Numbered from the stretch's first letter, positions 1-64,000 are shown. The stretch: DNA of 64,000 nucleotides from Collinsella aerofaciens (GCF_963360655.1 NZ_OY725717.1:372001-436000), one strand, 5' to 3'. A program made the numbers and translations. The notes: generated by a model not told the origin, from the letters alone.

Positions 1-1609
1 CGACCTCGTAGGTCGCGTAATCGTAAGCGGTACTGCGCTTGTCCACCTTGGTTCGAACGCCGTCGAGAACCGGCACGGTCGCGGCCTGCGACACGTCGAG
101 TGCGCGAGCATCGTTCATAAGGATGTCGATGGCATGGCGCAGCAAAGCCGTCTCTGCCTGGCGACGGGCCTGGCCGTCAAGGCCGCCTAGAGCGCGATCG
201 GGCAGCGCCTCGGCAACGGCGAGCATGGCCTTGAGCGCCGTCACGGGTTTGTCGCGCCACAGCGCCTGGAACACGTCCGAGACCACACACGGCACGTTCT
301 TAAACCAGTTTTCGTCGCTCGCCGCCTTGCGCGCGCCCCTCACCTGACCCTGGACGCTCTGCAGCAGGCTCTTAACGCCCGCAGTGGTCTTGTTGCGCGA
401 CAGGCGTATGTTCTTGTCGAAGCCGCGGGCGCTCGCGGCGTCGGCACCCGAAAGCGGACTGTAGATCCAGTCGGTAAGCTCCGGCGCGGGCCACCACTCG
501 GTCTTTGACGCCATGCCCTCATCGGCGGCCTTCATGCACTCGATCAGGCCGGCAAGCGCCGCAAACTGCCTGCCCGCAATGGATTGAGAAAACGCCGTGA
601 ACTCAGTCGTCTCGGCCGCAATGTGACGCGCCGCCAGACGAGAGGCGAGTTCGCCGAACAGCTGGGGTGCCCGGGCAGAAACAACGAGCACGCGCACGGG
701 GTCGGCAGAAGCGCCGTCGACCTCGGAACCCCGGCACGTTTTTACCAGATCATCAATTGCGTCCGCATAAGCATGAGCACGGGCATGGGGGCCAGCGACC
801 TCAATAAAGGCAGGCTGAGCGGCGGTCCCGTAAGCGGCATCAGACGCGCCGACACCCTCCCCTAGCGGCGCGATCTCAAACAACACATCGCGGGCATCAA
901 ATGCCGTGGCAAGCTCCTCGCGCATCGCCGCCTGCTCGCGGGCAAGCAGCACGACGACCTCTCCCCCATTGTTCGCCACGGCAGACAGCAGCTCGAGCAG
1001 ACCGTGCGTAAACGACGTGATACCGCGCACGCATACGGCGCGAGTGCACGCCGGCAGGCTATCGGCCAGGACACTGGTCATAATGTCAGCTGCCTCGCAG
1101 GGCTCAACCATATCTCGACGGTCCAAACCGCCCGCGTAGGCGCGCAAAAGCTCGAACACACGAGCCTCGGCATCGCTTTTTGGCTCAGGCTGGCAGTTGT
1201 CGCCACGGCATCGTTCGGCACCCGTCCCCGCAACGCCCGGCAACACGTCGCGGGCCATGCGCGCGAGCATGCGCACTGTGCCCTGGCTGCGCGAAAGCGG
1301 CTGCAGGTCGGCATCGTCGAGACGCGTGACCATGTCCGAGAACAGCATCTGGCGCTGCAGGTTGTCGACGAAACCGCGCCCGTCGCCCAAAAGCTCCCAA
1401 AGCGAGCGAAGCCACGATGTAGACGTCTTGTAGTCGATACCCAGCGAAACGCCGGCTTCCGCCGCATCATGACGGCACAGGTCGAGCTCGGCAAACGTAG
1501 GTGCCAGCAACACGGCACGCCCGTGGCGGACAATAAGGTCGGCAAGCAGCGCCGACTCGGCATCGCTCAAATCCGTGCCGGCATTGGTGGTATAGATTCG
1601 AACAGGCAT
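1..1609 (-). CDS. AddB/RexB-like PD-(D/E)XK nuclease family protein, N-terminal part
   Basis: An open frame begins at an ATG at 1609 and runs without a stop to the window edge, giving about 536 residues. The N-terminus (MPVRIYTTNAG..., then RHGRAVLLAPTF) and the alpha/beta layout resemble the inactivated helicase part of AddB/RexB-type proteins. I see no intact Walker A motif at the start. The family's nuclease domain is C-terminal and would lie outside the window, so I cannot confirm catalytic residues. The usual partner, an AddA/UvrD-type helicase, would be expected further left. Proteins of this family act with AddA in processing double-strand DNA ends. The family call comes from overall resemblance only. 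Confidence 0.6.
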   Translation of the reverse strand, partial: MPVRIYTTNAGTDLSDAESALLADLIVRHGRAVLLAPTFAELDLCRHDAAEAGVSLGIDYKTSTSWLRSLWELLGDGRGFVDNLQRQMLFSDMVTRLDDADLQPLSRSQGTVRMLARMARDVLPGVAGTGAERCRGDNCQPEPKSDAEARVFELLRAYAGGLDRRDMVEPCEAADIMTSVLADSLPACTRAVCVRGITSFTHGLLELLSAVANNGGEVVVLLAREQAAMREELATAFDARDVLFEIAPLGEGVGASDAAYGTAAQPAFIEVAGPHARAHAYADAIDDLVKTCRGSEVDGASADPVRVLVVSARAPQLFGELASRLAARHIAAETTEFTAFSQSIAGRQFAALAGLIECMKAADEGMASKTEWWPAPELTDWIYSPLSGADAASARGFDKNIRLSRNKTTAGVKSLLQSVQGQVRGARKAASDENWFKNVPCVVSDVFQALWRDKPVTALKAMLAVAEALPDRALGGLDGQARRQAETALLRHAIDILMNDARALDVSQAATVPVLDGVRTKVDKRSTAYDYATYEV

Positions 1610-1691
1610 GGTCCTCCGCTCAAACTGTTCGCAATAATCAATGCATCCATCCTACCCGCCCACGCGGACAGATTTGCCCCACGCCAACAGA

Positions 1692-1780
1692 TTTGATCCC
1701 TTGAGGACGGAGGAAAATGGATCACAGAGGGGGTCAGTCTAACCCGGTGATCCGTTTTCCTCCGTCCCCAAGGGATCAAA
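1692..1780. repeat. Family D palindrome, full copy
   Basis: Two arms of about 33 bp face each other: TTTGATCCCTTG...GGACGGAGGAAAA on the left and TTTTCCTCCGTCC...AAGGGATCAAA on the right, around a short centre. The right arm ends in a run of A, so the hairpin could also act as a terminator for leftward transcription. Related copies are at 25211-25283 (full), 18862-18896 and 63787-63820 (halves). It fills most of the gap between 1610 and 1829. Confidence 0.8.
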
Positions 1781-1829
1781 AAACCGCCCCCGGAGGGACG
1801 GTTCTTCGTAATTCAATGTTGTCGCCGGC

Positions 1830-2129
1830 CTACTCGCCATCCTCCAACTTAATGAGGATCTTGCGGTAGCCACCGTACTCGCCGTTCAGCGCCTTTGAAA
1901 CGCGGCTCACCGTGGTGGACGAAGCGCCGGTACGGGCCTGAACCTCAACATAAGGCTCGCCCTCGTCCAAATAGCGCGCAACCTGCAAACGCTGAGAAAG
2001 GTCGCAAATCTCGCGCGGCGTGCAGATATCGGTCAAAAACGCTTGGATATCCTTCTCGTCGTCCAAAAGGCTAAATGCGTGGACCAGCTGCTTGACATCA
2101 GGCTTGTCAAACATGTTCTCGATATTCAT
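1830..2129 (-). CDS. YerC/YecD family TrpR-related regulator
   Basis: The protein is 99 residues, the usual size for this family. The central segment (CTPREICDLSQRLQVARYL, about residues 36-54) and the helix-turn-helix GASSTTVSRVSKAL (about 68-81) are the family signature. YerC/YecD proteins share the TrpR fold and are presumed DNA-binding repressors, but their ligand is generally unknown. The gene stands alone on the minus strand. Its upstream gap to 2453 holds no gene and no clear operator that I can see. No neighbour suggests a regulon. Confidence 0.9.
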   Translation of the reverse strand: MNIENMFDKPDVKQLVHAFSLLDDEKDIQAFLTDICTPREICDLSQRLQVARYLDEGEPYVEVQARTGASSTTVSRVSKALNGEYGGYRKILIKLEDGE

Positions 2130-2453
2130 CGATCACCGCCAAACCCGCCAAAAGGCATCGAAGTTGATACTGACATCGGGCATCGTTCGCCCGTTCTATG
2201 CAATAGGGCAACGCCTGTGGCTTTTGCCCGTAGCAGTGTAGCACACCACCAAACTAAAGCGACAAGACTCTCTGCCAGCGGCGCGTTTTTCAGGACGAAC
2301 GCCGTTTAGAAACCGAATGCGCACGTAAGCTCCACGAATATTTGAGACAATGGGCGCCCAAACACCGCGGCGCGCCCGCGCAACCATCCAGGTCGCCGCC
2401 GCAAGCCGCTTCACGCGACGCCAGCAACCCCGGCGCAAGAAAGGATTCACGCC

Positions 2454-2819
2454 ATGCGCTTTATGCTTAACTGGCTCTTCACCTCGATCGCCATCGCGAT
2501 CGCCACGTTCCTCGTCCCCGGTATCCAACCCTTCGGCTTTGCCGAGGCCTGGGTCTGCTTTGCCTTCGTGGGACTGTTCCTCAACATCGTCGACTCGCTC
2601 GTCAAGCCGTTCCTGACGGTCATCTCGCTGCCGCTCACTATTATCACGCTTGGTATTTTTCAGCTCGTAGTCAACAGCTTTATGCTCGAGCTGGCCAGCT
2701 ACCTGTCGGTCAATCTGCTGGGCGCGGGTATCTCCATTGCCGGCTTTGGATCGGCCTTTATGGGCAGCATCCTGGTATCCATCATGCGCAGCATTCTCGA
2801 CAGCATCGCCGAGGGCTAG
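2454..2819 (+). CDS. Small phage-holin-family (YvlD-like) membrane protein
   Basis: The product is 121 residues and almost entirely hydrophobic, with four predicted membrane helices at about residues 5-22, 30-48, 55-78 and 92-115. The N-terminal MRFMLNWLFTSIAIAIAT and the conserved PF(L)TVISLPLTIITLGIF loop fit the phage_holin_4_2/YvlD group of chromosomal membrane proteins. Most members are not phage genes and their role is unknown. A purine-rich ribosome site (AGAAAGG) precedes the ATG. The gene is monocistronic and followed directly by a good terminator. Confidence 0.85.
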   Translation: MRFMLNWLFTSIAIAIATFLVPGIQPFGFAEAWVCFAFVGLFLNIVDSLVKPFLTVISLPLTIITLGIFQLVVNSFMLELASYLSVNLLGAGISIAGFGSAFMGSILVSIMRSILDSIAEG

Positions 2820-2856
2820 AACTGTTCAATACGAACCGTCATATCGACCCAAAACG

Positions 2857-2895
2857 AAGGCCGCCCATCGCAAAAATGGGCGGCCTTCTTATTTG
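2857..2895 (+). terminator. Intrinsic terminator of the holin-like gene
   Basis: A perfect 10-bp GC-rich stem (GGCCGCCCAT / ATGGGCGGCC) with a short A-rich loop is followed by TTCTTATTT. It lies 37 nt after the stop codon. Confidence 0.85.
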
Positions 2896-2956
2896 TCAAG
2901 TCTCAAAGGACGAGAGAGTCTACCATTTCCACCCCGTCCCCAAACGCAGGTGTGGG

Positions 2957-3385
2957 TTAGATGACGTAGTCGTAGCCATGGTTGGGAGCAACAAGTTGAT
3001 CGAGCGTCACACCGTCGAGGTAGTCGTTGATGAGCTTGTCAAGGTTCTTCCACACGTCAAGCGTGGGGCACTCATCCGAACGCGAGCAGCCTTTGCAGTC
3101 GCCATCCAGGCAGGCGACCGGCGCCAGACTGCCCTCGGTCAGGCGCAAGATCTCGCCCACCGTGTATTGCTCGGGCGGGCGCGTGAGCACATAGCCGCCG
3201 CCCTTGCCGCGCATGCCCGAGAGCATGTTGGCGCGCACGAGCGTAGCCAAAATGTTCTCGAGATATTTCTCGGAAATCCCCTGTCGCGCCGCGATCTCTT
3301 TGAGCGGGATGCGACCGGCTGCCTGGTGCTCGGCCAGATCGACCATAACGCGCAGGGCATATCTGCCCTTAGTAGAAACCAACAT
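2957..3385 (-). CDS. Rrf2 family transcriptional regulator
   Basis: The protein is 142 residues. It has an N-terminal winged helix (MLVSTKGRYALRVMVDLAEH, then ISEKYLENIL about 37-46) and the wing GKGGGYVLTRP, which are typical of Rrf2 proteins. Four cysteines at about 92, 97, 100 and 106 lie where IscR and similar members bind an Fe-S cluster, so a redox or iron-sulfur sensor is plausible. It is transcribed divergently from cysK with a 255-nt gap. That context also fits a CymR-like regulator of cysteine synthesis. The sequence cannot choose between these two readings. Confidence 0.9.
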   Translation of the reverse strand: MLVSTKGRYALRVMVDLAEHQAAGRIPLKEIAARQGISEKYLENILATLVRANMLSGMRGKGGGYVLTRPPEQYTVGEILRLTEGSLAPVACLDGDCKGCSRSDECPTLDVWKNLDKLINDYLDGVTLDQLVAPNHGYDYVI

Positions 3386-3498
3386 GTATAGTGCTGCCTT
3401 TCGGTCATTTAGTCCGTAGAAATTCTAGCCGAAAAATTGGTTTTGAAAATACCCATTCCCGTCAAGATGGTTAATCGACTCGTCATAATCTTCTATTT

Positions 3499-3531
3499 CC
3501 TATTGCGTTACTAGGCTTTAGCGTCTACTAT
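3499..3531 (+). promoter_or_regulatory. Predicted cysK promoter with possible Rrf2 operator
   Basis: A -35 box TTGCGT (3503-3508) and a -10 box TACTAT (3526-3531) are separated by exactly 17 nt. A dyad CCTA-N9-TAGG (3499-3515) covers the -35 box and is a candidate operator for the divergent Rrf2 gene. The promoter is a good match. The operator is inference. Confidence 0.55.
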
Positions 3532-3640
3532 GCTTGCCAACAGCAAAACGAACAACCTATAAGGTTTGTGGGTTTCGCTGCTACACACACACCGTAAAAC
3601 CACACGGCATCCAGTCATTTGAACACTTTGGAGGTTCACC

Positions 3641-4579
<939 letters not shown>

Positions 4580-4692
4580 GGGCCTGTCGCCCATAGGTTG
4601 AGCCCACGGACGAGCCGGTCTCCTCTCTCCCGGCAGCCTGAGCCCATCCAATCAGGGTGTCCCACGAGACGTCCGAACTTGCTACAATGTCT

Positions 4693-4731
4693 GCGGCGCG
4701 GAACCAGCCTCCCGCGCCGCTTTTCTTTTTT
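4693..4731 (+). terminator. Intrinsic terminator after cysK
   Basis: An 8-bp GC stem (GCGGCGCG / CGCGCCGC) is followed by TTTTCTTTTTT. It lies between cysK and mnmA, so the two genes are probably separate transcription units. Confidence 0.85.
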
Positions 4732-4760
4732 GGCCACATGCCACCAAGGAGAACCTCCCC

Positions 4761-5861
4761 ATGCACAACAAGCGCGTGCTCGTCGCCATGAGCGGCGGCG
4801 TCGATTCCAGCGTGACCGCGTACCTGCTCAAAAGCCAGGGCTACGAATGCGTCGGCGCCACCATGCGCCTCACCTGCCCCGCGCCCGATCCCGTCACGGG
4901 CATGAGTAAGGTCGACCGCGACATCGCCGATGCAAAGGCTGTCGCCGAGCGCCTGGGGATGCCCCACCATGTGCTCGACCTGCAGCAGGCCTTCGACCGC
5001 AACGTTATCGAGCGCTTCGTGACCGCCTATCAGGAGGGGCTGACGCCCAACCCATGCATCATCTGCAACCGCCACATTAAGTTTGGCGCATTGCTGGATG
5101 CGGCGCTGGATATGGGCTGCGACTACATCGCCACGGGCCACTACGCCAAAACGAGCCAGGCGTCCGACGGAACCTGGCAGCTGTACCGCGGCGAGGACCC
5201 CAAAAAGGACCAGAGTTACTTTTTGTATTCGCTTACGCAGGAACGCCTGGCGCACACGATCTTTCCGCTGGCTGGGCTGGACAAAGAGCGCGACGTGCGC
5301 CGCATTGCCGCCGAGCAGGGCTTTACCAACGCCAAGAAGGCCGAAAGCGAGGACATCTGCTTTATTCCAGACGGTGACTACGCGGGCTATATCGAGCGCC
5401 GCTGCGGACATCCCGCTGCACCGGGCGACATTGTGTGGCGCGACGGCAGCGTGGTCGGGCGCCACAACGGTGCGCTGCGCTACACCATCGGTCAGCGCAA
5501 GGGCCTGGGCGTCGCGATGGCGCATCCCGTGTACGTAACGGGCGTCGACGCCGACAGCAGCACCGTGCATCTGGGCGAGGCCGAGGACCTAACGGCCACA
5601 GCGCTCACGGCCAACGACTGGATCTGGAGTGCCCCTGCCGACCGCATGAAGGCAGAGCTCACGTCCGGTGGCATTCGCGTAGGTGCCAAGTACCGCTATC
5701 GTCAGAAAGACCAGGCAGCGACCCTTGCGCGCGGCGAAGACGGGCAAATGCTGCTAACTTTTGACGACCCGCAGCGCGCCATCGCCCCCGGCCAAGCCGT
5801 TGTAGTCTACCGCGGCGACATCGTCCTCGGCGGCGGCACGGTAACCGGCGCACTTAAGTAG
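4761..5861 (+). CDS. mnmA: tRNA-specific 2-thiouridylase MnmA
   Basis: MnmA installs the 2-thio group on U34 of Lys, Glu and Gln tRNAs, using ATP and persulfide sulfur. The 366-residue protein has the PP-loop SGGVDSS (11-17), the first catalytic cysteine in NPCIICNRHIKF (Cys99) and the second in SEDICFIPDG (Cys200). These match the positions known from E. coli. The C-terminal beta-barrel is complete. The start follows AAGGAGAACC. A sulfur-donating cysteine desulfurase is not next to it here, although cysK is just upstream. Confidence 0.97.
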   Translation: MHNKRVLVAMSGGVDSSVTAYLLKSQGYECVGATMRLTCPAPDPVTGMSKVDRDIADAKAVAERLGMPHHVLDLQQAFDRNVIERFVTAYQEGLTPNPCIICNRHIKFGALLDAALDMGCDYIATGHYAKTSQASDGTWQLYRGEDPKKDQSYFLYSLTQERLAHTIFPLAGLDKERDVRRIAAEQGFTNAKKAESEDICFIPDGDYAGYIERRCGHPAAPGDIVWRDGSVVGRHNGALRYTIGQRKGLGVAMAHPVYVTGVDADSSTVHLGEAEDLTATALTANDWIWSAPADRMKAELTSGGIRVGAKYRYRQKDQAATLARGEDGQMLLTFDDPQRAIAPGQAVVVYRGDIVLGGGTVTGALK

Positions 5862-5901
5862 CCCCATCCCCTTCATAAATTGCGGTGAAATAAGGACTGT
5901 T

Positions 5902-7200
5902 GGGGGTGCGGACGATTTCTTGGACCGCGCCTAGGCGTATCCAAGCTTCCTGCGGTATTCCATCGGGCTCAGCCACCCGAGGGACTTCTTGATGCGCCCA
6001 TCCCGATAGTACACGAGGTAGGCCTCGAGCCTCCCCATGAACTCCTCGGCCGTCACGCCCTCCCAGTCCCTGTAGCGGAAGAACTCGTTCTTGAGGCGCC
6101 CGAAGAAGCCCTCGCAGGCCGAGTTGTCCGGGCTGCAGCCCTTCGCGGACATGCTCCTGACCAGGCCGTTCTCCTCGCAGATCCCGATCCACTCCGGCCA
6201 GCGGTAGTGGCCGCCCCGGTCCGAGTGGATCGTCGTGCGCACCCCCGCCGGCCTCGCCGCGCAGGCCTTGAGCAGGCTCGAGTTCGCGAGGCGCTTGTCG
6301 GGGTGCAGCCCGATCGACCAGGCGACGGGCATCCCGTCGAAGCAGTCGACGATCGGGCTCAGGTAGACCTTCTCGCCGCCCGGGAGCCTGAACTCGGTGA
6401 TGTCGGTGAGCCACAGCCGGTTGGGCTCGTCGGCGCGGAACCTCCTGTTCACGAGGTTCTCCGGCGCCTTGGAGACCTCGCCGGCGTAGGAGCTGTAGCC
6501 CCGGGCGCGCCTCTTGTTGTAGACGACCTCGAGGCCCTCCTCGCGCATCACGCGGGCCACGCGCTTCTCGCTGGCCCGGACGCCCTCGCGGCGCAGGCGC
6601 GCCCAGACGGTGCGGTACCCCCAGCACCCCGAGCCCTCGCGGAAGATGCGCACCACGCGGTCGCGTATGTCGGCGTCGCGGTCGCGCGGCGCGGCGACGC
6701 GGGGCCTCCAGTACTCATAGGAGCTCTTCGATATCCTCAAGAAACCTGTGATCGAGCGGAGGGGCAGGGCGGTCGCCCGCCTCAATCTCTCGCCGAGCTC
6801 GCACTTGCTCCTGTTCGAGATCGAAGCCGGGTCCCACCCTTCCGCTTTTAGGTCGGCCAACACCGCCCTGAGCAGCAGGTTCTCTATCTGGTCCTCGTTG
6901 AGCCCGGCGAGCGGGCCGGTCGCGGGCGGGGCGTAGGTCGACTTGTCGGGGCCCAAGCTGGCCTCCTTCCGTGGCGGTTTCCTCGCCACGATTCTACAGC
7001 CCCCGCCGGTGTAGCTGCGCGGGAGGTGCCCCGTCGCCCACTTCTTGGCCGCGCCCACCGTGACCCCCGCGAACTCCGCGGCGGCGGTGGGCCCCATGCC
7101 GTCCTCCGTCGCCAGGAGGAAGAGCTCGACCTTCTCCCTGCTGTACATGCGAACCTCCAGTCCGGACCGCCCCGCGGTCCAACTTTCTGTCCGCACCCCC
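5902..7200 (-). mobile_element. IS3-family insertion sequence, complete
   Basis: The element is 1,299 bp. Its ends form an imperfect 28-bp inverted repeat: both begin GGGGGTGCGGAC and, after six variable bases, continue TTGGACCGCG. A 3-bp direct repeat GTT flanks it (5899-5901 and 7201-7203), as expected for the family. It carries one transposase gene read leftward. The ends do not show the common TG...CA dinucleotides. Confidence 0.9.
5931..7148 (-). CDS. IS3-family transposase, single continuous frame
   Basis: The protein has 405 residues counted from an ATG at 7148 with a good ribosome site (GGAGG); an upstream start at 7196 is possible but less likely. An N-terminal helix-turn-helix region is followed by the rve/DDE integrase domain with Asp249 (LWLTDITEF), Asp310 (IHSDRGGHY) and Glu346 (NSACEGFFGRLKNE). 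The C-terminal YRDGRIKKSLGWLSPMEYR is the usual IS3 ending. Most IS3 members split orfA and orfB with a -1 frameshift; here both parts lie in one frame. The element looks intact and potentially active. Confidence 0.93.
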   Translation of the reverse strand: MYSREKVELFLLATEDGMGPTAAAEFAGVTVGAAKKWATGHLPRSYTGGGCRIVARKPPRKEASLGPDKSTYAPPATGPLAGLNEDQIENLLLRAVLADLKAEGWDPASISNRSKCELGERLRRATALPLRSITGFLRISKSSYEYWRPRVAAPRDRDADIRDRVVRIFREGSGCWGYRTVWARLRREGVRASEKRVARVMREEGLEVVYNKRRARGYSSYAGEVSKAPENLVNRRFRADEPNRLWLTDITEFRLPGGEKVYLSPIVDCFDGMPVAWSIGLHPDKRLANSSLLKACAARPAGVRTTIHSDRGGHYRWPEWIGICEENGLVRSMSAKGCSPDNSACEGFFGRLKNEFFRYRDWEGVTAEEFMGRLEAYLVYYRDGRIKKSLGWLSPMEYRRKLGYA

Positions 7201-7299
7201 GTTTAAGCGTTTAAAACCGCCAAACAGTCCCTATTTCACCGCAACTTAGAGAGGACGGCCTCGGTCGGTACTGCCGTATCAGCCGAGGCCGCTGCATCG

Positions 7300-8343
7300 T
7301 TAGCGCTGAACGTAGGCGCGAACCAGCTCGTAAGTGTTGCGCACGCCGTCCATGTGGCTGCGCTCGTAGTTGTGGCTCGCGTACACGCCGGGGCCGATCA
7401 GGCCGTGACGGATGTCGTAGCCGGCGGAAAGCGTGGCCTCAACGTCCGAGCCGTAATGCGGGTACACATCGATGGCGTAATCGAGCTCAAGCTCGCGCGC
7501 AATATTGGACAGCGTGGTCACCAGATCGTAGTTGTAGGGGCCACCCGAATCCTTGGCGCAAATCGACACCATGCGCTCGGTGCAGCCCAGGTCGTCGCCC
7601 ACGCAGCCCATGTCAACGCTGATCATCTCGCGCGTGTCGGCCGGCACGAAAGCACCGCCGTGGCCGACCTCCTCGTACACGGTAAAGAGCAGCGACACCT
7701 TGCGCGAAAGCGACACCTCGCCATCAGCAACAGCGCGGGCAAGACCCAGCAGAATCGACGCCGACAGCTTGTCATCCAGGAAGCGGCTCTTGATGTAGCC
7801 GCTCTCCGTCACCGTGGTTCGCGGATCCATAGCGATGATGTCGCCGGTCTGAATGCCCAGCTCAAGCACATCGTCCTTGCTGTCGACATTCTCATCGAGC
7901 AGGATTTCCATGTTCTTCTCGATGGTCTTGACCGGCTCGTCGGCCACGTGCGCCGAAGGCTCGGTGTTAAGAACCACGCCCGTGTAGACATTGCCGTCGC
8001 GCGTGTAGACGGTGCAGTTCTCGCCATCGGCCGTAGACCACTGATGCCCACCGAGCGCCGTGGGGCGCAGGCGGCCATTGTCCTTAATGGAACGCACCAT
8101 GGCGCCTAGGGTATCGACATGGCTCGCCAGTACGAGCGGCTCGCCCTCGCCGCCAAGCTCAACGAGCACGTTACCCTTATTAGAACGCTCAGGCCCAAAC
8201 CCCATATCGCGCAGGGTCTCCATCAGATAATCAGTCGCCGCACGGGTATAGCCGGTAGGGGAGGCAATAGAAGTCAGCGTCTTAAGCTGTCCTGCGATAT
8301 AGGAGAGCGTCTCCTCTAGAGAAGCATCAATATTAGAAGTCAT
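7300..8343 (-). CDS. M42 family metallopeptidase (aminopeptidase)
   Basis: This is a cytoplasmic dizinc aminopeptidase of the glutamyl aminopeptidase/FrvX group, about 347 residues. Metal ligands and catalytic residues are visible: His/Asp in VLASHVDTLG, Asp in KSRFLDDKLS, Glu-Glu in TVYEEVGHGG, Asp in SVDMGC and the final His in YASHNYERSH. I chose the ATG at 8343 over 8349 because the GGAAGG ribosome site abuts the first ATG but sits 6 nt from the second. The gene stands alone, and the gap upstream holds a family C palindrome. Confidence 0.92.
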   Translation of the reverse strand: MTSNIDASLEETLSYIAGQLKTLTSIASPTGYTRAATDYLMETLRDMGFGPERSNKGNVLVELGGEGEPLVLASHVDTLGAMVRSIKDNGRLRPTALGGHQWSTADGENCTVYTRDGNVYTGVVLNTEPSAHVADEPVKTIEKNMEILLDENVDSKDDVLELGIQTGDIIAMDPRTTVTESGYIKSRFLDDKLSASILLGLARAVADGEVSLSRKVSLLFTVYEEVGHGGAFVPADTREMISVDMGCVGDDLGCTERMVSICAKDSGGPYNYDLVTTLSNIARELELDYAIDVYPHYGSDVEATLSAGYDIRHGLIGPGVYASHNYERSHMDGVRNTYELVRAYVQR

Positions 8344-8553
8344 ATGCATCCTTCCAAGTAAAACTAAGACCGAGTCCCGATTTTAACCGTTCTGCACGTG
8401 CAATGCCCTAGGAGCCGAGCCGCCTCCAGACGTCCCCGCACCGGTTTTGTGCACGTGCACGGTTTACAATCTCAATCTTGCATAAATCCTATTGGTATTT
8501 GCATAGAAATGAGGCATCTTTTTGCTTCGTCTCAGGGTGCCCCACCTTGGACC

Positions 8554-8786
8554 GTGCAAAAAACGGAGTATTCAGCACCGTGGGCCCCAACGGCCCCATC
8601 ACGAACGACAAAACGACGCGGTTACAGCAGTGTTGCAGGTCGTCGCAAAGCAGAAACTCAGTAACAACCCCCTCCACTCATCGATAGCCCGCCCACAATG
8701 GCTGTCGATGGGCGCCTGCGGGCCACTCGGCCCATTCACAACGTTATGCATTTTTAAGAGTTTGTTGAATACTCCCAAAAATGCAC
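8554..8786. repeat. Family C palindromic element
   Basis: Arms GTGCAAAAAACGGAGTATTC (8554-8573) and its near complement GAATACTCCCAAAAATGCAC (8767-8786) enclose about 190 bp of unrelated sequence that contains smaller dyads. The flank CTCAGGGTGCCCCACC to its left resembles the flank of the second copy at 26298. No coding potential is seen between 8350 and 8946. Confidence 0.7.
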
Positions 8787-8861
8787 GCAGGGAAGTGCAC
8801 CACCTATCCGCAGCGGGCAGTACGCCTTGGTTTTGTCCGTCTCAGGGCATCGACGCAGCAC

Positions 8862-8894
8862 AAAAAGCCCCGCCGTGCGTAGCACGGCGGGGCC
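8862..8894 (-). terminator. Terminator of the FucO-like gene
   Basis: Read on the minus strand, a 12-bp GC stem (GCCCCGCCGTGC type) is followed by a run of T. It lies about 55 nt after the dehydrogenase stop codon. Confidence 0.85.
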
Positions 8895-8946
8895 AGCGGC
8901 ACGTCAAAAGACCATACACCTACGGGCGAAGGACCACCAAACTGGG

Positions 8947-10113
8947 CTAGGCAGCCGGGCAGATCTTCTTGAAGAGCTCGATGACGTCGTCGAGCGTTGC
9001 CTCGCGCGGGTTACCCGGGAAGCAGGCGTCGGCCATGGCGTCCTTGGCCAGGACCTCGATCTCGTCAGCCTTCATGGCCTCACAGACGTGCGGGATGTTC
9101 ACGTCGGCGGAAAGCTGCTTGACGGCGGCGATGGCGGCATCGGCGGCCTCGGCGGTGCTCATGCCCGTGGTGTCAACGCCCATGGCGACGGCAACCTTGG
9201 CCAGGCGCTCAGCGCAAACCGGCTTGTTGAACTCCATGGCGATCGGCAGCAGCATGGCGCAAGCGACGCCGTGCGGGGTGTCGTAGTGAGCGGACAGGGT
9301 GTGAGCCATGGCGTGGTCGATGCCCAGGCCAACATTGGAGAAGCCCATGCCGGCGACATACTGACCAAGAGCCATGCCCTCACGGCCGGAGCCGGGCTGG
9401 CCGGACTTGGCCTCGGCGACGGAGTCGCGCAGGTTCTCGCTGATCAGCTTAATGGCCTCAAAGTGGAACATGTCGGAAAGCTCCCAGGCGCCCTTGGTGG
9501 TGTAGCCCTCGATGGCGTGGGTCAGTGCGTCCATGCCAGTGGAAGCGGTCAGGCCGGCGGGCATGGAGGCCATCATGTCGGGATCGACGACGGCGACCTC
9601 GGGGGCGTCGTTGGTGTCGACGCACACGAACTTGCGAACCTTCTCGGGGTCGGTGATGACGTAGTTGATGGTCACCTCGGCGGCGGTACCGGCGGTCGTC
9701 GGCACAGCGATGGTGAACACGGCGTGGTTCTTAGTGGGAGCAACGCCCTCGAGGCTGCGGACATCGGCGAACTCGGGGTTGTTGATGATGATGCCGATGG
9801 CCTTAGCAGTGTCCATGGAGGAGCCACCACCGATGGTCACGATAGCGTCAGCCTCGGCGGCCTTGAAGGCCTCGACGCCGTCCTTGACGTTCTGGATAGT
9901 GGGGTTGGGCTTGATCTCGGAGTAGAGGCTCCAAGCGATGCCGGCAGCGTCGAGCTCGTCGGTCACCTTAGCGGTAACGCCAAACTTGACCAGATCGGGG
10001 TCGGAGCAGACGAAGATCTTCTTGTAGCCGCGACGCTGGAGCTCGCCGGGGATCTCCTTGATGGCGCCGGAACCATGATAAGAGATGGTATTGAGAACGA
10101 AACGATTAGCCAT
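8947..10113 (-). CDS. fucO: Iron-containing alcohol dehydrogenase, lactaldehyde reductase type
   Basis: The 388-residue protein belongs to the group III Fe-ADH family and closely follows the FucO pattern. It has the MANR start, the NAD-binding loop GGGSSMDTAKAIG, the segment NNPEFADVRSLEG and the IPTTAGTAAEVTINYVITD-type core. Metal ligands are Asp and His in GMDALTHAIEGY and histidines in IDHAMAHTLSAHYDTPHG. FucO reduces L-lactaldehyde to 1,2-propanediol in fucose or rhamnose fermentation. No fucose genes lie nearby, so another aldehyde is possible. The ATG at 10113 was chosen because GGGAGG lies 6 nt upstream. Confidence 0.88.
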   Translation of the reverse strand: MANRFVLNTISYHGSGAIKEIPGELQRRGYKKIFVCSDPDLVKFGVTAKVTDELDAAGIAWSLYSEIKPNPTIQNVKDGVEAFKAAEADAIVTIGGGSSMDTAKAIGIIINNPEFADVRSLEGVAPTKNHAVFTIAVPTTAGTAAEVTINYVITDPEKVRKFVCVDTNDAPEVAVVDPDMMASMPAGLTASTGMDALTHAIEGYTTKGAWELSDMFHFEAIKLISENLRDSVAEAKSGQPGSGREGMALGQYVAGMGFSNVGLGIDHAMAHTLSAHYDTPHGVACAMLLPIAMEFNKPVCAERLAKVAVAMGVDTTGMSTAEAADAAIAAVKQLSADVNIPHVCEAMKADEIEVLAKDAMADACFPGNPREATLDDVIELFKKICPAA

Positions 10114-10213
10114 TGATAGCCTCCCATCGTGTGCGGGGCATCCATTACGCCCCACGTTATGAGTCCCATCCTAACGCTTTTGAAACAAAAAACGCGTGAG
10201 AACGTCAATAGTG

Positions 10214-10227
10214 TTAAAGCGTTTCAA
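10214..10227. promoter_or_regulatory. Possible LacI-type operator upstream of the FucO-like gene
   Basis: TTAAAGCGTTTCAA is a near-palindrome with the central CG typical of LacI/CcpA-family operators. A second partial site (AACGCTTTTGAAAC) lies about 50 nt closer to the gene. No LacI-family gene is in the window. Confidence 0.35.
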
Positions 10228-10236
10228 CAGATGATG

Positions 10237-10273
10237 AAAAATATTGCGGCAAAGGGACAACCCCTTTGCCGCA
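10237..10273 (-). terminator. Terminator of the DUF1275 gene
   Basis: On the minus strand a stem GCGGCAAAGGG / CCCTTTGCCGC is followed by AATATTTTT. It starts just after the DUF1275 stop codon at 10279. Confidence 0.8.
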
Positions 10274-10278
10274 TTCGG

Positions 10279-10995
10279 TTACTTTCGGCAGCCCTCTTTC
10301 CAAGCCTCGGCCGCAACCTTCCAGCGTAAGCGCAAGTCGCGCTCGCGGTCGATGAACATGATGGCAAACGCGACAAACAGCAGCAAGCTCGCCACGACGA
10401 TGGCGTGCAGGCCCATGCGCTCAATACACCAGTTGCCCAACACGGCGCCAAACACAAAGGTAAAGATCACGCCAAAGTACAGCAGGCCGTTTTCCAAAAA
10501 GCCGCGCCTGTGGGTGATGATGTAATCGTCCACGTTTTGCAGCGCGTTGCGCAAGTTGCCGATGCACATGGTCGTAGCGATGCCGTGACCGTGGATCTTG
10601 CGGAAGCTCTCGACCTGCATGCCGCAGGCAAACGAGGTGAGGCAGTTGGCGAGCAGGTTGAAATTGCCGCCCGGGATAAAGCTCACGCCCAGCAAGATGA
10701 CGGCTTCAAAGAACACCGTTACCTGGCGCCAGTGAATCACGCTGCCAAACCGCTCATGCACCAGGTCGGCAAGCATAATGCCCACGGCAAACGACACCAC
10801 GGGGAAGAAGTAGCGTCCCGCAAGTGCCCAGTTGCCCTCCGAGATGCTCACGCCCACGAGCAGGATGTTGCCTGTCTGCGCGTTGGCGAAAACATGATCG
10901 CGCCCAATGTACGAATAGACGTCCATAAAGCCACCGGCGAGCGCCAAGATGATGCCCAGCTCAATAGATTCCGATATCTGTTTGGCACGCTGCAT
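10279..10995 (-). CDS. DUF1275 (YoaK-like) membrane protein
   Basis: The protein has 238 residues with about six membrane helices. The N-terminal GIILALAGGFMDVYSYI and HVFANAQTGNILLVGV are the conserved DUF1275/YoaK signature, and FACGMQVESFRKIHGHGIATTMCIGNLRNAL is the second conserved block. The function of the family is unknown. The ATG at 10995 follows GGAGG by 10 nt. The frame stays open further upstream to 11919, but that part overlaps the oppositely oriented YgiQ gene and is not credible coding sequence. Confidence 0.9.
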   Translation of the reverse strand: MQRAKQISESIELGIILALAGGFMDVYSYIGRDHVFANAQTGNILLVGVSISEGNWALAGRYFFPVVSFAVGIMLADLVHERFGSVIHWRQVTVFFEAVILLGVSFIPGGNFNLLANCLTSFACGMQVESFRKIHGHGIATTMCIGNLRNALQNVDDYIITHRRGFLENGLLYFGVIFTFVFGAVLGNWCIERMGLHAIVVASLLLFVAFAIMFIDRERDLRLRWKVAAEAWKEGCRK

Positions 10996-11247
10996 CGTCG
11001 TGCATCCTCCTTGTTGACGACTCTCTCGTGCGTTGGCGGAAACATAGCCGCCGTTCATACTGTAACCCATTGACAACATGGCGTGCGCGCGAGACGGGTT
11101 CTCCAACGCGCAGATACACAGTCTGGAAACAAACGATCCCCGCATCGACGCGCCGATCCCCAGCCCATGTACTCCCCCAGTCTTTTTAGCCCCGTCCCAA
11201 AAAGACTGGTTACAATTACGTGCAGCATACAAACACCGGGAGGGATC

Positions 11248-13389
11248 GTGGCAAAAAAGCCTCAGCACGCTCAGAACAACCAGCGCAGTCAGCAGGGCAA
11301 ACAGGGCCAGCAGCAAAAGCGCGGCGGTAAGGCGCAGGCCACGGTCGCCCGCACCAAGCATTCCCAAGCGACGCCCGCCCGCCCCTGGCGACCGGGCCGC
11401 GATAAGTTCCTCCCCGTCAGCCGCGCCGACATGGATGCGCGTGGCTGGGACCAGTGCGACTTTGTCTACATCTGCGGCGACGCCTATGTGGACCATCCCA
11501 GCTTTGGCATGGCCATCATCAGTCGCGTCCTCGACGCGCACGGCTACAAGGTGGGCATCATCTGCCAACCCGACTGGACCGACCCCGCCAGCATCACTGT
11601 GCTCGGCGAGCCGCGCCTGGGCTTTTTGGTCAGTGCCGGCAACATGGACTCCATGGTCAACCACTATTCGGTGACCAAACACCGCCGCCACACCGACGCC
11701 TATACCCCCGGTGGCGAGGAGGGGCGCCGTCCCAACCGAGCCGTCACGGTCTACGGCAACCTCATCCGCCAGACGTTTAAGGACGCCCCCATCATCATCG
11801 GCGGCATCGAGGCAAGCCTGCGCCGCCTGGCCCACTACGACTACTGGCAGGATAAGCTCAAGCGCTCGGTGCTGCTCGACTCGGGCGCCGACATCCTCAT
11901 CTACGGCATGGGCGAGCACGCGATTGTCGAGATTGCCGACGCGCTCGACGCGGGGCTGCCCATCGATCAGATCACCTATATCAACGGCACCGTCTACCGC
12001 ACAGGCTCGCTCGACGAGGTCTACGACTACGACCTGCTACCCAGCTGGGACGACCTTACCGCCGACAAGCTCAACTACGCACGCAGCTTTAACGTGCAAC
12101 AGCAGAATATGGACCCCATCACCGGACATCGCCTGGTAGAGCCCTATCCCAACAGCGTCTATGTGGTGCAGAACCCGCCGTCGGCGACGTTGACGACCGA
12201 TGAGATGGACGAGGTGGCCGAGCTCCCCTACGCACGCGATTGGCATCCCGACTACGATGCCGCGGGCGGCGTGCCGGCCTTTGCCGAGATCAAGTTTTCA
12301 ATCAGCTCCAACCGCGGGTGCTTTGGTGAATGCTCGTTTTGCGCCCTCACCTTCCACCAAGGTCGCGTGTTGCAGATGCGCAGCCACGACTCGATCATGC
12401 GCGAGGCAGAGCTGCTCACGCGCGATCCCGAGTTTAAGGGCTACATCAACGACGTAGGCGGACCGACGGCCAACTTTAGCCGTCCCGCCTGCGACAAGCA
12501 GCTCAAGCACGGCGTGTGCAAGAACAAGCGCTGTCTGTGGCCGAGCGTGTGCAAGAACATGGTGGTCGACGAAAGCGGCTACACGCAGCTGTTGCGCGAC
12601 CTGCGCCAGCTGCCGGGCGTCAAAAAGGTCTTCGTGCGCAGCGGCATCCGTTTTGACTACACCATGGCCGATGCCTCGGACGAGTTTTTGCGCGAGCTGC
12701 TGGAACACCATGTCTCGGGCCAGCTGCGCGTAGCGCCCGAGCACGTGAGCGACGCGGTGCTGTCCGTGATGGGCAAGCCGAGCCGAGCTGTCTACGACGC
12801 ATTCTGCCGCAAATTTGAACGCTTGAACCGCGAATATGGTCTTAAGCAATACGTGGTGCCATACCTAATCTCGAGCCATCCCGGCTCGACGATGAAGGAA
12901 GCCGTGGACCTTGCCGAAGCCGTGCGCGACATGGGCTACATGCCCGAGCAGGTACAGGACTTCTACCCCACCCCGTCCACCATGTCGACCTGCATGTACT
13001 ACACCGGTGTAGATCCGCGCACCATGCAGCCGATCTACGTGGCGCGCGACCCGCATGAGAAGGCCATGCAGCGCGCGCTCATCCAGTATCGCAAGCCCGA
13101 GAACTACAAGCTGGTGCGCGAGGCGCTAGAGAAGGCCGGGCGTCGTGATCTGATCGGCTATACCAAGCATTGCCTGATTCGCCCCGTGCCGCCACGCCCG
13201 GGCGAGACGTCTGCCGGCGGTGGGCATGGCACCGGCAAGAAGGGCGGCAAGGCCCACGGTGGCGCCGCCGGCAAGGGGCCCAAGGGCAGCAAGGGTCACG
13301 GCGGTATGTCCCGCGCGCAGAACACTGCCGGTCGCAATCGCGCGGCACAGGGGCGTCAGGGCGCCAACGGAGGCGGCAGACGCAACTAG
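11248..13389 (+). CDS. YgiQ family radical SAM protein
   Basis: The protein has 713 residues. The N-terminal YgiQ domain reads FLPVSRADMDARGWDQCDFV and CGDAYVDHPSFG. The radical SAM cluster motif CxxxCxxC is in NRGCFGECSFCALTFHQGR at about residue 355. The family is conserved but its substrate is unknown. Translation probably starts at GTG 11248, which follows a strong GGGAGG site. The first 50 residues and the last 60 (repeated G-K-A-H and G-K-G-P-K blocks) are low-complexity and basic, and may bind nucleic acid. Confidence 0.93.
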   Translation: MAKKPQHAQNNQRSQQGKQGQQQKRGGKAQATVARTKHSQATPARPWRPGRDKFLPVSRADMDARGWDQCDFVYICGDAYVDHPSFGMAIISRVLDAHGYKVGIICQPDWTDPASITVLGEPRLGFLVSAGNMDSMVNHYSVTKHRRHTDAYTPGGEEGRRPNRAVTVYGNLIRQTFKDAPIIIGGIEASLRRLAHYDYWQDKLKRSVLLDSGADILIYGMGEHAIVEIADALDAGLPIDQITYINGTVYRTGSLDEVYDYDLLPSWDDLTADKLNYARSFNVQQQNMDPITGHRLVEPYPNSVYVVQNPPSATLTTDEMDEVAELPYARDWHPDYDAAGGVPAFAEIKFSISSNRGCFGECSFCALTFHQGRVLQMRSHDSIMREAELLTRDPEFKGYINDVGGPTANFSRPACDKQLKHGVCKNKRCLWPSVCKNMVVDESGYTQLLRDLRQLPGVKKVFVRSGIRFDYTMADASDEFLRELLEHHVSGQLRVAPEHVSDAVLSVMGKPSRAVYDAFCRKFERLNREYGLKQYVVPYLISSHPGSTMKEAVDLAEAVRDMGYMPEQVQDFYPTPSTMSTCMYYTGVDPRTMQPIYVARDPHEKAMQRALIQYRKPENYKLVREALEKAGRRDLIGYTKHCLIRPVPPRPGETSAGGGHGTGKKGGKAHGGAAGKGPKGSKGHGGMSRAQNTAGRNRAAQGRQGANGGGRRN

Positions 13390-13435
13390 CGCGGCGAGGC
13401 GGCATGCCGCCGTTGGCGACACGACACGCCCCACC

Positions 13436-13486
13436 AATAAAATGCCGCTCGCTGGGGCGTCGCAGAACGATTCCCCGGCGAGCGGC
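13436..13486 (-). terminator. Hairpin between convergent ygiQ and PTS genes
   Basis: A 14-bp arm (GCCGCTCGCTGGGG) pairs imperfectly with CCCCGGCGAGCGGC. On the minus strand it is followed by ATTTTATT, so it best fits the PTS operon terminator, but it may work in both directions. Confidence 0.7.
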
Positions 13487-13515
13487 CGATTAATATTGTC
13501 TATCTCAAAACGTCG

Positions 13516-14886
13516 TTACTTTTTGTCGAAACGACCATAGAGCGCAAACGAGAGCGCCGCAGAGATAACCCAAGTCAAAGCGATGCAGACGACAATCATG
13601 ATCAGGTTCATGGGATTGCCGCTTGGATCGGCATAAACGGGCAACGAGGTAATGCCGGGCATAACAAAGCCGAAGCACTTTGCGCCGAGAACAACGGTAA
13701 GCGCACCGCCAATGCCATCCGCAATCATCGCAGCGATAAGCGGAGTCCTGTTAGGAACCTGAACGGTAAACAAGGCGGGCTCGGAAATTCCCATAAATGC
13801 TGAGAAGGCGCACGTCATTGCAGCGGACTTGAGCTTTTCGTCGGTCATGCGCAGGGCTGCACCAAAAGACGCACCGCTTTCGGCGAGGTTATGGCAGAAA
13901 GAGATCGGGAGCAGATAGTCATACCCAAGCGTTGCGATATTGGAAATCTGGATAGGGCTCGTTGACTGATGCATGCCGAAGAGCACGATAAGCGGCATAA
14001 AGAAGCCCAGCAGAAAACCGGCAACGGGGCCTAACGTCGAGAATAGCCAAACGATACCGTTGGCAAGACCAAGACCGCACCAGGCACCAATCGGAGCGAG
14101 CACAAACAGGTTGACGGGAATCACGATAGCAAGGGAGAGCGCCGGAACGACAACGAGCTTAAAAAGATCCGGCACGACTTTGTCGATTGCGCGATATACA
14201 AAAGACAAGCCAATGACGCCAAAGATAACCGGGAACACGGAATCGGCGTAGCTAAAAATCGGCACCGCAAAACCGAACAGCGCAAGGGGCGTCTCGCCCG
14301 TACCGACAGCGTTGACAATGGTCGGGTACATCAGCGATCCGGCAACACAAAGCGCAAGCGAACGGTTGACTCGGAACTTATCAGCTGTAGACATTGCCAG
14401 CAAAAACGGCAAGAAGTAGAACGGGATATCCGAAATCATATTGAATATCGCAAAGTCGCCGGCACCCGTGTCGATTCCAAAAGCCGCGATAGCAGCCAGG
14501 ATGCCCTTTACGATGCCTCCCGCCACCAGTGCGGGAATGATAGCGGAGAAGATGCCGGTGATGATATCGAATACGCGAGCCGAACCTTTTTGGAGCTCAG
14601 GCTGCTCGGCGTCGGCGGAGACCTCGCCACCCATCCTGTCGCCTAGCATGGGCTCCAATTCGTCATATACCGACCCCACGCTGGCGCCGATGATAACCTG
14701 CCACTGCCCGTCTTTAACCTGCGCGCCCAAGGCGCCGTCAAGCGTCTTAAGGGCCTCCAGGTCTGCCTTGCTATCGTCCTTCAGGTTGAATCTGAGCCTT
14801 GTAATGCAGTGCGTTGCCATAACAACGTTATCGGCGCCGCCCACGAGCTCGAGGACACGAGCGGCCAGTTCCTTCTTGTCTGCCAC
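13516..14886 (-). CDS. PTS beta-glucoside-type transporter, EIIBC
   Basis: This membrane permease imports and phosphorylates a sugar using the phosphotransferase system. The IIB domain is N-terminal with its phosphocysteine at about Cys27 (MATHCITRLRFNLKD). The IIC domain follows from about residue 100 with around ten membrane helices and the motif GISEPALFTVQVPNRTP. There is no IIA domain, so a separate IIA is needed. The start at GTG 14886 has a GGAG site 8 nt upstream; GTG 14895 is the alternative. It begins 11 nt after the GH1 gene, which supplies the likely substrate class, beta-glucosides. Confidence 0.92.
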   Translation of the reverse strand: MADKKELAARVLELVGGADNVVMATHCITRLRFNLKDDSKADLEALKTLDGALGAQVKDGQWQVIIGASVGSVYDELEPMLGDRMGGEVSADAEQPELQKGSARVFDIITGIFSAIIPALVAGGIVKGILAAIAAFGIDTGAGDFAIFNMISDIPFYFLPFLLAMSTADKFRVNRSLALCVAGSLMYPTIVNAVGTGETPLALFGFAVPIFSYADSVFPVIFGVIGLSFVYRAIDKVVPDLFKLVVVPALSLAIVIPVNLFVLAPIGAWCGLGLANGIVWLFSTLGPVAGFLLGFFMPLIVLFGMHQSTSPIQISNIATLGYDYLLPISFCHNLAESGASFGAALRMTDEKLKSAAMTCAFSAFMGISEPALFTVQVPNRTPLIAAMIADGIGGALTVVLGAKCFGFVMPGITSLPVYADPSGNPMNLIMIVVCIALTWVISAALSFALYGRFDKK

Positions 14887-14897
14887 AACAATCACTC

Positions 14898-16490
<1,593 letters not shown>

Positions 16491-16529
16491 TTAAGGCATC
16501 GATTCTACCGTTCACCCCTGGAGCACCCC

Positions 16530-17522
16530 ATGGATTCGAATCTCAAACAGCTGCTCTACACGCATACCGAGACCGAAGAGTGGCATCGCACGCATCCAGG
16601 AGAGCTCAGCCCGCGATATAACAGGGTGGAAACCACAACCATTAACGGCGAAGAGGTCTATCTGTTTGACTGGAAAGAAACCCTCGACGAAAACCCCGTG
16701 GGCCTTATCAAGGAGTCGCGCTTTACTGACATTCCTCCTCATATGAATCGGGATATGGAGCTTAACTACGTGTACGACGGCGTCTGCACGTTTATCGTCA
16801 ACGGACGGCGACTACTCCTTAAAAAGGGCGACGTGCTCATTTGCAACACCGGCGTAGTCAGAAGCGTTCCGTACGTTAAGGGCGAGCACGATATCGTCAT
16901 TTCAATCGTCTTCAAAAAAGAAATGTTCGATTCGTTGTTCCTGAGCCAGCTACCCGGCGCGTCACCATTAACGAATCTCCTATTTGATTTTGTGTCCAAA
17001 AACCGTGAGGCCCGCAAATATCTCATTCTCCCAGAGGAATACGCCCGACATGCGCGATGCCTCATCGAGATGCTCTTTATCGAATATCACTTTAAAGATG
17101 CCTACTCTAATGAACTCATGAGGCACCTCGCCGTCAGCCTATTCCTTGTTCTCATTCGAGGACTGTACCGACGCTCCGCAACTGATAACCAGGCAATCAT
17201 GTCGAACGAGCGCATCGTGTCGATTCTGAATCATATTGAGCGAAGCTACGGCGACTGCACGCTCGAAAGCATTGCGAGCGATACGGGTTATAGCACCAGC
17301 TATCTCAGCAGCTTGATCAAGCAAAAAACCGGCAAAACGTTTTCGCAAATCAAGCTCAACCAGCAGCTCACAGAGGCGGCATATCTTCTCAATAACACCG
17401 AGCGCAGCGTGCAGTATGTAGCCCGAAAAGTCGGCATCTCCAACATGTCATTCTTTTACTCAAAATTTAAAGAAGCATTCGGCGAAACGCCAGGTGCGTT
17501 CAGGACGCATCGGTCTAATTAA
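16530..17522 (+). CDS. AraC family transcriptional regulator
   Basis: The 330-residue protein has an N-terminal cupin-like ligand-binding half (HMNRDMELNYVYDGVCTFIVNG and KKGDVLICNTG) and a C-terminal pair of helix-turn-helix motifs (about 230-328: LESIASDTGYSTSYLSSLIKQ and VARKVGISNMSFFYSKFKEAFG). It is divergent from the GH1/PTS operon and is the obvious candidate regulator of beta-glucoside use. The codon choice is less GC-rich than the neighbours, which together with the operon may point to acquisition. Confidence 0.92.
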   Translation: MDSNLKQLLYTHTETEEWHRTHPGELSPRYNRVETTTINGEEVYLFDWKETLDENPVGLIKESRFTDIPPHMNRDMELNYVYDGVCTFIVNGRRLLLKKGDVLICNTGVVRSVPYVKGEHDIVISIVFKKEMFDSLFLSQLPGASPLTNLLFDFVSKNREARKYLILPEEYARHARCLIEMLFIEYHFKDAYSNELMRHLAVSLFLVLIRGLYRRSATDNQAIMSNERIVSILNHIERSYGDCTLESIASDTGYSTSYLSSLIKQKTGKTFSQIKLNQQLTEAAYLLNNTERSVQYVARKVGISNMSFFYSKFKEAFGETPGAFRTHRSN

Positions 17523-17530
17523 AGGCGTTA

Positions 17531-18445
17531 TTACTCAGACCGATCAGCTTCGCGCGACACGGGAATGCACAATCGAAGCAGCGAGCGCATCGCCTCTACC
17601 AGCAGAAAGCCGGCGATGCCAACCGTGACCACAAGGTCGAGCGGTGTGCTCACAAACCACAGCAGCCCCATGAGATACGACCCGGCGTTAAAGGCAAAAT
17701 GCAGCAGGATCGTGTAGCGGAGCTTTCCGGTGGTCACGAGTACCCAGCCAAAGATGAGGCCGGCGGCACCCGCATAGCAGCCCTGTACCCAATTCATGTG
17801 CATAAAGCCGAAGATTGCCGCCTGCGGCACAATCGCCGCGGCGATACCCCAGGTACTCGGGGCCGCCCAGGGCACCATGGCGCCGTCTTGCGGTCGCACG
17901 AGACGTCGGCGCTTCCAAAGTGGGCGACACTGCGGGTTAAACGCTCGGAGCGAAAACTCAAAAATGATGCCGCGCACCAGCAGCTCCTCGCAAAACGGAG
18001 CGCCGAGCACCGTAGTCAGGACGGCGAGATAGCTGGTGTCGCCCATGCCTGTTTCCTCGACAAGTTCACTGTAATCGGCCGCGACCTCGGGCAACAATGA
18101 CAGTACGGCGTCGGTCACGTAGCCAACGACCACCTGCAGTGCCAAGCCGATCACGATAACGCAGGCAATGCGCTTCCACGCGCTACGCACTCCCCCGCCA
18201 AGCGGACGCTCACCTTGCCAGCGCGCGATAAACGACCGCGGCCACAAATAACGCCACCATAGCAGCGCCATCAAAAACGACGCCGTCTGAGCGACGGCTT
18301 GAAACCATTGAATATCGAGGTTGTCGATCGGGAAACCCGTCAGCGCCGACACGATGTCCAGAACGGAGAACAAAACCATGCTCAAGACAATATCGGCAGC
18401 GACGACGCCAAAACAGGCAAGCGCCCAAACCAGCGCATTGAGCAT
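17531..18445 (-). CDS. CPBP family intramembrane metalloprotease
   Basis: The 304-residue protein has about eight hydrophobic helices. The CPBP (Abi) glutamate motif appears as GAPFCEELLVRGIIFEF and the histidine motif as IFGFMHMNWVQG, both required for the Rce1-like active site. Bacterial CPBP proteins are linked to bacteriocin maturation or self-immunity, but many have no known substrate. The ATG at 18445 follows GGGAGGAGG. It converges with the AraC gene, 8 nt apart. Confidence 0.88.
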   Translation of the reverse strand: MLNALVWALACFGVVAADIVLSMVLFSVLDIVSALTGFPIDNLDIQWFQAVAQTASFLMALLWWRYLWPRSFIARWQGERPLGGGVRSAWKRIACVIVIGLALQVVVGYVTDAVLSLLPEVAADYSELVEETGMGDTSYLAVLTTVLGAPFCEELLVRGIIFEFSLRAFNPQCRPLWKRRRLVRPQDGAMVPWAAPSTWGIAAAIVPQAAIFGFMHMNWVQGCYAGAAGLIFGWVLVTTGKLRYTILLHFAFNAGSYLMGLLWFVSTPLDLVVTVGIAGFLLVEAMRSLLRLCIPVSREADRSE

Positions 18446-18460
18446 GCCGACCTCCTCCCA

Positions 18461-18512
18461 ACGACTAGTCATTGGGGACGTTCTTCAACGACTAGCTGTT
18501 GGGGACAGTCTT
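18461..18512. repeat. Tandem 25-bp direct repeat (family E-like)
   Basis: Copies at 18461-18485 and 18488-18512 share ACGACTAG...TTGGGGAC..TCTT. The GGGGAC core is also found in the family E elements at 37786 and 42593. The repeat covers the 3' end of the RelB-like gene. Confidence 0.7.
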
Positions 18513-18690
18513 TGCCAAAGGCCCCGCTGGGCGAAATGTCGAACGGAAAGGTGCCGCAGCGATTGAAGGCAGCGATGAACATGCGGATGGCGTTGGACGG
18601 CGTGGTGCCTACGAGTTGGGTTGCCGCCGCGAAGGCCGCCTTTTCCTCGGGCAAGACCTTCGCGACAACCGGGGTCATGTGTTCTGCCAT
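18469..18690 (-). CDS. RelB/DinJ-like antitoxin without a toxin partner
   Basis: The 73-residue protein has the RelB/DinJ ribbon-helix-helix pattern: TPVVAKVLPEEKAAFAAAT, then GTTPSNAIRMFIAAF and the short PFDI motif at about 49-52. RelB/DinJ proteins bind operator DNA and neutralise RelE/YafQ-type ribonucleases. No toxin gene follows: 23 nt downstream is the start of the CPBP gene. The last residues (QQLVVEERPQ) are encoded by the tandem repeat at 18461-18512, suggesting that the original 3' end and toxin were lost. The start ATG 18690 has an AAGGAAG site. Confidence 0.75.
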   Translation of the reverse strand: MAEHMTPVVAKVLPEEKAAFAAATQLVGTTPSNAIRMFIAAFNRCGTFPFDISPSGAFGKDCPQQLVVEERPQ

Positions 18691-18861
18691 GGCGCTTCCT
18701 TTTTGAAACGACGGTGGTGCGGATAGATGCGGGCCACGCGGCTGGGCGACGGGCTGTGAAGGCAACCCGATTGGCCCGCATCTTGAGTTTGTTTCTACTG
18801 CGTTGGTATTACTTCGTAATCCTAAGTATTACCCCGCAGATAGAATACCATACCCAACCCT

Positions 18862-18896
18862 ATGGGGACGGAGAAAAACGGATCATTTTGTTGCTG
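18862..18896. repeat. Family D half element
   Basis: GGGGACGGAGAAAAACGGAT matches one arm of the full family D palindromes at 1692 and 25211. It sits just beyond the end of the ABC fusion gene. Confidence 0.6.
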
Positions 18897-18905
18897 AATA
18901 AGTAT

Positions 18906-20285
18906 TTAGAGCGTGATGATGTCCGAGATATTGAGGGCCTGAGCGTCGACGGCATCGTGCGTAGCAAGCAACAGCATGCGGCCGTCGAGCAAGTCGAGCA
19001 CGACCTCGGCGCATGCGTCGCGCGCAGCGGTATCTAGGCCGGTAAAGGGCTCGTCCAGAATCACTGCGCCGCCCGGACACAGCAGGGCTCGGGCAATCTC
19101 GACGCGACGGCGCTGCCCGCCCGAGAGCTCGGCCACACGAGCATGCACATCGACCCCCGGCACCAGCAGGCGCAACAGGGCCGCGGCACTCGAGGCGTCC
19201 ACGCGCGCGTCGGCGCACACCAGCACGTTATCCAAAGCCGAGGCGCCCTCTACCAGGCGCACATCCTGAAACACCATGGAGCACGGCGCGCACTCCCCCG
19301 CCGCCAGCGCAAGCAGCGTCGACTTGCCCACGCCCGAGGTGCCCATCACGCAGGCGCGCCCACCGGCGGGCACACGAAGCACCAGTCCGTCGAGCGCCGG
19401 AGCCCAGGGAGCGCGATCGCCCACGGCGAGCGCAAGCTCCGCAGCAGCCCTGCCGCCAGCAGAGCCGCCTGCACGTCCGCGAGGACAACGCCCATGCGCC
19501 CGCACAGCAGCACGCCATGCTGCGGGCCCCGAAGCCCGCAGCAGCCACACCAGCACGCGCTCGCATGCCCACGATGCCGCCACGACCAACACGGTCCACG
19601 CCAGCAGGTCAGCCGTCTCGATGAGCAGCTTCGCCTGATAGATGCGCTCACCCACGGTGCCCACCGCCATGCCGATCAGCTCCGCCGCCACGCCGGCCTT
19701 CCAGCTCATGCCAATCACGGCGCGGGCGCACGAAAGCACAAACGGCAGGACTTCGCGCCAGGTGTGGGCACAAAACAGTCGCCAACCCCGCACGCCATGC
19801 AGACGAAACATCTGCTCCAGCGGTTTATCCGCTTGCGTCAAGCCCTCGACCAGCGAAAAATACACTCCCGGCAGCGCCATCAAAAAGACCGCCGCAATGC
19901 TTACGCGCGCCGACCCCAGCCAAATGAGCAGCAGGACCACCACGCAGGCAACCGGCGTCGCCTTAACAAACGAAAGCGCCGGAGCCACCAAGCGGGCAAA
20001 CGCCCGCGAGCGCGACGAAATTCCGGCCAGCAAACCACCGCACACCGCGGCAAGCGCCAAACCGCCTAGAATCCGCACACCCGAGCCCGCCAGAATCGCC
20101 CACGTGCCGACATCGCATACCAGCCGCAGCAACGCCACCACAACAGCACCCGGACCCGGCAAAATCAGCGGCTGTGCCACCAGCGCCGCCACGAAGACCC
20201 ACACGGCAAGCCAAAAGGCGGCAACGGCACCTGCTGCCGCCACCGCCTTCATACGCTCTATCATTTGTCGAGCAAACGCACGCAC
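18906..20285 (-). CDS. Fused ABC permease-ATPase (SsuC/TauC + SsuB/TauB type)
   Basis: One 459-residue polypeptide carries both membrane and ATPase halves of an importer. Residues 1-255 hold about six membrane helices with the permease coupling loop (LEQMFRLHGVRGWRLF). Residues 285-459 are a short ATPase with Walker A GTSGVGKST, signature LSGGQRRR, Walker B AVILDEP and a switch His in LATHDAVD. In SsuABC/TauABC-type systems these are normally separate proteins. The GTG start follows GGAG, 3 nt after the binding-protein gene, so it is co-translated with it. It is the last gene of the hydrogenase operon. Confidence 0.88.
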   Translation of the reverse strand: MRAFARQMIERMKAVAAAGAVAAFWLAVWVFVAALVAQPLILPGPGAVVVALLRLVCDVGTWAILAGSGVRILGGLALAAVCGGLLAGISSRSRAFARLVAPALSFVKATPVACVVVLLLIWLGSARVSIAAVFLMALPGVYFSLVEGLTQADKPLEQMFRLHGVRGWRLFCAHTWREVLPFVLSCARAVIGMSWKAGVAAELIGMAVGTVGERIYQAKLLIETADLLAWTVLVVAASWACERVLVWLLRASGPAAWRAAVRAHGRCPRGRAGGSAGGRAAAELALAVGDRAPWAPALDGLVLRVPAGGRACVMGTSGVGKSTLLALAAGECAPCSMVFQDVRLVEGASALDNVLVCADARVDASSAAALLRLLVPGVDVHARVAELSGGQRRRVEIARALLCPGGAVILDEPFTGLDTAARDACAEVVLDLLDGRMLLLATHDAVDAQALNISDIITL

Positions 20286-20288
20286 GGG

Positions 20289-21344
20289 TTACTCCATGTA
20301 GTAGAAATCATCAGCCGGGAGCTTGCCGCCCACGGCGCTCGCGTCCGCATCGGCCAGCACCTTCAGGTACCCACCGAGCGCGGCCTTCATATCCTTCCCC
20401 GTCTGGCACACGAGCATGCACCCGGGAATCGCCTTTTCGGCAATCGTGGCGTTATCGACGATACCCGCATCGACTACGGCCTGCGCCCAGTCTGCCGGCG
20501 CCGCATTGACGGCCTTCACGCTCGCCTCATGGCAGCTCAGGAATTCCGCCACGGCCTCGGGATGCTCCTCGGCAAAGGCACGGCGCACCACGGTCACACC
20601 CGTCAGCAAGCGCGAGTCCGTGTCTCCTGCCAGCTCGTCCCACACATCGGTCAGGCTCACCGGTGCCGACGGCTTGCCCTCGCTCTTGGCGATGGCCGCC
20701 GTCTTGAACGGCTCGGGCAGCACGCCCACGGCAGACGGATCAGCAAGCAACGCCGACAGTACCTCGGTGGGCTCGCTCTTAAACTCAAGCGCCACCTGGC
20801 CGGTCAGGCCCGCGCGCTCTAGCAGGTAGTTCATGACGTACTCCGGCGTGGTGCCCTTGCCCGTCATGTAGACGGTATGGCCCGCCAGATCGCCAAACGA
20901 GGCCACGCTCGCATCGCCCGTCACCACGTTCAGCACGCCCAGCGTGTTGATGTCGATGACCTGCACCGCGCCCTCGGTCTTGTTGTAGAGCACGCTCGCC
21001 ACGTTGGCGGGCACTAGGGCGATATCGATATCGCCCTGAATGACCTTGGGCACAATCTCGTCGGCGGCAGTGTTGATCGCAAAGTCGAACTCATTGTCCG
21101 TCTCGCCATCGGCAGCCTGGTCCATAAACTGCACCAGGCCAATCGAGGTCGGCCCCTTGAGCGAGGCGACGTGTACCTCGACCGGCTCTGCGGCAGCACC
21201 GGCGCCGTCCGTGGCAGCCGAGCCCGCGGCGGACCCGGCACCGGCAGCCCCGCCGCCACAGCCCGCGAGCGCAAGTGACAGGGCGCCCGCGGCGAGCGCC
21301 GAGGCAAACCCCCGGCGCGACATTTCAAAATCAAACGCGCGCAT
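20289..21344 (-). CDS. ABC transporter substrate-binding lipoprotein, SsuA/NMT1 type
   Basis: The 351-residue protein starts with a twin-arginine-like/lipoprotein signal (SRRGFASALAAGALSLALAGC) whose cysteine at about 29 would be lipidated, followed by a G/A-rich linker. The mature part has the NMT1/SsuA fold, with GDIDIALVPANVASVLYNK and a KGTTPEYVMNYLL helix. The family binds small molecules such as sulfonates, taurine or thiamine precursors; the ligand here cannot be told. The ATG at 21344 lies 2 nt after the hydrogenase stop, so the two are probably translationally coupled. Confidence 0.88.
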   Translation of the reverse strand: MRAFDFEMSRRGFASALAAGALSLALAGCGGGAAGAGSAAGSAATDGAGAAAEPVEVHVASLKGPTSIGLVQFMDQAADGETDNEFDFAINTAADEIVPKVIQGDIDIALVPANVASVLYNKTEGAVQVIDINTLGVLNVVTGDASVASFGDLAGHTVYMTGKGTTPEYVMNYLLERAGLTGQVALEFKSEPTEVLSALLADPSAVGVLPEPFKTAAIAKSEGKPSAPVSLTDVWDELAGDTDSRLLTGVTVVRRAFAEEHPEAVAEFLSCHEASVKAVNAAPADWAQAVVDAGIVDNATIAEKAIPGCMLVCQTGKDMKAALGGYLKVLADADASAVGGKLPADDFYYME

Positions 21345-21346
21345 CG

Positions 21347-23158
21347 CTAGCACGTCCCCTCGTTAGGCATCGTCCATGCGTGATGGTCGGTATGCAGCAA
21401 TTCCTCGGCCAGCGGCGAGAGCGGCGCACCCAAGAACTCGCTATAGCACGCCTGGACATCGGGATTCTCGTGCGAGAAGCGAATGTCCGCCTTCGCATCC
21501 AGGCCCCACAGCACCTGACCGCGCTCGGCTGCCAGCTCGCAGCCGTCGTGGATGGGCTGACCGCCGCCGCCGACGCAGCCACCCGGGCACGCCATGACCT
21601 CAACGAAGTCATAGCTCACACGGCCGTCGCGAATCGCATCGAGCAGGCGGGCGGCGTTGCCCAGCCCGTGCGCCACGGCAACGCGAACCTTGGTGCCATC
21701 GATATCGGCAACGGCTTCCTTCCAGCCGTCGAGTCCGCGCGTGTCGGTAAAGAAATCGGCATCCGGGTTCTTGCCCGTCACCAGGTAATAGGCCGAGCGC
21801 ACGGCGGCCTCCATCACGCCGCCCGTGGCGCCAAAGATCACACCCGCGCCCGTGCCGAAGCCCAGCGGCGTGTCGAGCGGCTCCTCGACCAGCGTGTCCA
21901 CGCTCACGTGGCTCGCGCGAATCATGCGCGCCATCTCGCGCACCGTCAGCGCAACGTCCACGTCGGGCGTGCCGTCCTCGCCCACCATGCTCGGCAGCGC
22001 ACACTCGGCCTTCTTGGCCGTGCACGGCATCACGGACACCACGAACAAGCGCTCGGGCTCAACGCCCAGCACCTTGGCGTAGTATGTCTTGGCGATGGCG
22101 CCGAACATCTGCTGCGGCGACTTGGACGTGGACAGGCTGTCGACAAACTCCGGATAGCGCGCCTTCACAAAGCGCACCCAACCCGGGCAGCAGCTCGTAA
22201 ACATGGGCCAGCCGCGGCTGTCGCCTTCGCCCTTAGCGGCGGCGCCTAGGCGCTCGAGCAGCTCGGAACCCTCCTCCATAATGGTGAGGTCGGCCGAGAA
22301 ATCGGTGTCGAACACGTACTCAAAGCCAACGCGGCGCAGTGCGCAGGCCAGACGCTCGACGGTTGCCTCCTCGCGAGATATGCCGAGCTCCTCGCCCCAG
22401 GCGCTGCGCACGGCAGGCGCGATCTGCACCAGCACGATCTTGTCGGGATTAGCGAGCGCGTCAAACACGGTCTCGGTATCGTCGCGCTCGCGCAGTGCGC
22501 CCGTCGGGCAATGCGTAATGCACTGGCCGCACGCGACGCAATCGGTCTTGCCAATCGGCGCGCGCCCGCGGGTACCCACGGCGGTATGCGTGGCGCGGTT
22601 GGTCAGGTCCCAAATCCCCAGGCCCTGCACGCTCTCACACACTTTGATGCAGCGCATGCATTTAATGCACTTGTCGTTTTCGCGGATGATGGGAAAATCG
22701 AAATCCCAGCCCTCGCCCGCCAAATGCCTTTGATACGGCAGATAGAAAATGCCCAGGTCGTTGGCGATGGTCTGTAGGTTGCAGTTGCCGCTGCGCACGC
22801 AGCTCGTGCATTGCGAATCGTGCTGCGAAAGCAGCAGCTGCACGTTGGTGCGACGGGCCTCGCGGGCCTTGGGGCTGTTGGTGTGCACCACCATGCCGTC
22901 GAGCACGTAGTTGTTGCAGGCGGCAACCAGCTGGTCGCAGCCCTCGACCTCGACCACGCACACGCGGCAGCCGCCGATCTCGTTTAGATCGCGCAGATAG
23001 CACAGGGTGGGAATCTGAATGCCGGCGGACTTGGCCGCATCCAGGATCGTGGTGTGCTCGGGCACCACGACTTCGCAGTTATCGATAATGAGCCTGACCA
23101 TGTTGTGCGCTCCGTTTTCGGTGTTGTCGCTGACGGTGGTTTTGTTGGGCTCTACCAT
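21347..23158 (-). CDS. [FeFe]-hydrogenase, multi-cluster catalytic subunit
   Basis: This enzyme interconverts protons and H2. The 603-residue protein has, in order, a 2Fe-2S plant-type ferredoxin domain (GGCRVCVVEVEG), a His-Cys3 4Fe-4S segment (HDSQCTSCVRSGNCNLQ), two 4Fe-4S motifs (CIKCMRCIKVCE and CVACGQCITHCP), and the H-cluster domain. All three H-cluster signatures are intact: TSCCPGW, MPCTAKKAE and MACPGGCVGGGGQP. It resembles the NAD(P)-linked HydA/HndD type. The ATG at 23158 overlaps the upstream flavoprotein gene by 7 nt. The maturases HydE, HydF and HydG are not in the window. Confidence 0.96.
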   Translation of the reverse strand: MVEPNKTTVSDNTENGAHNMVRLIIDNCEVVVPEHTTILDAAKSAGIQIPTLCYLRDLNEIGGCRVCVVEVEGCDQLVAACNNYVLDGMVVHTNSPKAREARRTNVQLLLSQHDSQCTSCVRSGNCNLQTIANDLGIFYLPYQRHLAGEGWDFDFPIIRENDKCIKCMRCIKVCESVQGLGIWDLTNRATHTAVGTRGRAPIGKTDCVACGQCITHCPTGALRERDDTETVFDALANPDKIVLVQIAPAVRSAWGEELGISREEATVERLACALRRVGFEYVFDTDFSADLTIMEEGSELLERLGAAAKGEGDSRGWPMFTSCCPGWVRFVKARYPEFVDSLSTSKSPQQMFGAIAKTYYAKVLGVEPERLFVVSVMPCTAKKAECALPSMVGEDGTPDVDVALTVREMARMIRASHVSVDTLVEEPLDTPLGFGTGAGVIFGATGGVMEAAVRSAYYLVTGKNPDADFFTDTRGLDGWKEAVADIDGTKVRVAVAHGLGNAARLLDAIRDGRVSYDFVEVMACPGGCVGGGGQPIHDGCELAAERGQVLWGLDAKADIRFSHENPDVQACYSEFLGAPLSPLAEELLHTDHHAWTMPNEGTC

Positions 23159-24984
23159 TCCAGGTTCCTCCCTCCGCGGAACGCGCCAAAGCCAAAGTGG
23201 TCGCAGCGCAGGCAGCGACTCGCCTCTTGGCGTGCCTCCTCCTCGGTAAGGCCCTGTTCGACCAGATTCCAATCGTGAATACGCTCGCCGGCCTCGCGCT
23301 CACCCAGCTCGCAGCGGCCGCACTCGTGCTTGCCCTTAAACTGAACGGTCGGCGGCTCCACGTCGAGCTTGATCTTGTGGTCGAAGCCCAGATAGCGGTC
23401 GATGTTTGCCGAAGCCACGCGGCCGGCGTTGATGGCACGGATGACGGTGGCGGGGCCGGTCTGGCAGTCGCCGCCGCTAAAGAGGCCATCGAAGTTGGGC
23501 ACGGCACCGTCCGAGTCGGTGACCACGCAACCCCACTTGCAGGCGATGCCCATGTCCTCAAACGGCTTGGAATCGATGTCCTGGCCAATGGCGACAAACA
23601 CGCGCTCGCAGGGGATGACGCGCTCGGGCGTAGCGGCGGCACGCGGAGCCGGACGACCGCGGCGGGGCTCGCCGATAATCTGCGGCTGCACGCGCAGGCC
23701 GCTCACGCGACCGTCCTCGCCCGTCTCGATGGCGAGCGGGGCTGTGAGCTCCAGAACCTCGCAGCCCTCGGCCTGGGCACCGGCGATCTCGGCGTCTTGG
23801 GCCGTCATATCGCAGATGCGACGGCGGTAGACGATGCTCACCTTTTCGGCACCGCAGCGCACGGCAGAGCGTGCCACGTCCATGGCCACGTTGCCGCCGC
23901 CGATGACGCACACGCGCTGGCCGCTCAGGTCGGGCAGTTCGTCGTCACCGATGGCGCGCAGCATCTTGACGGCCGACTCCACGCCGGGAGCCTCTTCGCC
24001 CGGAAGGCCAAGCTTCTTATCGCTGTGGGCACCGATGGCCAGGTAGACGGCATCGAACTCGTCGCGCAGGCGGGCGAGCTCCTCGCCGCTCACGGAGTGG
24101 TCGAGCTCCACGTCGACACCGGCGCTCAAAATCCAGTCGATCTCGGCCTGCAAGCGCTCGCGCGGCAGACGATAGCTGGGGATGCCGTAACGCAGCATGC
24201 CGCCCAAGTGGTGACGTTGCTCAAAGATGGTCACCTTATGGCCCATCACGGCCAGGTAGTAGGCGCAGGAAAGGCCGGCCGGGCCGCCGCCGATCACGGC
24301 GACGCGCTTACCGGTGTCGTCCACTACATGCGGTTTGTGGTCGTTGAGGTCGCTGTGCTCAACGGCAAAACGCTTGAGGGCGAGGATGTTCATGGGGTCG
24401 TCGACCATGCCGCGGCGGCAGTGCATCTCGCAGGGATGCTCGCACACCAGGCCGCAGACGAGCGGCAGCGGATTGTTCTTGCGGATGACCTTGACGGCAT
24501 CGGCATAGCGGCCGGCCTCGACGAGCGAAATGTACCCGGGAATGTCGACGTGCGCCGGGCAGCCCGAGACGCACGGAGCGCGGGCCTCGCGGTCAAAGCC
24601 ACAGGAGTGCTCGCGGATGTGGTGCTCAAAATCGTCACGGAAACCGCGGATAGCCGTAAGCGCCATGGCGCCGGCCTCGTAACCGATGGCGCAATCGCTC
24701 GAAAGATAGATGGTGCGGGCGGTGCGCTCGATCAGATTGAGCGTGGACTCGTCGGCGCGGCCCTCGAGCACATCGGCGAGCAGATCGCTCAGCGCGCTCA
24801 GGCCCACGCGGCAGGGCGTGCACTTGCCGCAGCTCTGGGTGGAGCACAGGTTGACGAGCGCTGCCGTAAACTCAACGGGACACGGGGCGAGCGAACTCAC
24901 CGCCAGACGACGTCCGAGCGCATCGTGCAGGTCGTCCATGACGGCCTGAGCGTGGCTGCGTTCCATTACGTGCAGTCGAGCCAT
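23152..24984 (-). CDS. NuoF-C/GltD-like NAD(P)-ferredoxin oxidoreductase fusion
   Basis: The 610-residue protein joins two modules. Residues about 40-115 match the C-terminal 4Fe-4S region of NuoF/HndC (CSTQSCGKCTPCRVG), without the FMN/NADH domain. From about 130 it is GltD/NfnB-like: Fer4_20 cysteines (CVSGCPAHVDIPGY, CGLVCEHPCEMHC), a FAD Rossmann motif (IGGGPAGLSCAYYLA) and a second dinucleotide motif (IGGGNVAMDVARSA). Further cysteines (CGRCELG, RCLRCDHF) lie at the C-terminus. As the first gene before an [FeFe]-hydrogenase it probably passes electrons between NAD(P)H and the hydrogenase. Start ATG 24984 follows GAGAGGGG. Confidence 0.88.
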   Translation of the reverse strand: MARLHVMERSHAQAVMDDLHDALGRRLAVSSLAPCPVEFTAALVNLCSTQSCGKCTPCRVGLSALSDLLADVLEGRADESTLNLIERTARTIYLSSDCAIGYEAGAMALTAIRGFRDDFEHHIREHSCGFDREARAPCVSGCPAHVDIPGYISLVEAGRYADAVKVIRKNNPLPLVCGLVCEHPCEMHCRRGMVDDPMNILALKRFAVEHSDLNDHKPHVVDDTGKRVAVIGGGPAGLSCAYYLAVMGHKVTIFEQRHHLGGMLRYGIPSYRLPRERLQAEIDWILSAGVDVELDHSVSGEELARLRDEFDAVYLAIGAHSDKKLGLPGEEAPGVESAVKMLRAIGDDELPDLSGQRVCVIGGGNVAMDVARSAVRCGAEKVSIVYRRRICDMTAQDAEIAGAQAEGCEVLELTAPLAIETGEDGRVSGLRVQPQIIGEPRRGRPAPRAAATPERVIPCERVFVAIGQDIDSKPFEDMGIACKWGCVVTDSDGAVPNFDGLFSGGDCQTGPATVIRAINAGRVASANIDRYLGFDHKIKLDVEPPTVQFKGKHECGRCELGEREAGERIHDWNLVEQGLTEEEARQEASRCLRCDHFGFGAFRGGRNLEW

Positions 24985-25210
24985 AAGATCCCCTCTCACA
25001 TGGCAGCCCGGAGGCGAGGCCGGGCGAAATTGCTACACGCACAACACTGACCTAAAAAGTTGTGAGGTCTCCATACGGTTCGGCAGGCGGTATAAAATGT
25101 CACCCTCAGCGGTGAAATAGAACATTACCGCAGATAAATGCCATATTTGATAAAACGCGTTACCAAATTGCATTATTCAATGTGAAAAAGAGCGCCTTAC
25201 TATTTTTCCT

Positions 25211-25283
25211 TTTTGATCCGTTTTCCTCCGTCCCCTTCGGATCACATGATCCCTTGGGAACGGAGGAAAACGGATCGTTTTTG
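25211..25283. repeat. Family D palindrome, full copy
   Basis: Arms GATCCGTTTTCCTCCGT and ACGGAGGAAAACGGATC face each other around GATCACATGATC, with T and A runs outside. It lies in the 340-nt gap between the hydrogenase operon start and the end of the EFR1 gene and could terminate the latter. Between 24985 and 25210 I see no gene; the stretch is AT-rich and probably holds the operon promoter. Confidence 0.8.
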
Positions 25284-25324
25284 GTGCAAAAGGGCCAGGT
25301 TTGTTTGCACCAATCTCACTTGCG

Positions 25325-26086
25325 CTAGATAAAGAGCTCGCATTCCTTCCGCACGACGTAAACCTTGCTCAGCATCTGGGAAACAGCGGATAGCTTGTTG
25401 GGATCAACCTTACGAGCACCTCGCGGACATACGGCAATGCAGCGCATGCAGGAGATGCACGCCTCGCCAGCTGCTCGTTTGGGGTCACCCTTGTCGATAG
25501 CACAAACGGGGCACGCCGCGGCGCATGCACCGCAGGAAACGCAATCCTCTGTTGCCTCGGGTGCCATGCGGTGACCTCCAGCTTGTTTATAAGGACGATT
25601 GCCGGGGATAGAGGGCTCGGACGCATCCTCAGCCAACAGCTTTTGCTGAATTTGCTGAGCAAACTCAGCAAGCTGCGCCGCATCCTGCGCATCCGGACGA
25701 CCGGCAGCAAACTGTCGCGCAATGGAATGTTCTGCAATGGCTGCAACTGCCGCGATCACCCGGAATCCCGCATGCTTCGCAACGTCCTCCAGCTCTACGA
25801 GCGTGTCCTCAAACGCGCGGTTTCCGTATACACAAACCAAAACAGCCCGAGCCCCGTTGCCGCGCACCATGCCCAACCGGTCAGCCACCACAGCCGGGAT
25901 TCTACCGGCATACGCCGGCACAGAGATTACGGCCACGTCGTCCTCAGTCATCGAGACAGCGTTGAAATCCAACCCGCTATCGGTCAGATCGACGGTAACG
26001 GTATTCTTGCCCAGTGCTCCGGCCACAAGGCCTGACACCTTCTGCGTTCCACCCGTCGGACTAAACACAATTTCGAATACGCTCAT
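25325..26086 (-). CDS. EFR1 family ferrodoxin (flavodoxin + two 4Fe-4S)
   Basis: The 253-residue protein begins with a flavodoxin-like domain whose FMN phosphate loop is FSPTGGTQKV (about 8-17). It ends with two 4Fe-4S motifs, CVSCGACAAACPVCAI and CISCMRCIAVCPRGA. EFR1 proteins are anaerobe electron carriers or reductases of unknown partner. The position upstream of a hydrogenase operon on the same strand suggests a shared redox role, but a palindrome and 340 nt separate them. The ATG at 26086 follows GGGAGG. Confidence 0.88.
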   Translation of the reverse strand: MSVFEIVFSPTGGTQKVSGLVAGALGKNTVTVDLTDSGLDFNAVSMTEDDVAVISVPAYAGRIPAVVADRLGMVRGNGARAVLVCVYGNRAFEDTLVELEDVAKHAGFRVIAAVAAIAEHSIARQFAAGRPDAQDAAQLAEFAQQIQQKLLAEDASEPSIPGNRPYKQAGGHRMAPEATEDCVSCGACAAACPVCAIDKGDPKRAAGEACISCMRCIAVCPRGARKVDPNKLSAVSQMLSKVYVVRKECELFI

Positions 26087-26508
26087 CGAGGCACCCTCCC
26101 CTACGCCTGGCAACGCGTCAAGCCGCTTTCACATCCAGCCAGAGTATACGGCACGTGGGGTCCCCGTTTTAATGCACCAAGCACCCCAATGCACCCACCC
26201 TACGCTGTCTGCCTCTTCGTTTTGTATAAATTACGGTACAAATTGTATATATTTACGGGATACCGCTGTGTTCTCCTGAGGTACCCCATCCTAGCCCGTG
26301 CAAAAAACGGAGTATTCTGCAACGTAACCACGCCAGCACCGCCGCGGGTGGGCAAAACTGTAGGGCGCCGTATCATTCTAAGTCCCGACATGGCGAGAAT
26401 GACGCGCCCCTGCTCCGGAAAACGGCGAAATCTGACTCAGAACGCTCGCTAGGGATATCCGAAGGCCACCGTTGGCGACGTCGAATCATATGCAGAGGTA
26501 GCGCGCAG

Positions 26509-27990
26509 AGATGTGGTGTAAGAGGCGGGGCATGCCCCGCCTCTTCCCTTTCTTGAAAGGGAGGGGACACCGCCTAGAATTCGTCGTTGGAGTAATGAAG
26601 GTGACGAATGGAAGGAAAGGCGATGCCCCAAGAAGAGAGTGTACTGCGCCTCGGCCGCGACGAGGCCCTCGAGGCGGCGAGGCTTTGGCAGGAGTGCGGC
26701 GACGCGCGCGAGTTCGCGTGCAGGGTGCTGGGCGGCGTGATGAACGCGCTGATGGACTCCGAGGCCCAGCAGATGTGCGGCGCGGGCCGCAACGAGCGCA
26801 GCGACGGCAGGGAGAACAGCCGCAACGGCTACCGCCCCAGGTCGCTCAAGACCGCCGTGGGCGACGTGGAGCTCGAGATACCCAAGCTCAGGCACGGCAC
26901 CTACTACCCCGAGGGCATGCTCGCGCGATGGTCGCGCGTCGACACCTCGGTGGCCGCCATCGTGCAGGAGATGTACGTGTGCGGCGTGTCCACCCGCAAG
27001 GTCGAGCGCGTGGCGTCCAAGCTGGGCATATCCTCGCTGTCGAGCTCGGAGGTCTCGAGCCTCTGCTCCGACCTCGACGCCGAGGTGGCGGAGTTCCGCC
27101 GCCGCGACCTGTCGGGCACGCCGTGCTGCTACCTGTGGCTCGACGCCACCTACATGAGCTGCAGGGTCGGCTCGTCGGTCGTCTCGCAGGGCGTCGTGAC
27201 CGCGATCGGGCTGGGCGCCGACGGGCGCAAGCACTTCCTGGGCTGCGACGTGGTCGACACCGAGAGCGAGGACTCCTGGGCGGCGTTCCTCGGCGGGCTG
27301 CGCGAGCGCGGGCTGGCCGGCGTTCGCCTCGTGGTCTCCGACAGCCACGCCGGGCTCGTGGCCGCCGTCTCGCGCCTGTTCCAGGGCTGCGCCTGGCAGC
27401 GCTGCGTGACGCACCTGCAGCGCAACCTCCAGAGCGCCTGCTCGGGCAGGCCCGAGGACTCCAAGGCGGCCGTCAGGGACCTCGTGCACGCCGCGGTCTA
27501 CCAGGACGACCCCGACCTCGCGCGCTGCGTGTGGGCCGAGGCGGCGCCCTGGGTGGCGTCGGTGTCCGCCAGGGCCGGCGAGGTCTTCGAGCAGGCCGAG
27601 GACTCCGCGCTGGCGTTCACGGCCTTCCCCAGGGCGCACTGGGCCAAGCTCCGCACCAACAACGTCCAGGAGCGCGCCAACCGCGAGATCAAGCGCCGCT
27701 ACAGGGTCGTGCAGTCCTTCCCCTCGAGGGAGTCGATGCTGCGCCTGACGTGCGCGAGCCTCATGGAGACCGAGGGGCAGTGGTCCCAGCAGCGCATGTT
27801 CTCCGAGGCCTCGGCCGCCGAGGGCTTCGCCGAGCCCGCGGACAGGCCGGCCCCGACAGAGGGGAGGCGCCGCGCGCTCGGGCGGCGCGCCAGGGAGATA
27901 GTGGACGAGATAGTCGAGAAGCACGGCCTCAAGAAGGAGTAACATCGGGACTTGCAGCGACGGACCTCAGGACACTCTTACACCACGTCT
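26509..27990 (+). mobile_element. IS256-family insertion sequence, complete
   Basis: About 1,482 bp bounded by the inverted repeat AGAYGTGGTGTAAGAG. The flanking 8-mers (GCGCGCAG and GCGCGCGC) agree at 6 of 8 positions, so the target duplication is imperfect. A perfect hairpin (AAGAGGCGGGG / CCCCGCCTCTT, 26520-26545) just inside the left end could block transcription entering the element. Confidence 0.85.
26608..27942 (+). CDS. IS256 (mutator) family transposase
   Basis: The 444-residue protein has the mutator-family DDE core: Asp179 (YLWLDATYM), Asp245 (LVVSDSHAGL) and Glu355 (TNNVQERANREIKRR). The family's C/H motif (CVTHLQRN) is also present. The N-terminal part (SRNGYRPRSLKTAVGDVELEIPKLR) is the usual DNA-binding region. 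The frame is intact and ends 48 nt from the right inverted repeat. ATG 26608 has a GAAGG site; ATG 26623 is an alternative. Confidence 0.95.
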   Translation: MEGKAMPQEESVLRLGRDEALEAARLWQECGDAREFACRVLGGVMNALMDSEAQQMCGAGRNERSDGRENSRNGYRPRSLKTAVGDVELEIPKLRHGTYYPEGMLARWSRVDTSVAAIVQEMYVCGVSTRKVERVASKLGISSLSSSEVSSLCSDLDAEVAEFRRRDLSGTPCCYLWLDATYMSCRVGSSVVSQGVVTAIGLGADGRKHFLGCDVVDTESEDSWAAFLGGLRERGLAGVRLVVSDSHAGLVAAVSRLFQGCAWQRCVTHLQRNLQSACSGRPEDSKAAVRDLVHAAVYQDDPDLARCVWAEAAPWVASVSARAGEVFEQAEDSALAFTAFPRAHWAKLRTNNVQERANREIKRRYRVVQSFPSRESMLRLTCASLMETEGQWSQQRMFSEASAAEGFAEPADRPAPTEGRRRALGRRAREIVDEIVEKHGLKKE

Positions 27991-28151
27991 GCGCGCGCGA
28001 CCTATGCAGACAACTCGAACTGCAGAATACTCCAAAAAATGCACGGCGCACCCCATGGGACCCATTGCTGCATGGCAGAAAATAGGTCCTCGGCATCCCC
28101 CAGATGCATTCCCGAGAACATCACGTTTGAATTAGCGATGGACACGGCAAA

Positions 28152-28186
28152 CAAAAGGGCCCGAGCGTTGTTTGCTCGGGCCCTTA
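28152..28186 (-). terminator. Terminator of the DEAD-box helicase gene
   Basis: Stem AAGGGCCCGAGC / GCTCGGGCCCTT; on the minus strand it is followed by TTGTTT. It lies 32 nt beyond the stop codon. Confidence 0.85.
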
Positions 28187-28217
28187 GCTTGTCTCACGCT
28201 AGCGCGCGATGCGCATC

Positions 28218-30467
<2,250 letters not shown>

Positions 30468-30737
30468 ATGTTGTTGTTCCTTATCTGCACGCGTCATGAG
30501 CGCGGCATGCGGCCGCGCGGGCGTGCTTGGTAGTGCGCTAATACATACAAAAACAGGTGCGCACAGAGAGGACGTTGCTCAGCACGCTGGCGATCGCTTT
30601 GGCAGCCCTATCACGCGCCGTCCAGACGCAGCAGCTCTAAGCGATGGAGCAGATTCGCCGCCGGTTAGTATACCCGTACTCCGTATGCCCCCACGTAAAC
30701 CACAGATGACGAGGCGGACGAGGTGGGCCTGGCCGAT

Positions 30738-30796
30738 TGTGTCAATCTGTAACAGATGCAGGGCAAAACCGGGTCCAAATGTTATAGAACAAGACA
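30738..30796. repeat. Family A 59-nt hairpin, single degenerate copy
   Basis: TGTGTCAATCTGTAACA and the diverged partner TGTTATAGAACAAGACA enclose 25 nt. The total is again 59 nt. It lies in the 500-nt gap between the divergent helicase and FHA genes, where nothing else is recognisable. Confidence 0.75.
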
Positions 30797-30974
30797 GAGG
30801 GGGATTTCCGTTCAGTCCAACCAAAATCTCTCGGTCTTCCTGCAATTTCGAACATGTGGCCTATAATGTTGCTTTGGTTACGCTATATATTGCGCAGCCA
30901 TTTAATACGTCGCCCACCGGGGGCCATTAATTCCTATCGCCATATTGGCTAGGAAGCAATCAAAGGAGGTATCC

Positions 30975-31937
30975 GTGGCAGCAGAGACGCCTTGCTCGGT
31001 CCTCTATAACGATATTCGCTCGTTCGGCGGTCTTAAACATCTCGAGATCGCCCGAATGCTCATCAATGGAAACTCTTATCTCGGCAGTACCCTGCTCGAG
31101 AAATGCTCTTCCAACCGCTCGTATCTCACCCGTTACATCGTCCATCGCAAGCCTGACCAGTGCGCGCCCTCCATCTACAGCGACTTTACCGTCACCACGC
31201 TCAACCTTTCCTCGGCAATCTGCAGCAAGCTCGGCGGCGGCGAGTCCGCCTATCGGGCAATCGCCGAGCACTATCGCGGTCCGGCCGCCAACGAAATGAT
31301 GTCGGCTCTCGCCAGCTACAAGCTGGACAGCCGCCTATATGCAAATGCCCTCAATCGCATCGACAACTTTGACGGCAATGCCGTGCGCGAGAAAAGCACG
31401 CTTTACCTTATGCTCTTTGTGGCAACGGGGGCGCTCGCCGATCCCGTTCAGGGCGTGACCACCGTCGAGCGCTTTTGCGCCAGCAAGACGGGCGGGCACT
31501 TTGGCACCACCGAAACTACCGTCGGACGCGGCTTTATGAGCAGCCTGGAGCAGCCGCACACCGTCGCTCCCAACCTCGGTCTGCTCAGAACCCATGCCGA
31601 CAACTGCGCCGACATGCAAATCCATCCCCTCACACGCGATCCGCGCGGCACCGTGATTGGTTCTTTGCCCAAAACCTCGCCCAGCATCACCGATGTAGGC
31701 GCCGACGCCTCGCGCGAGCATCTTCGCATTTGGCTCGAGGGTGAGCACTGGTACGCCCAGGGCCTTGGATCGACCAACGGCACAGTGCTCGAATCGGGCG
31801 CGGGCGACGGCGATATTGTGATTGAGCCGCCGCGCGACCAACGCGAACCCGGCAAAGTCTATCCCCCCGTGGAAATCGCCAACAGCGACAGGCTCCATCT
31901 GGGTCTCTACACGACATTCCTTGTCATTGTGGACTAG
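30975..31937 (+). CDS. FHA domain protein
   Basis: The 320-residue protein has an N-terminal 200 residues that I do not recognise (helical, starting AAETPCSVLYNDIRSFGGLKH) and a C-terminal FHA domain at about 225-320. The phosphothreonine-binding residues are visible in SREHLRIW and GLGSTNGT. GTG 30975 was chosen because a near-perfect AAAGGAGGT site lies just upstream. The next gene, 170 nt downstream on the same strand, is a Ser/Thr kinase, so this protein is a likely substrate or reader of that kinase. Confidence 0.85.
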   Translation: MAAETPCSVLYNDIRSFGGLKHLEIARMLINGNSYLGSTLLEKCSSNRSYLTRYIVHRKPDQCAPSIYSDFTVTTLNLSSAICSKLGGGESAYRAIAEHYRGPAANEMMSALASYKLDSRLYANALNRIDNFDGNAVREKSTLYLMLFVATGALADPVQGVTTVERFCASKTGGHFGTTETTVGRGFMSSLEQPHTVAPNLGLLRTHADNCADMQIHPLTRDPRGTVIGSLPKTSPSITDVGADASREHLRIWLEGEHWYAQGLGSTNGTVLESGAGDGDIVIEPPRDQREPGKVYPPVEIANSDRLHLGLYTTFLVIVD

Positions 31938-31938
31938 C

Positions 31939-31985
31939 ACGGACAGCGATCGGAAGACGGTCGCCGTCCGTCTTTCGTCTTCTAC
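31939..31985 (+). terminator. Terminator between the FHA and kinase genes
   Basis: Stem ACGGACAGCGA / TCGCCGTCCGT followed by CTTTCGTCTTCT. The kinase gene may therefore have its own promoter. Confidence 0.65.
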
Positions 31986-32108
31986 CTTCTGTGTCGTAAA
32001 CGACAATGCTCAGCGGTATACGTGGGCAGTGCGGCTATCATGGTACTTTACCGATATCCGCACTGCTCGCGTAAACGTGCGGCAACCCATGCCAGACAAA
32101 GGAACGCC

Positions 32109-34193
32109 ATGGATACTACCGATAGCGCCTATGGCGACAAACTCGTCCGTCTCGATACGTTCGATACCGCCGTGGCGGTCGACCCCAGCGCCGAGGACGA
32201 CGCCAAGCGTCGGTTTATGACGCTTATTCTCCAGACGGCCCACCGCAACAACGGCAACATCGGGCACGTGCTGCGCGCGACCAACACGAGCGGCGAGGTC
32301 TTTGCCGTCAAGCTACTCAAGGACAATGCCATCCTTTCCGGCCAAGCCCCCGACCGCTCCGCCGAGCAAGCGGCTGCGCACCTGGCCAATACCGCCGCGC
32401 TGTTCGAGGAGTACCGTCATCTGTGCACTGTCTCGCACCTGCGCGGATTTCCGCGCGTCTATGGCTATGGATCGTGCGAGGACGACCCGCTCATCCTCAT
32501 GGAGTGGGTCGAGGGCACCTCGCTCAAGCAGGCGCTGCCCTTGCTTCCGCACGATGCCTCGGGCGGGCTAACCACCCAGATGGTGGCCGCCGTTGGAAAC
32601 GCCGTGCTTCGCGCACTCCTGATGACCCAGGGACTCGTAAATCCGGTCGTCCATCGCGACCTGTCGCCCGCCAATATCATGTTCCGTACCACCAGTCGAA
32701 CGCTCGAGCAGCAGATCGTCGATTGCTCCTTTGACCCCTGCCTCATCGACATGGGCTCCGCGACCATGGCCCTCGGCGATGACACGATCACCCGGCGCGC
32801 CGACATCTGGCGCTTTGCCACGCCCGCATACGCCGCGCCCGAGATGCTCACGCAGGATATCGAAGGCATCGCGGCCCTTCGCCGCTCGCCCGCAATCGAT
32901 GTCTACGCGCTTTCGAGCATTCTGTACCAGCTCTACAGCGGTCGCAAACCGTTCGATGTGGAGTCGACGGGTGCCGCGGCAACCGGTTCGTTCTACCTCA
33001 TAAAGACCAAGACCAAGCCGGCGCCGCTCGAGCCGCGATGCAGTGACGACGAGGCGCTCGTCCAAATCATCATGAAAGGCATCTCAGTCGAGCAGCGTGA
33101 TCGTCCCACCGAACAGCAGATGCTCGAGGTGCTCTCGGCATACCTCACCGATGCCGAATCCGAGGGCCGCGAGGGCGCGGGCAGTGACACCGCAATTGAC
33201 ATCGACTCCGGTACGCACCTTAAGGTCGACGTCGCCGGCGAGCGCGCGAGAGAGATCCTGGAGCAGGCCCGGCACGATGCCATGACCCGCCGCCGCTTTA
33301 TTATCGGTGGCGTTGTCGCAGCCGTTGCGGGGCTAGGCGTTATCGGGGCGGCAACCCATGGCTTTGGCATCCCCGACTACCTGGACGGCATCCGCAGTTC
33401 ACTTGACGACTACACTTGGGATCAGCTGCAGGAGATTTCGCTCAAGATTAAGGCCACCGAGACCCGTAGCGAGGCACGCGAGATTGCCAGGCGCTATCAT
33501 CTGCTCGATGCCGATGGGCATATCCCCTATCCGTGTACCAAGCGTGTCACGCTCACCAACGGGCTGCAGGTTGGCGCGCAGCTTGTGGGCATCCGCCACG
33601 ATGAGCTTCTGGACGGGACGGGCAAGGCCGGACTAACGTTTATGTTCGACGCGGGTATTGCCGAGCGCAACGCTGCGGCTGAACCGCCGAGCGCCGGCTG
33701 GGCAGATTGCGAGCTGCGGGAATGGCTCAACGGCGACGGCCTTAAGCTGCTGCCCAACGAGTTGCGCGCACTCATTAAAGGGGTCAAGAAGGTCTCGAAC
33801 AATGTGGGCGCCGCCAACAGCGCATCGTGCCTGAGCGAGTTGCCCGCAACCCTTTGGCTGCCCGCCATGGTCGAGCTGTGCGGTACGCAACCGCCCGATT
33901 CGTTTACCGAGGGCTATCACTACCTGGCAGACATCTACAACGGCGAGGGCAGGGAGTATCAGCTCTTCCGCGAGCTCAAGGTGAGCCCGTATTCCACGAA
34001 CGAGACGATGGTCCGCCAGTGGAAGGGCAAGGACACCTGTTGGTGGGAGCGCACGGTGAGCCCCGACACATCGGAGAGCGAAGGCACGCTCTATATGAAC
34101 CGCGTGGGGCACGACGGCGACGTCTTTACGTACGCAACGCCTGCGGAAAAGCCAAGCAAGCTAACCTGTGTGATCCCCGGGTTCTGTATCTAG
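32109..34193 (+). CDS. Membrane Ser/Thr protein kinase with DUF6273-like extracellular domain
   Basis: The 694-residue protein has a kinase domain at about 45-370: Lys68 (EVFAVKLLK), catalytic loop HRDLSPANI (182-190), the magnesium motif as DMG (214-216) rather than DFG, and AAPEM (242-246). A single membrane helix lies at about 396-415 (FIIGGVVAAVAGLGVIGAA). The outer part, about 416-694, contains a region like DUF6273 (WADCELREWLNGDGLKLLP, TLWLPAMVEL) instead of PASTA repeats. ATG 32109 has an AAAGGAA site. Pairing with the upstream FHA gene suggests a phospho-signalling module. Its signal is unknown. Confidence 0.85.
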   Translation: MDTTDSAYGDKLVRLDTFDTAVAVDPSAEDDAKRRFMTLILQTAHRNNGNIGHVLRATNTSGEVFAVKLLKDNAILSGQAPDRSAEQAAAHLANTAALFEEYRHLCTVSHLRGFPRVYGYGSCEDDPLILMEWVEGTSLKQALPLLPHDASGGLTTQMVAAVGNAVLRALLMTQGLVNPVVHRDLSPANIMFRTTSRTLEQQIVDCSFDPCLIDMGSATMALGDDTITRRADIWRFATPAYAAPEMLTQDIEGIAALRRSPAIDVYALSSILYQLYSGRKPFDVESTGAAATGSFYLIKTKTKPAPLEPRCSDDEALVQIIMKGISVEQRDRPTEQQMLEVLSAYLTDAESEGREGAGSDTAIDIDSGTHLKVDVAGERAREILEQARHDAMTRRRFIIGGVVAAVAGLGVIGAATHGFGIPDYLDGIRSSLDDYTWDQLQEISLKIKATETRSEAREIARRYHLLDADGHIPYPCTKRVTLTNGLQVGAQLVGIRHDELLDGTGKAGLTFMFDAGIAERNAAAEPPSAGWADCELREWLNGDGLKLLPNELRALIKGVKKVSNNVGAANSASCLSELPATLWLPAMVELCGTQPPDSFTEGYHYLADIYNGEGREYQLFRELKVSPYSTNETMVRQWKGKDTCWWERTVSPDTSESEGTLYMNRVGHDGDVFTYATPAEKPSKLTCVIPGFCI

Positions 34194-34234
34194 GCGGCGG
34201 GCGTCTTGCCGTGACGGGACCCCTCCCCGGCAAT

Positions 34235-34454
34235 TGTCTCGATCTGTAACAGTAAGGGGTCAAAAACCTCTCTAGATGTTACAAATCAAGACATTTGAGT
34301 TGACCGCGGACGGTTTGTCTCGATCTGTAACATCTAGCAGGAAAAACGGTCCTTAGGCGTTACAGGTTGAGACGTTAAGTTGTGGCTCGATGTAATGTCT
34401 CGATCTGTAACAGTTACTCGACAAAAACGGGTCTAGTTGTTACAGATTGAGACA
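34235..34454. repeat. Family A array of three 59-nt hairpins
   Basis: Units at 34235-34293, 34316-34374 and 34396-34454 are each exactly 59 nt, with gaps of 22 and 21 nt. Each has 17-nt arms of the type TGTCTCGATCTGTAACA and the complement TGTTACAGATCGAGACA around 25 nt with an A5 or T5 centre. The array lies between the kinase stop and the copA promoter. Confidence 0.92.
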
Positions 34455-34528
34455 TTAGACCGGCTACGGTCCGCCGACCTGGCTATCACCTCGACCAATA
34501 CCAGAATGTCATACATTTCAATCTCCAC

Positions 34529-34559
34529 TGGACACCACCAGGGGGTATGGGTGTATAGT
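34529..34559 (+). promoter_or_regulatory. Predicted copA promoter with CsoR-type operator
   Basis: -35 TGGACA (34529-34534) and -10 TGTATA (34552-34557) have a 17-nt spacer that contains GGGGGTAT, the half-site typical of CsoR operators. CsoR bound here would block RNA polymerase; copper would release it. The other operator half is poor. Confidence 0.5.
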
Positions 34560-34606
34560 ATCGGATGGTTAACATTTCCGACACTACGCCACAGAAAGGA
34601 GAAGCC

Positions 34607-36949
34607 ATGGCTCAAGATAAGTTCGATGTGGGCGGCATGACGTGCGCCGCCTGCCAGGCGCACGTGGACCGTGCCGTGAGCAAGCTCGACGGCGTCCAAA
34701 GCGTCGCGGTCAACCTGCTCGCCGGCTCCATGCTGGTCGACTACGACCCCGCGCAGGTCTCCCCCGACGACATCTGTACCGCCGTCGATCGCGCGGGTTA
34801 TTCGGCCTCGCCCGTTAGCACGGGCACCGATGCCGCCAACTCAAACGGCAACGCGCAAGCCAGGTCCGGCGCCGCCCATATGGAGTCGCCGACCAAAAAG
34901 TTGGAGGCCGCCGCCTCTGCCATGCGCACCCGCCTCATCATCTCGATCATCTTCCTCATCCCACTGTTCTACATAGGCATGGGGCACATGCTCGGTTGGC
35001 CACTGCCCGGCGTCTTCACCGACCACACCCACAGCATGACGCTCGCGCTCACCGAGCTCGTCCTGCTCATTCCCATCGTCTACGTCAACGACGCATACTT
35101 TATCAACGGGTTTAAATCGCTTACGCACGGCGCGCCTACCATGGACGCCCTTATTGCCGTGGGCGCCACCGCGTCCATCGCCTGGTCGCTCTACGCCATG
35201 TTCATCATGGCCGACCAGCTAGCCGCGGGTCAGGTCCACGAGGCCATGATGACGAGCATGGACAACCTGTATTTTGAGAGCGCCGGCACGATCTTGTCGC
35301 TCGTCACCGTAGGCAAATATCTCGAGACACGCAGCAAATCCAAGACTGGCGGCGCCATCGAGGCGCTCATTGACCTGGCGCCCAAGACCGCGACCGTCGT
35401 GGCCGTCGACGGTACCGAGACCACCGTCGATGTCGATGCCATTCTGCCCGGCCAGGTGCTGCGTGTGCGCCCCGGCGAGTCCATCCCTGTCGACGGCGTG
35501 GTACTCGAGGGCGCTTCGGCCGTGGACGAAAGCGCACTGACCGGCGAGTCCATCCCCGTGGAGAAGACCGCCGGCGCCACCGTCAACGCCGCCACCGTCA
35601 ACCGCACCGGATCGTTTACCTTCCGCGCTACGCGTGTGGGCGCTGACACGTCGCTCGCCAAGATTATCCAGCTCGTCGAGGACGCCAACGCCACCAAGGC
35701 ACCCATTGCTCGACTGGCCGACAAGGTCGCCGGCGTGTTCGTGCCTGTGGTATTCGTGATCTCGGCCGTGACCTTTGTGGTGTGGATGGCACTGACCAGC
35801 GACGTGAATGAGGCGCTCACCTCCGCCGTCGCTGTGCTGGCGATCAGCTGCCCGTGCGCGCTGGGCCTGGCCACGCCCGTCGCCATTATGGTCGGCACCG
35901 GCAAGGGCGCCGAGATGGGCATTCTGTTTAAGAGCGCCGAGGCGCTGGAGAACCTGCGCAGCGTGGGCACCGTGGTGCTCGATAAGACGGGCACGGTCAC
36001 CCGCGGCAAGCCTGCCGTGACCGATATCGTGGTAGCCACGCGCGCTGACGGCTCGCCCGCCATGAGCGAAAAGGCGCTGCTCAAGTTGGCCGCCGCGTTG
36101 GAGCGCTCGAGCGAGCACCCGCTGGCCGAGGCGATTATGGCCGAGTGTGAGACACGCGGGATCGTCGCGCGCATGGTCGAGGACTTTACTGCCGTGCCCG
36201 GGCGAGGCGTTACGGCACGCGAGGGGCAAAACGCCATTGCCGCCGGCAATATGCGCCTGATGGACGAGTTGGGCGTTACCGTGCCCGCGGGTCTTGCCGA
36301 GCAATTTGCCGTCGAAGGCAAGACGCCGCTGTTCTTTGCCAAGAACGGCGAGCTTGCTGGCACCATTGCCGTGGCTGACGAGGTCAAGGAGACGAGCGCC
36401 GGGGCCATCGCCGCACTGCGCTCGCTTGGCGTCGACGTGCGCATGCTCACCGGCGACAACCGCGTGACGGCCGAGGCCATCGCCCGCCGCGTGGGGCTGA
36501 GCAGCGAACAGGTCATCGCCGACGTCCTCCCCGCCGACAAGGAACGCCACGTGCGCGAACTGCAGGATGCGGGCGGCAAGGTCGCCATGGTGGGCGACGG
36601 CATCAATGACTCCCCCGCCCTGGCGCGCGCCGACGTGGGCCTTGCCATCGGCACCGGCGCCGACATCGCCAAAGAAGGGGCAGATGTGGTGCTCATGCGC
36701 AGCGACCTCATGGACGTCGCCCGCGCCATCGAGCTTTCGCGCGCCACGATCCGCAACATCAAGCAGGACCTGTTCTGGGCACTGTTCTACAACGGCATCG
36801 GCATTCCGCTGGCGGCGGGCGTGTTCTTCCCGCTCACCGGATGGCAACTCTCGCCGATGTTTGGCGCCGCGGCCATGAGCCTGTCGAGCGTGTGCGTCGT
36901 GTCCAATGCCCTGCGTTTGAAATCCTTTAAGCCTAAAGTGGCAAAATAG
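34607..36949 (+). CDS. copA: Copper-exporting P1B-type ATPase
   Basis: CopA pumps Cu(I) out across the membrane. The 780-residue protein has one N-terminal HMA domain ([11 protein letters not shown], Cys13/Cys16), eight predicted helices, the transmembrane CPC metal site ([12 protein letters not shown], about 414), the phosphorylation motif DKTGTVTRG (about 458), the HP motif SEHPLAEA, and [16 protein letters not shown]. The C-terminal helices have YNGIG and [15 protein letters not shown], as in Cu(I) pumps. ATG 34607 follows AAAGGAG. With the copZ-like and csoR genes downstream it forms a copper-resistance module. Confidence 0.95.
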
Positions 36950-37096
36950 GCTCACCATTAAGTCCATTTAGAACGGGTTTTCCAAGTGCCCGAGATTGAC
37001 CTGAAAGAGGAGCGACGCGTACTTTGGTACGCGAGCGACGGTTTGAAGGTCAAGGTCGGGTGCCTGGGAAAGCCGACACAACAGAGAGGAATACCC

Positions 37097-37318
37097 ATGC
37101 GTTTCACAATTAAGACTTCCGGCCTTATGTGCGGCCACTGCGACGCCACCGTCGAGACCGCGCTGCTCAACGTTGCGGGCGTAACCGACGCCGACGCCGA
37201 CCACGAGACTCAGACCGTCCAGGTGGAGTGCGCCGACACCGTAACCGCCGAGCAACTCGCCGCCGCTGTCGAGGCCGCGGGCGAGAAATTCCACGCCCTG
37301 TCTGTGACCGCCGCGTAG
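37097..37318 (+). CDS. copZ: Copper chaperone-like HMA domain protein
   Basis: This 73-residue protein is a single heavy-metal-associated domain with the metal-binding loop GLMCGHCDATVE (Cys12/Cys15). It probably shuttles Cu(I) to CopA. The MxCxHC form of the loop is slightly different from the MxCxxC of most CopZ proteins. It starts at ATG 37097 behind AGAGAGGA. The 147-nt gap after copA holds a small hairpin (CGCGTAC / GTACGCG, 37016-37033). Confidence 0.85.
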   Translation: MRFTIKTSGLMCGHCDATVETALLNVAGVTDADADHETQTVQVECADTVTAEQLAAAVEAAGEKFHALSVTAA

Positions 37319-37393
37319 CAGCTGCCGCACCAACAGGCACCACTGCCGGCTGACATAGCCGCTCAGCAACCGCCACTCAACCAACCCTTCAGA

Positions 37394-37460
37394 AGTTGCG
37401 GTGAAATAGTTCCTGTTTTAGCGCTTCAAGCCTGCAAACAAGAACTATTTCACCGCAACT
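37394..37460. repeat. Family B 67-nt palindrome, intact
   Basis: Arms AGTTGCGGTGAAATAG and CTATTTCACCGCAACT, then a further inner stem TTCCTGTTT / AAACAAGAA. Compared with the other copies the inner stem has changed on both sides, so pairing is kept (with one G-U type mismatch). It separates the copZ-like gene and csoR. Confidence 0.9.
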
Positions 37461-37502
37461 GACGGGGGCATCCGGAAGATCGACCAGAAACGAGGACCCG
37501 AC

Positions 37503-37775
37503 ATGATGGCAGACCATAAATCGGTGACCCGCATGCTCAAGACGGCACGCGGTCAGATCGACGGCATCCTGCGGATGGTCGAGGAGGACCGCTACTGCGT
37601 CGATATCTCCACGCAGCTCATGGCCACACAGGCGCTCCTCGCGCGCATTAACGCCGACGTGCTCAAGGCGCATATCGAGGGCTGCGTGACTTCGGCAATC
37701 GAATCGGGCGACGAAGACCTCAAAGCCGCCAAACTCGCCGAAATCGAACGCGTCGTCGACAAACTCTCCAAGTAA
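37503..37775 (+). CDS. csoR: Copper-sensing repressor CsoR family
   Basis: This 90-residue all-helical DUF156 protein has the Cu(I) site residues in the expected places: Cys32 (RYCVDIS), His57 and Cys61 (KAHIEGC). Apo-CsoR binds DNA as a tetramer and copper releases it. It lies downstream of copA and the chaperone gene, and a CsoR-type half-site is in the copA promoter spacer. The start is one of two adjacent ATGs at 37503/37506. Confidence 0.92.
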   Translation: MMADHKSVTRMLKTARGQIDGILRMVEEDRYCVDISTQLMATQALLARINADVLKAHIEGCVTSAIESGDEDLKAAKLAEIERVVDKLSK

Positions 37776-37785
37776 TTGGGGCATT

Positions 37786-37866
37786 GGGGACAGGTACGTT
37801 TGCACCGTCTTGGTATTCCGGGGACAGGTATGTTTGCACCACATTGGTGCAGATTAACCTGTCCCC
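37786..37866. repeat. Family E repeat cluster
   Basis: Two direct copies of a 21-nt motif (GGGGACAGGT.CGTTTGCACC type) lie at 37786-37806 and 37820-37840. An inverted relative (GGTGCAG..TAACCTGTCCCC) lies at 37846-37866. The second and third copies can form a hairpin after the csoR stop. Confidence 0.75.
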
Positions 37867-37921
37867 CTTGCTCTAAATCGGGTATAAAGGCGTGCAGCAT
37901 ATCGAACGAAAGGCAATTTGC

Positions 37922-38395
37922 ATGAATGACTTTATGAAGGGTCGCAATGGTGCCGATGAACTCACCATCGTGATGGGTTTTGCCGGCATCGTCATCGCGA
38001 TGATCGGATCGATAGCCCGCATCCAGTGGCTCAGCTGGATTGCCATCGCCGTAATCGTGATTGGCGTGCTGCGCGGCCTGTCCAAAAATATCGACGCACG
38101 TCACAACGAGAACGAGGCCTTTGTCGCCGCGACTGCAAACGTCCCCTGCCTGGGCAAATTCGTCGCCAGCTTGGGCGGCGGAACCGCAGCGGCCAGCACC
38201 TCACGCGCGGCCGGCACCAGTAAGGAAGACTTTGAGCGTGCCAAGCGCACGGCCAAGAAGATGTGGAAGGGCCGCAAGACCACGGCCTATCTCAAGTGCC
38301 CCAACTGCGGCCAGATGCTCTCCGTCCCCAAGGGCAAGGGCAAGATCCGCGTCACCTGCCCCAAGTGCCACGCCAAGATGGAGACGCGCTCCTAG
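37922..38395 (+). CDS. Small membrane protein with C-terminal zinc ribbon
   Basis: I do not recognise a named family. The 157-residue protein has two membrane helices at about 15-33 and 36-52 (ELTIVMGFAGIVIAMIGSIA, then WLSWIAIAVIVIGVL). A flexible Ala/Ser/Thr-rich middle follows. The C-terminal zinc ribbon has two CPxC knuckles (LKCPNCGQML and VTCPKCHAKM, about 124-155). It starts at ATG 37922 with a GAAAGG site and ends before a strong terminator. The topology suggests a cytoplasmic zinc ribbon anchored to the membrane. Confidence 0.75.
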   Translation: MNDFMKGRNGADELTIVMGFAGIVIAMIGSIARIQWLSWIAIAVIVIGVLRGLSKNIDARHNENEAFVAATANVPCLGKFVASLGGGTAAASTSRAAGTSKEDFERAKRTAKKMWKGRKTTAYLKCPNCGQMLSVPKGKGKIRVTCPKCHAKMETRS

Positions 38396-38416
38396 CCGCC
38401 ATACCATAGGACAAAT

Positions 38417-38453
38417 AAAAGCCGAGGCCTCGCGCTGAGACCTCGGCTTTTTG
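38417..38453. terminator. Bidirectional terminator between zinc-ribbon and amidohydrolase genes
   Basis: AAAAGCCGAGG(T/C)CTC... stem with A run before and T run after (AAAAGCCGAGG / CCTCGGCTTTTT). It can serve both convergent genes. Confidence 0.85.
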
Positions 38454-38485
38454 TATGCGACAACGGAGCTGTCCCTTTGTCACAC

Positions 38486-39856
38486 CTATGCTACGCCGTC
38501 GCGGGCCAGCTCCTCAGCCAGAGCTTCGGCTGGCATGGCCATAATCGCGTCGAGCTCGGCATCCACCTCGGGGATGCGCTTCACCTTGAGTTTGCACACC
38601 AGATCGCCGCGACACATCACGTGCATCGGCTCACGCAGAGCGCACAGGTCATCGAGCGGGTTCTCGCGCGTCACCAAGATATCGGCGGCCTTGCCGCACT
38701 CGATCGTGCCAGTCTCGCCGTCCAGCCCCAGCAGCTCGGCGTTGACTTGCGTAGCCGTATGCAGTGCGAAAGCGTTGCTCACGCCGACATACTTGGCAAA
38801 ATAGGCCACCTCACGCCACATGTCGTACTGCGTCACGAACGGGCAGCTCGAGTCCGTGCCAAGGCCCACCTTAACGCCAGCTTCCAGTGCGGCACGGGCG
38901 CTCTCGATGATGCCCGAGCACACGATGTCGCCGTTCTTCTTTTGCGTATCGGTCGAATGGGTCTTTTCCGGGTCGAGCAATACAAACGGCAGCGCCGGGC
39001 TGATAGTGCAGGTCACACTCGGCGCACGCCCCTCGAGCTGTGTGCCCGCGGCGCCACGATACAGCTCCAAGATTTCGGGTGTCAACGGAGCGCCGTGCTC
39101 AATCGTGTCAACGCCGGCCTCAAGCGCGGCCTTCACGCCCTCGGTACTCTCGACATGGGCCATAACCGGAAGGCCCATATCGTGCGCCGCCTTGCATGCC
39201 GCCGCGGCAACCTCCACCGGCATACGCAGCACGCCCGGCTCGCCCACCTCGGTCGCATCGAACACGCCGCCCGTCACGAACAGCTTAATGACGTCGGCAC
39301 CGCGCGCATACAGGTCGCGCACCTGTTCGGCTGCCTCGGCGGGACTGTTGGCCACCTGGGCGAACAAGCCCGCACCATGGCCGCCCGGCACCGTGACGCC
39401 CGTTCCCGGCGCCACCAGGCGAGGACCTTGATACTTGCCGGCATCGATAGCATCGCGCACGGCCAGATCGGCAAACAGCGGGTCGCCCGCGCCGCGCACC
39501 GTGGTCACGCCACTTGCCAGTTGTTGTTGGGCGCTGCCCTTAAGAATATGGCGCACGATGGCGCGCCCCACGGGATTATCGAGCTTCTTCATCAGCGCGC
39601 CCGCATCGCCGGCCGAGACAGGCTTGCCCGAGCCGCACAGGTGCACGTGCATATTGATGAGACCGGGCATGAGATACGCACCGCCCAGGTCGATAACCTC
39701 GGCACCCGCGGGCGCCTGCGCCACAGCACTCGGCCCCATCCAGGTGATGACGCCGCGCTCAACAGTCACGGCCATATCGGGTTGCGGCTCCATATGCTCC
39801 GAGCCATCCAGAATGGTCGCATTGATAAACAACGTGGAACGATCGGCAGACGCCAT
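38486..39856 (-). CDS. Amidohydrolase family protein (metal-dependent hydrolase)
   Basis: The 456-residue protein is a cytoplasmic amidohydrolase of the imidazolonepropionase/prolidase-like group. Metal-site residues are visible: HVHL after PGLINM, a candidate carboxylated lysine in DVIKLFVTGG, His in VMAHVES, His in TIEHGAPL and Asp in GLGTDSSCP. A nucleotide or peptide substrate cannot be distinguished. ATG 39856 has a strong AGGGAGGAG site 6 nt upstream, which I preferred to the upstream in-frame starts. The gene is monocistronic, with a family A array upstream. Confidence 0.85.
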   Translation of the reverse strand: MASADRSTLFINATILDGSEHMEPQPDMAVTVERGVITWMGPSAVAQAPAGAEVIDLGGAYLMPGLINMHVHLCGSGKPVSAGDAGALMKKLDNPVGRAIVRHILKGSAQQQLASGVTTVRGAGDPLFADLAVRDAIDAGKYQGPRLVAPGTGVTVPGGHGAGLFAQVANSPAEAAEQVRDLYARGADVIKLFVTGGVFDATEVGEPGVLRMPVEVAAAACKAAHDMGLPVMAHVESTEGVKAALEAGVDTIEHGAPLTPEILELYRGAAGTQLEGRAPSVTCTISPALPFVLLDPEKTHSTDTQKKNGDIVCSGIIESARAALEAGVKVGLGTDSSCPFVTQYDMWREVAYFAKYVGVSNAFALHTATQVNAELLGLDGETGTIECGKAADILVTRENPLDDLCALREPMHVMCRGDLVCKLKVKRIPEVDAELDAIMAMPAEALAEELARDGVA

Positions 39857-40004
39857 ATCGAGCTCCTCCCTCACGATTAACTTGGACATTTGTCCATTAT
39901 CACCTAGTCCCGCTGGATTGCTGCAGACGCATCGGTTAACGGAGGGAAGAGGGGATGTGGGAGACGGAATATGCTGCAGTCCCACCCCACCGACAACAGG
40001 GAAA

Positions 40005-40144
40005 TGTCTCGATCTGTAACAGGTACAGGGTTATTGGGCCCCTTGATGTTACAGATCGAGACATTCGGTCAACGTTTCACCGGCTTGTCTCGATCTGTAA
40101 CAATTACGAGCTCAAATAACCTCTAAACGTTACAGATTGAGACA
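40005..40144. repeat. Family A array of two 59-nt hairpins
   Basis: Units 40005-40063 and 40086-40144 with a 22-nt gap. Arms are TGTCTCGATCTGTAACA and TGTTACAGATCGAGACA, with a C/G to T/G change in the second unit. The array ends 7 nt before the stop of the next minus-strand gene. Confidence 0.92.
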
Positions 40145-40151
40145 AAACCTC

Positions 40152-41228
40152 TCAGCGCCCATACCACTGACGTCTCCACTCCTCAGCCAAATCGGGCCGT
40201 CGCGGAATACCCGCCAGCCTCATCTTCTCAACCAGCTTCCCCGGATTCTTGAGCTCATCAAACGTAAACCGAAGCACCTTGTGCCCGAGCATTGTCAGAT
40301 GGGACTCCCGTTGACGTTCTGCCACGAATGGGTCGACCGACTCCCGGCCCTCGCCGTTCTGCAAGGTGTACTTCACCTTTCCGTCGAGCTCGCCGATGAC
40401 ACACGTCCCGTCCTCGAGCTGCCAAAAATAGTCGACGCGAAATACCTGGCTCGGATCGAGCGGGTCGCGAAACTCCACCTGCAGCTCCGGAACCGGAAAG
40501 TCGTACGCAATAAAGAACGCTCGGAACCGAGACTCGCCGCCGTTTTCGGACAGCCCGTCCGCATACGACGCAATCACCTGTGCTCTGCGATGCCCGTGCT
40601 TGCCTTCACAATCTATACGAAGCCGCTCACAAAAGTCATCGCGCGATACGCCTTTCGCCCGCAGTGCAGAATCGGCAATCGCCAATCCGTAGGAGAACGG
40701 CGCACGCAGCAAGCAATCCTCCACCGTGCGCCAAAACGACGTCACCTGCACGCCGTCGACTTGTTCAAGTACACCCGCCGCCTGCGGACGCAACAGCCGA
40801 CACCCTGCACTCAGCGGCACCGAGCAACCCGTCTTAACAAGATATCGTGGCCCAAGCAGATCATTCGGCACCTCCAAACCCCACAAAAGCGCCGCGTCAT
40901 AGCCCCAAAACGCCCAATCGGGATGAAATTCCGCAAGCCCTTTGATAGTCCTCAGTGCTCGCTCCGTCAGCGTCAATGCATCCCAATCATGCTTAAAACA
41001 GAACAGGTACGGCTCGGGCTCCGCAATATCGTCGGTTCCAACATGGCGTCGCAACCACATGAGCTCGGTATTGTCATGCGTTGCGAGCAGCGTACCTTGC
41101 TCGGTCGCCTCCGTGAGCCGCGCGAGCATCCTGTTCCGCGCCAACGTGTTGCGAGTCGCATGTTTGTGTTTGAGAACGGTATTAGACACTTTCATCACCA
41201 CCACGTCAGACAAATGGACCATCGTCAC
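40152..41228 (-). CDS. AbiEi-like/DUF559-type protein with PD-(D/E)XK fold
   Basis: The protein is about 358 residues. The N-terminal 170 residues resemble the AbiEi antitoxin/transcriptional regulator domain seen in many actinobacterial proteins. The C-terminal part looks like a DUF559 endonuclease-like domain with Asp in VFRVDYFW and the E-x-D-x-K group in VIGELDGKVKY (about 285-296). Such proteins are common and poorly characterised. GTG 41228 follows GGAGG by 5 nt; ATG 41222 is possible. Family A hairpin arrays lie 7 nt beyond its stop and about 20 nt before its start. Confidence 0.7.
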   Translation of the reverse strand: MTMVHLSDVVVMKVSNTVLKHKHATRNTLARNRMLARLTEATEQGTLLATHDNTELMWLRRHVGTDDIAEPEPYLFCFKHDWDALTLTERALRTIKGLAEFHPDWAFWGYDAALLWGLEVPNDLLGPRYLVKTGCSVPLSAGCRLLRPQAAGVLEQVDGVQVTSFWRTVEDCLLRAPFSYGLAIADSALRAKGVSRDDFCERLRIDCEGKHGHRRAQVIASYADGLSENGGESRFRAFFIAYDFPVPELQVEFRDPLDPSQVFRVDYFWQLEDGTCVIGELDGKVKYTLQNGEGRESVDPFVAERQRESHLTMLGHKVLRFTFDELKNPGKLVEKMRLAGIPRRPDLAEEWRRQWYGR

Positions 41229-41247
41229 CGTTGCCTCCGCTGACAAA

Positions 41248-41547
41248 TGTCTTGATCTGTAACAGGAAGACCGATTTTTGGCCGCTAGATGTTACAGATC
41301 GAGATCTTTCGACACCGCGTCCAACCTTTGTCTCAATTTGTAACAGGTAGGTCGAGTTTTGGCCTGTAGATGTTACAGATTGAGACATTCCCCCAACCAG
41401 GTGCCAAACGTCTCGATCTGTAACAGTTAGACGTTCTCCAGGGCCCTAAACGTTACAGATTTAGACAAATCAGCAGCGCCCAAGCATTCGTCTCGATCTG
41501 TAACAGGTAGACCGGTTTTTTGTCCCTAAACGTTACAGATCGAGACA
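41248..41547. repeat. Family A array of four 59-nt hairpins
   Basis: Units at 41248-41306, 41329-41387, 41409-41467 and 41489-41547, with gaps of 22, 21 and 21 nt. This is the longest array in the window. Loops follow a loose GGTAGACC...TTTTT...CTARA pattern that extends the stem inward; the gap sequences are unrelated to each other. Confidence 0.93.
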
Positions 41548-41582
41548 AATAGACACGCGGCGGCGCTGCGACAGCCCATCCC

Positions 41583-42290
41583 TTACTCCCACTCCTGCTC
41601 GTAGATGTTGAGCGACTTTACGTACCGCCCCTGGGCGCCCATGATGTCGCGGACCAGACGCAAGAAGAAACTGATGCACGAGGTGTCAAAGCCATCCTGC
41701 AGGTCCTCCGGATGCACCGCACCAGGCCCATCGACCGCCGTGTCACTCAGGCGTGCGATGTCATACAGATAGAGTTGTCCCGCCGTCAGCCAGACATCGT
41801 CGACGCAGGCGAGGCGCACCGCAATCGCTCCGTCGCTCCAATGCTCCTTTTGCACGATATGCGGATCGTAGACGTCAAAGCGACGGTCGGTGCGTGTGTC
41901 CTTCAGCGCGACCATACCAGTCGCAGGATCCTTGTCCAAAATGCCAAAGCGCGAGAAATACTGCGTGTCGCATACCTGCTCGAGCCGCTTGAGCGAGGCA
42001 GGCGAAAGCGATGCCGGCGGCTCATCAACATACAGCTCGAGCAGCGTCTTGCCATGGCGATAGGGGCGCTCGAAGAGCAGCCAATCGGTAAATGCCATGT
42101 TGTAGGCCATGATTTCGTTTTGGGAAGGCTCGGTGCAATAGCCGAGCCACGGGTCGACAATGATCTCGAACTGCTCGCGCGCCGGCTCCAAAAACTGAAA
42201 CTTCCGCAGCATCCAAAAATGGGCCATGTCGGCAATATCGTTGCCAACGGCTTCGGCCAGATGCGCTCGGTCTAAAACGTGGTCAGTCAC
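41583..42290 (-). CDS. Conserved-looking protein of unknown function
   Basis: I do not recognise a family. The 235-residue protein is acidic and soluble, with many aromatic residues (WMLRKFQFLEP, DPWLGYC, TDWLLFERPYRHGKTLLELY) and no signal peptide or membrane segment. It starts at GTG 42290, 5 nt after GAGGAGG, a good ribosome site, and its codon use matches its neighbours, so it is probably real. It is the upstream neighbour, on the same strand, of the AbiEi/DUF559-like gene, separated by the four-unit array. Confidence 0.75.
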   Translation of the reverse strand: MTDHVLDRAHLAEAVGNDIADMAHFWMLRKFQFLEPAREQFEIIVDPWLGYCTEPSQNEIMAYNMAFTDWLLFERPYRHGKTLLELYVDEPPASLSPASLKRLEQVCDTQYFSRFGILDKDPATGMVALKDTRTDRRFDVYDPHIVQKEHWSDGAIAVRLACVDDVWLTAGQLYLYDIARLSDTAVDGPGAVHPEDLQDGFDTSCISFFLRLVRDIMGAQGRYVKSLNIYEQEWE

Positions 42291-42592
42291 GGCATCCTCC
42301 TCAAACTGATGAACCTCAATTTGAGCTTACGAGGAGGGTGGGCAGCCACGACCAGCGCGGGCAAAATAGGCCTCCGGCTGCAAACCAGATGCTGACCAAA
42401 CACTTGACGGGACACTTGACCGAATGAGCGCACCGCAAAGAAACCGCAGGTAGATATAGACAGTCAGTTCACTCATTTGAGGCAAACGCCCGCTACCACC
42501 ACAGAAAGAGCAGAGTAGCACAGTCGCAAACGTCGACGAATGAACACTTGCACGTCGGCAAATGACAAAGTCGCCTGCGAACTCGCAAGGAG

Positions 42593-42674
42593 TGTCCCCG
42601 AATGCCGGCACATAAGGAACGTCCCCAGCTGCCGGCACTTGGGGACGTTCCTTTTGGGCCGGCATTCGGGGACA
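42593..42674. repeat. Family E nested palindrome
   Basis: Outer arms TGTCCCCGAATGCCGGC and GCCGGCATTCGGGGACA enclose inner arms AAGGAACGTCCCC and GGGGACGTTCCTT, giving a nearly perfect 82-bp hairpin. It lies 32 nt beyond gltD and could end that operon. The rest of the gap (42291-42592) holds nothing recognisable. Confidence 0.85.
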
Positions 42675-42705
42675 GCCCTTGACGATTCAGCTGTGGACAG
42701 CCGCC

Positions 42706-44187
<1,482 letters not shown>

Positions 44188-44192
44188 GGCAC

Positions 44193-47100
44193 TTACGCCT
44201 CCTTTTTGGTCGAAGCAACAGAGCTGGCGGTGGTGGGCGCAGCGCCAGCGACACCACCCGCCACATCAAAGCGAGCGACATCGGCGGCGTCGGCGCGACC
44301 GGTCACAATGTCAAACGCCAGCTCCTCGGCCTGCGCATGCGTCTTACCGATGGCCTCGGCGGCGGCGACAATCGCCAACACGCGCTCGTACTCGGTCGGA
44401 ATGACCTTCACAAAGTGCTTGCTCATCGAGTCGAAGCTGTAGAGCAGCTTAATGCCGCGCGGGCTCTGCGTCGCGTCCACGTGCTCCTGGATGAGCTCGC
44501 GAATCTGCGCCAGCTCGCCGGCCGTCGGGGCCTTGAGCTCCACGCTCTCGTGGTTCACGCGAGCACTGAGCGTGCCGTACTGATCAAAGACATAGGCCAC
44601 GCCGCCTGTCATGCCGGCGGCAAAATTCTGCCCGACTTCGCCCAAGATGAGCGCCAGACCTCCCGTCATGTACTCGCAGCCATGGTTGCCGCAGCCTTCG
44701 ACCACCACCGTGGCACCGGAGTTGCGCACGGCGAAACGCTGGCCGGCAAGGCCGTTAATAAAGCCGCGACCGCTCGTGGCGCCAAAGAACGCAACGTTGC
44801 CCACGATGATGTTCTCGTCGAACTTGTAGGTCGCATGCGGGTTGGGGCGCACCGATACCTCGCCGCCCGAAAGGCCCTTGCCAAAGTAGTCGTTGGCGTC
44901 GCCGCACACGTTGAGCGTAATGCCGCGCGGCAGGAAAGCGCCAAAGCTCTGACCGGCCGAACCATCGCAATCGATGGTGATGGAGCCGGCGGGCAGACCC
45001 TCGGGATGCGCCTTGGTCACCGCGTTGCCCAAGATGGTGCCCACGCAGCGGTTGACGTTGGCGATGTCGGCGCGAAAGCGAATCGGACGCAGGTGCGCAC
45101 GGGCATCGGCCGTATAGGGCACAAACAACGTGGAGTCGAGCGTCTTGTCAAGCTCGCTGTCGGCAGCCATCTGGGGCAGGAAGTGACGGCCGTCGGCACC
45201 CGGGATGTGGGCACCAAACTCACAGGTCGCGCTCGCCAGCACGGGCGACAGATCCAGCAGGTTGGCCTTGCGGTTGTCCGGGACCTCGATCTGGCGCAAG
45301 CACTCGGGATGGCCGACCATCTCATCGATGGTGCGGAAGCCCAGGCTCGCCATGACCTCGCGCAACTGCTCGGCAACAAAGAGCATAAAGCGCTCGACGT
45401 GCTCGGGCTTGCCGCGGAAGCCGCGACGCAGGCGGCAGTTTTGCGTAGCGATGCCGGCCGGGCAGGTATCCTGCTGGCAGTCGCGCTGCATGAGGCAGCC
45501 CATGGAGATGAGCGGCATGGTCGCAAAGCCAAACTCCTCGGCACCCAGCAGGCAGGCGACGGCGACGTCGGTGCCGTCCATGAGCTTGCCATCGGCCTCG
45601 AGCACCACGCGTGAGCGCAGGCCGTTTTGCAGCAGCGTCTGCTGGGCCTCGGCAAGGCCAAGCTCCAGCGGCAGACCGGCGTGCCAGATCGAATCGCGCG
45701 CCGCAGCACCGGAGCCGCCGTTGTGGCCGCTGATCAAGATCTTGTCGGCGGCACCCTTGGCCACACCGGTGGCGATGGTGCCGACGCCGGCCTCGCTGAC
45801 CAGCTTGACCGACACGCGTGCGCCGGGGTTGGCGTTCTTAAGATCGAAGATAAGCTCCGCCAGGTCCTCGATGGAGTAGATGTCGTGGTGCGGCGGAGGC
45901 GAGATCAGGCCGATGCCGGGCGTGGACTGACGGACCTCGGCGATCCAGGGGTAGACCTTCTTGCCGGGCAGGTGGCCGCCCTCGCCGGGCTTGGCGCCCT
46001 GGGCCATCTTGATCTGAATCTCAAAGGCGCTGCACAGGTAGCGGCTCGTCACGCCAAAGCGCGCGCTTGCCACCTGCTTGATGGCGGAATTCTTGGAGTC
46101 ACCGTTAGCCAGCGGGGTCTCGCGGCGCGGATCCTCGCAGCCCTCGCCCGAGTTGGAACGGCCGTGCAGGCGGTTCATGGCGATGGCCATGCACTCGTGT
46201 GCTTCCTTGCTGATGGAACCGTACGACATGGCGCCGGTGTTAAAGCGGCGAACGATGTTGAGCGCGGGCTCGACCTCGTCGAGTGCCACCGGGGTGCGGC
46301 CGCCGGCATCAAAGTCCAGCAGGTCGCGCAGGCGCACGGCACGGCCGGTGCGGTGCAGGCGGGCGCTGTACTCCTTAAAGGTGTCGTAGCTGTCCTCACG
46401 GCAGGCGGTCCGCAGCAAGTAGACAGTCTGCGGATCGATGAGGTGATCCTCGCCGCCGAGCGGGCGCCACTTGGTCAGACCCAACGTGGGCAGCTGATCG
46501 GGAGCCGGGCTCTTAAGGATAGCGAGCGCGGCGTCGTAGCGCTCATTCTGCTCGCGCTCGACGTCCTCGACACCCATACCGCCCACACGGCTCACCGTGC
46601 CGGCGAAGTACGCGTTGACAAACTCCAGCGTAAAGCCCACGGCCTCGAAGATCTGCGCGGAGTGGTAGCTCTGCACCGTGGAGATGCCCATCTTGGACAT
46701 GATGGAGACGATGCCGGCGGTCGCAGCCTTGTTGTAGTTGGCGATGCCCTGCTCGGCTGTCACGTCCAGATCGCCGTGCGCCGCCAAGTCGCGAATGCAC
46801 GCATGCGCGTTGTACGGATAGATGCCGCTCGCGGAGTAGCCCACCAGCGCCGCAAAGTCGTGCGGGGACACGGCGTCGCCACACTCCACCACGATGTCGG
46901 CAAAGGTACGCACGCCGGCACGGATCAGGTGGTTGTGCACACAGCCCACGGCGAGCAGCGACGGCACGGGCACCTCGCCCGCAGCGGCACGGTCGCTCAG
47001 CACCACGATGTTCACGCCATCGCGAACCGCAGCCTCGACGTCTTCGGCAAGCTGCTTGAGCGCAGCCTGCAGCGCGCCCTCGCCGGCATCGCGGCGGTAG

Positions 47101-48890
47101 ACGGCACGGAAACGGCGGGTCTTAAAGCCCACGCGGTCGATGGCGCAAATGCGGTCGAACTCCTCCTCGCTCAGCAGTGGGCGCTCCAGGCGAACCAGCT
47201 GGCAGGCCGTACGAGAGTCCTCGAGCAGGTTGCCGTGGTTGCCCAGGTAGAGCGTGGTCGAGGTGACCATATGCTCGCGAAGGGCGTCGATGGGCGGGTT
47301 CGTGACCTGGGCGAACAGCTGATAGAAGTAGTCAAAGAACGAGCGCGTCTTCTTGGACAGGCAGGCCAGCGGCGCATCGATACCCATCGAGGCGAGCGGC
47401 GCCTTGCCCTGCTGGGCCATGGGACGCACGACTTCGTCAACATCATCCCAGTGATACCCGAGCTTGGCCATGCGCACGGCGGCGGGCACCTCGGTATCCT
47501 CGGCGGGCGTGGGCGCGACGGGCTTGTCGAGCGCGTCGACGGTCAGCGTCTCCTCGGCGATCCAGTCGCGATAGGGCTTTTCCTTGGCGTAACGAGCGCG
47601 CAGCTCGTCGTTGTAGATCACGCGGCCGCGGGCAAAGTCGACCTCGAGCATCTGGCCCGGCCCCAGACAGCCGCTCGTCAGGATGTTCTCGGGGCTCACC
47701 TCGATGGTGCCCACCTCACTCGCCAACATAAAGCGGCCGTCGCGCGTCACGTAATAGCGAGCCGGGCGCAGGCCGTTACGGTCGAGGGCGGCACCCAGGG
47801 TACGGCCGTCGGTAAAGGCGATAGCGGCAGGACCGTCCCACGGCTCCATGAGCATGGACTGGTAAGCGTCGTAGGCGCGGCACTCCTCACTCAGGCTGTC
47901 GTTGTGGTCCCACGGCTCGGGCAGCAACATGGACGCGGCACGCGTGAGCGGGCGACCGTTCATGACCAGGAACTCAAGCACATTGTCCAGAATCGCGGAG
48001 TCGGAGCCCTCGCGGTTGATGATGGGCATCACGCGCTCAAGATCATGCTGCAGCACGGGGCTGTACAGGTTGGGCTCGCGGGCGCGGATCCAGTTGACGT
48101 TGCCCTTGAGGGTGTTGATCTCGCCGTTGTGGATGATAAAGCGGTTGGGGTGCGCGCGTTCCCAGCTGGGCGTGGTGTTGGTGGAGTAGCGCGAGTGGAC
48201 GAGCGCCACGGCCGTCTTGACGGCGGCGTCGTTGAGATCGATGAAGAAGCGGCGCATCTGCGTGGCGACCAGCATGCCCTTGTACACGATGGTGCGCGAG
48301 CTCATGGAGCATACATAGAAGATTTTGTCGCGCAGGGCAAACTCAGCGTCGGCCTTCTTCTCGATAGTGCGGCGGCACACGTACAGGCGGCGCTCGAAGG
48401 CATCGCCGGCGGGCGTGTCGTCCGGACGGCCCAGGAAGGCCTGCAGGATAGTGGGCATACAGGCGTGGGCCGTCTCGCCCAGGTCGTGCGGGTCAACCGG
48501 CACCTCGCGCCAAAAGAGCAGCGGCACGCCGGCCTCGGCGCAGCCCTCCTCAAACACGCGGCGGGCATCCTCTACGCCCTTCTCGTCCTGCGGGAAGAAC
48601 AGCATGGCCACGCCATAGTCGCCCTCTGCCGGCAGAATCTGGCCACACTTTTGAGCCTCTTTACGGAAAAAGTGATGCGGAACCTGGAACAGGATGCCGG
48701 CGCCGTCGCCGGTGTTCTTCTCGAGTCCCGTGCCGCCGCGGTGCTCCAAGTTGACCAGAATGGACAGTGCGTCGTCCAGGATCTGGTGATGGCGCTCGCC
48801 GTTGATATCGGCAAGCGCGCCGATGCCGCATGCATCGTGGTCGAATTCGGGGCGATAAAGGCCCTGCTGCTGAGCGGAATCTGCCTGCAT
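44193..48890 (-). CDS. gltB: Glutamate synthase large subunit
   Basis: The 1,565-residue protein makes glutamate from glutamine and 2-oxoglutarate. The class II glutaminase domain would begin at Cys21 after removal of a short propeptide (DACGIGALADI). The FMN-binding synthase barrel follows at about 850-1230 (GEGGHLPGKKVYPWIAEVR), with the 3Fe-4S cysteines in GCLMQRDCQQDTCPAGIATQ. The C-terminal GXGXG domain ends the protein. ATG 48890 follows GGGAGG. The promoter should lie in the 520-nt gap shared with the Nramp gene. Confidence 0.97.
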   Translation of the reverse strand: MQADSAQQQGLYRPEFDHDACGIGALADINGERHHQILDDALSILVNLEHRGGTGLEKNTGDGAGILFQVPHHFFRKEAQKCGQILPAEGDYGVAMLFFPQDEKGVEDARRVFEEGCAEAGVPLLFWREVPVDPHDLGETAHACMPTILQAFLGRPDDTPAGDAFERRLYVCRRTIEKKADAEFALRDKIFYVCSMSSRTIVYKGMLVATQMRRFFIDLNDAAVKTAVALVHSRYSTNTTPSWERAHPNRFIIHNGEINTLKGNVNWIRAREPNLYSPVLQHDLERVMPIINREGSDSAILDNVLEFLVMNGRPLTRAASMLLPEPWDHNDSLSEECRAYDAYQSMLMEPWDGPAAIAFTDGRTLGAALDRNGLRPARYYVTRDGRFMLASEVGTIEVSPENILTSGCLGPGQMLEVDFARGRVIYNDELRARYAKEKPYRDWIAEETLTVDALDKPVAPTPAEDTEVPAAVRMAKLGYHWDDVDEVVRPMAQQGKAPLASMGIDAPLACLSKKTRSFFDYFYQLFAQVTNPPIDALREHMVTSTTLYLGNHGNLLEDSRTACQLVRLERPLLSEEEFDRICAIDRVGFKTRRFRAVYRRDAGEGALQAALKQLAEDVEAAVRDGVNIVVLSDRAAAGEVPVPSLLAVGCVHNHLIRAGVRTFADIVVECGDAVSPHDFAALVGYSASGIYPYNAHACIRDLAAHGDLDVTAEQGIANYNKAATAGIVSIMSKMGISTVQSYHSAQIFEAVGFTLEFVNAYFAGTVSRVGGMGVEDVEREQNERYDAALAILKSPAPDQLPTLGLTKWRPLGGEDHLIDPQTVYLLRTACREDSYDTFKEYSARLHRTGRAVRLRDLLDFDAGGRTPVALDEVEPALNIVRRFNTGAMSYGSISKEAHECMAIAMNRLHGRSNSGEGCEDPRRETPLANGDSKNSAIKQVASARFGVTSRYLCSAFEIQIKMAQGAKPGEGGHLPGKKVYPWIAEVRQSTPGIGLISPPPHHDIYSIEDLAELIFDLKNANPGARVSVKLVSEAGVGTIATGVAKGAADKILISGHNGGSGAAARDSIWHAGLPLELGLAEAQQTLLQNGLRSRVVLEADGKLMDGTDVAVACLLGAEEFGFATMPLISMGCLMQRDCQQDTCPAGIATQNCRLRRGFRGKPEHVERFMLFVAEQLREVMASLGFRTIDEMVGHPECLRQIEVPDNRKANLLDLSPVLASATCEFGAHIPGADGRHFLPQMAADSELDKTLDSTLFVPYTADARAHLRPIRFRADIANVNRCVGTILGNAVTKAHPEGLPAGSITIDCDGSAGQSFGAFLPRGITLNVCGDANDYFGKGLSGGEVSVRPNPHATYKFDENIIVGNVAFFGATSGRGFINGLAGQRFAVRNSGATVVVEGCGNHGCEYMTGGLALILGEVGQNFAAGMTGGVAYVFDQYGTLSARVNHESVELKAPTAGELAQIRELIQEHVDATQSPRGIKLLYSFDSMSKHFVKVIPTEYERVLAIVAAAEAIGKTHAQAEELAFDIVTGRADAADVARFDVAGGVAGAAPTTASSVASTKKEA

Positions 48891-49072
48891 CGCGATCCTC
48901 CCCTAGATATTAGACAGTCAGTTGAATAGGCATACTAGGAGCACCGCCGGCCCGTTGTGTTTCCCACCCGTTTCGAAACAATCGCGTAACGCACGCCCTA
49001 CGAGTGGACACCGCCGACCTCGAGGGCGACAACATAGGCCCCAAGTTCGGCCTGTAAGCTCACCGCTTCAAA

Positions 49073-49291
49073 CATCTCAATCTGTAACAGTAAGACCCAA
49101 TTTCGACGACTAACTGTTACAGATTGAGATGTTTTCGAGAGACGGTTCCGAATGTCTCAATCTGTAACACGAAGGGTCAGTTTTGGCGGTCAGCTGTTAC
49201 AGATCGAGATTTTCCATAGGACCATTTCTTCCTGTCTTGATCTGTAACACCTAGACCCAATTTCCATCCCCAGTTGTTACAGATCAAGACA
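49073..49291. repeat. Family A array of three 59-nt hairpins
   Basis: Units 49073-49131, 49153-49211 and 49233-49291, both gaps 21 nt. The outer two have paired substitutions: CATCTCAATC.. with ..GATTGAGATG in the first, and TGTCTTGATC.. with ..GATCAAGACA in the third. The array sits between the divergent gltB and mntH genes. Confidence 0.93.
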
Positions 49292-49336
49292 TTTCGGCAA
49301 CCCCCTTTCCCCACCCCATTCAAATACAACTATTTT

Positions 49337-49376
49337 GTTAGTCATAGTTAACTTTTGAGCCTAAAACGGGTATCCT
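49337..49376 (+). promoter_or_regulatory. Possible mntH promoter and metal-repressor operator
   Basis: -35 TTAACT (49348-49353) and -10 TATCCT (49371-49376) are 17 nt apart. The dyad GTTAGTCATAGTTAAC (49337-49352) overlaps the -35 box and is of the general DtxR/MntR type. The operator is inference. Confidence 0.4.
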
Positions 49377-49412
49377 TTGCGGCGTCAAACAAACGGCACG
49401 CAGGAGCGCACC

Positions 49413-50669
49413 ATGCTCAACCATCTCAAACAACACTTTGGCTCGCACCGCACCGGCGGTCACGGAGGCCTAGACATTGCGCGGAATATCGGCCCCGGGC
49501 TGCTCGTGACCGTCGGCTTTATCGACCCGGGCAACTGGGCCTCCAATATGGCCGCGGGCTCGCAGTTTGGCTACGCGCTGCTGTGGATCGTCACGCTGTC
49601 CACGATTATGCTGATCGTCTTGCAGCACAACGCGGCGCACCTGGGCATCGCCACGGGCGCCTGTCTTGCCGAGGCCACGACACGTTACCTCCCCCGCTTC
49701 GTTGGACGCACGGTGCTCGCCAGTGCCTATCTCGCGACCATCGCCACCGCCATGGCCGAAGTCTTGGGTGGCGCGATTGCCCTTCAAATGCTCTTTGGGC
49801 TGCCCGTACGTGCGGGCTGCGTCATCGTGGCGGCAGTATCGATGGCGATGCTCATGACGAGTTCCTACAAGCGTGCCGAACGCTGGATCATCGCCCTCGT
49901 AGGCGTGGTAGGACTCTCGTTTTTGGCCGAGCTTGCACTAGTCAAGGTCGACTGGCCGCAAGCCGCCGCAAGCTGGATCACGCCCAGTATGCCCACTGGC
50001 TCTGCCGCGATTATCGTGAGTGTCCTGGGTGCGGTCGTTATGCCCCACAACCTCTTTCTACACTCCGAGGTCATCCAATCCATGCACTTCGAAGGCCAAG
50101 GCGAGCAGGTTATCGAAGAGCGTCTGCGCTATGAGCTCTTCGACACGCTCTTTTCGATGGGCGTGGGCTGGGCAATCAACTCGGCCATGGTCATCCTGGC
50201 CGCAACGACCTTCTTTGCGCACAGCATTGTCGTAGACGACCTCGCCGTCGCAGCGGCCACGCTCTCCCCCATCTTGGGCCCGGCGAGCTCGACCATCTTT
50301 GCGGTAGCGCTGCTGTTCGCGGGACTATCGAGCAGCGTGACAGCGGGCATGGCGGCGGGAACCATCACCGCGGGCATGTTCGACGAGGAATACGACATCC
50401 ACGACCGACATTCCTCGATCGGGGTAGCGGCCTGTTTCGCCGGCGCAGTGGCGGCGTGTCTGGTCATCCCAAATCCTTTTGAAGGTCTCATCTGGAGTCA
50501 GGCACTGCTGTCGCTTCAGCTGCCGATTACGGTCTTTGTGCTCATACGGCTCACCAGCTCAGCCCGCGTTATGGGCAAATACGCCAACTCGCGCCCGCTC
50601 AACGCGCTGCTCGTAGGGATCGGCGTCATCGTGACGATTCTCGACATCGTGCTGCTAACGGGGATGTAA
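49413..50669 (+). CDS. mntH: Nramp family divalent metal transporter
   Basis: The 418-residue protein imports Mn(II) or Fe(II) with protons. It has eleven or so helices and both metal-binding motifs: DPGN in helix 1 (residues 38-41, GFIDPGNWAS) and MPHN in helix 6 (VVMPHNLFLHS). ATG 49413 has a CAGGAGCG site. It is divergent from gltB and is followed by a truncated family A hairpin and an IS200 element. Confidence 0.93.
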   Translation: MLNHLKQHFGSHRTGGHGGLDIARNIGPGLLVTVGFIDPGNWASNMAAGSQFGYALLWIVTLSTIMLIVLQHNAAHLGIATGACLAEATTRYLPRFVGRTVLASAYLATIATAMAEVLGGAIALQMLFGLPVRAGCVIVAAVSMAMLMTSSYKRAERWIIALVGVVGLSFLAELALVKVDWPQAAASWITPSMPTGSAAIIVSVLGAVVMPHNLFLHSEVIQSMHFEGQGEQVIEERLRYELFDTLFSMGVGWAINSAMVILAATTFFAHSIVVDDLAVAAATLSPILGPASSTIFAVALLFAGLSSSVTAGMAAGTITAGMFDEEYDIHDRHSSIGVAACFAGAVAACLVIPNPFEGLIWSQALLSLQLPITVFVLIRLTSSARVMGKYANSRPLNALLVGIGVIVTILDIVLLTGM

Positions 50670-50697
50670 TTGGGATGGCGTGACTGTCCAGATATAA

Positions 50698-50740
50698 CGT
50701 CTTAATCTGTAACACGTGAGACCGTTTTAAACCGTCAGAT
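50698..50740. repeat. Family A hairpin cut by the IS200 element
   Basis: CGTCTTAATCTGTAACA plus a 25-nt loop and one base of the second arm are present. The sequence then becomes the IS200 left end. The missing 16 nt of the second arm is not found beyond the right end. Confidence 0.75.
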
Positions 50741-51475
50741 AAATCAGAACCACCCTTAAAAAGGGTGGTTTGCTCTTAGGGTATAACCCACGGGCCCCGG
50801 GCTCGCGTCTAAAGGCGCGGGCCCGGACTTCGTCCAGGCCTAGTGCATCTTGACCCGTGGCGCGCCGGTCGAACCGGCAGCATCACCCCCTCTTGAAGGG
50901 GTCCTCGTACTCCTTCACGCTCAGCTTGTCCAGCGCGATGTCGTGGGACTCCTGCTCCCTGATGTACTTGGCGATCGTCGCCTCGTTCAGGCCGACGGTG
51001 GACACGTAGTAGCCCTCCGCCCAGAACTTCCTGTTGCCGAACTTGTACTTGAGGTTGGCGTGCCTGTCGAATATCATCAGCGAGCTCTTCCCCTTCAGGT
51101 AGCCCATGACGCTCGCGACGCTGTACTTCGGCGGGATCGCCAGCAGCACGTGCACGTGGTCGGGCATCAGGTGCCCCTCGATTATCTCGATCCCCTTGTA
51201 CTCGCACAGCTTCCTGAGGATCTCCCCTATGTCGCTCCTGATTTGGTTGTAGATCACTTTGCGCCTATACTTCGGCGTGAACACGATGTGGTACTTGCAC
51301 ATCCACTTCGTGTGGGAAAGGCTGTAGGCCTTCTGGGCCATGGCGACCACCCCTTCGACTCGAATTCTTGACGGCCTGAACAATCGTCAATATCGGTCGG
51401 AGGGGTGGCTTTGTAAAGCCGTTTGTCTCCACCCGCGTAGCGGGTGGTTTAAAGCTGGCCGCTGCGCGGCCAGCG
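50741..51475 (-). mobile_element. IS200/IS605-type element (tnpA only)
   Basis: The element holds one Y1 transposase gene. Its left end has a hairpin CCACCCTT / AAGGGTGG (50750-50768), and the right end has CCACCCG / CGGGTGG (51429-51447) with a second hairpin CTGGCCGC / GCGGCCAG just outside. IS200 elements have such subterminal hairpins rather than inverted repeats and make no target duplication. The right boundary is approximate. Confidence 0.8.
50883..51341 (-). CDS. tnpA: IS200-type Y1 (HUH) transposase TnpA
   Basis: This 152-residue single-strand transposase has the HUH motif as HVHV in GHLMPDHVHVLLAIPP (about 59-74) and the catalytic tyrosine region YYVSTVGLNEATIAKYIREQE (about 115-135). 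The start MAQKAYSLSHTKWMCKYHIVFTPKYRR is the classic IS200 N-terminus. ATG 51341 follows GAAGGGG. It lacks a TnpB/IscB partner. Confidence 0.95.
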   Translation of the reverse strand: MAQKAYSLSHTKWMCKYHIVFTPKYRRKVIYNQIRSDIGEILRKLCEYKGIEIIEGHLMPDHVHVLLAIPPKYSVASVMGYLKGKSSLMIFDRHANLKYKFGNRKFWAEGYYVSTVGLNEATIAKYIREQESHDIALDKLSVKEYEDPFKRG

Positions 51476-51492
51476 GACTAAAGTCTTGAAAA

Positions 51493-51533
51493 ATCAAAAG
51501 GGTCCCGGCCGAGAATTCGACCGGGACCCTTGG
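51493..51533 (-). terminator. Rubredoxin gene terminator
   Basis: Stem AAGGGTCCCGG / CCGGGACCCTT, followed on the minus strand by TTGATTTTT. It lies 38 nt after the rubredoxin stop codon. Confidence 0.85.
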
Positions 51534-51570
51534 ACAGAGCTATGTTCGGCTTTCGCCGTGTGCCTGCGAG

Positions 51571-51714
51571 TTACTCCTCGACGAGCTCAAACTGATCGGG
51601 ACCGACGCCGCACACCGGGCACACGTAGTCCTCGGGCAGCTCGGGCGTGTCGACCTCAACCTCGTAACCGCAAACGGTGCACACGAACTTATACGTCTTC
51701 TTCTCCTCAGCCAT
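51571..51714 (-). CDS. Rubredoxin-like protein
   Basis: A 47-residue protein, [20 protein letters not shown]... It has two CxxC knuckles, CTVCGY and CPVCGVG, that would hold one iron. The spacing between the knuckles is shorter than in classic rubredoxin (about 52-54 residues), so it is closer to rubredoxin-like or rubrerythrin-tail domains. ATG 51714 follows GAGAGGA. It lies 88 nt downstream of a flavin reductase gene on the same strand, a natural electron donor. An AT-rich dyad (ATATTCTCAATAATAT) between them may be an operator. Confidence 0.88.
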
Positions 51715-51802
51715 GATGTTTTCCTCTCGAACGTGACTGCTGGTGTACTTGCTTATTAGTATATATTCTCAATAATATAATGCAAGTATTTTTAGAACAT
51801 TT

Positions 51803-52306
51803 CTAGCCTTGATACGACGAAGCCTTGGGCGGCGTCTTGCCCTTTAACACCTTGTGGTAGTAGTCATAGGTCAGCGGGGCCTCGCCGCTCAGACGCTCGG
51901 CATCTTCGACCTCACCGATAAAGAGCAGGTGCGTGCCCACATCCACGGCATCAATCAGACGGCAGCTAAACAGCGCCGCCGCGTGCTCGGGCACATAGGG
52001 CATGCCCAGCGCGGTCTCGTGGGTCTCGTACTTGGCAAACTTGTCGTAATCGCTGCTGGTGCGGAAGCCAAAGTTGCCGATATAGAGCATGTCGGCGGTC
52101 TGGTCAATCACGGTCAGCGCAAAAGCCTTAGCCGATGCGATTACGCCGGACGTGACATTTTCCTTGTTCACGGCAACCGAGATGCGCGCCGGGGCGGATG
52201 TCACCTGCACCGCTGTGTTGATAACGCAGCCGGCACGCAGCCCGTCGGCCGCGGCACTCACCACATACAGGCCGCTCGGCATCGTAAAGAACGCAGTTTT
52301 GTCCAT
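51803..52306 (-). CDS. Flavin reductase family protein (rubredoxin-linked type)
   Basis: The 167-residue protein has the FMN-binding split-barrel of the flavin reductase family: MPSGLYVVSAAADG, GCVINTAVQVTSAPARISVAVNKEN (first FMN contacts) and IGNFGFRTSSDYDKF. It resembles the flavin reductase domain of high-molecular-weight rubredoxins and anaerobe oxygen-detoxification systems. A rubredoxin-like gene follows directly, so the pair probably replaces a single fused protein. ATG 52306 follows GGGGAG. Confidence 0.88.
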   Translation of the reverse strand: MDKTAFFTMPSGLYVVSAAADGLRAGCVINTAVQVTSAPARISVAVNKENVTSGVIASAKAFALTVIDQTADMLYIGNFGFRTSSDYDKFAKYETHETALGMPYVPEHAAALFSCRLIDAVDVGTHLLFIGEVEDAERLSGEAPLTYDYYHKVLKGKTPPKASSYQG

Positions 52307-52356
52307 AACGATCACTCCCCTAACCCAGAATTGAACCTCATGGATGTATGTACCCA

Positions 52357-52393
52357 CAAAAAAAGGCGGCACCCATAACGGACGCCGCCTTTG
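52357..52393 (-). terminator. Terminator after smpB
   Basis: Stem AAAGGCGGC / GCCGCCTTT, followed on the minus strand by a further T run. A family B palindrome lies between it and the smpB stop. Confidence 0.8.
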
Positions 52394-52434
52394 AGACATA
52401 TGTGTCAGAACAGTAAGAAAGATGAGACACCCAC

Positions 52435-52501
52435 AGTTGCGGTGAAATAGGGACTGAATAGTCCCTCAAACAGGCAAAACAGTCCGTATTCCACCGCAAC
52501 T
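52435..52501. repeat. Family B 67-nt palindrome, intact
   Basis: AGTTGCGGTGAAATAGGGAC on the left and GTCCGTATTCCACCGCAACT on the right, exactly 67 nt. It lies 12 nt after the smpB stop and inside its probable transcript. Confidence 0.9.
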
Positions 52502-52513
52502 TATACAGAGTGC

Positions 52514-52984
52514 CTAGCGGTTGCGTTCCTTAAGGGCGCGGTCGATCTCGCGTTGGACATCACGCTTGGCCATGTCCTCGCGCTTGTCGTAGAGCTTCTT
52601 GCCGCGACCTAGACCCAGCAGCAGCTTTACGCGGCCGTCGGTATTAAAGTAGAGCTCCAACGGAACCAGCGCATAACCACGGTTGCGAAGTTTGCCGTCA
52701 AGAAAGTCAATCTCCTTGCGGTGCAGCAGCAGACGACGCCGACGGTCGGGATCGCGATTCCACACGCCACCATGGCTATAAGGGTGGATATGCAGGCCGA
52801 CGAGCCAGCACTCCCCGCCGCGGATCAGCGCGAAGGTATCGGTGATCTGGCAGGCGCGCTCGCGAATCGACTTGACCTCGGTGCCGCTCAGCTCAATACC
52901 GCACTCAAACGTCTCATCGATAAAGTACTCGTGATGTGCCGAGCGATTCTTGGAAATGAGTTTGCGCTCGCGCTTACTGGGCAT
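52514..52984 (-). CDS. smpB: SsrA-binding protein SmpB
   Basis: SmpB binds tmRNA and brings it to stalled ribosomes. The 156-residue protein has the oligonucleotide-binding barrel starts (KNRSAHHEYFIDETFECGIEL), the family motif GTEVKSIR, and the basic C-terminal tail KKLYDKREDMAKRDVQREIDRALK. It overlaps the upstream TPR gene by 11 nt, so the two are co-translated. The tmRNA gene ssrA was not seen in this window. Confidence 0.96.
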   Translation of the reverse strand: MPSKRERKLISKNRSAHHEYFIDETFECGIELSGTEVKSIRERACQITDTFALIRGGECWLVGLHIHPYSHGGVWNRDPDRRRRLLLHRKEIDFLDGKLRNRGYALVPLELYFNTDGRVKLLLGLGRGKKLYDKREDMAKRDVQREIDRALKERNR

Positions 52985-53891
52985 CGCCGGCCCCCTTGGC
53001 TCCATCGGCGTTTGAGCCCGCAGTCTCGCGCTTTGCCTTGCGCTCGGCATTGAGCTCGGCATCGCTCTCGCGCACCAGTTTAATAATCGCCGCGCAGGCC
53101 TCCTCGCCCACCAAGTCGCGAGCACGCACCGTCAGGCGCGTCGCCTCCTGCTTGTCGCCGTCGCTTGCAGCATCGGTCGCGCACATAATCAGGCAGATGG
53201 CAATCTCGGCCGAAGGCGAGGTCGGAACGCCTTGCAGGGCCAGTTCACCCATCACGTGCTCGTCGCTCTCATCGGCGGCATCCGGATAGGTGGTATGGAT
53301 CTTGTTGAGCAGGCGCGTCGTATGCGCATCGTTGGGCGCCAGGCGCAGCGCCAGACGCGCGCAGCCCACGGCAGCCGAAACGTTCTCGGTCTCGGGCTCC
53401 AAGAAGTACTGGCCTAGATTGGCGTAAGCGCGGGCGGCGCACTTGCCATCGCTTGCACGCTCCAGCACCGAGAACGAGAGCGATGCCCATTCCTGCTTGT
53501 CCTCGAGTGCGCGGAACAGCTCGGCCAAATCCAAGCGATAGTTGCAGTTCATGGGGTCCCAACGCACAGCCTGCATCAGGGCATTACGAGCGCTCACATA
53601 ATCCTGCTGGCGAATGTAGGCAAACGCCATATCAGAGTACAGGCGGTCAAACGGCACCTCGACCTGCACGAGCTCGCGCGGATCCTTCTCCACGCGGCGA
53701 TAGGCCAAGCGCTCAAACTTGCTATCGAAGCTAAAGTATTGACGCTTCTCCTCCGTCTTGCACTCAGCATCAATATACTCCTCGGCGAGCTCCACCAGAC
53801 GCTCCAGCAGCGGCGTCGCCGTAGCCAGGTCGCCCTGCGCCAGATAGTTCTCGGCATACGTGATGTCTTGCAAGCTGATGGGCAGATCCAT
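52974..53891 (-). CDS. TPR-like repeat protein
   Basis: The 305-residue protein is made of helical pairs with TPR-like spacing (AYIRQQDYVSARNALMQAVRWDPMNCNYRLDLAELFRAL; AYANLGQYFLEPETENVSAAVGCARLALRLAPNDAHTTRLL). It has no signal peptide. The function is unknown. It sits first in a two-gene operon with smpB. ATG 53891 follows GAGGAG. The C-terminal 25 residues (ELNAERKAKRETAGSNADGA) are charged and probably disordered. Confidence 0.8.
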   Translation of the reverse strand: MDLPISLQDITYAENYLAQGDLATATPLLERLVELAEEYIDAECKTEEKRQYFSFDSKFERLAYRRVEKDPRELVQVEVPFDRLYSDMAFAYIRQQDYVSARNALMQAVRWDPMNCNYRLDLAELFRALEDKQEWASLSFSVLERASDGKCAARAYANLGQYFLEPETENVSAAVGCARLALRLAPNDAHTTRLLNKIHTTYPDAADESDEHVMGELALQGVPTSPSAEIAICLIMCATDAASDGDKQEATRLTVRARDLVGEEACAAIIKLVRESDAELNAERKAKRETAGSNADGAKGAGDAQ

Positions 53892-53985
53892 GGCTACTCC
53901 TCGATCTGAGCGAAACACGGCAGGCGCCGTATATACGGTCAATACACAAAACCCGGGTCTCTTACGAGGCCCGGGCGTTCAATTT

Positions 53986-54062
53986 TGGTAGCCCGTACCA
54001 GATTCGAACTGGTGATCTCCGCCTTGAGAGGGCGGCGTCCTAAACCGCTAGACGAACGGGCC
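53986..54062 (-). tRNA. tRNA-Glu (CTC)
   Basis: The 77-nt cloverleaf has a 7-bp acceptor stem, anticodon loop CTCTCAA (anticodon CTC), T-loop GTTCGAATC and an encoded CCA end. It lies 17 nt downstream of tRNA-Gln. Confidence 0.96.
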
Positions 54063-54079
54063 ATATGTAGCAAATGCAA

Positions 54080-54153
54080 TGGCTGGGATGGAGGGAGTCG
54101 AACCCCCATTGACGGAACCAGAATCCGCTGTCCTGCCATTAGACGACATCCCA
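54080..54153 (-). tRNA. tRNA-Gln (CTG)
   Basis: The 74-nt cloverleaf has acceptor stem TGGGATG / CATCCCA, anticodon loop TTCTGGT (anticodon CTG), T-loop GTTCGACTC and an encoded CCA end. Between 54154 and 54429 I see no gene; it probably holds the tRNA promoter. Confidence 0.96.
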
Positions 54154-54429
54154 ATGACTGCATCGCTGCGCTCGGCTGTGCCTTTGCGCAAGAAAGAAAT
54201 ATACGGGAAGTCTCGCCGTGACGCAAGCCCCAATTTTGACTTTTTTGAAATTCAGTCAAATTGGCCTAATTTAGTCCAACCCGTGAAGGACCTGTGAAGC
54301 CAACCGCTGTACACGAAGGGCAAAACGCCGTGAGCGGTAGCCGTCAACCGTTGGCAGATTCTACCGTGAAAACGATAGCACCAGGCAACACAATCGAAGT
54401 ATCAATGATCGCGTAGATATCGAGGCGCC

Positions 54430-54840
54430 ATGGACGAAGAGCTTGATTACCTATGGGAGACCCTGGGCCTCGAGATCACTGCCGACCTTTGGCCCGAACG
54501 GGACAAAATTCACCCCACGTTACGCCCCGCCATTACTGTGGTGCAGGCAAAATACCGCCGTGCATCCTTTTTAATCATGCGGATGTCATGGCACGCGGGA
54601 CTCCCCGACCTTAAGCGAATCCAGGCAAGCCTCGTCGAGCTGTCCGGCATGCCGACCGTCATATCCGAGGCGCACCTGGAGCAGCGCCAGCGCGAGCGAC
54701 TGCAACAGCAGCGGATTCCCTTTATCTGCCCCGGCATTCAGGCATATCTGCCCTTTATGGACGAAGAGTACTGGAGCGGCAAGCCCAACAAGCACGTAAA
54801 GGTCTACGATCCGCACGAATGGGCACAGCTGGCGGACTGA
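54430..54840 (+). CDS. Small protein of unknown function, possibly a truncated regulator
   Basis: The 136-residue protein has no named domain that I can confirm. Its layout (an N-terminal effector-like half, then LPDLKRIQASLVELSGMPTVISEAHLEQRQRERLQQQRIPFICPGIQAYLPFM) recalls the first part of larger proteins often labelled MarR-like regulators, in which a block like IPFI.PG.Q.YLPF precedes a winged helix. Here the frame stops shortly afterwards, so it may be a short form or a remnant. There is no strong ribosome site before ATG 54430. A family F palindrome starts 17 nt after the stop. Confidence 0.65.
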   Translation: MDEELDYLWETLGLEITADLWPERDKIHPTLRPAITVVQAKYRRASFLIMRMSWHAGLPDLKRIQASLVELSGMPTVISEAHLEQRQRERLQQQRIPFICPGIQAYLPFMDEEYWSGKPNKHVKVYDPHEWAQLAD

Positions 54841-54856
54841 CTGGGGCAGGCCCGCC

Positions 54857-55031
54857 GGCGGAAAGTGCGTCCCAGATTTCAAGCTCAAACTGGTCCCTAC
54901 TTTCCTGTCGAGCCCTCAACCGGAAACCGTGTCCCGCAATCGAAGCTCAGAATGGGACGTGCTTTCCGCAACCGGCCACTTTGGGAAAGTGCATCCCATT
55001 CTGGAAGCGAATTCCGGGTCGCACTTTCCGC
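54857..55031. repeat. Family F nested palindrome
   Basis: Inner arms CAGAATGGGACGTGCTTTCC and GAAAGTGCATCCCATTCTG (54948-55003) lie within outer arms GCGGAAAGTGCGTCCC (about 54858) and GCACTTTCCGC (55021-55031). It fills the gap between two convergent genes. Confidence 0.8.
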
Positions 55032-55036
55032 AGCCG

Positions 55037-55396
55037 CTACAGCAACGCCTCGGCCCAAGCCGATTCCCTAAAGCCGGGAATCGCAAAGTCGTCGCCCACC
55101 AGCAGCGGACGCTTGACCAGCATGCCGTCGGTCGCCAGCAGCTCGTAGCACTCCCGATCCGTCATGCCCGCATCCAGACGCGCCTTCAGGCCCAGCTCTC
55201 GATATTTCATGCCCGACGAATTAAAGAAGCGCCGCACCGGCAGCCCCGAATGAGCAATCCAGGTCGCAAGCTCATCAGCCGTAGGATTGTCCAAAACGAT
55301 ATCGCGGTCGATATACTCAACCCCATGTTCATCCAGCCATGCCTTGGCCTTCTTACAGGTCGAGCACTTGGGATATTCAACAAACAGTACGGTCAT
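55037..55396 (-). CDS. ArsC/Spx family thioredoxin-fold protein
   Basis: The 119-residue protein has the ArsC/Spx fold with the redox motif YPKCSTCKKAKAWL (Cys11 and Cys14) and the family block RRFFNSSGMKYRELGLK. Both cysteines of a CxxC are present, as in Spx/MgsR. The C-terminal KRPLLVGDDFAIPGF, in place of the arsenate-binding arginines in KRP, is typical of YffB-like members. It is more likely a redox regulator or glutathione-type reductase than a true arsenate reductase. ATG 55396 follows CGGAGGA. Confidence 0.85.
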   Translation of the reverse strand: MTVLFVEYPKCSTCKKAKAWLDEHGVEYIDRDIVLDNPTADELATWIAHSGLPVRRFFNSSGMKYRELGLKARLDAGMTDRECYELLATDGMLVKRPLLVGDDFAIPGFRESAWAEALL

Positions 55397-55488
55397 GGGA
55401 ATCCTCCGAATATAGATCGGCCAACGCAGGCACACGCCACACGAGGCGCCTTCGTATGATGGGCCAATTGTAGCCCACGGGTCACACG

Positions 55489-56541
55489 CTAAACGAACCG
55501 TACCCCGAATCCGCGTTTGATGAACGGCAGCAGCTCCATTGCCTCGGGCGTGATATGGCCCGCAACGTTCATGCGCTCGTCACCGGGAAGATCGACCCGC
55601 GCAATCTCAAGCTCGCCTTCGTAGCGCCCATATCCGCTATTGCTCACAGCGATCGACCCCGCCTTTCGCGGCAGGCCGGCTCCGGCATCCGTCGACACGG
55701 AATCCGGCTTAAGCGTCGTACGTGACTCCTGAGACCTAAAGATGAGGACGCTCGAGTCGGGCCGGTCGTGATGAATCTGCCCGCGCACATAGGCATAACC
55801 GGGCTCAAGCTCGCATTGCAGGTCCACGTATCCGGCGGAAACTTGAGCAAACTGCGCCCAGCCCGCATCGGAAAGATCGGGGTCGCCGACCAACACAATG
55901 TCGCAATCGGCGCCATGTGCAAGCTCAAGCATATTGAGAGCAACCTTTGACGCGCGACCGCGCTGCGCCTCGACCGTCGGCAGTCCCTCGAATACCGGCC
56001 CGCGAACGTTAGCATCACCCGGCACAAAAGCCATGATTTCGAATCCAAGCGCCGCAAGACGAAGATTCACCCGAGCAATGTCCTCCAGAGCTAAACCGGT
56101 ATAAGGCTTGGGGTAAAAATTGTGGCAGGCGGCAAAACGAGTCACATCGGCGCCGGCTTCACGCCACGATGCGATTTCATCAGAACTCACTGTCGATGCA
56201 TTGACCACAATGCGAAATACACCGGACAGCTCCGCGACCCGCTGGGCGCTAAAGCCATAGTCCAAACGAAGGTATTCCAACCCCAGATCGCGCAGGTCCT
56301 CGATGCGCTCAAGCCCGAGCAAATCGCACGTGCGAGGCCCCACATCGGCAATGAGCGCAATGCCGCGGGCGGAAAGCAGCGACAGCACATGACGGACCTT
56401 ATCGGCATACGCCGCTCCCCCATCCTCGGGAATATGCAGCGAGGTGAACGCGTAGCGCGCACCCGCCGCGGCGCCACGCTCAATCGTCCGCTCAATATCC
56501 TGCAAAGGGCTGGAAAGATAAATTGAAATACCCGTTTTCAC
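55489..56541 (-). CDS. mupG: 6-phospho-N-acetylmuramidase MupG (DUF871)
   Basis: The 350-residue protein has a TIM barrel followed by a small cyclophilin-like domain, the DUF871/MupG architecture. Visible family blocks are GISIYLSSP at the N-terminus, FTSLHIPEDGGA, LRLDYGFS and CHNFYPKPYTGL. MupG cleaves MurNAc-6-phosphate-GlcNAc, releasing MurNAc-6-phosphate for MurQ. It is the last gene after murQ and murP. It starts at GTG 56541 with a GGAG site that lies right behind an intrinsic terminator. Confidence 0.9.
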   Translation of the reverse strand: MKTGISIYLSSPLQDIERTIERGAAAGARYAFTSLHIPEDGGAAYADKVRHVLSLLSARGIALIADVGPRTCDLLGLERIEDLRDLGLEYLRLDYGFSAQRVAELSGVFRIVVNASTVSSDEIASWREAGADVTRFAACHNFYPKPYTGLALEDIARVNLRLAALGFEIMAFVPGDANVRGPVFEGLPTVEAQRGRASKVALNMLELAHGADCDIVLVGDPDLSDAGWAQFAQVSAGYVDLQCELEPGYAYVRGQIHHDRPDSSVLIFRSQESRTTLKPDSVSTDAGAGLPRKAGSIAVSNSGYGRYEGELEIARVDLPGDERMNVAGHITPEAMELLPFIKRGFGVRFV

Positions 56542-56557
56542 GCTTCAACGCTCCTTT

Positions 56558-56592
56558 AAAAAAGGCCGGCGGAGCAGCTAGCCCCGCCGGCA
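56558..56592 (-). terminator. Terminator or attenuator between murP and mupG
   Basis: On the minus strand, stem GCCGGCGGGGC / GCTCCGCCGGC is followed by CTTTTTTAAAGGAG. The T run touches the mupG ribosome site, so mupG is expressed by partial read-through or from its own promoter. Confidence 0.75.
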
Positions 56593-56658
56593 CAACCATA
56601 ACATCAAGAAATCTGCCGCGCGCCGCGAACCCCGAGCAACACGGCTCGCGATATCAAA

Positions 56659-58089
56659 CTACTCGCCAAAGAACTCGTTGATCTTCTGCTCGTCGACGCC
56701 AAAGAACCACGTCAGGACAAAGCCGGCGGCATAGGCAAGCAGCATAGCGGCAACGTAGCCGAGCTGCTGGCCAGGAACGACGATCAGCAGGCCAAACAGA
56801 CCGGAAACGCCCTGAGAAACCGTGCCGATGTGAAGCAGCGCCGCGAGCGCGCCGCCAAATCCGGCACCCAGGCAGGCCGTCACAAACGGACGAACGAGCG
56901 GCAGCGTAACAGCATACATCAGAGGCTCGCCCACACCCAGGATTCCAACGGGAATGGACTCTGCGACGTACTTCTTGAGCTTGGCGTTCTTGGTCTTAAA
57001 GTACAGCGCCAAACCGGCACCGACCTGGCCGCCGCCAGCCATCATAAGGATGGGAAGCAGGTAATTGATACCCTTGGTAGCGCCGTCGGGATCGTTGAGC
57101 ATAGCGTGAATCGGCGTGAGCGCCTGATGCAGGCCGACGGACACCAGCGGCAAGAAGCCTGCCGACAGGATATAGCCGCCCAGGACGCCCAGCTTCTCGA
57201 AGATAAAGGTCAAAACGCTAAAGATGGCAGTCGTCAGCCATGCGCCAACCGGCTGGATGACGAGCATCAGAGCAAAGGCGCCGATGATGAGCACCAGCAG
57301 CGGGGACAAGAACGTGTCGAGTGCGTTGGGCATAACCTTGCGAATCTGACGCTCCATCCAGGCAAAAAATGCGCCAGCGATGAGAGCCGCGATCATGCCG
57401 CCCGCTGCGGGGTTGTACTGCGCACTGGTGAGCGGCAGCAGAATGGCAGTGGCAGGATCAGCCGCGCCAGGCGCAAGCAGGGGCATGGCACTGTTGGCGA
57501 TGCACATCGTGCCGGCGATGCCGCCCAGCGCAGCGGAGCCACCAAACTCACGTGCCGCGTTATAGCCCACCAAGATGGGCAGATAGGCAAACAGGGCCCA
57601 GCCCATGGAACGAATGCCCTGGTACCACCACTCGCCTGCAAGCGCGCCTGCCGTCGAAACGTTAATGACGTTGCAGATACCGTTGATGAGGCCAGCCGCA
57701 ATGATGCCGGGAAGCAGGGCGACGAAGACATTGGAAATCTTCTTGAGGAAGGCCTGAACCGGCTTAGACTCGTACTTGGCCTTCTGCGCGGCCTTGTTTG
57801 TGGCCGCAGCATCAACCACGCTCTCGTCAGCAACGCCTTTCGCAAGGCCGGTGAGCTTGGAGAACTCCTCGAGCACCTTATTCACCTTGCCCGGACCCAG
57901 CACGATCTGCATCGTGTCGTCCTCGACCAGGCCCATCACGCCGTCGAGCGCCTTAATACCCTCCGTGTCGACGTTACCCGTGTCTTTGACGGTCACGCGC
58001 AGGCGCGTCATGCACGCCGCGTTTGCGAGCACGTTGTCTTTACCGCCCAAAAGGTCCAGCAGCTTTTGAGCCAGCTCTTTGTTCGTCAT
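56659..58089 (-). CDS. murP: PTS transporter EIIBC, probable MurNAc type
   Basis: The 476-residue protein has an N-terminal IIB domain with phosphocysteine Cys26 (ANAACMTRLRVTVKD) and a C-terminal IIC domain of about ten helices (GVGEPLMYAVTLPLVRPF). There is no IIA domain. Its position between murQ and mupG indicates that it imports N-acetylmuramic acid or a MurNAc-GlcNAc disaccharide as the 6-phosphate. ATG 58089 follows AAGGAGGAG. Confidence 0.88.
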   Translation of the reverse strand: MTNKELAQKLLDLLGGKDNVLANAACMTRLRVTVKDTGNVDTEGIKALDGVMGLVEDDTMQIVLGPGKVNKVLEEFSKLTGLAKGVADESVVDAAATNKAAQKAKYESKPVQAFLKKISNVFVALLPGIIAAGLINGICNVINVSTAGALAGEWWYQGIRSMGWALFAYLPILVGYNAAREFGGSAALGGIAGTMCIANSAMPLLAPGAADPATAILLPLTSAQYNPAAGGMIAALIAGAFFAWMERQIRKVMPNALDTFLSPLLVLIIGAFALMLVIQPVGAWLTTAIFSVLTFIFEKLGVLGGYILSAGFLPLVSVGLHQALTPIHAMLNDPDGATKGINYLLPILMMAGGGQVGAGLALYFKTKNAKLKKYVAESIPVGILGVGEPLMYAVTLPLVRPFVTACLGAGFGGALAALLHIGTVSQGVSGLFGLLIVVPGQQLGYVAAMLLAYAAGFVLTWFFGVDEQKINEFFGE

Positions 58090-58146
58090 AACTCCTCCTT
58101 GTATTGGGTATCTCGTCTGGATGTCATATCAGCTCACGCCGCGCAC

Positions 58147-59070
<924 letters not shown>

Positions 59071-59080
59071 TTCATTCACC

Positions 59081-59931
59081 TCATCTTTCCTGTTTCTCGA
59101 TGTAGTTTTGCTTTATGACATGCGTCGCCCGTTCGTAGTCGCTGGCAACGTAAGCAGCGTACAGGGCATCGACAACCATAAGCTGGGCCATACGCGAAGC
59201 CATGGCACCGCTGCGGACCAAGGGTTCACTCGCAGCGACGCCGAGCACGGCATCGGCCATGGTGGCAAGATTGGATGATCCATCTACTTTGGTAACGGCC
59301 ACAACGGGACAGTTGTGACGTTGAGCCTCGGCGGTGCAGTCCAGCACCTCTTGCGTCAAGCCCGAGTAGCTAAAGGCGATTGCCATATCGCCCTCATGCA
59401 TGTTCTTGGCACATAAGAGCTGATCATGCCAGTCGTCGTACAGATGGCACTCTTTGTCGACACGCATGAGCTTTTGCGCCGGTCGTGCGCGACCAAACGA
59501 GAGGCACCAATACCGAACAGATTGACCGCGCGTGCCCGCTTAAGACGGGCCGCGCATCGCTCCAAGACGGTGTAATCGAGCGTTCGCGCCGTCGCCTCGA
59601 TCGTGCGCACGTTGCTTTTCATCACCTTCCCCACGATACGTTCGACGCTGTCATCCATGGAGATGTCCTCGAGGGCTACGTCTTTCTTGTCACCTAAGAG
59701 CGCCAGCTCGGCAATCAGTTCGCGCTGGAACTCCTTGTAGCCCGCAAAACCCAAACGCTTGCAAAAGCGCAAAATGCTCGAGGGCGAGGAGAACGTGACA
59801 TCGGCAAGACCGCGGACGGACAGCCCGACCACCTCGTGCGGATGAGCGCTTACATATGCGATGACATTGCGTTCCGCCGGGCTCGCGCTGAGCTCACGCT
59901 CGCGAAGCCGCAAAAGCAATCCGTTTGCCAT
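59081..59931 (-). pseudogene. RpiR family regulator of the MurNAc operon, frameshifted
   Basis: The first part (59931 down to about 59480) is a good RpiR helix-turn-helix (LADVTFSSPSSILRFCKRLGFAGYKEFQREL) plus the start of a SIS domain (AVNLFGIGASRLVAHD). The rest of the SIS domain (AQKLMRVDKECHLYDDWHDQLLCAKNM..., to 59081) continues in another frame. Adding one base between 59480 and 59481 would turn the junction into HDLAQKLM, as in family members. So a single-base deletion, or a sequencing error, splits the gene. ATG 59931 has GGAGG 8 nt upstream. It is probably the MurR-like repressor of murQ-murP-mupG. Confidence 0.85.
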
Positions 59932-60025
59932 CTCAAACACCTCCGTTGAGAAGAATTAAAGACCAACGAACGATTCGTACCGGATACAAACAGCTTTTGC
60001 GGTACATTGTGCCGCATCGTGGCGC

Positions 60026-60056
60026 ACAAAGGGCGAGCGTTCTACCGCTCGCCCCT
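60026..60056 (-). terminator. Weak terminator-like hairpin after the VanZ-like gene
   Basis: Stem GGGCGAGCG / CGCTCGCCC with only a short T run on the minus strand. The gap 59932-60135 holds no gene. Confidence 0.5.
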
Positions 60057-60135
60057 CAAATCCGACCGCTCGGAAATACGCGCGACACAAAATAATTCAA
60101 CAAGGTCGCATTATCAGAAACGGGTTTGTTACCGG

Positions 60136-60717
60136 CTAGCGCCTCGCATGGGCGCCGATCGGCCGAGTCGCATGGCGCACCAACGCCGCTGCCAGCAATA
60201 CCAACAGCATGGCGGTGACATAGCCCGCAGCATCGAATCCTAAATCGATAACGTCGAAATGCCTGCCGGGAACAAAGATCTTATGCACCTGGTCGCCAAC
60301 GGAGCAGGCAGCGCAAAAGAGAAACACAGGCACGCAACGGGAACACACACTCCATGGACGCCTGGAAAAGCAGACCACGATCACCGAGGCGACCAATCCG
60401 ACGAAGAAAAACTCTACGGTATGGGCGACGCGACGGACGTTTGCGCCTACCCACATGCGAATGGAAGCAAGTCGACCAGGCTGGACCGTCGAGGCAGCCG
60501 GATTGGTACTCTCAGTCATGCCGTCCCCCGCCTGAATTTCACCCGTGATGCCGGTAGCCTGAACGCCCGTAGCCTGGCCCTCCACCACACGCGCGGTGGA
60601 CTCGCTCAGCAACGACGTCTCCACCGCATTTTGCTCCGTCAGCACCCAGATGCCCGCCAGCGTTGCAGCGAACAGAACGATCGCGGTCCATCCGATTATT
60701 TGTTTTACGCGCGCCAA
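60136..60717 (-). CDS. VanZ-like family membrane protein
   Basis: The 193-residue protein has a first helix at about 7-24, an outer segment of roughly 60 residues rich in Gly/Thr/Ser, and three more helices. The VanZ signature is present in RRVAHTVEFFFVGL and in DQVHKIFVPGRHFDVIDLGFDAAGY. VanZ homologues give low-level teicoplanin resistance in enterococci, but most have unknown function. I chose TTG 60717, 7 nt after a perfect GGAGG site; an ATG at 60759 would place that site inside the gene. Confidence 0.8.
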   Translation of the reverse strand: MARVKQIIGWTAIVLFAATLAGIWVLTEQNAVETSLLSESTARVVEGQATGVQATGITGEIQAGDGMTESTNPAASTVQPGRLASIRMWVGANVRRVAHTVEFFFVGLVASVIVVCFSRRPWSVCSRCVPVFLFCAACSVGDQVHKIFVPGRHFDVIDLGFDAAGYVTAMLLVLLAAALVRHATRPIGAHARR

Positions 60718-60821
60718 GGGCCAACCTCCTTTTTTGAATATCAGCGAGTGTAGCCCCAAATGGCATCGTCACCGTATCAAAATTTGAATCGCAACAGGAA
60801 GCGACAAAGCGACGCAAACCC

Positions 60822-61427
60822 CTACCCCGCCTCGCGCATCCAGCGATCGAACGTCCCCACGCACACGCCCAGGCACTTTGCCGCCTGGCTGCGGGTAATA
60901 TCGCCCGCCTCATAGCTATCGCGCACCAGCTCAAACTGAGGAGGGCACGGCTTGCGAGGTCGACCGAAACGGACCCCTCGCGCCCGCGCCGCTGCAATTC
61001 CCTCCGCTTGGCGCCGATGGATATTCTCGCGCTCTACCTGCGCCACGTAGCTCAGCAGTTGCAGCACAATATCGGCAATCAGGACGTTGGTCACATCCGG
61101 CGCGCCGCTGGCCCTAGCGCGCGTGTCAAGCAATGGCATGTCCAACACCACAATGGCAACCCCGAGCTCCTTGGTAATGCGTCGCCATTCCTCAAGAATC
61201 TCGGAGTAATTACGGCCAAGTCGGTCGATAGAAAGCACCACCAGTACGTCCCCGTCTCCCAGGACGTGCAGCAGCTCGCGATAACGCGGTCGATCGAAGT
61301 CCTTGCCGCTCGCATGGTCGGCATAAATATTCGCCGAGCCCACGCCATAGGCGCCCAGCGCATCCAGCTGCCGATTAAGGTTCTGATCGCGCGAACTCAC
61401 CCGCGCATAACCGTACACCGTCGCCAT
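60822..61427 (-). CDS. Serine recombinase (resolvase/invertase type)
   Basis: The 201-residue protein has the small serine recombinase catalytic domain: YARVSSRDQNLNRQLDAL with the nucleophile serine at about 11, DRPRYRELL, and the IDRLGRNYSEILEEW arginine motif (about 78-92). The E helix VERENIHRRQAEGIAAARARG leads to a C-terminal helix-turn-helix (ITRSQAAKCLGVCVGTFDRWM). Hin/TnpR-type enzymes invert or resolve DNA at paired sites. No transposase partner is next to it. ATG 61427 was chosen over an upstream start. Confidence 0.93.
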   Translation of the reverse strand: MATVYGYARVSSRDQNLNRQLDALGAYGVGSANIYADHASGKDFDRPRYRELLHVLGDGDVLVVLSIDRLGRNYSEILEEWRRITKELGVAIVVLDMPLLDTRARASGAPDVTNVLIADIVLQLLSYVAQVERENIHRRQAEGIAAARARGVRFGRPRKPCPPQFELVRDSYEAGDITRSQAAKCLGVCVGTFDRWMREAG

Positions 61428-61447
61428 CTCATCCCCGCTTTCTTGTA

Positions 61448-61484
61448 AACCTGCCAAAAAGGGACAGGTTTATTTTGGTAGGTT
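61448..61484. repeat. Inverted repeat upstream of the serine recombinase
   Basis: AACCTGCCAAAA and TTTTGGTAGGTT flank AGGGACAGGTTTA, which shares the GGGACAGGT core with family E. It starts 20 nt before the recombinase start, so it could be an operator or recombination site. Confidence 0.5.
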
Positions 61485-61544
61485 TTACCTCTCAAATAGC
61501 AGGTAAGCGGGCGGCCGAGCAGACGGCAAGGTAGCCACGATTCA

Positions 61545-61577
61545 AATGCGAAGGGCGGTCCCGAAAGGCCGCCCTCC
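61545..61577 (-). terminator. Hairpin after rnr
   Basis: Stem AGGGCGG / CCGCCCT about 30 nt beyond the rnr stop, without a clear T run on the minus strand. Confidence 0.45.
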
Positions 61578-61604
61578 GCTCTCTCGCCACGAGTCGGGAT
61601 TTAG

Positions 61605-63740
61605 CTAATGGATAAGCTTAAAGTCCAAGTGCCCACGCGTGGTATTGACGCGCGAGACCTCGATAATCACGCGCTGCCCCAGCTCGTAACGGGTGCCCGT
61701 GTCGGCACCTGTGAGCGTTAGCGCGTCCTCGTCGAACTCGAACCACTCGTTGCCCAGGCTCTTAATTGAAACCAGGCCCTCGACCTGTGTTAGGTCCAAG
61801 CGCACAAAGAGGCCCATGCTGCTAACCCACGAGACGGTTCCGGCATAGCGCTCACCCAGACGGTCCTCATAGTACTGGGCAATCTTGATCTTTTGCGTCG
61901 CATGGCTGGCGGCATCTGCCGCGCGCTCGGCATCGCTACATGCGCGGCAGATCTGCGGCAGAATGCGCGGCAGCGACTCGCGCCCCTTACCGATCAGCCG
62001 CGGCGTACGGACCAAGGCGTCCTTGCCGCCGAGCTGCTCATAGGCCAACTGCAGTTTGAGCACGCGGTGCACCACCAGATCGGGGTAGCGACGGATGGGA
62101 CTCGTAAAGTGACAGTAGCACGGCGCGGCGAGCGCAAAGTGGCCCTCGTTGCGCGGCTTGTACAGCGCGCGCTGCATGCTGCGCAGAAGCAGCGTGTTGA
62201 CGAGCGGTGCGTTGGCCGTACCGGCGGCAGCATCAACTGCAGCCTGCAGCTCATCGGGGCTCCCCAGGGCAATACCGGCAGCACGGCGATCGTCGATGAT
62301 GCCTAGCTGCGCCAGCGCAACGGCAGCACCGTGCAGGCTATCGGGGCTCGGATCCTCATGCACACGATAGCAGGCCTCGATATCACGGTCTGCCAGCCAC
62401 TCTGCAACGCACTCGTTGGCGAGCAGCATGGCTTCCTCGATAAGCGACGTGGCACACGAACGCTCACGCGCCACAATCTGCACGGGCACTCCGTCCTCAT
62501 CCAATAGAGCGCGAATCTCGGCTGTGTCAAAATCGACTGAGCCGCGGGCGCGACGAATACGACGGCGAAGTTCGGCGAGTTCGTTAGCGGCGACAAGGAA
62601 ATCGCCGAGGTCGATGTTGTAGCCGCGGGCGGCCTCCTCGCACGCAAGACCGCGCTCAAGCGCTTCCTCGCGCGAGGTCTCGGCAGCCGCAACATCCTCG
62701 GCTGCACCCTCCAGCACCGAATACTCAACCGCGCCGGCACGCACCAGCAGCGCCTCGGCGCCGTCATAGTCCATACGCACACGCGAGCGAATCACGCTGG
62801 GATACGGATCGTAATGCCGCACGCGACCCTGCGCATCGAGCTCGATATCGACGGTAAACGCAAGACGGTCCTCGTCAGGGCGAAGCGAGCACAGGTCACA
62901 GGACAGGCGTTCGGGCAGCATGGGAAGCACGCGATCGGCCAGATACACCGATGTCGTACGATGGCGAGCCTCAAGATCGATATGCCCGTCCCAAGCCACA
63001 TAGTGTGAAACGTCGGCGATATGCACACCCAGCTTGTAGCCACCCTCGGGCGTACGCTCCAGCGAAATGGCATCGTCAAAGTCGCGCGCGTCGACCGGGT
63101 CGATCGTGATGACAAAGCGGTCGCGCAGATCGCGGCGGAGCGGGTCCTTAAGCGCCGCGGACACATCGAGCGAAAGCCCCTCGGCCTCGTCCAGCGCGGC
63201 CTCGGGATAGCTATCGGTATAGCCGTAACGCGCCATCACATATTGAACGCCCAAATCGGGCGCGTCATCTCCGCCAATGCGGCGTTCAATCGTCACGGTG
63301 CCCGATTCCAGGCGCGTCGGGTAGGTCAAAATGTGCGCGACAACAGCATCACCCGGGTGGACGCCCAGACGATCCGCCGAGGTATCCTCGGGCAGAATGA
63401 AGAAGTCGGCCTTCAGACGCGAATCGAGCGGCTCAATCACACCGAGCGGACCGGCGGTCTGGTACGTGCCCACCACGCTTATGGCTGCACGCTCAACCAC
63501 GCCCTCGATCACGGCGCGCCGCTCACCGTGCGGGCTGTTCTTAATGCTCACGGCAACGGTATCGCCATCCATGATCTCGCGCTTACCGCGGCCCATGACC
63601 TTGTAGTCGCCATTCTCGGTTATGACATAGGCACTGTGCTCATGGAGCTGCACGCGCCCGGTCAGGCTCGGACGGCGTTCGCTGCGCACCGGCCCGCGCT
63701 TATTGCGAGCTCCACGCTTATGCTTGTTATTGCGCCCCAT
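61605..63740 (-). CDS. rnr: Ribonuclease R (RNB family)
   Basis: RNase R degrades structured RNA 3' to 5' and works with SmpB/tmRNA in stalled mRNA decay. The 711-residue protein has a basic N-terminus (RNNKHKRGARNKRG), cold-shock-like OB folds, the RNB catalytic block (TIDPVDARDFDDAISLE with the metal-binding aspartates, about 215-230), the SPIRRYPDLVVHR segment (about 577) and a C-terminal S1 domain (YAGTVSWVSSMGLFVRL). ATG 63740. smpB lies 8.6 kb away on the same strand, more distant than usual, with the MurNAc and other genes between. Confidence 0.96.
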   Translation of the reverse strand: MGRNNKHKRGARNKRGPVRSERRPSLTGRVQLHEHSAYVITENGDYKVMGRGKREIMDGDTVAVSIKNSPHGERRAVIEGVVERAAISVVGTYQTAGPLGVIEPLDSRLKADFFILPEDTSADRLGVHPGDAVVAHILTYPTRLESGTVTIERRIGGDDAPDLGVQYVMARYGYTDSYPEAALDEAEGLSLDVSAALKDPLRRDLRDRFVITIDPVDARDFDDAISLERTPEGGYKLGVHIADVSHYVAWDGHIDLEARHRTTSVYLADRVLPMLPERLSCDLCSLRPDEDRLAFTVDIELDAQGRVRHYDPYPSVIRSRVRMDYDGAEALLVRAGAVEYSVLEGAAEDVAAAETSREEALERGLACEEAARGYNIDLGDFLVAANELAELRRRIRRARGSVDFDTAEIRALLDEDGVPVQIVARERSCATSLIEEAMLLANECVAEWLADRDIEACYRVHEDPSPDSLHGAAVALAQLGIIDDRRAAGIALGSPDELQAAVDAAAGTANAPLVNTLLLRSMQRALYKPRNEGHFALAAPCYCHFTSPIRRYPDLVVHRVLKLQLAYEQLGGKDALVRTPRLIGKGRESLPRILPQICRACSDAERAADAASHATQKIKIAQYYEDRLGERYAGTVSWVSSMGLFVRLDLTQVEGLVSIKSLGNEWFEFDEDALTLTGADTGTRYELGQRVIIEVSRVNTTRGHLDFKLIH

Positions 63741-63786
63741 GGCGCCTCCTAACTATCGATTGCGAACTCCAAAGAGTCTACCCAAA

Positions 63787-63820
63787 TGATTCGCTTTCCT
63801 GCCGTCCCCTAGGGATCAAA
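63787..63820. repeat. Family D half element
   Basis: TGATTCGCTTTCCTGCCGTC followed by CCCTAGGGATCA matches one arm of the full copies at 1692 and 25211. Confidence 0.6.
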
Positions 63821-63852
63821 AAACGGGCCGCCCCATAAGAGACGACCCGTTG
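63818..63852 (-). terminator. Terminator after ftsX
   Basis: On the minus strand ACGGG...CCCGT is followed by TTTTTTGATC. The T run is shared with the family D half element. Confidence 0.7.
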
Positions 63853-63875
63853 GAAGGGATGAATTCCAGGCATGC

Positions 63876-64000
63876 CTACACGCGCAGGTAGCGGCGCATG
63901 GCGATGGCAGAACCAAAGAAACCGATAATCACGCCGACCAGAATCAGCGCAGCATAGGTCACCAAGTAGTACTGCATCGGCAGGGCAAACGACATCCAGC
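63876..64000 (-). CDS. ftsX: FtsX cell-division permease, C-terminal end
   Basis: Only the last 41 residues are present: WMSFALPMQYY, a membrane helix VTYAALILVGVIIGFFGSAIA, and the ending MRRYLRV. The final helix followed by an R-rich end (SAIAMRRYLRV) is typical of FtsX. Position upstream of rnr/smpB also fits. With so little sequence, another FtsX-like permease cannot be excluded. Confidence 0.7.
   Translation of the reverse strand, partial: WMSFALPMQYYLVTYAALILVGVIIGFFGSAIAMRRYLRV

What the first reader, a model, noticed from the sequence alone, without database searches (positions are those of the whole stretch)
30738..50740. Family A: 59-nt hairpins in regular arrays with an 80-81 nt period
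I count 14 copies at six sites: 30738; 34235, 34316, 34396; 40005, 40086; 41248, 41329, 41409, 41489; 49073, 49153, 49233; and a cut copy at 50698. All 13 full copies are exactly 59 nt: 17-nt arm, 25 nt, 17-nt arm. In arrays the starts are always 80 or 81 nt apart, with 21-22 nt gaps of unrelated sequence, about two DNA turns. Arms change together in some copies (49073 and 49233), so the folded form, not just the sequence, seems to be maintained. The T5/A5 centre appears in either orientation. This rules out simple decay of one duplication. It resembles REP/BIME elements in concept but the fixed period is unusual. A replicating element moved by a Y1 transposase, a nucleoid or topoisomerase site, or an arrayed structured RNA are all possible.
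Basis: partly seen in the sequence, partly recalled or inferred. Interest (0 to 1): 0.85.

Follow-up and report, generated by a model that had tools for sequence, protein, structure and literature searches.

The report
Phased repeats bracketing a nuclease gene
These gut-bacterium DNA repeats behave like rigidly spaced double-stranded protein-binding sites rather than hairpins, and they tightly bracket a gene for a predicted DNA-binding nuclease whose relatives are often bracketed by their own different repeats, which points to an undescribed nuclease-and-repeat partnership.

Summary
The geometry is real. The genome holds 44 arm pairs at 20 intergenic sites: 43 are exactly 59 nt, and arrays repeat at 79-81 nt. 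Across about 25 C. aerofaciens-group genomes, 426 of 431 units are 59 nt. The hairpin reading fails: variable positions in the two arms change independently (1122 Watson-Crick pairs versus 1116 expected), while the same test detects correlated arms in another repeat of this genome. Between strains, arms evolve slowly; the 25-bp centre changes freely in sequence but almost never in length (2 indels per 2300 substitutions; flanks 585 per 7985). That is how an inverted pair of roughly 24-bp double-stranded protein sites behaves.

The window gene at 40152-41246 is bracketed by arrays in 17 of 17 genomes where this can be seen. Its product is modelled as an AbiEi-like DNA-binding part fused to a homing-endonuclease-type nuclease. 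AbiEi-type proteins are known to bind paired 23-bp inverted repeats. Eight of 14 family genes tested are bracketed by matching repeats of their own (cross-pair control 0 of 180). So family A is probably the recognition unit of this nuclease family: REP/RAYT-like in logic, but not REP. Binding, cleavage and benefit to the cell are untested.

The parts
30738..30796 (.). Family A unit, single (59 nt), between the DEAD-helicase and FHA genes
34235..34454 (.). Array of 3 units (starts 34235, 34316, 34396)
40005..40144 (.). Array of 2 units (starts 40005, 40086) on the 3' side of the AbiEi-nuclease gene
40152..41246 (-). Bracketed gene, up to 364 aa (true start codon uncertain): AbiEi-like N-terminal part (residues 35-230) plus homing-endonuclease/Vsr-type nuclease domain (residues 235-348); weak DUF559
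41248..41547 (.). Array of 4 units on the 5' side of the AbiEi-nuclease gene (starts 41248, 41329, 41409, 41489)
49073..49291 (.). Array of 3 units (starts 49073, 49153, 49233) between gltB and the Nramp gene; present with 1-3 units in all 22 repeat-positive genomes
50698..50740 (.). Cut unit (one intact arm plus part of the centre); intact arrays of 2-4 units lie here in other strains
50952..51308 (-). Y1 transposase domain of an IS200-type element (167 aa frame), one of four identical-scoring copies in this genome, next to the cut unit
   Evidence: G000:C6:422952-423308

Best explanation
Family A units are double-stranded DNA recognition sites. Each unit is an inverted pair of about 24-bp non-palindromic half-sites (WWTGTCTCRATCTGTAACANNTAG) with centres 42 bp apart (four turns at 10.5 bp per turn), so both halves sit on one face of the helix. 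The centre carries 10-bp-phased A/T patches and has a fixed length, and units repeat at 80-81 bp. The most likely reader is the family of AbiEi-type DNA-binding proteins fused to a homing-endonuclease/Vsr-type nuclease, one of which is encoded between two of the arrays. Proposed working: two protein copies bind the two half-sites of a unit, bending or looping the centre, as AbiEi does on its own operator; occupied units stack along an array; nicking or cutting near units then promotes recombination and gene conversion between them, which would explain copy-number changes in whole units, occasional spread of two-unit modules, and gain or loss of the bracketed gene. Shown here: geometry, independence of the arms, slow arms with fixed lengths, bracketing by own repeats across the protein family, and the predicted folds. 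Inferred: binding, bending, cleavage, the homing-like spread, and any benefit to the cell.
For: (1) No arm covariation: 1122 Watson-Crick pairs versus 1115.6 expected over 79 divergent units; A.C is as common as G.T at variable pairs. Family B shows correlated arms under the same test, total z 5.3. (2) Orthologous arrays: arms 0.032 and 0.038 substitutions per site, centre 0.130, spacer 0.128, flanks 0.084; indels per substitution 0.0009 in the centre and 0.0135 in spacers against 0.073 in flanks. (3) The bracketed gene has arrays on both sides in 17 of 17 genomes where both flanks are on the contig; close orthologs occur in 19 of 22 repeat-positive and 0 of 21 repeat-negative genomes. (4) The fold model (mean pLDDT 84.9) matches S. 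agalactiae AbiEi over residues 35-230 (Z 8.9, rmsd 6.7) and the I-Bth0305I catalytic domain over 235-348 (Z 10.4, rmsd 2.8). (5) AbiEi and Rv2827c bind pairs of 23-bp inverted repeats as monomers; Rv2827c's operator is two pairs in tandem (13-bp gaps inside a pair, 4 bp between), and AbiEi bends DNA (PMC7319586). (6) Eight of 14 family genes share a flanking repeat between their two sides (score at least 30) versus a maximum of 15 in 180 cross pairs. The own paralog C1:246348 sits between two family B units, the paralog C1:910224 between two units of a third, 64-nt family; G019's gene sits between 2 of 8 units of an 86-87 nt family found only in G019, and G041's between two 50-nt units. (7) Copies outside the group are irregular: a 54-nt unit and a broken unit in G028, core substitutions in G015 and G037.
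Against: The gene is absent in three repeat-rich genomes (G001, G004, G005) and broken in G023, and their unit numbers are not clearly lower (40, 42, 48, 53 versus 38-67; p 0.19), so it cannot be strictly required unless paralogs stand in or the losses are recent. For family B, genomes without the paralog do have fewer exact arms (p 0.014), but phylogeny is not controlled. Six of 14 paralogs show no shared repeat on both sides. Other single genes, such as a Fic gene, are also bracketed. No clean insertion with an empty site or target duplication was found. Intrinsic curvature of the centre is not above shuffled controls. The AbiEi match has a high rmsd. No binding or cleavage data exist.
Confidence: 0.6

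Rival explanations
1. Chromosome-organising or general regulatory sites: the units are bound by an unidentified host protein (nucleoid-associated, occlusion-type or transcriptional) and kept because they benefit the cell; the bracketed nuclease gene is a passenger.
For: About 20 intergenic sites next to functionally unrelated genes, mostly kept at orthologous positions between strains, slow arms and fixed lengths, no decayed relics in the genome; arrays persist in genomes without the bracketed gene.
Against: Positions are not significantly biased towards the origin or away from the terminus (p 0.12 and 0.22). Gene contexts are mixed (convergent, divergent, tandem), so no regulon logic. It does not explain why relatives of the bracketed gene have their own repeats on both sides, nor the restriction to one species group.
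Confidence: 0.22
2. MITE-like elements: 59-bp units are minimal transposon ends moved by a DDE or other transposase.
For: Strict unit length, inverted ends, dispersal of two-unit modules, presence/absence differences between strains.
Against: No target duplications and no clean empty site; outermost bases weakly conserved; a fixed 21-22 nt spacer between units is not expected from repeated insertion; no decayed copies; positions largely conserved between strains.
Confidence: 0.08
3. REP/BIME hairpins mobilised by a Y1 (RAYT) transposase.
For: Extragenic, arrayed, inverted symmetry; a RAYT-like gene is present in the genome.
Against: Arms do not covary; inter-unit length is fixed; the RAYT-like gene is not flanked by family A or B; Y1 genes are also present in most repeat-negative genomes.
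Confidence: 0.04
4. Arrayed structured RNAs or terminator-like hairpins acting after transcription.
For: Long inverted arms can fold; several sites lie 40-110 nt after stop codons.
Against: No Rfam match, no covariation, A.C mismatches as frequent as G.T, several sites between divergent genes, centre length fixed while centre pairing is not kept.
Confidence: 0.04

Closest known systems
REP/BIME elements with RAYT transposases (REP-rayt-REP)
   Same: Dispersed extragenic inverted repeats, often in regular arrays of alternating orientation; a cognate gene bracketed by two copies of the repeat; each family has its own sequence (PMC2817692).
   Different: Complementary changes keep the palindrome in REPs, not here; inter-REP segments vary substantially in length in Stenotrophomonas BIMEs, fixed at 21-22 nt here; the bracketed protein is an AbiEi-nuclease, not a Y1 transposase; no GTAG foot.
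AbiEi / Rv2827c antitoxin operators
   Same: Pairs of about 23-bp inverted repeats with fixed gaps, two pairs in tandem for Rv2827c, bound by monomers (PMC7319586).
   Different: Those are single promoters of a toxin-antitoxin operon; here tens of copies lie genome-wide, a copy also lies at the gene's 3' side, and the protein carries a nuclease domain.
Free-standing homing endonucleases (I-Bth0305I)
   Same: C-terminal catalytic domain of the same predicted fold (Z 10.4); sequence-specific DNA binding inferred; selfish spread would fit.
   Different: The gene is bracketed by whole recognition units instead of interrupting one; recognition units are multi-copy and arrayed.
BOX elements of Streptococcus pneumoniae
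   Same: Modular intergenic repeats with variable numbers of internal units between strains (PMC3049150).
   Different: BOX is described as stem-loop-forming, with terminal repeats and target duplications; family A shows neither covariation nor duplications.

Membership tests
REP/BIME (RAYT-associated) | Complementary mutations preserve the palindrome | tested here: not met
   arm pairs 1122 vs 1115.6 expected by shuffling; criterion from PMC2817692
REP/BIME (RAYT-associated) | Y1 transposase gene flanked by two inverted copies of the repeat | tested here: not met
   the RAYT-like gene C6:221450 has no family B unit nearby; no strong family A half-site between C6:1 and C6:402738
REP/BIME (RAYT-associated) | GTAG/GTGG tetranucleotide at the foot of the palindrome | tested here: not met
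   outer flank is WW-T-R-T-C-T-C, no conserved GTAG outside the arm
AbiEi-type operator | Paired inverted repeats of about 23 bp with a fixed gap | tested here: met
   24-bp conserved half-site (-1 to 22, 32.6 bits), 15-bp gap; comparison values in PMC7319586
AbiEi-type operator | Bound by the product of the adjacent gene | not testable with these tools
   needs EMSA or ChIP
AbiEi-type proteins | N-terminal DNA-binding part with AbiEi fold | tested here: inconclusive
   6y8q Z 8.9 but rmsd 6.7 over 178 residues, 1zel (Rv2827c) Z 5.3; Foldseek E 0.057
Homing-endonuclease/Vsr-type nuclease | Catalytic domain fold and conserved acidic/basic residues | tested here: met
   3r3p Z 10.4, rmsd 2.8, 93 residues; invariant E238, D272, E286, D288, K292 in 15 family members
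Homing-endonuclease/Vsr-type nuclease | Cleaves its recognition site and spreads by gene conversion | not tested
   presence/absence at one locus (L141 has one 2-unit array and no gene) is compatible, not proof
MITE | Target-site duplication at insertion | tested here: inconclusive
   two loci filled/empty between strains, neither a clean insertion, no duplication seen
Structured RNA | Covariation of paired positions | tested here: not met
Structured RNA | Match to a described RNA family | tested here: not met
   only two tRNAs at Rfam gathering thresholds

The most novel reading that the evidence does not exclude
A previously undescribed class of nuclease-repeat partnership. Genes for AbiEi-type DNA-binding nucleases are each bracketed by two copies of their own fixed-length double-stranded dyad, and the nuclease disperses or maintains that dyad at tens of intergenic sites. 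This would be the counterpart of REP/RAYT built on duplex recognition and a homing-type nuclease. C. aerofaciens carries at least three such pairs (families A, B and a 64-nt family).
Probability: 0.5. Interest if true: 0.9.

Novelty: new variant of a known kind. Interest (0 to 1): 0.8.

Why it matters
It would explain a set of conspicuous intergenic repeats in one of the commonest human gut bacteria and offer a testable role for AbiEi/DUF559-type nuclease proteins, a family with many paralogs in this genus and no role found in the papers searched. It would also show that the logic 'gene bracketed by its own dispersed repeat', known from REP/RAYT, arose with duplex recognition and a nuclease. 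The fixed 25-bp centre and 80-bp period make clear, cheap predictions for binding and structure work.

Tried and rejected
Hairpin/RNA reading: rejected by absence of covariation, with family B as evidence that the test has power. Y1/RAYT as mover: rejected. Intrinsically bent centre: no excess curvature in two dinucleotide models, only 10-bp phasing of A/T. Origin/terminus patterning as in nucleoid-occlusion sites: not significant. HU/IHF as clade-specific partner: no PF00216 match in any of 43 Collinsella genomes, so no contrast. Viral hits: the only one with array spacing (L167) maps to host DNA flanking a conserved site. Nramp gene as a gained or lost array cassette: rejected, another gene is inserted upstream of it in some strains and Nramp remains. 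PADLOC and NCBIfam gave no name for the bracketed protein; plasmid and phage searches gave one weak match each, not followed. Papers: no paper in the held library contains both 'DUF559' and 'inverted repeat'; no description of this repeat was found.

Full report
What was checked. In the whole genome (2.32 Mb, window = C6:372001-436000) there are 86 matches against 1 control. They form 44 pairs at 20 sites; 43 pairs are 59 nt and one is 58 nt, and neighbours start 79-81 nt apart. A half-site matrix scanned over 2.27 Mb of this genome gives 90 half-sites of at least 22 bits and nothing between 14 and 22 bits, so there are almost no decayed relics; two half-sites stand alone (C6:422698 and C6:770035).

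Distribution. An exact-spacing pattern for the unit over 395 genomes of the order finds 26-67 units in 22 genomes of this genus, one unit in each of three other genomes of the genus, two in an incomplete assembly of another family, and none elsewhere; the reversed-pattern control is zero. Named hits are nearly all Collinsella aerofaciens or Collinsella sp.. The 22 positives are the genomes 96-98% identical at gltB; the relatives that matched there at all are 74-83% identical. Unit lengths over about 25 genomes are 58:2, 59:426, 60:3 (the same list also shows lengths 27, 106 and 107, which I read as overlapping or cross-unit pairings). Distinct spacer lengths are 19:1, 20:5, 21:114, 22:80.

Not a hairpin. 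If folding were maintained, changes in one arm should be matched in the other. Over 79 divergent units the number of Watson-Crick pairs in the arms is 1122 against 1115.6 expected when partners are shuffled; A.C is more frequent than G.T at the two most variable pairs. The same test on family B, another fixed-length palindrome (67 nt, 42 copies) of this genome, gives a total z of 5.3 with strong correlation at positions 12 and 16-19, so the method can detect matched arms. Rfam has no match.

What is conserved. In orthologous arrays of different strains the arms change at 0.032 and 0.038 per site, the centre at 0.130, the spacer at 0.128 and the flanking 100 bp at 0.084. Indels per substitution are 585/7985 in flanks, 2/2300 in the centre and 16/1183 in spacers. 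Pairs of strains are not independent and detection needs a near-normal unit, so these are effect sizes, not P values; the contrast for the centre is about eighty-fold. Sequence-free but length-fixed DNA between conserved inverted motifs is the expected behaviour of a double-stranded protein site. The conserved half-site spans positions -1 to 22 (24 bp, 32.6 bits, WWTGTCTCRATCTGTAACANNTAG). Half-site centres lie 42 bp apart within a unit and 38-39 bp across the spacer. The centre shows 10-bp phasing of A/T well above shuffled sequence, but no excess of predicted intrinsic curvature.

How arrays change. At gltB-Nramp all 22 positive genomes have 1 to 3 units, differing by whole 80- or 160-nt steps, with mosaic alleles. 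Most sites are shared between strains, with 1 to 8 units. Three two-unit arrays at distant sites share their spacer or centres, so modules of about 139 bp have spread. Two sites empty here but filled elsewhere show no clean insertion and no target duplication; one of them is flanked by copies of another repeat. Neighbouring genes are functionally unrelated and arrays lie in convergent, divergent and tandem gaps. Outside the species group the few copies are irregular: a 54-nt unit and a broken one in G028, and core substitutions in G015 and G037, where the single unit sits upstream of a clpB region that matches this genome at 92-94% and so looks transferred.

The bracketed gene. The window gene at 40152-41246 (minus strand) is separated by about 10 bp from the array at its 3' side and by 1 bp, counted from the aligned start, at its 5' side. 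All 17 genomes in which both flanks lie on the contig have arrays on both sides. Close orthologs (84% or more) are in 19 of 22 positive genomes and none of the 21 negatives; G001, G004 and G005 lack it and G023 has it broken. One strain has a single two-unit array and no gene at this place (L141). Pfam gives only a sub-threshold DUF559 match. The model (mean pLDDT 84.9) matches the AbiEi antitoxin over residues 35-230 (Z 8.9, rmsd 6.7) and the catalytic domain of homing endonuclease I-Bth0305I over 235-348 (Z 10.4, rmsd 2.8). Invariant E238, D272, E286, D288 and K292 fit a nuclease of that type. AbiEi and Rv2827c are known to bind pairs of 23-bp inverted repeats as monomers; Rv2827c's operator has two pairs in tandem, and AbiEi bends its operator (PMC7319586). 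The family A unit has the same kind of anatomy.

The rule across the family. For 14 members of this protein family in several Collinsella genomes (two of them orthologs of each other), the two flanks were compared with each other. Eight share a repeat (local score 30-63); the best of 180 cross pairs scores 15. The repeats differ from gene to gene and are inverted repeats. In this genome all three members found by HMM search are bracketed: P0001 by family A, C1:246348 by family B, C1:910224 by a 64-nt family with 8 units. In G001 the family B paralog also lies between two family B units. In G019 the repeat has 8 units of 86-87 nt, two of them bracketing the gene, and is absent from the other genomes except for scattered hits at two or three mismatches. 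In G041 the repeat has several units of 50 nt, two bracketing the gene; G035 carries the repeat and has a unit next to its gene as well. Exact family B arms are fewer in genomes lacking that paralog (medians about 35 and 64, p 0.014, phylogeny not controlled); for family A there is no significant difference (p 0.19). Other genes are bracketed too, including a Fic-like gene, so bracketing is not exclusive to the nucleases, but all three nucleases of this genome have it.

Interpretation. The best-supported reading is that family A is the recognition unit of the AbiEi-nuclease family, kept and perhaps dispersed by it. The partnership resembles REP/RAYT in layout, yet the criteria of REP that could be tested (complementary changes, Y1 gene bracketed, GTAG foot) are not met. 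How arms stay intact in genomes without the gene, whether units help the cell, and whether the nuclease cuts at units are open.

Noticed in passing
window about 37395-37461 and 52436-52502; genome-wide 42 units: Family B palindrome (AGTTGCGGTGAAATA, 67 nt, fixed length, not arrayed): positions 16-19 vary as a matched 4-bp code (GGGA, GTTC, CGGT, CAGA) in the two arms, as if there were recognition subtypes.
   Followed up: partly
C1:246348-247316 (minus) and C1:910224-911174 (minus) of G000: Two further AbiEi-nuclease paralogs, bracketed by family B and by a 64-nt GAGCGTGGATAATCTCC family.
   Followed up: partly
C1:1043116-1044621 of G000: A Fic-like gene (my reading of the motif HPFLDGNGRLGR) lies between two units of the 64-nt repeat that also brackets the C1:910224 nuclease gene; possible cargo.
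   Followed up: no
all 43 Collinsella genomes: No HU/IHF (PF00216) match in any genome, although PMC5683647 lists Coriobacteriia as having HU; either lost in this genus or missed by the search.
   Followed up: no
C1:1121650-1121980 and C1:1013650-1013980 of G000: Another palindrome family ACCACCACAAAGG..CCTTTGTGGTGGT (35 nt, 31 copies of that length); copies flank a family A array present in another strain and missing here.
   Followed up: partly
L341 and L343 (G015, G037): The region at and upstream of clpB matches this genome at 92-94% although gltB matches at 76-80%: likely recent transfer carrying one family A unit.
   Followed up: partly
gltB-Nramp gap, L195, L197, L201, L202, L204, L207, L208: A phosphoglycerate-mutase-like gene (my reading of the sequence) is inserted between the shared upstream region and the Nramp gene in 7 of 22 genomes.
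   Followed up: partly
window 1694-1789, 18855-18884, 25221-25276, 63795-63829: Another short inverted repeat (GGGGACGGAGGAAAA-like) in the window, not studied.
   Followed up: no
L133, L147: A unit fusion by exact deletion between neighbouring units leaves a normal hybrid unit.
   Followed up: no
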